Source: a bacterium
GTDB lineage: Bacteria > JAMCPX01
DNA length: 31,543 nucleotides
NCBI GenBank assembly: GCA_021789095.1
Contig: JAJYJX010000004.1
Location: forward strand, 1-31,543
Direction: 5' to 3'
Part shown: positions 1 to 31,543 of the stretch, piece by piece
Layout of the letters: each line of letters opens with the position of its first letter
Position numbering within the stretch: position 1 is the stretch's first letter
Notes under the pieces: model-generated
Seen by the model: the letters and a program-made list of their open reading frames with translations, nothing else
Database searches by the model: none
Told to the model about the DNA's origin: nothing
Program-made: the position numbers and the translations under genes

Positions 1-806
1 ACGACCTCTGCTCCTCGTTCAGTGAAAGCATTGACCAATGAAGCATCAGTGTTTGCCGTAAGGATCATGGTTTTATAGATGTCGTTCTGATTGGAAATTA
101 CGCGGGCGTTCAGCGGCGTGCCAAGATGTGTATCAAATATAATACGGTACAACGGCCTTGGTCTGACAGGAACATGCCGTACCGTAAGCTCGGGATTATC
201 CTTTTTTACAGTCCCGACACCGACAGCAACGGCATCGGCAATATTTCTAAACCGGTGAGTTATCCGCCTTGAATTTTCCGATGTGATCCATCTTGACGAG
301 CCGTCGTACGCTGCGATCCTGCCGTCCATGCTCATTGCAAGCTTTATACTTATATAAGGCAGAGATGTAGTAACATGCTTGAAATATGCCTCGTTCAGCC
401 GCCTTGCGTCCTGCTCGCAAACGCCGGATACTACATCTATGCCTGCACTTCTCAGGTACCTGATTCCATTCCCTTTTACATCCGGATTGGGATCACGAAC
501 TGCAATTACAACCCTCCTGATGCCTGATTTTTTTATTGCATGTGTGCATGGAGGTGTCCTGCCAAAATGATTGCACGGCTCAAGGCTTACCACCATTGTA
601 CTGCCGGCAGGGACATTACCCGCATCTTTCAGAGCCATCACTTCCGCATGAGGCTCCCCGGCCCTTTTATGAAAACCTTTCCCGATGATAGTGCCCTTGC
701 GGTCTATGATCACGGCACCTACAAGCGGATTAGGCGATGTCATGCCTTCGGCCTTCCTTGCAAGACTTATTGCAAGCTTCATGTACGGTGTGTAGTCTGT
801 TCGCAT
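1..806 (-). CDS. ribD: Bifunctional riboflavin deaminase/reductase RibD, 3' part cut by window edge
   Basis: RibD deaminates the pyrimidine made by GTP cyclohydrolase II and then reduces its ribosyl side chain, two cytosolic steps of riboflavin synthesis. My own translation from the ATG at 806 shows the zinc deaminase signature: HAE (His53, Glu55) and the PCNHFGRTPPC loop supplying Cys78 and Cys87. A reductase domain follows from about residue 148, with the SIKLAMSMDGRIA stretch and then SRWITSE. About 268 codons are visible and the gene runs off the left edge, so roughly the last quarter of a usual 360-residue RibD is missing. I chose the start at 806 because the residues just after it (DYTPYMKLAISLARKA) align with the usual RibD N-terminus. 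No FMN riboswitch is visible upstream. The family is certain; the full extent is unknown. Confidence 0.93.
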   Translation of the reverse strand, partial: MRTDYTPYMKLAISLARKAEGMTSPNPLVGAVIIDRKGTIIGKGFHKRAGEPHAEVMALKDAGNVPAGSTMVVSLEPCNHFGRTPPCTHAIKKSGIRRVVIAVRDPNPDVKGNGIRYLRSAGIDVVSGVCEQDARRLNEAYFKHVTTSLPYISIKLAMSMDGRIAAYDGSSRWITSENSRRITHRFRNIADAVAVGVGTVKKDNPELTVRHVPVRPRPLYRIIFDTHLGTPLNARVISNQNDIYKTMILTANTDASLVNAFTERGAEV

Positions 807-830
807 AGGTCTGATCTATGCACTTTTCAG

Positions 831-836
831 ATTATA
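831..836 (-). promoter_or_regulatory. Possible -10 element upstream of ribD
   Basis: On the minus strand this reads TATAAT, 25 bases before the ribD start codon. No good -35 hexamer lies at the expected distance, so this is only a weak promoter candidate. Confidence 0.22.
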
Positions 837-931
837 TTACAAGCTGCCTTATATAAGGGTCCCCCCGCCTTACTGTATCCCTGCGATGTCTTTTGCCGGG
901 TTCTTTTTGCTTTTCAGATGCACGACAGTGT

Positions 932-1636
932 TTATTTCCCCTTCATCTTTGACAGTATCTGTGTGCCGGTTATGAACCATTTTCCATTCTCGTCGACAAA
1001 TGTCCACTGTACCTTTGTCAGCTCTGTCACTGTCTGAGGTATAACGCTCTTTGTAACTATGGATGTCCTCTGATCCATCACGGCTATTGCCGTACCGCCT
1101 GATACGTTTACGGAAATATTGGAGAAATCGACACTGATCTTTTCATACCTGTCAAAATAATCCTGCAGTGCCTGTTCATTTTGATCGTGATTCCCCGCAA
1201 GGTCTTCAAGAGCAAGGTTTACATTTTTTGCTGCCATTGCCTGTTTCTGCCTGTTAATAATCGCCAGTATCTGCTGCCGTGCGATATCCTCGGGTGAAGG
1301 CTGCTGCACAACAGGCGGCGCATTGCTCGCCACCTGCGTTTGCATGCCCGGGGTTTTGTTTTCCGGAGCCGTTTGTCCCTGCAGGGGCTGAACCATCGCC
1401 TGCTCCGTTTTTTTTACCCTGCCTTTTCTATCATGTACAGCTTCCTGCTTCAAAGGCACGGAAGGTCTTGTTGAAGTAGATGTATCCGTAGTCACTGACT
1501 GCGGAGAAACCGTACCTTCTGTTTTGAGGGTGATCGTGATCTCCTCCTCGCTCTTCTTTTTTGAGCATGCAGATAACATCAATACTGAGGAGAGAACAAC
1601 GGCAACGCCTGTAATCACAAACCTTTTATAACTCAT
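932..1636 (-). CDS. Predicted lipoprotein with C-terminal NTF2-like domain
   Basis: This 234-residue protein starts with a basic, hydrophobic signal peptide ending in the lipobox LSAC, so Cys24 should be lipidated and the protein anchored to a membrane on its outer face. Residues about 30-115 are a low-complexity linker rich in Thr, Ser, Pro and Gln. After a predicted helical stretch (about 118-165), the last 70 residues form a strand-rich segment ending in WTFVDENGKWFITGTQ, like the NTF2-like or Cds6-type C-terminal domains of periplasmic proteins. The domain match is by eye and the biochemical role is unknown. It is the last gene of a three-gene operon: its ATG overlaps the end of the cyclase gene by 11 bases, with a GAGG ribosome site six bases upstream. 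Co-translation suggests a link with cyclase signalling. Confidence 0.8.
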   Translation of the reverse strand: MSYKRFVITGVAVVLSSVLMLSACSKKKSEEEITITLKTEGTVSPQSVTTDTSTSTRPSVPLKQEAVHDRKGRVKKTEQAMVQPLQGQTAPENKTPGMQTQVASNAPPVVQQPSPEDIARQQILAIINRQKQAMAAKNVNLALEDLAGNHDQNEQALQDYFDRYEKISVDFSNISVNVSGGTAIAVMDQRTSIVTKSVIPQTVTELTKVQWTFVDENGKWFITGTQILSKMKGK

Positions 1637-3047
1637 ACAAGACCTCGTAGATCTGCTGCGGCTCCTTCTTTCCTTTTAAGTATACCTTATCCAGCGCATT
1701 TACGCTAATACTATCTTTGACTGCATTGTATGTGTGCTCGCATATAAGTATCTGACCGCCCTTTGTCTGCCCTTCTATCCTTGACGCAAGGTTCACCGTA
1801 TCACCTATGGCCGTGTACTCCAGCCTCTTTTCCGAGCCTACACTGCCTGCTACAACAGGACCTGTCGAAATACCGCACCCGACTGCAAGGTGCCTGTTCA
1901 GGCCTTCTTTTCCCCATCTGTTATTCAAGGCCGTGAGCGCCTTCTGCATGTCTATGGCAGTTTTAACAGCCCTCAAAGGATCATCTTTATGGGCATACGG
2001 AGCTCCGAAAACAGCCATAATCGCATCGCCTATATACTTATCAAGCGTACCTTCGTATGAGAAGATTACGTCAACCATCGCCGTAAAATACTCCTTTAAT
2101 ATACTGACGACCTCTTCAGGAGGCAATTGCTCCGACATGGACGTAAAGCCCCTTATGTCCTGGAACAGGATTGTTGCAACCTTGCGCTCGCCTGTTATGG
2201 AAATTCCCTTTTCTTTTATAAGCTGTTCCGCAACAAGCTCCGATACATACCTTTTGAAGGTCTGCTTTATGCGTTCCCTTTCTTTCAGGCCGTCAACCAT
2301 GAAGTTGAAACTCGATGCAAGCATTTGCATCTCATCCTTTGTTTTTACTGCAACATGCTGTTCAAGATCGCCCTGCTGTACATGTTTCATTGCCTCCACT
2401 ATCCTGTAAATGGGTTTTGTAATATTGAGCGACAGCCCGAAAGACGCAAGTATACCAATGATTATAAATGCCATGGTGAACAACAATGTTATCATACGTG
2501 CCTTATTAATCGATGCATCGAACCGGTACAGCGAATAACCTATGCTCATGGTCCCTATAAAATTGTTTCTCGGTTTCAGTACAACGTCTATAGGCAGAAG
2601 ATGGCCCAGCTTGCTCATGATCATTGCGTAACCGGGCTGCTGCGGCGCATTGGTTATTTTAGCCTTTACAATATCAGGGATATTTTCCCCGAATGTATCG
2701 CTGTTGCCTCCCGTGATGTCTTTTAAGAGTACCGTGTTGATCTCGGTGTCAATAACAGTACCTGACTGGTCTATGATGACTACATACAGGATATTATCAT
2801 CGAGCTGCGGTGCAAACTTTAAGAACTGTTTTGCAAATGCCCATTGGTCGGTTGCACTCCCGCCAAGCAAGGCAAGAGCACCCGTAATCTGCGCCATGTT
2901 TATGGCCTTTGAACGCATCTCCTGCTTCATGGCTGATTCCTGCCGTATAACAGAGGTATAGGTTATGATACTCATGATCGCGAGCACTATTGCTGCCACA
3001 AGCAGACCCAGTTTTACCTTCAGGCTTAAAAAGATGCCCCGTTTCAT
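1626..3047 (-). CDS. Membrane-bound class III adenylate/guanylate cyclase with HAMP domain
   Basis: This 473-residue sensor cyclase makes a cyclic nucleotide, most likely cAMP. Its order is: transmembrane helix about 9-30, periplasmic sensor region 31-183, second helix about 184-208, HAMP domain 209-262, cyclase domain about 285-473. Both metal-binding aspartates are present in FQDIRGFT (Asp297) and KYIGDAIMAVFG (Asp341). Lys337 and Thr417 match the adenine-recognising pair of bacterial class IIIb cyclases. Asn419 and Arg423 in VNLASR are the transition-state residues, so the enzyme should be active. The periplasmic region contains a strand-helix stretch (LYVVIIDQSGTVIDTEI), as in extracellular sensor domains. 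Its ATG overlaps the TGA of the barrel gene upstream, and its end overlaps the lipoprotein gene, so the three genes appear to be one transcriptional unit. The signal sensed is not evident. Confidence 0.93.
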   Translation of the reverse strand: MKRGIFLSLKVKLGLLVAAIVLAIMSIITYTSVIRQESAMKQEMRSKAINMAQITGALALLGGSATDQWAFAKQFLKFAPQLDDNILYVVIIDQSGTVIDTEINTVLLKDITGGNSDTFGENIPDIVKAKITNAPQQPGYAMIMSKLGHLLPIDVVLKPRNNFIGTMSIGYSLYRFDASINKARMITLLFTMAFIIIGILASFGLSLNITKPIYRIVEAMKHVQQGDLEQHVAVKTKDEMQMLASSFNFMVDGLKERERIKQTFKRYVSELVAEQLIKEKGISITGERKVATILFQDIRGFTSMSEQLPPEEVVSILKEYFTAMVDVIFSYEGTLDKYIGDAIMAVFGAPYAHKDDPLRAVKTAIDMQKALTALNNRWGKEGLNRHLAVGCGISTGPVVAGSVGSEKRLEYTAIGDTVNLASRIEGQTKGGQILICEHTYNAVKDSISVNALDKVYLKGKKEPQQIYEVLYEL

Positions 3048-3967
3048 AATACGAGATAGTCAATACCGATTGTGTATATATAATGGTAACCGTACTGGAA
3101 TGTGTTGTATACTGAATATTTCAGGGCTGTCGTTAAAAATATGTTCGGTGTCACACTGAGCCTTATGCCGGGCACGAGGTCGAACTTCCACTGTTGGACC
3201 GTATAGGAATAACCTCTGTATGCAAAATTTAAATCGGTGAGCTGCCCCTGGTTCATGACGTTCATCTCGAAGAAACCCGACAAGGAAAGCCCGAACGGGA
3301 TACTGAAGGCGGTATTGGCAATTGCGATATTGTTTGTCTTTATATTTGTTGAAGGCTGTTTGCCGGTGAGCCTGTATCCGATATTCGAATCCCACTGAAC
3401 AATGCCGATAGTCCTTGTATAAGCAATATCCGCCTCGAGATCCGTTCCTTCGGATCCGATTCCGACAAATCCGGTCGGCAAATAGATCGTTCCATAAACA
3501 GCAAGCATTGGTGAATTCAGGAACTGATACATAAACCTGACTGCAGGATTGCTCAATCCGCTGCTGCTTCCGGTTACAACGTAATAGCCGTTAGGATTCG
3601 ACGGACTTGTAAAAAATTGACCGGAATCAACACTAACATAGGGGATACTCATGGAAATGTTCATCGTGGGTGTTAAATTATAGCTTACATTAAATATCCT
3701 GTAGATCAACCTCTCCTTGAGGTTGGTTGAAGATAATGTATAAAGATCTTTGCCCATGTACCTATCGACCTGCGCATAATATAGATAGAAGCCTGTATCC
3801 AGTATATTGGGTTGGCCTGACTTCGCGGTCAGCGTGAACAATGGGAATGTTGTTTGTTGCTTGCCCTGTATCGATGCGATGCCTCCTATGGCTCCAAGCT
3901 GTGCACGGGCATTGACGGTAAACATCAGTATACCGAACAGAGAGAGCAAAATAGACAGTTTTTTCAC
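3044..3967 (-). CDS. Outer-membrane beta-barrel protein
   Basis: The 307-residue product has a signal peptide with a likely cleavage after ARA at residue 22. The mature chain is dominated by alternating polar/aromatic strands (YGTIYLPTGFVG, FDLVPGIRLSVTPN, FQYGYHYIYTIGIDY), the pattern of a monomeric barrel. It resembles by eye the 'MetA pathway of phenol degradation' family of outer-membrane proteins, whose transported substrate is generally unknown. The start is GTG at 3967, supported by AAAGGTGA just upstream; the ATG two bases upstream is out of frame and followed at once by a stop. It is the first gene of the barrel-cyclase-lipoprotein operon. A barrel beside a sensor cyclase could mean solute entry coupled to sensing, but that is inference. 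Confidence 0.8.
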   Translation of the reverse strand: MKKLSILLSLFGILMFTVNARAQLGAIGGIASIQGKQQTTFPLFTLTAKSGQPNILDTGFYLYYAQVDRYMGKDLYTLSSTNLKERLIYRIFNVSYNLTPTMNISMSIPYVSVDSGQFFTSPSNPNGYYVVTGSSSGLSNPAVRFMYQFLNSPMLAVYGTIYLPTGFVGIGSEGTDLEADIAYTRTIGIVQWDSNIGYRLTGKQPSTNIKTNNIAIANTAFSIPFGLSLSGFFEMNVMNQGQLTDLNFAYRGYSYTVQQWKFDLVPGIRLSVTPNIFLTTALKYSVYNTFQYGYHYIYTIGIDYLVL

Positions 3968-4018
3968 ATTTCACCTTTCTTACTATATATTTTCAGCTTT
4001 AAAAATAGCATGGGGGGA

Positions 4019-4501
4019 TTATAACTTATACCCGATCTTTCTCAAGAATTCTTTTCTATGATTGCGATCTTCCGGCGTTTCCACATCTTTTGGAGGAAAG
4101 CCGTCTATTACTCCCATAATCCCGCTGCCCTGCTCTGTTTTTGCGACAACAACCTCAACCGGATTTGCAGTCGCACAGTATATGCTGCACACCTCGGGAC
4201 AGTTTTTTATTGGATTCAGGACATTGATCGGATAAGCGTCCCTCAGCAGTATGCAGAACACGTGTCCGGCGCCTATGTCCTGGAGGTTCTTCACGCACGC
4301 ATGTATCAGCACTTCGTCGTTTCCCTCTTTGCGTATCAGGCATGGGCCCGATGCCTCTGTAAATGCTATGCCGAACTTTGCCTGCGGCACCGTGGTTGCT
4401 ATTGCTTCATAAAGGTCTTCTGTGGTTTTGATAAAATGGGTCTGGCCGAGTATTATGTTGCAGCCTTCGGGTACGCTGATCTTTATAACCTTTAATTCCA
4501 T
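4019..4501 (-). CDS. Adenosine-specific kinase (DUF355/COG1839 family)
   Basis: The protein (160 residues from the chosen start) begins MELKVIKISVPEG and carries the ILGQTHFIKTTEDLYEAI stretch typical of the DUF355 family, annotated from structural work on an archaeal member as adenosine-specific kinase. Other recognisable parts are KFGIAFTEASGPCLIR, GAGHVFCILLRDAYPINVLN and the cysteine-containing CPEVCSIYCATANPVEVV. The open frame reaches back to 4627, but a GGAGG lies four bases before the internal ATG at 4501 and the family normally starts there, so I reject the 42-residue extension. The enzyme would phosphorylate adenosine in the cytosol. The family is commonest in archaea and thermophiles, so its presence here is a little unusual. 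It is monocistronic and divergent from ubiX. Confidence 0.85.
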   Translation of the reverse strand: MELKVIKISVPEGCNIILGQTHFIKTTEDLYEAIATTVPQAKFGIAFTEASGPCLIRKEGNDEVLIHACVKNLQDIGAGHVFCILLRDAYPINVLNPIKNCPEVCSIYCATANPVEVVVAKTEQGSGIMGVIDGFPPKDVETPEDRNHRKEFLRKIGYKL

Positions 4502-4505
4502 AGAG

Positions 4506-4510
4506 CCTCC
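4506..4510 (-). promoter_or_regulatory. Shine-Dalgarno site fixing the DUF355 start
   Basis: GGAGG on the minus strand, four bases before the ATG at 4501, favours the 160-residue form over the longer open frame that begins at 4627. Confidence 0.6.
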
Positions 4511-4671
4511 ATTGTGGTATTCGGTTGCGCTGGCAGTAATGCCGTCTTCCCATTTTATATACTCATAGCTGTCATAAAAATGCAATATAAGCAGCGGCCA
4601 GGCATTAACTTGTCCTACTATTGACATACTTTCATAATTTCATGTACCCTTTTAATAAACTGAGCTATAGT

Positions 4672-4766
4672 GTCATTCTGAGTGGCGCAAGGGCACCACG
4701 AAGAATCCAAAACCTTTGACTCTTCGTGGGATTTACACTGAACGAAGTGAATGTGCTCTGAGTGAC
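4672..4766. repeat. Palindromic intergenic repeat of the GTCATTCTGAG type
   Basis: The segment begins GTCATTCTGAGTGGCG and ends CTCTGAGTGAC, imperfect inverted ends. Inside, CCACGAAGAATC near the left and GACTCTTCGTGG in the middle form a near-perfect 12-base stem around a short loop. Sequences starting TGTCATTCTGAG and containing GAAGAATC are familiar as dispersed intergenic repeats in many bacterial genomes. It fills most of the divergent spacer between the DUF355 gene and ubiX and ends 25 bases before the ubiX start codon, so it may be transcribed in one leader or shape the divergent promoters. There is only one copy in this window. Confidence 0.6.
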
Positions 4767-4791
4767 CGTACCGTAAAAGGAGCTATTTCAT

Positions 4792-5388
4792 TTGACCATT
4801 GAGCCGAAAAAACAAATAAAAGACCGCATTGTTGTATGCATTACGGGTGCAAGCGGATCGATCTATGCGCTTGCATTGATACGATGGCTTGTCGGCAATG
4901 GATATACTGTTGACACCGTTGCATCCGATACGGGCAGGAAGGTCTTTGAATATGAAACAGGTACGGAGTTTTCCGTAAAAGCGATCACGCCCCAAAAAGC
5001 ACTCCTGAAGATACACGACAATGATAACCTGTTTTCTCCCCTGTCAAGCGGCTCATACAAATTCGGCAGCGTGGCCATAGTGCCGTGCTCAATGGGCACA
5101 CTGGGCAGGCTTGCCACATCAAGCGGATCCATGCTTATAGAACGGGTCGCAGATGTAGCGCTGAAAGAAAGAAGAAGGCTTGTCGTAGTGCCGAGGGAAA
5201 CGCCGTTCAATCAGCTTCATATAAACAACATGCTCAGGCTGTCCATGGCTGGTGCCGTAATACTGCCCGCGATGCCCGGATTTTATCACAGGCCTAAAAC
5301 CGTCAACGACATCGTTCATTTCATGGTCTCAAAAATACTCGATGCGATGGACATACCCAATGACCTGTACAAACGGTGGCAGGGATAA
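4792..5388 (+). CDS. ubiX: Flavin prenyltransferase UbiX
   Basis: UbiX joins a dimethylallyl group to FMN, making the prenylated flavin cofactor used by UbiD-type decarboxylases. The 198-residue length is usual. Landmarks are ITGASGSIYALALIRWL near the N-terminus (flavin-binding loop), PCSMGTLGRLATS in the middle, VVPRETPFNQLHINNML, and the C-terminal PAMPGFYHRPKTVNDIV motif that closes over the prenyl donor. The start is TTG at 4792, with AGGAG nine bases upstream at 4778-4782. No ubiD gene is beside it; the gene stands alone, convergent with dnaB. The partner decarboxylase could serve quinone synthesis or aromatic acid breakdown and cannot be decided from this window. Confidence 0.93.
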   Translation: MTIEPKKQIKDRIVVCITGASGSIYALALIRWLVGNGYTVDTVASDTGRKVFEYETGTEFSVKAITPQKALLKIHDNDNLFSPLSSGSYKFGSVAIVPCSMGTLGRLATSSGSMLIERVADVALKERRRLVVVPRETPFNQLHINNMLRLSMAGAVILPAMPGFYHRPKTVNDIVHFMVSKILDAMDIPNDLYKRWQG

Positions 5389-5473
5389 ACCGTAATCCCC
5401 GCATACTCTGTTAACCATAGAACATGCCTTTTAAAATAAGGAAGTTTGTGTAGTGAGCGAAAAACCTGTGTCT

Positions 5474-6841
5474 TCAGTTATTGGCGAGCTCTATCTTCTC
5501 CGACGCATAATTCTCAAAGCGTGTGTACTCGCCTATGAACGTAAGCTTTAAGTTCTTTGTGGGCCCATTGCGGTGCTTGGCTATCAGGATCTCGGCAATA
5601 CCCTTTTCCTTTGGGTTGTCCTCTTTGCTGTAAAGCTCGGGCCTGTGGATGAATATTATAAGGTCAGCGTCCTGTTCTATTGCACCCGAACCTCTCAGGT
5701 CCGAGAGCTGCGGCCTCTTGAAATCACGTCTCTCTCCCTCGCGGTTAAGCTGGGAAAGCAAAAGCACGGGTACGTCGAGTTCCTTTGCAAGTGCCTTTAA
5801 AGATCCTGAAAGGGCCGCTATTGCGGCCTGTGTGTTTTCCGCTTCCCTGGGCTGCTCCATTATCTGCAGGTAATCTATGATGAGCAGTTTCAATTTATTC
5901 TCCGCCTTAAGCCTTCTTGCCTTTGCCCTGATCTCGAGCATCGATATGGCCGGTTTATCGTCAATGACGATCGGCGCATTCTGAATAACAGAAGCGGCCT
6001 TGTTCAGCCTCTGGAACTCGGAAAATTCAAGGTACCCCCTTAAGATGCTCATGTACCTTACCCTCGCCTCCATTGACAGCAATCTCAATGCAAGCTGCTG
6101 CTTGCTCATCTCGAGGGAAAAGATCGCGACTGGGTTCTGATACTTTACCGAAGCATTAATCGCGATGTTAAGAGCCAATGATGTCTTGCCCACACCAGGC
6201 CTTGCAGCAATAACAACAAGATCGGACGACTGGAGCCCTGAAGTGATCTCGTCTATTGCATCAAACCCCGTGGGGACACCTGTCACAGCCATCTTGTTTT
6301 TCCTGCGCTCTTCTATGAGCTCGTACGCCTTTTCTATGAGCTCTTTTGCGGATATCATCGTGGATGTAAAACGCTTCTGTGTTATATCAAATATCATCTT
6401 TACCGAGCCATCAAGATAGGCATCTATTTCCATGGAAGGGTCATAGCCCATTTTGGCAATCTGCATGGAATTTGTTATGAGTTCCCTGCGTATGGCTTTC
6501 TCTTTTATTATACTGGCGTATGAAGCTACATTTTTTGTTATTGGTGCAAGATCTATCAGGGAAGCGACATAGGATTCGCCGCCGGCTACCTCGAGAGTGC
6601 CGCTGTTCCTGAGGTATTCTGTTATAGTAAGGACATCAATGGGTATGGTCTTTCTGTTCAGTTCCAGTATCGAAGCATAGATCGTCCTGTGCGATGCGGA
6701 ATAGAAATCATCCGTGCGCAGTATATCCATGACCTTGTAAATTGCGTCTTGATCGAACAGTATATTCCCGAGTACCGCCCGTTCTGCATCAAGGCTCTGC
6801 GGCAATACACGTTCTATTGAGAATGTTTCTGCTTTGGACAT
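5474..6841 (-). CDS. dnaB: Replicative DNA helicase DnaB
   Basis: DnaB is the hexameric helicase that unwinds DNA ahead of the replisome. The 455-residue chain has the N-terminal helical domain starting LPQSLDAERAVLGNILFD, a linker helix, and a RecA-like motor with Walker A ARPGVGKTSLALN (about residues 213-225), Walker B LLIIDYLQIM, and the DLRGSGAIEQDADLIIF arginine-finger region. No intein interrupts it. It is the last gene of the rpsF operon, four bases after rplI, so replication and ribosomal protein genes share a transcript. The length and all motifs are normal. Confidence 0.97.
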   Translation of the reverse strand: MSKAETFSIERVLPQSLDAERAVLGNILFDQDAIYKVMDILRTDDFYSASHRTIYASILELNRKTIPIDVLTITEYLRNSGTLEVAGGESYVASLIDLAPITKNVASYASIIKEKAIRRELITNSMQIAKMGYDPSMEIDAYLDGSVKMIFDITQKRFTSTMISAKELIEKAYELIEERRKNKMAVTGVPTGFDAIDEITSGLQSSDLVVIAARPGVGKTSLALNIAINASVKYQNPVAIFSLEMSKQQLALRLLSMEARVRYMSILRGYLEFSEFQRLNKAASVIQNAPIVIDDKPAISMLEIRAKARRLKAENKLKLLIIDYLQIMEQPREAENTQAAIAALSGSLKALAKELDVPVLLLSQLNREGERRDFKRPQLSDLRGSGAIEQDADLIIFIHRPELYSKEDNPKEKGIAEILIAKHRNGPTKNLKLTFIGEYTRFENYASEKIELANN

Positions 6842-6845
6842 TGTA

Positions 6846-7295
6846 TCAGGGTGCCTTACCTATTACTTTAACCTTTAAATTCGCTATCACCTCCGGATGA
6901 AGCTTCACGACTATGTTGTACAGTCCGACGCTGTGTATGGGCGTATCAAGCTCGATTTTCCTCTTGTCTATTTGCAGCCCGTTTTTCTCAAGTGCCTCGG
7001 ATATATCCTGTGCCGTAACGGAACCAAAGAGCTTGTTCTGTTCACCCATCTGCTTCTCTATTACGACCTCGGTATTCTCTATCTTAAGCTTTACATCTGT
7101 TGTGTCCCTGATCAGTTTCTTTTTGATATGTTCAACCATTATCTTCTGGTGGCTGATCGACTTTACACTTGCTGTATCGGCCTTCATTGCGAGCTGTTTT
7201 GGTATAAGATAATTGATGGCATATCCGTCCTTCACATTGATTACATCTCCTACTTTACCGAGAGAAGGAACTTCGGTTTTCAGGATGATCTTCAT
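6846..7295 (-). CDS. rplI: 50S ribosomal protein L9
   Basis: L9 binds 23S rRNA near the L1 stalk and helps frame maintenance. The 149-residue sequence begins MKIILKTEVPSLGKVGDVINVKDGYAINYLIP, here recognised by the VKDGYAINYLIPK signature of the N-terminal RNA-binding lobe. A long connecting helix (about 40-80) and the C-terminal lobe (GSVTAQDISEAL to the end) follow. A GAGAGGT site lies just before the ATG. It sits 12 bases after rpsR and four before dnaB. Confidence 0.97.
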   Translation of the reverse strand: MKIILKTEVPSLGKVGDVINVKDGYAINYLIPKQLAMKADTASVKSISHQKIMVEHIKKKLIRDTTDVKLKIENTEVVIEKQMGEQNKLFGSVTAQDISEALEKNGLQIDKRKIELDTPIHSVGLYNIVVKLHPEVIANLKVKVIGKAP

Positions 7296-7307
7296 TTTTT
7301 ACCTCTC

Positions 7308-7574
7308 TTATAATTCAAGTTTCTCTTTAACTGTTGTAAATGGCAAAAGGGCAAGGATTCTCGCGCGCTTTATTGCATTGGTCAGCGCCCTCTGATGCCT
7401 GGCGCATGTGCCTGTCAGCCGCCTGGGCAGTATCTTGCCTCTCTCCGATATAAAACCAGCCAGAAGAGCCGGGTTCTTATAATCAATAACGCTCTGTTTG
7501 TCATTGCAGAACCTGCAAATCCTTTTCTTCACCACTATGGCTTTTCTTCTTACCGATGTCTTTCTATCATCCAT
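7308..7574 (-). CDS. rpsR: 30S ribosomal protein S18, zinc-ligand (C+) form
   Basis: S18 pairs with S6 on the 30S platform. From the start chosen here it has 88 residues, with the conserved [16 protein letters not shown] and [14 protein letters not shown]-like segments (here [14 protein letters not shown]). It carries CRFC near the N-terminus and CARHQ in the middle, the Cys/Cys/Cys/His set of the zinc-binding C+ form, unlike the zinc-free E. coli protein. The frame has an earlier ATG at 7586, but that ATG lies at the edge of the GGGAGGA ribosome site, so the ATG at 7574 is the real start. It is translated between ssb and rplI. Confidence 0.95.
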
Positions 7575-7577
7575 TTT

Positions 7578-7584
7578 TCCTCCC
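7578..7584 (-). promoter_or_regulatory. Shine-Dalgarno site fixing the rpsR start
   Basis: GGGAGGA on the minus strand, directly before the ATG at 7574. The upstream in-frame ATG overlaps this site and so cannot be the normal start. Confidence 0.65.
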
Positions 7585-7600
7585 ATTATTATACATTGTA

Positions 7601-7972
7601 TTAATACTCGATTGTACCTTCGTCTTCCATTGTTTTGTCTGCGTGTACGTTGATCGGGAAAATACTATTTGCAACAATTTCGACCTTGGATCTGGTCTTT
7701 TCCTCTCCGTCGATCCTGACGCTGTATTTAACCTGGCGCAGTCTGCCGTCTATAAAGATCAGGTTCCCTTTCTTTATATACATGCTAATGAATTCAACGA
7801 CCTTGCCGAAAGCAACAACATCGAAAAAACTGACGTCTGATTCCTGTTTGTTTTTTGCATAGTGATTCACTGCAAGCCTTATGTTAGCCACACCTATGCC
7901 GTCCGGCGTATACTTTATTACGGGGTCATCTGTCAGTCTTCCAGCGATCAACACCTTGTTAAGCTCCGGCAT
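7601..7972 (-). CDS. ssb: Single-stranded DNA-binding protein, short, without canonical tail
   Basis: The 123-residue protein has the OB-fold of [25 protein letters not shown], the NIRLAVN strand, [14 protein letters not shown] and [14 protein letters not shown] coats single-stranded DNA during replication and repair. Position between rpsF and rpsR is the classical one. Its oddity is the end: the usual glycine/proline-rich linker and terminal DDDIPF-type peptide, through which SSB recruits partner proteins, are absent; the chain ends MEDEGTIEY after only a few linker residues. The end is acidic with a final aromatic residue, so a degenerate tail function is possible. It could be a divergent primary SSB or a paralogue, with a full-length SSB elsewhere. 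Confidence 0.92.
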
Positions 7973-7979
7973 ACGCTCT

Positions 7980-8273
7980 CTAAGATGCTTTATCAGTCCG
8001 CACGGTCAGGTATCTCAGCACTCCTTCGGTAATCTTAAGGGTTCTTTCTGCTTCGTTAATGGCATTCTGCTCGCCTTTTATGACATTCAGTATGTAAACG
8101 CCCCTTTGCTTCCTCTTTATAGGGTACGCGAGCTTTTTTTCACCCAGGTTTTGCTGTTCTACAAGCTCGCCGTTTTTATTTATTGTATTGTTGATCTTTT
8201 CGATCACGGCTTTCATGTTATCTTCAGCAAGCGAACTGTCAATGATGTACATCAACTCATATTTTCTTATCAT
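7980..8273 (-). CDS. rpsF: 30S ribosomal protein S6
   Basis: S6 is the partner of S18 on the 30S platform. The 97-residue chain shows KYELMYIIDSSL at the N-terminus, LGEKKLAYPIKRKQRGVYIL in the middle and EGVLRYLTVR near the end, all typical. A GGGAGGATAAA ribosome site precedes the ATG. It is the first gene of the rpsF-ssb-rpsR-rplI-dnaB operon. A copy of the dispersed 110-base element lies 48 bases upstream of its start codon, so the operon leader may contain it. Confidence 0.96.
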   Translation of the reverse strand: MIRKYELMYIIDSSLAEDNMKAVIEKINNTINKNGELVEQQNLGEKKLAYPIKRKQRGVYILNVIKGEQNAINEAERTLKITEGVLRYLTVRTDKAS

Positions 8274-8321
8274 TTTATCCTCCCTATGGATTTTTCAGCC
8301 CTTCTTTTTGAAGAGCAGAGA

Positions 8322-8434
8322 GTAAACTCCGTTAGAAAGGTCGTGGCCTTAAAGCACGCCCTTTCTATCAGGAATTTAAAATTTATCATATTTTATCTCC
8401 GTCATAAATGGCGGGGCTTTCTAACGGGGTAAAC
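8322..8434. repeat. Dispersed palindromic element, copy 1
   Basis: Ends are GTAAACTCCGTTAGAAAG and CTTTCTAACGGGGTAAAC: an inverted core (TCCGTTAGAAAG / CTTTCTAACGGGG) flanked on both sides by GTAAAC in direct orientation. Inside the left end, GAAAGG-T-CGTG pairs with CACG-C-CCTTTC across a short loop. A second small hairpin, CCGTCAT/ATGGCGG, precedes the right end. The middle holds GGAATTTAAA and TTATCATATT, shared with the other copies. It lies in the rpsF leader region, downstream of the SUMF1-domain gene. Confidence 0.85.
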
Positions 8435-8444
8435 CTCAATGATA

Positions 8445-8473
8445 TAGTTAGGGCAGAATATTTTCCTTGTCAA
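8445..8473 (-). promoter_or_regulatory. Possible promoter for the rpsF operon
   Basis: A perfect TTGACA (minus strand, 8468-8473) is followed after 17 bases by TAACTA, a poor -10. If used, transcription would start right beside the right end of repeat copy 1, placing the whole element in the 5' leader. The weak -10 keeps confidence low. Confidence 0.3.
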
Positions 8474-8524
8474 TTAAAAATTCTGTTTTCTGCATGCATT
8501 AACATCTTTTGATCATCCGGGACA

Positions 8525-9460
8525 TCAGGGTTTTGAAGAGGTGACAGCGCAGCGGAATCCGGTATTAACATATCTGTCAGCCGGAGCAAGGTAGTTCCTG
8601 CTTGATGTGCGCAGTTGCCAGGAAAGGTTAAGATAAGAGCCGCCGCGAAGCACCCTGTACGCGCCCTGTCCGGGCCCTTTCGGGTTTTGCTGAGGCGAGC
8701 CGGAATAATAATCAGCAGCATAGAAGTCGTGGACCCAGTTGTACACATTACCTGCCATGTCCATGACCCCGTACGGGCCTGCCCCTGCAGGATAACTGCC
8801 TGCAGGGCATGTAAAGCCCTTGTTAAAGCATGCCTTGTCCGGATCCCATTCGTTGCCCCATGGATATATCCTTCCCTGTGTACCCCTTGCAGCCTTTTCC
8901 CATTCCGCTTCTGTAGGCAACCTCTTTTTAGCCCATTTGCAATACCTGTTTGCCTGATCCCATGACACACAATTTGCAGGATAATTATCCATCCCATGTA
9001 TTCCAAAATTACAACAATCACCGGCAGCGGGTTTTGTACATGCCCCGGCTGAAACACAACCGGCATAATCAGAAACTGTCACATTGTTTGTGTCTATGTA
9101 ATACGCTGACAGGTAAACCCTGTGATACGGTTTTTCATCATCCCTGCACTGAATATCGGCAGGCGCACAGCCCATATAAAACCAGCCTGCAGGTATATAT
9201 GTCATGCCTGCCTTACTGTGCTTGCGGCCTGCTTTCCCAACCCGTGCAGCTTTTAATGATTTGCGATTGGTTGCAGGCTTGTTCTGTGCTGCAGTGCTAT
9301 CTGATCGTTCTTTACCCTTACTATCCTGCGTCTGAAGACCGTAGGCACGGCCGGGAGAAACATACAGTATAATGCCAAGAGCAGCAGCCATAAAAAATAA
9401 CAGACGCGGTACACCGATTCTTGCGGGAAAAAGCTGCGAAGTATATTTACTGTAAAACAC
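8525..9460 (-). CDS. Exported SUMF1/formylglycine-generating-enzyme-fold protein
   Basis: The 311-residue product starts with GTG at 9460, backed by AAGGAGG six bases upstream. A hydrophobic segment (about 18-35, LLFFMAAALGIILYV) is a signal peptide or anchor, followed by a basic linker to about residue 84. The SUMF1 domain fills the rest: MTYIPAGWFYMGCAP, DEKPYHRVYLSAYYID, ANCVSWDQANRYCKWAKKRL with PTEAEWEKAARG, PWGNEWD, GVMDMAGNVYNWVHDFY, RVLRGGSYLN and the final NTGFRCA. In true formylglycine-generating enzymes a cysteine pair follows RGGSY; here the segment is NLSWQLRTSSRN with no cysteine, so sulfatase activation is unlikely. Eight cysteines in the first half of the domain suggest disulfides outside the cytoplasm. 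The role is unknown. Confidence 0.85.
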   Translation of the reverse strand: MFYSKYTSQLFPARIGVPRLLFFMAAALGIILYVSPGRAYGLQTQDSKGKERSDSTAAQNKPATNRKSLKAARVGKAGRKHSKAGMTYIPAGWFYMGCAPADIQCRDDEKPYHRVYLSAYYIDTNNVTVSDYAGCVSAGACTKPAAGDCCNFGIHGMDNYPANCVSWDQANRYCKWAKKRLPTEAEWEKAARGTQGRIYPWGNEWDPDKACFNKGFTCPAGSYPAGAGPYGVMDMAGNVYNWVHDFYAADYYSGSPQQNPKGPGQGAYRVLRGGSYLNLSWQLRTSSRNYLAPADRYVNTGFRCAVTSSKP

Positions 9461-9584
9461 TTTGTCCTCCTTCCTGCTTTATCTGAACCTCAACACAACA
9501 TTCATAAGCATACTACACAGCATGAAAAGAAGATTCAACAAAAATTATTCCCGATGTCCAGGCATGTTTTATGGGAGTTGAAAC

Positions 9585-9624
9585 AAAAAAAATTCCCCTC
9601 CATCATCTTTGGATAGAGGGGAAT
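9585..9624 (-). terminator. Rho-independent terminator of the dnaK-hsp20 operon
   Basis: On the minus strand ATTCCCCTC and GAGGGGAAT form a nine-base stem around a 15-base loop (9592-9624), followed directly by a run of T residues. It lies about 40 bases after the hsp20 stop codon. Confidence 0.85.
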
Positions 9625-9664
9625 CGAAGGAAGAGGTATAGCTGCTTTAAAAGGCCCTGTGCCC

Positions 9665-10114
9665 TTATTCAACCTCTATATTTACCTGTTTTGGCTTTGC
9701 CGCCTCTGTCTTGGGTATCATAACCTCAAGAACACCGTCTTTGAATTTTGCCTTTACCCTATCCTTGTCAACCGATGTAGGAAGAGTAAATGAACGCGTG
9801 AAAGAACCGTAAGCCCTTTCCATCCTGTAGTAGTTTTCCTCCTTGGTTTCCTTCTCAAACTTCCTCTCTCCTTTCAGGGTCAACAGGTTGTCTTTTACTT
9901 CTATAGAAAAATCTTTTTTATCAAGTCCCGGCAGCTCGGCTTTCAGAACTATGCTATCCTTGGTTTCATAGATATCTACTGCCGGATTCCATGAACCTCC
10001 TGCAAGCTCAATATCAGGGAATCTTACCCTGCCAATATTTTCATCAAACAACCTGTTAATCCTGTCCTGAATGGTGGTAAGCTCTTTAAACGAATCCCAT
10101 TTCATTATTGGCAT
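9665..10114 (-). CDS. Small heat-shock protein, Hsp20/alpha-crystallin family
   Basis: The protein (149 residues) holds unfolding proteins in soluble form for DnaK. After an N-terminal arm with FKELTTIQDRINRLFDE, the alpha-crystallin domain runs from about residue 42 (WNPAVDIYETKDSIVLKAEL) through LTLKGERKFEKETKEENYYR to the conserved AKFKDGVLEVMIPK. A C-terminal extension with KQVNIEVE ends the chain. The open frame extends to 10153, overlapping dnaK, but a full AAAGGAGGTGA site (10123-10133) lies eight bases before the ATG at 10114, so I take that start. It follows dnaK by 22 bases and precedes a terminator, so the two chaperones form one operon. Confidence 0.94.
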   Translation of the reverse strand: MPIMKWDSFKELTTIQDRINRLFDENIGRVRFPDIELAGGSWNPAVDIYETKDSIVLKAELPGLDKKDFSIEVKDNLLTLKGERKFEKETKEENYYRMERAYGSFTRSFTLPTSVDKDRVKAKFKDGVLEVMIPKTEAAKPKQVNIEVE

Positions 10115-10122
10115 ACCCGGGT

Positions 10123-10133
10123 TCACCTCCTTT
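10123..10133 (-). promoter_or_regulatory. Extended Shine-Dalgarno site fixing the hsp20 start
   Basis: AAAGGAGGTGA on the minus strand, an almost full complement to the 16S rRNA tail, eight bases before the ATG at 10114. An in-frame GTG overlaps the site itself and is not usable. Confidence 0.65.
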
Positions 10134-10136
10134 ATT

Positions 10137-12038
10137 TTATTTTTTCTCTTCAAACTCTGCGTCTATAACATCTTCTTTGCCGGAAGATTCACTCCTTGCA
10201 CCTGCTTCTGCTCCTTCCTGCCCTGCACCGGTACCGGTTGACGCTTTCTTGTAAATCTCCTCTGCAAGATGATGTGAGGCCTTTGTCACTTGATCTATGG
10301 TTGCTTTCATCTTATCAAGTTCCCTTCCCTGGAGGACGGTCTTTGCTTTATCTAACGTGTCCTGTACGCTCTTAACTTCATCCGGATTCAGCCTGTCCTT
10401 ATTTTCATTTATCAGCTTCTCGGTACCATAGATCAGATTGTCCAGGTTGTTTGCAACCTCGATCTTCTCCTTGTTTTTCCTGTCTTCATCGGCATGCTTT
10501 TCGGCCTCCTTGACCATGTTCTCCACTTCATCCTTGGCAAGTCCGCTCGATGCCGTGATCACTATTTTCTGTTCTTTACTGGTTGCAAGGTCTTTTGCAG
10601 ACACATTCAAGATTCCATTTGCATCTATATCAAAGGTCACCTCTATCTGCGGTATACCCCTTGGTGCAGGGGGCAGGCCCACAAGCTGAAATCTGCCCAG
10701 TGTCCTGTTATCGGTCGCCATCTCCCTTTCACCCTGGAGTATATGAATTTCGACACTCGTCTGGTTGTCAGCAGCGGTTGTAAAGATCTCACTCTTGCGT
10801 GTCGGTATTGTAGTGTTGCGGTTTATAAGCTTTGTCATGACACCGCCCAGTGTTTCTATACCAAGTGAAAGCGGTGTAACATCCAGCAGCAGCACATCCT
10901 TTACCTCGCCTGATAGTACGGCTGCCTGTATTGCCGCTCCAACAGCTACGACCTCATCCGGGTTCACACCCTTATGAGGTTCCTTGCCGAAAAAGTCCTT
11001 TACCATCTGCTGCATCTTCGGCATTCTCGTCTGTCCGCCGACAAGCACCACCTCATTGATATCGGACGGCTTCAAACCTGCGTCTTTCAGGGCCTGTTCC
11101 ATAGGTCCGAAGCTTTTCTCAAGCAGGTCCATGCACAGCTGTTCCAGTTTCGCCCTGCTCAGCTTGAGGATCAGGTGCTTCGGCCCTGATGCATCTGCAG
11201 TGATAAACGGCAGGTTGATCTCCGATTCCATTGTTGACGAAAGCTCTATCTTCGCCTTCTCGGCGGCTTCCTTGAGCCGCTGGATGGCCATTATATCCTT
11301 GCTCAGGTCAATACCCTGATCCTTCTTAAACTCACTTATGATCCAGTCTATGATGCGCTGATCTATATTATCGCCCCCAAGGTGCGTATTGCCGTTCGTG
11401 GATTTAACTTCTACAATGTTTTCACCGACCTCGAGTATGGATATATCAAATGTTCCGCCGCCGAAATCGTACACGGCAATGGTTTCTTCCTTCTTTTTAT
11501 CAAGCCCGTACGCCAGCGCCGCTGCCGTCGGCTCATTGATAATCCTCTTTACATCAAGGCCTGCTATCCTGCCTGCATCCTTTGTTGCCTGCCTCTGGCT
11601 GTCGTTAAAATAAGCAGGTACCGTTATAACTGCCTCTGTTATCTTCTCTCCAAGGTATGCCTCTGCGGCCTTTTTCAATTTCTGCAGGATCATTGCCGAG
11701 ATTTCCGGCGGTGAATACAGTTTACCCTTTATATCTACCCTTACATCCTGATTATCAGCCGATACAACCTTGTACGGCACCATCTTCATCTCTTCGTTTA
11801 CCTCGCCGTACCGTCTTCCCATGAACCTCTTTATGGAATACACCGTATTCTGTGCATTCGTGACAGCCTGCCTTTTGGCAACCTGACCGACCAGTATTTC
11901 CCCCTCTTTTGTAAACCCTACAACAGACGGTGTCAGCCTGCTGCCCTCTTCGTTAGGAATAACAACGGGTTCTCCCTTTTCAACAAAAGCCACAACGGAA
12001 TTAGTAGTACCTAAATCTATACCTATAACCTTTCCCAT
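10137..12038 (-). CDS. dnaK: Molecular chaperone DnaK (Hsp70)
   Basis: DnaK folds and protects cytosolic proteins using ATP. The 633-residue chain has phosphate loop 1 [16 protein letters not shown] at the start, [44 protein letters not shown] and [12 protein letters not shown] of the ATPase domain. The linker is [16 protein letters not shown], then the substrate domain and a lid ending in [12 protein letters not shown]. Two ATG codons start the frame; the second, at 12038, lies seven bases after AAGGAG, whereas the first would touch it. No CIRCE operator and no clear sigma-32 promoter are seen. dnaJ and grpE are not adjacent; hsp20 follows instead. Confidence 0.97.
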
Positions 12039-12045
12039 AATCATA

Positions 12046-12051
12046 CTCCTT
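12046..12051 (-). promoter_or_regulatory. Shine-Dalgarno site fixing the dnaK start
   Basis: AAGGAG on the minus strand, seven bases before the second of two in-frame ATG codons (12038). The first ATG, at 12044, is one base away and so unlikely. Confidence 0.55.
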
Positions 12052-12059
12052 CGATTTAA

Positions 12060-12118
12060 AAATTAATCACTTATATCCCATCGTCAATATTTGTCATGGG
12101 CGGCATAAGATTTGTCAT
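12060..12118 (-). promoter_or_regulatory. Candidate dnaK promoter with two upstream direct repeats
   Basis: On the minus strand TTGACG (12082-12087) and TAATTT (12060-12065) are separated by 16 bases, a weak promoter. Directly upstream, ATGACAAAT occurs twice (12089-12097 and 12110-12118), 21 bases apart, two helical turns, so on the same face of the DNA. This layout is that of an activator binding just before the -35 box. Confidence 0.35.
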
Positions 12119-12165
12119 TCTATTAAATTGAATTTATTTATATATTATAAACCAATGCGTTAAAC

Positions 12166-12186
12166 TGGAATGGATCTTTCATTCCA
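12166..12186. promoter_or_regulatory. Perfect 7-base inverted repeat, possible operator
   Basis: TGGAATG and CATTCCA flank a seven-base centre, 38 bases before the HEAT-repeat gene. It has no U-tract, so it is not a terminator; it may be a protein-binding site in the divergent spacer or a leader hairpin. Confidence 0.35.
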
Positions 12187-12224
12187 TTTATGTATATATA
12201 TATTTTACGCCGGAGTCTAAATAT

Positions 12225-13754
12225 ATGGACATAAAGAATAAGGGACCTGAAATATCAATACTATCGGAGGTAGAAAAGCTGATAAGGCTGTTTTCTTTCT
12301 ACCCTGAAGGACATAACTACTTAAAAATGGCTTCAGCGCGCATTTTTAATACCATGAAACAGCAATTCGGAGGATTGAATGCTGTAAGGTACGGAATTGA
12401 CAGAAGGCATATATACATAAACGGCAACATGCTCGACGGTTTTGACAAACTCTCTAAGCTGCTGTTTTATAAAAGAATTAAAACTCTTATACTCCATAAT
12501 TCAGCGAGGCCTGAAGACCTGCTTGCATTCGTACAGACAGTATCCCGTGGTGATCTTATACTGCCCAGGGACAAAAGTATTAAGCAGATGCTCTTTGCAA
12601 ACAATGTTTCGGGCATAGAGGTGGAAGAGGTTGATTATGACACGATCCGTGAAGAACTCGAAAATGAAACAGAGCAGCAATCAGAAGCACAGGAGGAAAA
12701 TGTAAACCTGGAAAATGTCGTTCAGGACCTGACAGACGACGAACAGGAAGCGATAAGGCTCGTCAACCTTATAGAAAAAGAAACCAATCCCCAGAGATAT
12801 ACCGATCTGTCTGATGAACTTGCGGCGATAATAAGAAGACTTGTGGAAATAGACAGGTATGAGATACCGCTTATTGCAGTAAGGACATATACCCAGCACG
12901 TATACCAGCAAAACAAAGCGCCCTCGATTGCAGCTACAGCGAGAAAACAGGTTGAAGGTATCTCGATGGAAAAAGGCATGGTCCACCAAATCGCAGTACC
13001 GATAGTGACGGGGAACCCGTATTACTACAGCCTGTCCGTTAAGACTGTAAAACTCATAGGGGAACCGGCAATCGAGGAGTTGGCGGGCAGCATGATCAGA
13101 ACAGAAACCATGCAGTCATTGAAATTCATTGCTGGCGCATTAACGGTATTTCAAAAGCAGGCTTACCAGCACTTAAAGACTGTTATACTGTCAGATAATT
13201 ATAAGGCGGCAGTTATAGCTATTGACGCTGCATCGAATATCAAATCAGGCGCGGAATCTACCATAGCAGCAGGATTAAAACACAAGGACATGCGGATCAG
13301 GAAAAAGGTATTACAGTCACTGTTTGAGCTCAATACCATACACGGCAACAACATGATCGACAAACTGCTTGAGGAGAGAAAGGACCAGAGGCTGGTTGAT
13401 CTGATTATCAGCATGATCGGAAAGTACAAAAGGAACATGTTTGTTTCGGGGATAAAGCATATAATGACGGATGCTGTTTTACCGTATTCCATGAAACATA
13501 ATGCTGTACTTGTTCTGGGCGAACTTGGCAGTAAAGAAGCAGCACAGGCAATTATTGATTCCGTTTTTAACCCCGCTTCTCTTTTGCCAAGGCAGTACCC
13601 GGCCATCAAACTGGCAGCAATAAAGGCACTCGGCGTATCGATGAATGAAGTTGCTATTGCAAATCTTATTAAATTGTTGGAAAGTAATGAGGAGCAGTTG
13701 AGATCGACCACATGGAATACACTTTACGAGATGGGTAAGAGAATAAATGTCTGA
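12225..13754 (+). CDS. HEAT-repeat protein with N-terminal domain shared with the next gene
   Basis: The 509-residue protein has no signal peptide or membrane helix. Residues about 10-145 form a domain marked by RLFSFYPEGH, a central strand pair (YGIDRRHIYINGNML), the helix RPEDLLAFVQTVSR and a closing VSGIEVEEVD. Then comes an acidic Glu/Gln-rich linker (about 146-170). The rest is helical, with HEAT-like units such as KDMRIRKKVLQSLFEL, MKHNAVLVLGELGSKEAAQA and AIKLAAIKALGVSMNEVAIA. HEAT repeats usually bind proteins, so a scaffold role is likely; no catalytic motif is visible. GGAG lies nine bases before the ATG. Its 3' end overlaps the HD-GYP gene by eight bases, so the two are probably made together. 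Confidence 0.85.
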   Translation: MDIKNKGPEISILSEVEKLIRLFSFYPEGHNYLKMASARIFNTMKQQFGGLNAVRYGIDRRHIYINGNMLDGFDKLSKLLFYKRIKTLILHNSARPEDLLAFVQTVSRGDLILPRDKSIKQMLFANNVSGIEVEEVDYDTIREELENETEQQSEAQEENVNLENVVQDLTDDEQEAIRLVNLIEKETNPQRYTDLSDELAAIIRRLVEIDRYEIPLIAVRTYTQHVYQQNKAPSIAATARKQVEGISMEKGMVHQIAVPIVTGNPYYYSLSVKTVKLIGEPAIEELAGSMIRTETMQSLKFIAGALTVFQKQAYQHLKTVILSDNYKAAVIAIDAASNIKSGAESTIAAGLKHKDMRIRKKVLQSLFELNTIHGNNMIDKLLEERKDQRLVDLIISMIGKYKRNMFVSGIKHIMTDAVLPYSMKHNAVLVLGELGSKEAAQAIIDSVFNPASLLPRQYPAIKLAAIKALGVSMNEVAIANLIKLLESNEEQLRSTTWNTLYEMGKRINV

Positions 13755-15105
13755 GAACGAACAATTTAATGAACTGATAACATTATTTACAGGGACTGTA
13801 AAAAACCTGTCGCTCTATCCAAAAACACATCCTACGATACAAACAGCCGTTAAAAAGGTAAACGAGATATTTCACAAACTCTTGGCAACCCGCAGAGAGG
13901 TCGTTATTGCTGTCATAAAGAATACCCTTTTAGTTGAGAAGACCCCGTTCTACACCACCACCAAGGGAATAGAGGAATTTATAGACAGGCTGTCCAGCAT
14001 AGGAATCAACGGCATCGTATTCAACAGGACTATAAACGAGAAAGAGATCCTTATCCTGTTCGAGAGCCTGTCGATACCGCCCGAAGAGCTTAAACAGCAG
14101 AACGGCATAACAGAAAGGCTGAAGATTTTCGGTGTAAAGGGCGTAGAGATAAAAAAGATAGAAGAAGACCTGAAAACAGAGATCTTCAAAACATACACAG
14201 CAGCGAGGGATGAGATCGTTAACATAATGAGCGAACTCAGACTCGGCCGTCTGCCAGAGAAAACAGCAATAAAAGAACTGATAAGGGACCTTCACGACTC
14301 AATGCTGAAAGACAAAAACACGCTGCTGTGCCTTACCATGCTTCAGGATTATGATGAATATACGTTCAATCATTCTGTGAATGTCGGAATATTGTCGCTT
14401 ATGCTTGCGCAGGAACTCGGATTTAAGAGCGACGATTTGTTTTACATAGGGCTTGCAGGTATTCTCCACGATATAGGCAAAACAAGGGTACCGCGCGAGA
14501 TCATATTAAAACCTTCAAAGCTTAACGATGAAGAATGGAATGAAATGAAAAAACATCCTGTTTACGGCAGGGACATCATAAAAGAAATAGGCGGCATAAG
14601 TGACATTACAGCGCATTTCGTTTTATACCACCACTTGAGATATAACCTTGATGGCTACCCTGTATCAGACGGATTGACATCACAACCTGAAGGTTCAAAG
14701 ATAATAGCAATATCAGATACTTATGATTCTATGACAACACTCAGGCCGTATCAGAGACGGTTTGATCCAAGAGAATCCATTGATTTTCTATCCAGACAAT
14801 CCGGTGAGAATTTCTCGCCTGAATATGTAAAAGTATTTATAAAAGCACTCGGCATATACCCGATCGGCTCTGTCGTAAGGCTCGACACCAATGAGGTCGG
14901 CGTTGTGATAAAAACAAATGATACAAACCCGCAGAGGCCTTCAATAAGACTGATTCTTGATTCATCGGGCAATATCGTAAACCAGATAGAGGAGCTGTTT
15001 CTTGAAGAAAAGGATGCATCAACAAGGCAATACAAAAGGACGATAGTCTCCCCTGTTGGAAGTGCCCAGCAGGGCCTGATAGACCTTAACAAATATATAA
15101 AATGA
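13747..15105 (+). CDS. HD-GYP domain phosphohydrolase, predicted cyclic-di-GMP related
   Basis: HD-GYP proteins hydrolyse cyclic-di-GMP or related signals. This 452-residue protein has the N-terminal domain (about 5-142) seen in the upstream HEAT protein, marked by NLSLYPKTHP, then helices and the catalytic domain at about 205-375. Metal ligands are visible: FNHSVNVG (His209), LHDIGK (His241, Asp242), MKKHPVYG (His270) and HH at 295-296. The signature segment is YHHLRYNLDGYP, a variant of HHE-x-DGxGYP: the Glu is Leu and the first Gly is changed, but DGYP is kept. SDTYDSMTTLRPYQR closes the site. A small C-terminal strand-rich segment (380-435) follows. It may act on c-di-GMP or bind it weakly. 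Confidence 0.92.
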   Translation: MSENEQFNELITLFTGTVKNLSLYPKTHPTIQTAVKKVNEIFHKLLATRREVVIAVIKNTLLVEKTPFYTTTKGIEEFIDRLSSIGINGIVFNRTINEKEILILFESLSIPPEELKQQNGITERLKIFGVKGVEIKKIEEDLKTEIFKTYTAARDEIVNIMSELRLGRLPEKTAIKELIRDLHDSMLKDKNTLLCLTMLQDYDEYTFNHSVNVGILSLMLAQELGFKSDDLFYIGLAGILHDIGKTRVPREIILKPSKLNDEEWNEMKKHPVYGRDIIKEIGGISDITAHFVLYHHLRYNLDGYPVSDGLTSQPEGSKIIAISDTYDSMTTLRPYQRRFDPRESIDFLSRQSGENFSPEYVKVFIKALGIYPIGSVVRLDTNEVGVVIKTNDTNPQRPSIRLILDSSGNIVNQIEELFLEEKDASTRQYKRTIVSPVGSAQQGLIDLNKYIK

Positions 15106-15108
15106 ATC

Positions 15109-15154
15109 CAGTTAGAAAGGACGGCGCGCTTTTGACAGGGTGCCCCTGCCGTCT
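15109..15154. repeat. Degenerate fragment of the dispersed element, possible terminator
   Basis: CCAGTTAGAAAGGACG matches the left end of the element (CCCGTTAGAAAGGACG). The rest differs, but GGACGGC and GCCGTCT still form a hairpin at its place. It lies exactly between the converging ends of the HD-GYP and peptidase genes, where the hairpin could help terminate both. Right end missing. Confidence 0.4.
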
Positions 15155-16316
15155 ATTTCGTAGTATCCATGTTGTTTGAATCGATCGCCTTTATCATGTC
15201 CGATGCAAACTCATAAGCAAGGTCTACTGTAGAAGCCTGGATATTTTCGAACACGTCCGTTTCCCAATGCCAGTTCGGTAATATACCGTGTTCGTCGAAC
15301 GCCATAATGCTCATTGCCCTGTATCCCCTTGATAAAGGGACAAGTGCGTCGGTTGACATGGTCGTAAATACCCTTGGTGTGATACGCGTCAATTTTTCTT
15401 TTGCAAGCCGATCTGCAATGGCAACCATGGTGTGATCTGCCGGATACTTTTTTATCATACCCTCTTCTATTACGTATGATACATTCCCGGAACCGCAGTT
15501 ATCAATGTTGATGATAAAGGCGTCCTTCAAAAGCTGTTGATGTTTCCTTGCAAACCACAGCATACCTGCCATACCGACCTCTTCGGCGCCTGTTGCAACA
15601 AGGTAAAGCTCCGTATTGACAAGCTGTTCGTTCCTGAATCTTTCCGCAATGCCGAGCATCACACCTACACCCGATGCATTGTCATTTGCACCATGCGTAT
15701 GTCTTCCCTTCAGTTCCCTGTGTACAAGCAACGCCACTGTTACGAGCGGATCAAGCGCCAGAACACCAACAAGCACTTTCAACCATACAACGTGCGTTAT
15801 CCAGTACATGGCTGTAAAGATGAATATCAAAAACATGGATATAACCAGCCCTATAAAGGTATTCCTGAAACCTTTTACAAATCCCGGTGAGAACATAATG
15901 CCGGAGCGTGATGAATCATAATGCGCTGTTACTATTACCCTGTTTTTGTTCCTTCCTCCGGCCGGTATATATCCTGTTACATTGCTGGATGTCCTTTTGG
16001 GCAACAAAATTGCAACAATCTCAAAAGACGTGTTTTCCAGAAAGAATGTTATGCACCCAGCACCGGTAAGTATAACGGCAGCAGCAGTGGAATGGAGCAG
16101 GAGCAAAACAGCACCTGCTATGCTCATAAGATAAATAAGCATGTAAGGATAGGAAAACGATGTGATTGTTTTAAAAGGTTCCACGGAATTTTTAATTCCG
16201 GACGTGTTCAATGTATCTTTTATGTAATCCCTTGCCCGGTATTCACCGGCCGTGGCAGTACCTCTGGGACCTATCCTTACGGACAGGTTATAAATATGAT
16301 CCAGTACAGGCGTCAT
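15153..16316 (-). CDS. Membrane-embedded M28 family zinc metallopeptidase
   Basis: M28 peptidases are di-zinc aminopeptidases. All usual ligands can be found in the 387 residues: VTAHYDSSRSG (His132, Asp134), HGANDNASGV (Asp212), TGAEEVG (Glu245 catalytic, Glu246), INIDNCG (Asp272) and NWHWETD (His350). Unlike soluble members, there are hydrophobic helices at about 57-75 and 78-94 before the catalytic region and two more (152-173, 178-198) inserted between the first and second ligand motifs. The active site would thus be built around a membrane hairpin. There is no separate signal peptide. A GAGGAG site precedes the ATG. It is monocistronic. Substrate unknown. Confidence 0.88.
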   Translation of the reverse strand: MTPVLDHIYNLSVRIGPRGTATAGEYRARDYIKDTLNTSGIKNSVEPFKTITSFSYPYMLIYLMSIAGAVLLLLHSTAAAVILTGAGCITFFLENTSFEIVAILLPKRTSSNVTGYIPAGGRNKNRVIVTAHYDSSRSGIMFSPGFVKGFRNTFIGLVISMFLIFIFTAMYWITHVVWLKVLVGVLALDPLVTVALLVHRELKGRHTHGANDNASGVGVMLGIAERFRNEQLVNTELYLVATGAEEVGMAGMLWFARKHQQLLKDAFIINIDNCGSGNVSYVIEEGMIKKYPADHTMVAIADRLAKEKLTRITPRVFTTMSTDALVPLSRGYRAMSIMAFDEHGILPNWHWETDVFENIQASTVDLAYEFASDMIKAIDSNNMDTTK

Positions 16317-16455
16317 ATCGTCTCCTCAAGGGATCGTATTAGATTTTATGCAAACAAGCAATACACAATTGATCACAGAATGAATAACGAAAGAGAACAG
16401 CGGAAAAGCAATCCGGATTTAAAGAAAATTATTTGATGGGTATTATTCCCCTTTC

Positions 16456-16504
16456 AAAAAAGGGGGGATCACGCTTTGAGCGGCCCCCCCTTCGGGGTTT
16501 TTTT
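16456..16504. terminator. GC-rich hairpin terminator, usable in both directions
   Basis: AAGGGGGG and CCCCCCTT form a strong stem (16459-16492). On the minus strand it is followed by six T residues and so ends the RRM gene. On the plus strand a run of seven T follows a small CCCC/GGGG hairpin, so rightward transcripts would also stop, although no rightward gene ends here. Confidence 0.75.
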
Positions 16505-16555
16505 GCTGAGTAACTTTAAGATAACAAAATTACCCGTTTAGCAATAAACGTTTTT

Positions 16556-16861
16556 TTATCTGTATCCTCCGCCCCTGCTGCCCCCGTATCCACCTCTTCT
16601 GGGGCCTTCTCTCTTCTCCATTGGCCTTGCCTCATTCACCTTGATGTTTCTGCCCTTTACGTCAGTGCCATTCAGCTGTTCAATGGCTTTTTTTGCCTCT
16701 TCATCGTTTGTCATTTCTACGAATCCGAAGCCTTTTGAGCGATCCGAGTACTTATCCTTGATTATGGTAACACTCTGAACCGCGCCAAGTTTCTCAAACA
16801 ACCCTTTTACATCCTCCTCTGTGGTGTCAAACGTCAAGTTTCCTACATACAGTTTTAACAT
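16556..16861 (-). CDS. Glycine-rich RRM RNA-binding protein
   Basis: This 101-residue protein is one RNA recognition motif plus a short tail. RNP2 is KLYVGNL at residues 3-8 and RNP1 is KGFGFVEM at about 43-50, with the aromatic residues that stack on RNA present. The tail is Gly/Arg rich (RRGGYGGSRGGGYR), like cyanobacterial and other bacterial RNA-binding proteins that are often cold induced. It would bind single-stranded RNA in the cytosol. An AGGAGG site lies just before the ATG. It is monocistronic, with a strong terminator after it and a copy of the dispersed element 63 bases before the start codon. Confidence 0.95.
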   Translation of the reverse strand: MLKLYVGNLTFDTTEEDVKGLFEKLGAVQSVTIIKDKYSDRSKGFGFVEMTNDEEAKKAIEQLNGTDVKGRNIKVNEARPMEKREGPRRGGYGGSRGGGYR

Positions 16862-16924
16862 TCTTTCCTCCTATATTTAAAGTATGACTTATTTTTTTAT
16901 AAAAGTAAATAACAACAGGAACAA

Positions 16925-17034
16925 GTAAACCCCGTTAGAAAGGACGTGGCTTTAAACCACGCCCTTTCTATAAGGAATTTAATGATTATCATATTATCCC
17001 TACCATATATGGTGGGGCTTTCTAACGGGTTAAA
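16925..17034. repeat. Dispersed palindromic element, copy 2
   Basis: Left end GTAAACCCCGTTAGAAAGG, right end CTTTCTAACGGGTTAAA. The internal hairpin is the best of the set: GAAAGG-A-CGTGG pairs with CCACG-C-CCTTTC around CTTTAAA. The second hairpin is ACCATATATGGT, a perfect palindrome flanked by CCCT and GGGG. The conserved core ATAAGGAATTTAA and TATCATATTAT joins them. It occupies most of the gap between the Nudix and RRM genes. Confidence 0.88.
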
Positions 17035-17062
17035 AAGGAGTGGGGTTAAATTTTATTGCGGT

Positions 17063-17635
17063 CTATACAGTGACTGATCTTATTATATCAACGAGCGACC
17101 TTATAAACCTGCACGTGAGCCCCCAGATAAAGTATTTGTCATAGGTATAGCCGTTTATCGTGAACTCATTGTCGATTATCCTTACCCTGGCCGGCTTATA
17201 ATTCGATTCATCCATAAAAAATTCAAACGGCACGGTAAACACCTCGACGACTTCCGATATCTGCAGATTGAACACCGGTTCTGTTTTAAGGATGGCTGCG
17301 TACGGTGTTATAATGTACCCGCTCAAAGGCACTGAGTCATCATGGAACCTGCCGAGTATTTCAAGTTCGCTGCTCTCTACGCCGATCTCCTCGTAGGTCT
17401 CGCGCAGTGCAGCATGAAGTGCCGTCTCACCCTTTTCCATGGAACCGCCCGGGAAAGAGATCTGATCGGAATGATACCCGATCCCCTTTGCTCTCTGCGT
17501 GAACAGGAGGTGGGTTTCACCGTTCTTGTTGAGGAATATTGCAAGCACAGACGCCCGCCGCATACTGTCGGAAACCAGTTCACTCGGTTTTATATGCTTG
17601 AGTCTGTCCCTTACTACGGCTATATAGTCAGGCAT
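17063..17635 (-). CDS. Nudix hydrolase, CoA pyrophosphatase type
   Basis: The Nudix box is complete: GGSMEKGETALHAALRETYE followed by EIGV gives the G-x5-E-x7-RE-x2-EE-x-G pattern. The preceding LLFTQRAKGIGYHSDQISFP is the UPF0035 motif that marks the NudL/PCD1 group, which split coenzyme A into 4'-phosphopantetheine and adenosine 3',5'-bisphosphate. The 190-residue length is normal for that group. It is cytosolic. It is the last gene of the C1/acetyl-CoA operon, 24 bases after the thiolase, which fits a role in clearing damaged or surplus CoA species. Exact substrate inferred from motif. Confidence 0.9.
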   Translation of the reverse strand: MPDYIAVVRDRLKHIKPSELVSDSMRRASVLAIFLNKNGETHLLFTQRAKGIGYHSDQISFPGGSMEKGETALHAALRETYEEIGVESSELEILGRFHDDSVPLSGYIITPYAAILKTEPVFNLQISEVVEVFTVPFEFFMDESNYKPARVRIIDNEFTINGYTYDKYFIWGLTCRFIRSLVDIIRSVTV

Positions 17636-17659
17636 ATATCCTGAAGAGCAGGCATTTAT

Positions 17660-18835
17660 TCACACTCTCTCTACGATCATTGCGACCGCTTCGCCGCCGC
17701 CGATGCAAAGGGTAACAAGGCCGGTTGATTTGTTCATGTCCTGCATTGCATGTAACAGCGTAACCAATAGTCTTGTGCCGGACGCACCTATGGGATGACC
17801 CATTGAAACGGCGCCCCCCCTTACATTTACCCTTGCATAATCCAGCCCCAGCTGATCGACTGCTGCCATTGCTACAACTGCAAAGGCCTCGTTGATCTCA
17901 TACAGGTCTATATCTTTCGTAGTCATGCCTGCTTTTCTGACAGCATTTTTTATCGCATCAACAGGTGCTATAGTGAACCATTCCGGAGCCCTGGCAGCCT
18001 GTGCCGATACTATAATCCTTGCCATGGGCTTGAGCCCCAGCGCCTTTGCATTGTCTTCATCGGTAACGACAACCGCACCTGCGCCGTCGTTTATTGTTGA
18101 AGCATTTGCGGCAGTTACCGTACCGTCCTTCACAAATGCAGGCTTCAATGACGGTATCTTGACAAAATCGACTTTGGCAGGCTCTTCGTCCTGTTCCACG
18201 GAAACCGTCTCCTTTTTGCCCTGAACTTCAACCTTTACGATCTCGCGCTTGAACATGCCCTGGCTGATGGCGTTCTGCGAACGCTTGTAGCTCTCTATTG
18301 CGAACTTATCCTGCGCCTCCCTTGTGTAATGATACTCCTTTGCACACAGCTCTGCTGCATTGCCCATATGGAAATTGCTGTAAGGATCCCATAGTCCGTC
18401 CCATATCATTGAATCTACAAGGGTCCCATTGCCCATCCTGTAACCCGTCCTTGCCTTATCAAGGAAGTAAGGCGCACTGCTCATATTCTCCATACCTCCT
18501 GCCACAACAATGCCTGCATCACCTGCCCGTACCATCTGATCCGCAATCATGACCGATTTAAGCCCTGAACCGCAGACCTTGTTGATCGTCAGCGCACCGA
18601 CGTGATCGGGTACGCCTGCATACCGCATTGCCTGCCTTGCAGGCGCCTGGCCTTCACCGCCTGTCAGCACATTGCCCATTATGACCTCGTCTATTTTCGA
18701 AGGATCGATACCCGCTCTTTTTACTGCTTCTTTGATCGCTGTGCTGCCGAGCTGCGGTGCGCTCACGCCCGAGATCGAGCCCATAAAACTTCCAACCGGT
18801 GTTCTTGCCGCACTTACAATCACAGATTTTTTCAT
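17660..18835 (-). CDS. Acetyl-CoA C-acetyltransferase (thiolase)
   Basis: Thiolases join two acetyl-CoA into acetoacetyl-CoA or split it back. This 391-residue protein has normal length and the three active-site blocks: NKVCGSGLKSVM with the acyl-carrying Cys88, GGAVSMGHPIGASGTR with the histidine, and TLCIGGGEAVAMIVERV with the second cysteine. EGQAPARQA and the NDGAGAVV block are also typical. It resembles the biosynthetic (AtoB/ThlA/PhbA) group rather than FadA, judged by eye. The start has a good AAAGGAGG site. It lies 13 bases after gcvPA in the C1 operon, where gcvPB would be expected, and no beta-oxidation partners are nearby. Confidence 0.95.
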   Translation of the reverse strand: MKKSVIVSAARTPVGSFMGSISGVSAPQLGSTAIKEAVKRAGIDPSKIDEVIMGNVLTGGEGQAPARQAMRYAGVPDHVGALTINKVCGSGLKSVMIADQMVRAGDAGIVVAGGMENMSSAPYFLDKARTGYRMGNGTLVDSMIWDGLWDPYSNFHMGNAAELCAKEYHYTREAQDKFAIESYKRSQNAISQGMFKREIVKVEVQGKKETVSVEQDEEPAKVDFVKIPSLKPAFVKDGTVTAANASTINDGAGAVVVTDEDNAKALGLKPMARIIVSAQAARAPEWFTIAPVDAIKNAVRKAGMTTKDIDLYEINEAFAVVAMAAVDQLGLDYARVNVRGGAVSMGHPIGASGTRLLVTLLHAMQDMNKSTGLVTLCIGGGEAVAMIVERV

Positions 18836-18848
18836 GGTAAGACCTCCT

Positions 18849-20225
18849 TTATGGTGCCAGGAGCGCTCTGAGCTGCTTTACGAATTTGTCTATTACTTTC
18901 TTGCTGTGGACCTCAGTAACATTCACAAGCAGGCAGTTTTCCATATCTGCATAATAAGGTTTCAGCATTACTCCGGGCATGTATCCATGCTTCATCATGG
19001 TGTTATAAATATCATCGAGATCCTTTATCCTGACAACAAATTCATTAAAAAATGGACCTGTGAACGGGAATTCCAGACCGTTTATCGTGGCGAGCTTGCC
19101 GCGGAGGTAACCCGTGAGTTCATGATTGATTCGCGCCGTCCGCATAAGCCCGTTTTTACCGGTAAGGCTCAGGTAGAGTGCAACAGCTATGGCAAGAAGG
19201 CCTTCGTTGCTGCATATATTGGACGTTGCCTTTTCCCTGCGTATATGCTGCTCCCTGGTTGCTAAGGTCAATGTGTATGCACGGTTGCCGTCCTTATCGA
19301 CGGTTTCACCGACAAGCCTGCCGGGGAGCTGCCGTACGTACTCCTTTCTCGATGCGATAACACCGATATAAGGCCCGCCGTAAGACAAAGGTATGCCGAA
19401 CGACTGGCTCTCCATTGCAACTATGGATGCTCCGAGTTTGCCCGGGGGCACAAGCAGTCCTGTCGACATTGCCTCTGCTACAACTGCAATTGACAGCGCC
19501 TTTTTATCCGAGGCGATCCTGAAAAGTGTATCGACGGGATCTATGACGCCGAAGAAATTCGGATAACCTGCAACAACACATGCGGTCTTCTCGCTGACCT
19601 TTGCAGCGAGATCGGGCGACGACGTCATACCGGTTTTATGATCAAACGGCACATACTCTATATCTACATCCATGCCCTGGGTATAGGTATCGATAACCTC
19701 CCTGTAATGCGGGTGAAGTGCCTGTGAAACAAGCACGTGCTTCCTGCCTGTTATACGGCATGCCATTAAAATCGCCTCTGCACATGCCGATGCACCGTCG
19801 TACATGGAGGCATTGGCAACATCCATGCCGGTGAGCATTGCAATATAGCTCTGGAACTCGAACACGGACTGCAGGGTGCCCTGTGCTGTCTCCGGCTGGT
19901 ACGGCGTATAGCTTGTCACAAACTCCGAACGGCCCAATACGTAGTTCAGTGCAGAAGGTATAAAATGCCCGTAAGCGCCTGCACCGGCAAAACTTATCAG
20001 ATCAGCTGCCTTTTCATTGAAGCGTGCAAGTGCGGCAATCTCCTCAAGGACCTCCTGCTCTGTCAAAGGCGCTGAAAATGGATGTGCTTTCTTAAACGCC
20101 TTTTCAGCCCGCGTCCTGATATCCGCGGGGATACAAGAAAACAGTTCCTCGATACTGTGAACGCCAATGGCATCAAGCATCTGCTGTTTTTCTTTATCTG
20201 TGAGGGGAATAAATGGCAGTTTCAT
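18849..20225 (-). CDS. gcvPA: Glycine dehydrogenase (decarboxylating) subunit 1
   Basis: This is the N-terminal half of the two-part P-protein of the glycine cleavage system, which decarboxylates glycine and passes the aminomethyl group to the H-protein. Its 458 residues match the GcvPA length. Seen are FIPLTDKEKQQML at the start, the YTPYQPETAQGTLQSVFEFQ block, GMDVANASMYDGASACAEAI, SFGIPLSYGGPYIGVIA and RLVGETVDKDGNRAYTLTL, with TREQHIRREKATSNIC after it. The pyridoxal-phosphate lysine is on the partner subunit GcvPB, which is not in this window, so the enzyme needs a gene elsewhere. It follows gcvH by 33 bases. Confidence 0.95.
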   Translation of the reverse strand: MKLPFIPLTDKEKQQMLDAIGVHSIEELFSCIPADIRTRAEKAFKKAHPFSAPLTEQEVLEEIAALARFNEKAADLISFAGAGAYGHFIPSALNYVLGRSEFVTSYTPYQPETAQGTLQSVFEFQSYIAMLTGMDVANASMYDGASACAEAILMACRITGRKHVLVSQALHPHYREVIDTYTQGMDVDIEYVPFDHKTGMTSSPDLAAKVSEKTACVVAGYPNFFGVIDPVDTLFRIASDKKALSIAVVAEAMSTGLLVPPGKLGASIVAMESQSFGIPLSYGGPYIGVIASRKEYVRQLPGRLVGETVDKDGNRAYTLTLATREQHIRREKATSNICSNEGLLAIAVALYLSLTGKNGLMRTARINHELTGYLRGKLATINGLEFPFTGPFFNEFVVRIKDLDDIYNTMMKHGYMPGVMLKPYYADMENCLLVNVTEVHSKKVIDKFVKQLRALLAP

Positions 20226-20258
20226 GGTTTTAACCTGGTCCTAACGGGCTTAAACGGT

Positions 20259-20657
20259 TCAATCAGCTTCCTTGCAGTATTTCTCGTATGCATCTGCATC
20301 AAGGAGCTTCGCCATCTCGCTGTTCATGGAACCCTTGGGGTCTGCCGAAAGCCTCACCATCCATGCCTTGTTGTATGGATCCTTGTTGATAAGTTCGGGA
20401 TGGTCGATCACCTCTTTGTTTACCTCTTTGATACTGCCGCTCAACGGCGTAAACACATCGGAAACAGACTTTACCGATTCTACAGTGCCCAGTTTGTCGC
20501 CCTGCTTAAGTTGTGTACCGGTCTCTCCAAGCTCTATGAATACAATGTCCCCGAGTTTATCCTGCGCATAATCCGTTATACCGACAGTTATGGTGGAGCC
20601 CTCGATACGCGCCCATTCATGTTCCTTCGTGTACTTCAAATCCTTTGGTAACTGCAT
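20259..20657 (-). CDS. gcvH: Glycine cleavage system H protein
   Basis: GcvH carries the lipoyl arm that shuttles the aminomethyl group among the glycine cleavage enzymes. From the start chosen here it has 132 residues: KYTKEHEWARIEG, GITDYAQDKLGDIVFIELGE, the lipoylation loop GTVESVKSVSDVFTPLSG with its lysine, and PELINKDPYNKAWMVRL. The frame opens with an ATG at 20669 that overlaps the GGAGGTGA ribosome site, so translation must start at the ATG at 20657. It sits between gcvT and gcvPA. Confidence 0.97.
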   Translation of the reverse strand: MQLPKDLKYTKEHEWARIEGSTITVGITDYAQDKLGDIVFIELGETGTQLKQGDKLGTVESVKSVSDVFTPLSGSIKEVNKEVIDHPELINKDPYNKAWMVRLSADPKGSMNSEMAKLLDADAYEKYCKEAD

Positions 20658-20659
20658 AT

Positions 20660-20667
20660 TCACCTCC
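20660..20667 (-). promoter_or_regulatory. Shine-Dalgarno site fixing the gcvH start
   Basis: GGAGGTGA on the minus strand, with its GGAGG core five bases before the ATG at 20657. The in-frame ATG at 20669 overlaps the site, which rules it out. Confidence 0.65.
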
Positions 20668-20669
20668 AT

Positions 20670-21740
20670 CTATTTTTTTATAAACGGCAGTTGGACAATG
20701 GTACCGGTGTGAAGAATACTTCTTATGTCTATACCAACATCGACGGCCTCAATGTTATTATCAATATAAGCCATTGCAATACCGCGTGAAAGCGAGGGAG
20801 AGTATGTGCCTGTCGTCACCTCGCCGATAACCCTGTCTTTCAGCAGCACCGGATTCTGGTGCCTTGGTATCGATTTTCCGTTCATAATAATACCAACAAG
20901 TCTTTTTGATATGCCCTGCCGTGCGGCGGATGCCAGGGCGTCCCTGCCTATGAATGATTTTTTGTCCATTTTAATGACCCATCCAAGATTCGCCGACAGC
21001 GGCGTCATCGTTTCGCTGAGTTCCATGCCGTAAAGCGGATAACCCATCTCCGCACGCAGCGTATCCCTTGCGCCAAGCCCGACAGGCTTTATACCATGGG
21101 TTCTTCCGCTGTCCATAAGAGCATTCCACAGATCAACAACAACAGATTTATCAACGAAACATTCATAGCCGTCCTCGCCCGTGTATCCAGTCCTTGATAC
21201 GTACACCTGCTTATTCATAAAGTCACGGACGTCAAAACTGAACCTCTTGAGCCTGCTTACAGAAGGGAAAACAGGCTCGGCCACCCTGCCCGATAAAGGG
21301 CCCTGCACCGAGATCATGCCTATATCCTGCGACATGTCATCAATACTTATATTCCCCCGTTTGTTCTGCACGATCCACCGGAAATCTTTATCCGTGTTCG
21401 ACGCATTAACACAAAACATGAACGACTTGCCTGAAAGCCTGTATATGATCATATCATCTATAACTCCGCCCCGCTCATTGAGAAGAAAGGTATACTCTGC
21501 CTGGCCTTCGGCAAGCCTTGATACATGGTTCGGTGTCAACCATTCGCAGAAAGACTCTGCATCTTCGCCCTCTATAAAGATCTCGCCCATATGACTCACA
21601 TCAAAAATGCCCGCCCTGTTCCTTACCGAGAGGTGCTCGTCAATAATACCCGTGTACTGCAAAGGCATTTCAAACCCGCCGAACTCCATGAATCTGGCAC
21701 CGAGTTTTTTATGTGTTTCGTAAAGAGACGTGTAGTGCAT
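20670..21740 (-). CDS. gcvT: Glycine cleavage system T protein (aminomethyltransferase)
   Basis: GcvT moves the C1 unit from the lipoyl arm of GcvH to tetrahydrofolate, giving methylene-THF and ammonia; it can run in reverse for glycine synthesis. The 356-residue length is usual. Landmarks are ARFMEFGGFEMPLQYTGI, RNRAGIFDVSHMGEI, the FLLNERGGVIDDMIIYRL block, SRTGYTGEDGYECFV, GLGARDTLRAEMGYPLYG and VGEVTTGTYSPSLSRGIA-like VIGEVTTGTYSPSLSRGIA near the end. It starts one base after the metF stop codon. Confidence 0.97.
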   Translation of the reverse strand: MHYTSLYETHKKLGARFMEFGGFEMPLQYTGIIDEHLSVRNRAGIFDVSHMGEIFIEGEDAESFCEWLTPNHVSRLAEGQAEYTFLLNERGGVIDDMIIYRLSGKSFMFCVNASNTDKDFRWIVQNKRGNISIDDMSQDIGMISVQGPLSGRVAEPVFPSVSRLKRFSFDVRDFMNKQVYVSRTGYTGEDGYECFVDKSVVVDLWNALMDSGRTHGIKPVGLGARDTLRAEMGYPLYGMELSETMTPLSANLGWVIKMDKKSFIGRDALASAARQGISKRLVGIIMNGKSIPRHQNPVLLKDRVIGEVTTGTYSPSLSRGIAMAYIDNNIEAVDVGIDIRSILHTGTIVQLPFIKK

Positions 21741-21741
21741 G

Positions 21742-22608
21742 CTAAATCCTTTCCAGGAGGGTCAGTATATCCCTTTCCTGTCCCACGGTCATAATGTGCA
21801 TGCCCCGTGAAATCCCTCTCAGTCTGCCGGTAAGCTCAACAGCTATATCTATCCCTTCATTATGGGGATCCGAGGACGATTCGAGCCTTTTGATAAGCGT
21901 ATCGGGTATATGTATGCCGGGCACCTGCGTATTAAGATTAACCGCCTGCTCTGCCGAATGGAGGAGCAGTATGCCTGCCATAACAGGTATCCCGAACCGG
22001 TTTATTTTAGACATGAACGATGCAAACGCATCCGTGTCAAAAACGGGTTGTGTCTGAAAGAACTTTGCACCCGCATTTATCTTCCGTTCCATTGCCAGAA
22101 GCACGGGCTCGAGCGGCTGTGCCTGCGGTGTCAGGGCAGCACCGGCGAATAAGTCCGTGTGGCCCTTGAGCGGGTGATCGTTGAGATCGAATCCGGAGTT
22201 AAGTTTTGTTATTGTGTGAAGAAGGGTTGTGGCATCGAGATCGAACACGGGCTTTGCTTCAGGAAAATCGCCTGCGGAAGGATGGTCCCCTGTAAGGGCA
22301 AGCACGTTCTTTATTCCCAACGCGGATGCTCCCAGGAGATCCGACTGCAGCGCGAGCCTGTTCCTGTCCCGGCATGTGATCTGGTACACAGGCTCTACAC
22401 CCTCCCTTAAAACAAGGTACGATGCTGCGAGCGAACTCATGCGCATGATAGCCCTCTGGTTATCCGTGATATTGATTGCATGCACCCTGCCTTTAAGGCT
22501 GTGCACCATTTTTATGAAATTTGTAACAAGGGTGCCCTTCCTTGGAGACAGTTCTGCGGTGATCACAAATTCATTGTTTTTAATGGCATCACGCAGGAGC
22601 GACATCAA
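21742..22608 (-). CDS. metF: Methylenetetrahydrofolate reductase, short MetF type
   Basis: MetF reduces methylene-THF to methyl-THF. The 288-residue protein is a flavin TIM barrel: VITAELSPRKGT with the catalytic Glu19, HAINITDNQRAIMRMSS, YQITCRDRNRLALQSDLLGA, NVLALTGDHPSAGDFPEAK and GAKFFQTQPVFDTDAF are all present, the last few being flavin-binding. Its immediate partner metV makes it the MetVF-type enzyme known from acetogens, where the iron-sulfur subunit supplies electrons. Its ATG overlaps the end of metV. The product can feed methionine synthesis or the methyl branch of the Wood-Ljungdahl pathway. Confidence 0.93.
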   Translation of the reverse strand: MMSLLRDAIKNNEFVITAELSPRKGTLVTNFIKMVHSLKGRVHAINITDNQRAIMRMSSLAASYLVLREGVEPVYQITCRDRNRLALQSDLLGASALGIKNVLALTGDHPSAGDFPEAKPVFDLDATTLLHTITKLNSGFDLNDHPLKGHTDLFAGAALTPQAQPLEPVLLAMERKINAGAKFFQTQPVFDTDAFASFMSKINRFGIPVMAGILLLHSAEQAVNLNTQVPGIHIPDTLIKRLESSSDPHNEGIDIAVELTGRLRGISRGMHIMTVGQERDILTLLERI

Positions 22609-23264
22609 CGAGCCTTCCCCGAAAACTTCAATGGTTCAACCTTCCTGTGTTTCATACTGTTATTTGTTTTCGGCTTGTTTATTGCGGTAAGGACATTCTG
22701 TTTATTCCGGAGTCTGAGCCTTTCGTATATATCGATCCATATGCATTTCATGCTGTTGTCGACTTCGCACATGCTGTTTATCATGCCGCCGCACGGACCG
22801 TTCAGCAGGCCCTTGGGACACCGTGTGACCGGACATATGCCTGCCGTATATGAAAGCACGCAATTGCCGCACATGGAGCAGTACTTTAAAAATTCGCCCG
22901 CCCTGTACGTCGTCCCGAGGAACATGCTGTTCAGTCCCGCAACAATGGGTTTATCCGATGCGGCTGATACTGCCTGGATGCCTGCACCGCATGCAAGCAC
23001 AAGGAACGCATCAGCAGAAGACGCCGCTTCCGACTGTCGTATCATGCTCTTTAACAGGAATACGTGGCAGGTTTCTTCCGGTATAAGGTAACCGGCAGGC
23101 TCTTTGCCCTTGCTGCCCAGATCCCTGATCCATGCTTTGCACTCGTCCTCTCCGCCTGTCCTGCTTGCAGCCGCACATGAACCGCATCCCACGACAAAAA
23201 TCCTGTTATATTCTGATAAAGCCTCGAGGACTTCTTGCAGGGGCTTTTTATCTGTTACAATCAT
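22605..23264 (-). CDS. metV: MetV-like iron-sulfur/zinc partner of MetF
   Basis: This 219-residue protein matches the 'methylenetetrahydrofolate reductase C-terminal' family. The N-terminal part contains VVGCGSCAAASRTGG and a Rossmann-like LVLACGAGIQAVS. The C-terminal third has the cysteine cluster YCSMCGNCVLSYTAGICP then TRCPKGLLNGPCGGM, fit for an iron-sulfur cluster or zinc. A lysine-rich tail of about 30 residues is of low complexity. In acetogens MetV is the partner through which MetF receives electrons. It starts one base inside the folD stop codon (TAATG) and its end overlaps metF by four bases, so co-translation is tight. Confidence 0.88.
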   Translation of the reverse strand: MIVTDKKPLQEVLEALSEYNRIFVVGCGSCAAASRTGGEDECKAWIRDLGSKGKEPAGYLIPEETCHVFLLKSMIRQSEAASSADAFLVLACGAGIQAVSAASDKPIVAGLNSMFLGTTYRAGEFLKYCSMCGNCVLSYTAGICPVTRCPKGLLNGPCGGMINSMCEVDNSMKCIWIDIYERLRLRNKQNVLTAINKPKTNNSMKHRKVEPLKFSGKAR

Positions 23265-24115
23265 TACCGGATCTGCCTCTCGGTGGCGATAAGCGTATTC
23301 CGCATCAGCATGGCAATGGTCATGGGGCCGACCCCTCCGGGCACGGGTGTTATAAATGACGCTCTTTTTTCCGCCTGCTCAAATTCAACATCACCTGCGA
23401 GCTTACCGCCCGGCGACCTGTTCATGCCCACATCTATTACAACAGCACCCTGTTTGATCCACTCGCCCTTGACAAGCCCCAGCCGGCCTGCTGCCGCAAC
23501 AAGGATGTCCGCCTGTTTTACTATCCCGGGGAGATCCCGCGTTTTTGTGTGACACATTGTTACCGTCGCATTGGCAGCAAGCATCATCAATGCAAGCGGC
23601 TTCCCGACAAGGGTGCTCCGCCCTATAATGACAACGTGTGCGCCTGAAACAGGTATTGAATACCTCTGAAGAAGCATCATGATACCGAGAGGCGTGCACG
23701 GATACAGGGCCTCCTCGCCGATAACAAGCCTTCCCATATTTGAGGGGAGAAGGCCGTCCACGTCCTTATGCTCGTCTATCATATTAAGGAGAGACCTTGA
23801 ATCAATGCGCTTGGGCAGCGGCATCTGGACAAGTATACCGTTGTACTGCGCGTTATGATTCAGTTCGAGTATCAGTATTTCGAGTTCTTTCTGTTCAACA
23901 TCGGATGAGAAGCTGAATGTCCTTGAATGTATACCGACATCATCGCACGCCTTCTGCTTGTTTCTCACATAGGTCACCGACCCGACATCATCGCCTACAA
24001 GGACTACGGCAAGGCCCGGGATTACCTTGTACTCGGACCTGAGCCTGTCTACCTGTTCCTTGACCTCGAGCTTTATCTGAAGCGCAACGCTTTTGCCGTC
24101 TATTATCTGTGCCAT
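23264..24115 (-). CDS. folD: Methylene-THF dehydrogenase/methenyl-THF cyclohydrolase FolD
   Basis: FolD interconverts methylene-, methenyl- and formyl-THF using NADP or NAD. All blocks are present in 283 residues: VTYVRNKQKACDDVGI with the catalytic Lys53, NGILVQMPLPKRID, KDVDGLLPSNMG, the nucleotide-binding HVVIIGRSTLVGKPLA and the final PVPGGVGPMTIAMLMRNT. It is the first gene of the folD-metV-metF-gcvTH-gcvPA operon. A copy of the dispersed element begins 37 bases upstream of its ATG. No formate-THF ligase (fhs) gene is seen in the window. Confidence 0.97.
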   Translation of the reverse strand: MAQIIDGKSVALQIKLEVKEQVDRLRSEYKVIPGLAVVLVGDDVGSVTYVRNKQKACDDVGIHSRTFSFSSDVEQKELEILILELNHNAQYNGILVQMPLPKRIDSRSLLNMIDEHKDVDGLLPSNMGRLVIGEEALYPCTPLGIMMLLQRYSIPVSGAHVVIIGRSTLVGKPLALMMLAANATVTMCHTKTRDLPGIVKQADILVAAAGRLGLVKGEWIKQGAVVIDVGMNRSPGGKLAGDVEFEQAEKRASFITPVPGGVGPMTIAMLMRNTLIATERQIR

Positions 24116-24152
24116 TAAAACAATATATCAATTAGAAATGTATGGTTGTCAA

Positions 24153-24262
24153 GTAAACCCCGTTAGAAAAGGTGTAACTTTAGACTACACCCTTTTTACA
24201 AGGAATTAAACTTTATCATATTATCTTCACTTAAATGGCAGGACTTTTTTAACGGGGTAAAC
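24153..24262. repeat. Dispersed palindromic element, copy 3
   Basis: Left end GTAAACCCCGTTAGAAAAGG, right end CTTTTTTAACGGGGTAAAC. It is the most diverged copy, but its hairpin is kept with a new stem sequence: GGTGTA pairs with TACACC in place of the CGTGG/CCACG stem. The core AAGGAATTAAA and TTATCATATTATC remains; the second small hairpin is poor. It fills the divergent gap between folD and the rightward barrel gene. Confidence 0.82.
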
Positions 24263-24274
24263 CCCGTTATAGAA
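24257..24274. repeat. Abutting left-end fragment of the same element
   Basis: Directly after copy 3, GTAAACCCCGTTA recurs, sharing the GTAAAC of the right end, followed by TAGAACTTT instead of GAAAGG. Together with the right end it forms the perfect palindrome AACGGGGTAAACCCCGTT (24251-24268). It looks like the start of a second, truncated tandem copy. Confidence 0.55.
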
Positions 24275-24330
24275 CTTTGCTCTCCAATAATTAAACCAAA
24301 AAAGTTCATTGGAAAAGCAGCGAGGCTTTC

Positions 24331-24359
24331 TTGTTTAAATACAGGTAATGAGCTATATA
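24331..24359 (+). promoter_or_regulatory. Candidate promoter for the barrel-glnD operon
   Basis: TTGTTT (24331-24336) and TATATA (24354-24359) are separated by 17 bases, 26 bases before the start codon and just ahead of the AGGAGG ribosome site. Spacing is ideal, hexamers are moderate. Confidence 0.42.
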
Positions 24360-24384
24360 GTATTTTAATAAAAAGGAGGAGGCC

Positions 24385-25176
24385 ATGAAAAAAGGTTTTA
24401 TACTGTTTATCATTATGACAGCGGCCGTAACGACTGCGGCATCGGGTGCCCATGCAAGGGAAGTTGCCGACCCGCTGGATACGCATGCACGGCTCGTTAT
24501 TGGTGTCGGCACGGACAACTGGAACAGGAATTCCAATATTGACGGCGTACAGAACATAAACGCGCCTACATTCATAGGATACCTGGAGGAAGATGCAGAA
24601 GGATTATACCTCGCATATCATGTCACACTGTCCGGCGGGGGCCTCGGGTCGGTGACATTTATGGACGGTACAAAGACTTCAAACACGTTTATGACAAACC
24701 TCAACATGGATTTTCAGGGGGTCTGCTATACAACAAAAGGTATAGCTGTCATGCTCGGCCCTTATATTGGACTGACAGCAGCAGGCATGGGCGGTGCTTC
24801 ATCGAACGTATCTACGGTAAAAGGCGACGCAGAAGGCATTATCATTTCGACACTCGGCGCATCCCTGAGGGTACACAGTTTCATAGGCGATTATATCGAA
24901 CTCGCATTGCAGGGCTTTTACGGCTTCTGGACACCCTACTCGAATCTTACCGTTGTATCAGCGAGCACCGGCCCGCTGGGCGGTACAAACACCATAGCGT
25001 ATTCATTCGATAACATATCGGACCTCGGGCTCGGCTTTCAGCTCGGTATAAGAATCATGCGCCAGATCGGTGTTGTTGTCGGCATACGGTACGAGGATAC
25101 CAGGGTTGCACGCACCGGCAAGAACATGGACATCACAAACCTTAATTCATTGCTCGCACTTGGATTGTGGTTCTGA
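24385..25176 (+). CDS. Predicted outer-membrane beta-barrel protein
   Basis: The 263-residue product starts with a signal peptide (MKKGFILFIIMTAAVTTAA) cut probably after GAHA near residue 24. The mature part is made of glycine- and aromatic-rich strands such as LVIGVGTDNWNRNSN, GLYLAYHVTLSGGGLGSVTF, YIELALQGFYGFW and LGLGFQLGIRI. The chain ends LLALGLWF: a terminal phenylalanine is the usual signal for barrel insertion by the BAM complex. I do not recognise a specific family. AGGAGGAGG precedes the ATG. It is the first gene of a rightward operon with the sugar transferase nine bases downstream, so a role in envelope or polysaccharide export is possible but not shown. Confidence 0.75.
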   Translation: MKKGFILFIIMTAAVTTAASGAHAREVADPLDTHARLVIGVGTDNWNRNSNIDGVQNINAPTFIGYLEEDAEGLYLAYHVTLSGGGLGSVTFMDGTKTSNTFMTNLNMDFQGVCYTTKGIAVMLGPYIGLTAAGMGGASSNVSTVKGDAEGIIISTLGASLRVHSFIGDYIELALQGFYGFWTPYSNLTVVSASTGPLGGTNTIAYSFDNISDLGLGFQLGIRIMRQIGVVVGIRYEDTRVARTGKNMDITNLNSLLALGLWF

Positions 25177-25185
25177 ACCCGGCAG

Positions 25186-26571
25186 ATGAAGGACTGGCTG
25201 TTAAAAAAATGGCATATCGTTGTACTTTTGACCGATGCCCTCCTTATATCCGCTGCATGGTTTGCCGCCTACTGGCTCAGATGGCTTCTTACGCCCGAGT
25301 TCGGCTATGCAATAAACCCGTTTTCCATCTATGCAGAGGCGTATCCGATGGTGGCGTTTTTATGGGTTGTTACGAACAGCATATTCGGAATTTACAAACC
25401 TAAAAAGCTGAGAAAAAACCTTGAAGAGATACAGGCCCTTCTGCGCGGCGTCGTGCTCGCGGCACTCGTTGTCATGTCCCTGTCGTTTTTGTTCAAGGAG
25501 TACGATTTTGCACGATCTGTTGTACTCATATTCATAGCTCTGGCTTTTGCATTAACGGGCCTGTCAAGGCTGATACTCTTCGGCATACCGGACAAGCTCA
25601 AAAAGCTCGGGTACGGGATCACACGGTGCATCATTATAGGCGCAGGGACAACCGGCATAAGGGCACTGCAGAGGATCACGGATCATCCGGAGAAGGGATA
25701 CGATGTCATAGGATTTCTTGATGACGATCCCGTGAAACTGAACACAGCCATATCAAAAAGGCCTGTTCTTGATAAGATTAGCAACATACGGGAGGTCGTT
25801 GAACACAACACGATAGAAGAGGTATTCATAGCGATTCCCTCATTGAGACACAACAGAATCATGGAACTCATCATGAAATGCGAGGGGCTGCCCGTCGGAT
25901 TCAGGATCGCTTCGGATCTCTTCGGCGTGCTTGCGCACAATGCCGATATAGAATTCATAGAGGACTTCCCGGTATTTGATCTCAAAGAGGAAAAGGAAAA
26001 CCATGTATATGAAGTATCGAAAAGAATCATGGATATCGCAATCGCATGCATCCTCATGGTCCTGTTCCTGCCCCTGTGGATCATCATACCGTTCATGATA
26101 AAGCTGGATTCAAAGGGCAGGGTCTTTTTTGTTCATGAGAGGATCGGTCTGAACGGCACACCGTTTAAGATCTACAAGTTCAGGACGATGTACGAAACAA
26201 CAGAGCAGTACGCCTATTCACCGAACAAGACCGCAGACAGGCGGATAACAAGGTTCGGTAAATTTCTCAGGCAGACAAGCATGGACGAACTCCCGAACCT
26301 TATCAACGTGCTGAAGGGTGACATGAGCATTGTCGGCCCAAGGCCGGAGATGCCGTTCATAGTTGAGAATTATAAAGAATGGCAAAAGAAAAGGTTGACC
26401 GTGAAACCAGGCATAACAGGCCTCTGGCAGATACTCGGCAGAAAGGACATACCGCTGCACGACAACCTCGAATACGATTTCTACTACATAAAGAACAGGT
26501 CACTGCTGCTTGACATAATAATCATACTGAAAACCATCCCTGCAACACTGTCGAGGCGCGGCGCATATTGA
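25186..26571 (+). CDS. Polyprenyl-phosphate sugar-1-phosphate transferase (WbaP/WcaJ type)
   Basis: The enzyme starts a polysaccharide by moving a sugar phosphate from a nucleotide sugar to undecaprenyl phosphate in the inner membrane. The 461-residue layout is classical: four N-terminal helices (about 11-31, 52-70, 86-103, 110-131), a nucleotide-fold domain (CIIIGAGTTGIRALQRI onward), one hydrophobic helix at about 283-306, and the catalytic domain with VFFVHERIGLNGTPFKIYKF, RRITRFGKFLRQTSMDELPN, GDMSIVGPRPEMP and VKPGITGLWQILGR. The sugar cannot be told. It would prime capsule, exopolysaccharide or O-antigen, yet no other glycosyltransferase gene is in the window. Confidence 0.94.
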   Translation: MKDWLLKKWHIVVLLTDALLISAAWFAAYWLRWLLTPEFGYAINPFSIYAEAYPMVAFLWVVTNSIFGIYKPKKLRKNLEEIQALLRGVVLAALVVMSLSFLFKEYDFARSVVLIFIALAFALTGLSRLILFGIPDKLKKLGYGITRCIIIGAGTTGIRALQRITDHPEKGYDVIGFLDDDPVKLNTAISKRPVLDKISNIREVVEHNTIEEVFIAIPSLRHNRIMELIMKCEGLPVGFRIASDLFGVLAHNADIEFIEDFPVFDLKEEKENHVYEVSKRIMDIAIACILMVLFLPLWIIIPFMIKLDSKGRVFFVHERIGLNGTPFKIYKFRTMYETTEQYAYSPNKTADRRITRFGKFLRQTSMDELPNLINVLKGDMSIVGPRPEMPFIVENYKEWQKKRLTVKPGITGLWQILGRKDIPLHDNLEYDFYYIKNRSLLLDIIIILKTIPATLSRRGAY

Positions 26572-26574
26572 TAT

Positions 26575-29223
26575 ATGGACACCATGAATGAAAAACTGGA
26601 CAGCTTGCTCCTTCCGCTGATAAACAGCATAAATACTTCCAACAGGAATGCAGTGGCAAAGGATTACATTGCAATGCTGCGCGCCGAACTCAACACCGAG
26701 CACAAATCCGGGCTCAATGGATATGATTTCACCGTTACATTCAGCGATTATGTGGATAAACTTGTACAGGCACTGTACTCGATTGCAGGAAACATCCGGG
26801 ATGATTCTTACGCGATTATTGCAATGGGGGGATACGGCAGGGGCGAATTAAACGCTTACTCGGACGTCGACCTGCTTTTCCTGTACAAAGATATCCTGTC
26901 CGAGAGCTTCCAGAACAGCATACTGTATCCTCTCTGGGACACAAAAATTGAGATAGGTCATAGTTCAAGGACTATCGACGAATGTATGGATGACGCGTCC
27001 AATGATCAGATCCTGCTTACCTCGCTTATGGACCAGCGCTACATTGCAGGAAGCTACAGGCTTTTTGAGTCCCTGCATAAGAAATTCTTCGATGCAGTAA
27101 GGGCTTCTGCGCACGTGTTTTTCAAAGAGAGGGAAAAGGAACTCTACGGCAGAAGGGGAAAATATTCAACATCCATTTACACGCTGGAACCCAATATAAA
27201 GGAAGGTCCCGGCGGATTAAGGGACGTGCATAACATGCTGTGGCTTACGCGCCTTTTTGTGGATATCGCGGACATCACGGAATTCAGGAATTCCCCGTTC
27301 TTCGATCCCGATACGTATGCCCTGTTTATGAAAAATTACAGCATACTGCTGCGGCTGAGAAACGAGATACATTTTTTCAACAACGGCAAGGATGACCGGC
27401 TCACACTCGATGTGCAGAAACATCTTTCGGCATTCTCGGGTTACGAGAATGAGGAGGACCTCCTGGGTGTCGAGAAGTTCCTGAGCAACTTTTATGAGAT
27501 TACCCACCAGCTCTCGGAGCTTACCGACGATTATATAAGGTATCTCAAGGAAAAGTATATCATACCCGGCAGTGCTACAGTTGCGGAGCAGATAGGCGAA
27601 TGCTACAAAGCGATCCACGGCCAGCTCATGCTGAAGGAAGAATGCAGGAATGTGTACGCCGAGAACCCCGCGGAAATCGTAAATACGTTTCTGATCCTTG
27701 CGGGCCGCAACCTGACGCCCGCAATGGGCCTGAAGAATGCAATGAAGAGGGAAGCATCAAGGCTGGAAGAGGAAGACCTGAGAAAAAAGGTATTCCCTGC
27801 ATTCCTTGCTGTTTTTGAAAGAAAGGATCTCAGCAAAATCCTGTACTTAATGAATGATTACGGCATACTGGGCATGCTGATAGGTGAATTCAAATCCATA
27901 ACGTACAGGGTCCAGTACGATATGTACCATATCTACACGGTGGGCACACATTCGATAAAAACGGTCGAGGAGATAGAAAAGGTAAGGGACGGCAGTAATG
28001 ATAAATTCCTGCTGTCCCTGTATCAGCAGGTAAAAAACAAGACTGCGCTGATGCTCGCTGCATTTTTACACGACATAGGGAAGGGACACGGCAAGGATCA
28101 TGCAAGGAAAGGCAGCGATATGGCTTACAATATTGTAATGAGGCTGGGTCTGAACCAGACGGACGCAGAAATTGTAGTATTCCTTGTAAGGAACCACCTG
28201 ATACTGTCCGATACCGCGCAGCGCAGGGACATAAACGACGAGAAACTGGTTTATGAATTTTCAAAGCTGGTCAAGAGAAGGGAAAACCTCAAAATGCTCT
28301 ACCTGCTGACCGTTGCAGACCTCAGGGCTGTGTCATCGAACGTGTGGACAGAGTGGAAAGGTGCGCTTATAAACGAACTTTACAAAAGGTCGGAGGAAGC
28401 CCTTGAACAGGGGCTTGATATGGCAAGGCTCACCACAGAGAAATACCATCATGTAAGGGAAGAGGTCCGGCAACTGTTAAATGGCCGGGTCGAAAATACC
28501 ATCATAGAGGAGTTCCTTGACGGCTTCAGGTCAAGGTACTTCACAACCTACTCGCCGCAGGAGATAGTGGAACATTTTGACCTGATAAACGGCTTTCGGG
28601 CGGACGACGTTGTTTCGGTGAGCGGTGTTGTAAACGCACAGCTGGGATACACAAAGATCAGTGTTTGCACAACAGACAAACCCGGCATATTCTCGGCAAT
28701 CGCAGGCGTTCTGTCTTCTACCGGCGCAAATATCATGGATGCCACCATTACGATCAGGAAGGACGGTGTGATAATAGATGTTTTTAAGGTCGAGGATATA
28801 GACAAGATGCATCCGTACGCAGAGTATAAGCTTGAAAGGTTCATAAATGATTTAAGGGACTGCCTGTCGGGCAGGAGCACTGTTGAAGCCCTGCTGTCGG
28901 CAAAGTTCAGGCCTTCCATACTCAAAGAGAAGATCGCCCGTACGCAGCCAACCGAGATCATAGTGAATGAAGATGTCTCGGACATATATACGCTTATTGA
29001 AATTTATACCCAGGACAGGCAGAAGCTTTTGTACGATATAACAAGCACTATTTCCGGTTTTGACCTCAACATAGTCATAGCAAAGATTACAACAAGGGTA
29101 GACCAGGTGGCGGATATTTTTTATGTTGAAAGAATAGGCGGCGGGAAGATTGCAAATATGCAGGAAGCTGATGCTCTTGTTCAGGCACTAAAATCCGCAA
29201 TAGAAGCAACGGGGAAGGGTTAA
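26575..29223 (+). CDS. glnD: PII uridylyltransferase/uridylyl-removing enzyme GlnD
   Basis: GlnD senses glutamine and adds or removes UMP on PII proteins, setting nitrogen metabolism. The 882-residue protein has all domains: nucleotidyltransferase with MGGYGRGELNAYSDVDLLFL (Asp97, Asp99), the NIKEGPGGLRDVHNMLWL block of the family, an HD domain with THSIKTVEEIEK and FLHDIGKGHGKDHARKG for removal of UMP, and two C-terminal ACT domains (about 690-765, ISVCTTDKPGIFSAIAGVLS; about 808-880, IEIYTQDRQKLLYDITSTIS) that bind glutamine. The first ATG lies three bases after the sugar transferase stop and has no strong ribosome site, so coupling is likely; an ATG at 26584 is an alternative. No glnB or glnA gene is adjacent. 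Confidence 0.96.
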   Translation: MDTMNEKLDSLLLPLINSINTSNRNAVAKDYIAMLRAELNTEHKSGLNGYDFTVTFSDYVDKLVQALYSIAGNIRDDSYAIIAMGGYGRGELNAYSDVDLLFLYKDILSESFQNSILYPLWDTKIEIGHSSRTIDECMDDASNDQILLTSLMDQRYIAGSYRLFESLHKKFFDAVRASAHVFFKEREKELYGRRGKYSTSIYTLEPNIKEGPGGLRDVHNMLWLTRLFVDIADITEFRNSPFFDPDTYALFMKNYSILLRLRNEIHFFNNGKDDRLTLDVQKHLSAFSGYENEEDLLGVEKFLSNFYEITHQLSELTDDYIRYLKEKYIIPGSATVAEQIGECYKAIHGQLMLKEECRNVYAENPAEIVNTFLILAGRNLTPAMGLKNAMKREASRLEEEDLRKKVFPAFLAVFERKDLSKILYLMNDYGILGMLIGEFKSITYRVQYDMYHIYTVGTHSIKTVEEIEKVRDGSNDKFLLSLYQQVKNKTALMLAAFLHDIGKGHGKDHARKGSDMAYNIVMRLGLNQTDAEIVVFLVRNHLILSDTAQRRDINDEKLVYEFSKLVKRRENLKMLYLLTVADLRAVSSNVWTEWKGALINELYKRSEEALEQGLDMARLTTEKYHHVREEVRQLLNGRVENTIIEEFLDGFRSRYFTTYSPQEIVEHFDLINGFRADDVVSVSGVVNAQLGYTKISVCTTDKPGIFSAIAGVLSSTGANIMDATITIRKDGVIIDVFKVEDIDKMHPYAEYKLERFINDLRDCLSGRSTVEALLSAKFRPSILKEKIARTQPTEIIVNEDVSDIYTLIEIYTQDRQKLLYDITSTISGFDLNIVIAKITTRVDQVADIFYVERIGGGKIANMQEADALVQALKSAIEATGKG

Positions 29224-29237
29224 AGGGTTGAGGATGG

Positions 29238-30143
29238 ATGAACACAATGAATGTTGATAATGCGATAGATAATTTTATAGACTACATAGCGTCTGAAAAG
29301 GGGTTGTCCAGGAATACTATCTCGTCCTACAGTGCTGATCTGAAGAGGTTTTCCGGATATCTCGACAAATCCGGTGTTACAACCGTCAATGCAATATCGA
29401 CAGACAGGATACTCGGGTTCCTGCGCATGCTGAAAGACAGCAGCCTGACATCGTCCTCGGTCGTGCGCTGCCAGGTCACCATAAGAAACTTTTTCAGGTT
29501 CCTGCTCAAGGAGGGGATCCTGAAAAAGGACCCCGTTCACATACTGGAACTGCCGAAAAGGGAACGAAGGCTGCCGCAGGTAATGAATGAATATGAAGTA
29601 GAGCAGCTGCTCACTGCCCCGTCGATGATAAAGGACGAAAAAAGACAGCTCAGGGACCGGGCGATGTTTGAGCTGCTCTACGCAACTGGCCTGCGGGTAT
29701 CGGAGCTTGCCGGACTGACGCTGAATGCGGTCGAGATGACCGTGGGCTACGTGCGCGTAAAGGGCAAAGGCAGCAAGGAGAGGATCGTTCCTATAGGAGA
29801 TGCAGCAAAAGAGGCAATTGCAAAATACCTTGCTGACTGCAGGCGTGCATACTTAAAACGCAGCACGGATTACCTGTTTCTGACGCAGCAGGGCAAAAGG
29901 TTTACACGGCAGGGGTTCTGGAAGCTGCTCAAAACCTACCTGAAAAGGATCAACATAACAAAACACGTGACCCCGCACACGCTGCGGCACTCGTTCGCAA
30001 CCCACCTGCTCGAGCACGGAGCCGACCTGCGGTCAGTCCAGCTCATGCTCGGGCATTCGGACATATCGACGACACAGATATACACCCACATCAACACGCA
30101 GATGCTCAAGCGCATGTACGACAAATACCACCCGAGAAGCTAA
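29238..30143 (+). CDS. xerD: Site-specific tyrosine recombinase, XerC/XerD type
   Basis: Xer recombinases resolve chromosome dimers at dif. The 301-residue protein has a core-binding domain (FIDYIASEKGLSRNTISSY at the start) and a catalytic domain with YATGLRVSELAGL (arginine), KGKGSKERIVPIG (lysine), HTLRHSFATHLLEHGADLRS (His, Arg), LGHSDISTTQIYTHI (His and the tyrosine nucleophile). Length and motifs are those of chromosomal Xer, not of an integron or phage integrase. I cannot separate XerC from XerD by eye. It is the last gene of the operon, 14 bases after glnD. No dif-like site was noticed nearby. Confidence 0.9.
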   Translation: MNTMNVDNAIDNFIDYIASEKGLSRNTISSYSADLKRFSGYLDKSGVTTVNAISTDRILGFLRMLKDSSLTSSSVVRCQVTIRNFFRFLLKEGILKKDPVHILELPKRERRLPQVMNEYEVEQLLTAPSMIKDEKRQLRDRAMFELLYATGLRVSELAGLTLNAVEMTVGYVRVKGKGSKERIVPIGDAAKEAIAKYLADCRRAYLKRSTDYLFLTQQGKRFTRQGFWKLLKTYLKRINITKHVTPHTLRHSFATHLLEHGADLRSVQLMLGHSDISTTQIYTHINTQMLKRMYDKYHPRS

Positions 30144-30172
30144 AGAGTGAGATCTACCTGGTGAGCGAATGA

Positions 30173-31144
30173 TTACCTGACCGTCAGCAGCACCTTGCCC
30201 ATGGTCGCTCGGCTTTCCAGTTTCCGCTGCGCGTCTGCAGCCTGAGACAACGGGAATACCGAATCAATCCGTACGTTCAACCCGCCCTGCAGCATCCATT
30301 GGAACAAATCGTTTGTACGTTCCATCAGCTCCGCCCTGTCTGCGGTGTACTGCATCAACGAAGGGCGCGTGAGGAAAAGCCCTCCTTTGGTGCTGAAGAT
30401 CTGCAAATCGACCGGCGGCACAGGGCCGGACGACTGTCCGAACAGAACCATAAAACCGCGCGGCCGCAGACAGTTCAGACTCTTTTCAAAGGTCATGACC
30501 CCTACCCCGTCGTATACCACGTTGACCCCCTTGCCGCCGGTCATGCGTTTGACCTCTGCTTCCCAGTCGATCATGGTATACAGGATCACCTCATCCGCAC
30601 CGGCCTGTCTGGCAAGCCGGGCTTTTTCTTCCGCCGAGACCGTGCCGATGACGCGCGCACCACGGCGCTTTGCGATCTGGACAAGGAGCAGCCCCACACC
30701 GCCGGCAGCCGCGTGCACCAGCGCGGTATCGCCGGCCTTGAGCGGGTACGTGCTGCACGCGAGGTAGTGTGCCGTCATGCCCTGCAGCATCACGGCTGCT
30801 GCCTGCTGAGTACTGATGCCCTCCGGCACCGGTACGAGCCTCCATGCAGGGACGGCCGCATATTCAGCGTAGGATCCCGGTGCAGAGGTATACGCAACGC
30901 GGTCGCCTGTCCGCACTCCGGTAACACCCGGACCCACCGCATCCACAATACCAGCGGCTTCCTGACCTAACGTAAACGGCAGTTCAACGGGATACAGCCC
31001 TTTGCGCTGGTAAACATCAACAAAATTGATGCCGCTTGCTTCGATCTTTACGCGGGCCTCCCCTTGCCCCGGTTCGGGTATTGCGCTGTCTTCGTAACCC
31101 AAAACTTCCGGACCGCCGTACTGATGCACACGGATCGCTTTCAT
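30173..31144 (-). CDS. Zinc-independent quinone oxidoreductase, MDR family
   Basis: The 323-residue protein resembles NADPH:quinone reductase QorA of the medium-chain dehydrogenase family. The N-terminal GroES-like domain shows [36 protein letters not shown] and [20 protein letters not shown]. The nucleotide fold has [20 protein letters not shown] and [20 protein letters not shown]. Zinc-binding cysteines of alcohol dehydrogenases are missing, as expected. It reduces quinones or similar electrophiles in the cytosol. AAGGAGG precedes the ATG. It converges on xerD with 29 bases between. Its codons look richer in G and C at third positions than the genes to the left, which could mean a later arrival. 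Confidence 0.93.
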
Positions 31145-31543
31145 GGTTTTGCCTCCTTATTTTCTCGCAATCGTTCTGTAGAAAAAAATAAAGCGTCATG
31201 CCGGATTATTCAATGGGTCGGAAATCCCGGGACCCCGCATGTGTATGAATAAGAGCCTCAATTTTTAAGCCAGACATTCTACTTCGCAATGTCCAACGTC
31301 AAGGGCAGTCCCCGAGTCTCCTTTAATGGTTATTTTACAACTATGAGCATAAGAGACATACGATTTTGGTACTATAAATGATAGTTTTAGTCAAACTTAA
31401 AACGAATTAAGGTCTCGCACTGTCTCTGAAGTTTTTACCTTACGCTCTTCAGAATCGCGACAACTGCCAGAAATAGGTAGTTTGCCGGATTTTGCTCATG
31501 CTGCCCAGTCTGCACAGAGCAATTCGGCCTGCTCCAAAACTGT
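31145..31543. other. Right-hand end without a supported gene
   Basis: Beyond the ribosome site of the quinone reductase I see no gene, RNA or repeat here. All three minus-strand frames are open at the very edge. The longest runs to a TAA at 31435, giving 35 codons; another ends at 31496 with ELLCADWAA. Either may be the 3' tail of a gene beyond the window, but they are too short to recognise. Confidence 0.5.

Follow-up and report, generated by a model that had tools for sequence, protein, structure and literature searches.

The window, as we call the whole stretch of 31,543 nucleotides analysed here, carries three near-complete copies of a palindromic element on one strand, each beside a leftward gene (rpsF, an RRM gene and folD), together with a half-element and a degenerate relic of one end:

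8327..8429 (103 bp), + strand: element copy 1, with TAAA at 8323-8326 and 8430-8433; 48 bp upstream of the leftward rpsF
16930..17030 (101 bp), + strand: element copy 2, with TAAA at 16926-16929 and 17031-17034; a leftward RRM gene and a leftward NUDIX gene on either side
24158..24257 (100 bp), + strand: element copy 3, with TAAA at 24154-24157 and 24258-24261; the leftward folD and a rightward gene on either side
24258..24274, + strand: half-element (TAAACCCCGTTATAGAA), starting in the right TAAA of copy 3, which the two share
15103..15119, + strand: degenerate relic half-end (TGAATCCAGTTAGAAAG), whose TGA is the stop codon of an ORF ending at 15105

Aligned with their flanks (8323-8433, 16926-17034 and 24154-24261, all +), the three copies have a mean column identity of 81%, and they stand 48, 63 and 37 bases from the start codons of rpsF, the RRM gene and folD, respectively. 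Their ends, CCCCGTTAGAAAG and CTTTCTAACGGGG, are inverted while the flanking TAAA is direct, with CTCC in copy 1 and GGGT in copy 2. An earlier note on this DNA had described three near-complete palindromic copies on one strand before these genes, and the coordinates, identity and folding agree with that description. Its inverted ends with an outer TAAA as direct repeat are likewise confirmed, but it had missed the half-element at 24258-24274 and the relic at 15103-15119. The left-end 17-mer was found with up to 3 mismatches at 7 sites in the window, against 0.07 expected from shuffles, and on either strand each window copy folds better than its shuffled versions (z −3.2 to −6.0), which together rule out chance. 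The common orientation of the three copies has a chance of 1 in 4 and is unremarkable.

Our searches of the source genome (2.15 Mb, 203 contigs), on which the copy counts rest, revealed 32 BLAST matches and 104 occurrences of the exact 11-mer end CCCCGTTAGAA, with 0 in the reversed-sequence control. A covariance-model search of the kind that the earlier note had proposed, here with a model built from 17 copies, also found many copies in this genome: it gave 104 hits at E ≤ 1, including cases in which both strands of a single place were hit. The source phylum is sampled by only nine species, all from one family; 7 of these have BLAST matches and 6 the exact 17-mer, and none of 32 genomes from other families gave a BLAST match. 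An 18-mer scan of 84,980 species genomes returned at least 109 stretches, where we estimate that ~7 would be expected by chance, and the matches listed belong to Nitrospirae, Deltaproteobacteria/Syntrophaceae/Desulfobacteraceae, Omnitrophica, several Patescibacteria, Nitrospinota, Elusimicrobia and WOR-3. In most of the cross-phylum stretches listed, the other end is found a short distance away. The phyla bearing the element with its core included are Nitrospirota, Desulfobacterota, Omnitrophota, Patescibacteria, Nitrospinota, Elusimicrobia and WOR-3; the ~100-bp core can be aligned across them and differs by lineage. This spread is patchy, with the element in 23 of 395 genomes of the Nitrospirae phylum of G053 and in 14 of 384 genomes of the Omnitrophota phylum of G059 (reversed controls zero), and the element-rich genomes have 154-159 ends each. 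No exact 18-mer was found in IMG/VR contigs, and no match in PLSDB plasmids and phage records. Nearly all hosts are metagenome assemblies, as would suit a cross-phylum spread made up of mis-binned contigs only, but given up to 159 end copies per genome on many contigs, the lineage-specific differences of the core and zero reversed-control matches in ~780 genomes, we attach hardly any credence to this explanation. We also observed that two genomes listed as separate species within a genus, G008 (L040) and G001 (L047/L257), have a 1.7-kb stretch in common, at ~97% identity and with the element included.

The full form of the element runs TAAA - CCCCGTTAGAAAG - left hairpin - AT-rich middle - right hairpin - CTTTCTAACGGGG - TAAA, where the left hairpin is GGACGTGG..CCACGCCC, then CTTTCTA, and the right hairpin is CCCCGCCATAAATGGCGGGG. 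The 13-bp ends that form the terminal inverted repeats are conserved in 45 full-length copies, and 185 inverted pairs were gathered. Element lengths without the TAAA flanks have a main peak near 100 bp and a second at 30-39 bp, and mostly range from 29 to 190 bp, and the copies are dispersed, with tens of them in each genome; no genes were seen inside the larger elements that were read by eye. The short form is a 41-bp palindrome (TAAACCCCGTTAGAAAGGACGGGGCTTTCTAACGGGGTAAA) that we infer to have arisen from the full form by deletion of the core between its two CGGGGCTTT stretches. Compensatory changes were found in both inner hairpins, at 16 of 21 pairs (53 cells, where shuffling gives 22 and sliding no more than 25). 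G-T cells and A-C cells occur in similar numbers (33 and 24 in the right hairpin, 37 and 36 in the left). There is thus no clear preference for either strand, as would follow if selection acts on the DNA and not on a transcript. Replication template switching in the palindromes could be an alternative source of the compensatory changes. Nested small hairpins with related ends were also observed inside larger elements of two Deltaproteobacteria assemblies (L282, L283, L286, L291 and L091:542-570), for instance, the 29-bp CCCCGTAAGAGACCGAAGGTCTTACGGGG with TGAG on either side.

The element has inserted into copies of itself. At L079 one copy sits in the right-hairpin loop of another, as CCA-TAAA-[CCCCGTTAG...CTAACGGGG]-TAAA-TGG with CCATAAATGG as the outer core, and L118 is likewise an element within an element, with CCCA on either side. 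One orthologous site is filled in G000 (L012) and G004 (L053), with TAAA on both sides, and empty in G001 (L260), with a single TAAA (GGATAAAGGAGG). Because G001 and G004 are congeneric, this site records either the precise loss of an old insertion or two insertions into the same place. Several more sites, with degenerate flanks, hold the element in one genome but not in another. TAAA flanks both sides in 116 of the 185 element pairs, and identical flank pairs other than TAAA were found 8 times (TCAA and TAGA twice each, CAAA, TGAG, CCCA and TGAA) against 0.9 expected, a result seen in 0 of 20,000 shuffles; flanks with TGAA or CAAA on one side only are common. Since the non-TAAA flanks are duplicated as well, the repeat is derived from the target and is no fixed part of the element, and the outer TAAA does stem from duplication of the target. 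The base preceding TAAA is G in 88 of 139 cases and the following base is near random, suggesting a target of roughly aGTAAA. Clearly reversed flanks were seen only at L019, 1 of the 27 elements of G000, so the direction of the target is tied to that of the element. The nested insertions, the filled and empty orthologous site and the matching non-TAAA flanks thus support what the earlier note had raised as one reading, a miniature inverted-repeat transposable element (MITE) with a target duplication. At L072 the element directly follows a tRNA-like sequence, and the empty relative has only a T-run at that spot.

We conclude, with a probability of roughly 80%, that the palindromes are a non-autonomous miniature inverted-repeat mobile element, whose copies are lineage-specific and in some cases lie inside other copies. 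The unit CCCCGTTAGAAAG - core with two inner hairpins - CTTTCTAACGGGG inserts into a target of four bases, in most cases TAAA and frequently with G before it, and the target is present on both sides of the element after insertion. An enzyme encoded elsewhere would recognise both ends and move the element in trans. As TAAA nearly always has one direction relative to the core, this enzyme or its target complex appears to distinguish the left end from the right, which would be easier to reconcile with an enzyme that processes folded ends than with a transposase of pure two-fold symmetry. Counted against the mobile-element reading, the 29-41 bp forms are smaller than usual transposase substrates, the flanks are degenerate at the further filled and empty sites, TGAA or CAAA often stands on one side only, and no autonomous element with these ends was found in the loci examined.

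The placement of copies before start codons had led the earlier note to suggest a promoter or leader role. The nearest start codons are often 3-40 bp off, and tandem, divergent and convergent gaps are occupied at about background rates, the convergent ones being somewhat low. When genes are called by simple ORF rules, copies in the same and the opposite orientation as the downstream gene number 14:14 in the source genome, 17:5 in the family, 26:14 elsewhere and 57:33 in all sets. The right flank reads TAAA(0-3 purines)GGAG in 11 of 182 cases and the mirror position in 0, and for 9 of the 26 tandem gaps in the cross-phylum set, the ORF upstream stops 1-2 bases into the left TAAA (distance -1 or -2), so the TAA there can serve as a stop codon. 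Such insertions are likely tolerated, since the stop codon and ribosome site stay intact after TAAA duplication. Placement before start codons is therefore largely explained by insertion into TAAA, often within TAAAGGAG (Shine-Dalgarno) or TAA stop codons. Copies would persist mainly where the duplicated TAAA preserves a TAA stop or the TAAAGGAG Shine-Dalgarno, and such survival would let them build up just before genes without regulating those genes. The pattern is accounted for without a regulatory role, and side effects on single genes are possible.

A cis-regulatory leader, promoter or attenuator of rpsF, the RRM gene and folD would agree with the distances of 37-63 bp ahead of the start codons, with the two alternative stems and with the orientation excess over all sets. 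We nevertheless consider it very improbable given the even orientation in the source genome, the diversity of the genes concerned, the several copies that lie within called ORFs or are missing at orthologous sites of relatives, and the absence of a clear G-T excess over A-C; further, no family of the Rfam 15 covariance models scored over its gathering score in the window. Tabulating strand and position against start codons, as the earlier note had recommended, revealed no orientation rule in the source genome, and its promoter or leader suggestion is not upheld. Between rpsF and copy 1, at 8280-8322 (-), the RpsF leader family (RF02893) scored 17.6 bits, below its threshold of 37, and the gene order after this stretch is rpsF-ssb-rpsR.

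We found no autonomous element with the same ends in the examined loci, nor at the places listed for two element-rich genomes, and among those listed the candidates for a long gene-bearing element between such ends were only composite, nested hairpins. The window also contains a XerD-type tyrosine recombinase gene (29238-30143, +), by its look an ordinary chromosomal gene without a link to the element. If the element were a conventional MITE derived from a DDE insertion sequence that makes 4-bp duplications, with the parent lost or outside the sampled assemblies, this would be a narrower version of our best explanation that names the enzyme class. The 13-bp inverted ends, the 4-bp duplication and the dispersed copies are as expected for such an element, and the ends resemble those of piggyBac/IS1380, which we take as a lead only. 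However, with a two-fold-symmetric transposase, TAAA and TTTA would be expected equally often relative to the core, and they are unequal here; the one-way target thus argues against a purely two-fold-symmetric transposase. No parent was found, and IS1380, the DDE family that was searched (PF13701), was not found in G000, G004, G008, G041, G042, G050 and G055; the piggyBac/IS1380 lead was rejected as the transposase was not found in many element-rich genomes. We therefore regard a DDE parent as possible but doubtful. We suggest with similar reserve that the element may represent a class of its own among small hairpin mobile DNAs, present in several phyla, in which units down to ~30-40 bp in length would be inserted one way into TAAA by an undescribed recombinase acting on folded ends.

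Another possibility is that a RAYT moves the element as a REPIN, or that a Y1 HUH transposase moves it as a derivative of IS200/IS605, in which case single-stranded excision would be followed by insertion 3' of TTTA and the TAGAAAG before each hairpin would be the guide. In IS200/IS605 elements each end has a hairpin nearby and the target is T-rich and directional, and a target duplication is not expected of them. Our element resembles them in its hairpins near the ends and its directional target, but its right and left flanks vary together; the matching non-TAAA flanks would be unexpected if the right cleavage site belonged to the element and argue against the standard IS200/IS605 scheme. TAGAAAG does precede both hairpins on the bottom strand, the target is one-way, Y1 genes were found in 26 of the 27 searched host genomes, and at L124 an element lies ~220 bp from a Y1 gene. 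The plan of two inverted conserved ends and a variable spacer also matches that of REPINs, although these are defined by their linkage to a RAYT (PMC3116915). Set against this, element ends were almost absent from ~33 Y1 loci searched together with flanks of up to 1.5 kb, Y1 genes are present in 25 of 36 background genomes, the element-free relative G002 has 7 of them, and none was found in the element-bearing G008 (80% complete). Given the near-absence of ends around Y1 genes and the commonness of Y1 in background genomes, we see no RAYT/Y1 linkage, and we judge movement by a RAYT or Y1 enzyme to be unlikely.

Neither CCCCGTTAGAAAG nor a description of this element family was found in the literature searched. 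REPINs share with the element a size of ~70-110 bp, paired inverted ends, a spacer, extragenic positions, many copies and hairpins (PMC3116915); the element differs in its 4-base target duplication, its presence in several phyla and the lack of any RAYT found flanked by the repeats. REPINs have a GTAG-type tag at the foot of the hairpin; the ends of our element contain GTTAG, at another place than the hairpin foot. Correia/NEMIS, RUP and ERIC elements, which have a common TA terminus, are likewise ~100 bp long and extragenic, with terminal inverted repeats, target duplication and RNA-like folds (PMC2229807), whereas our element has a directional 4-base TAAA target, other ends, another host range and no parent insertion sequence that we could find. 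CGTC-tagged REPs are also hairpins found in several phyla without a dedicated transposase, but they are short single stem-loops with stems of 8-9 bp, and their sequence and ends are unlike those described here (PMC3733652). The element thus resembles a MITE in the way it works and a REPIN in its appearance, without the RAYT linkage that defines REPINs and with no parent found.

Bacterial miniature elements usually belong with a single genus and with an insertion sequence that has matching ends. The element described here is one sequence, core and all, found across several phyla whose members are mostly uncultured; it inserts into copies of itself and takes a 4-base target in one direction, and no enzyme was found for it. 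Once found, the enzyme would reveal either a transposase of very broad host range or a new route of hairpin insertion. For annotation, it follows from our reading that such conserved palindromes ahead of genes are probably insertions rather than regulators. Finally, on a short contig of G042 (L284) we observed head-to-tail repeats of an element-bearing unit of ~330 bp, which may be an assembly error or a real array.
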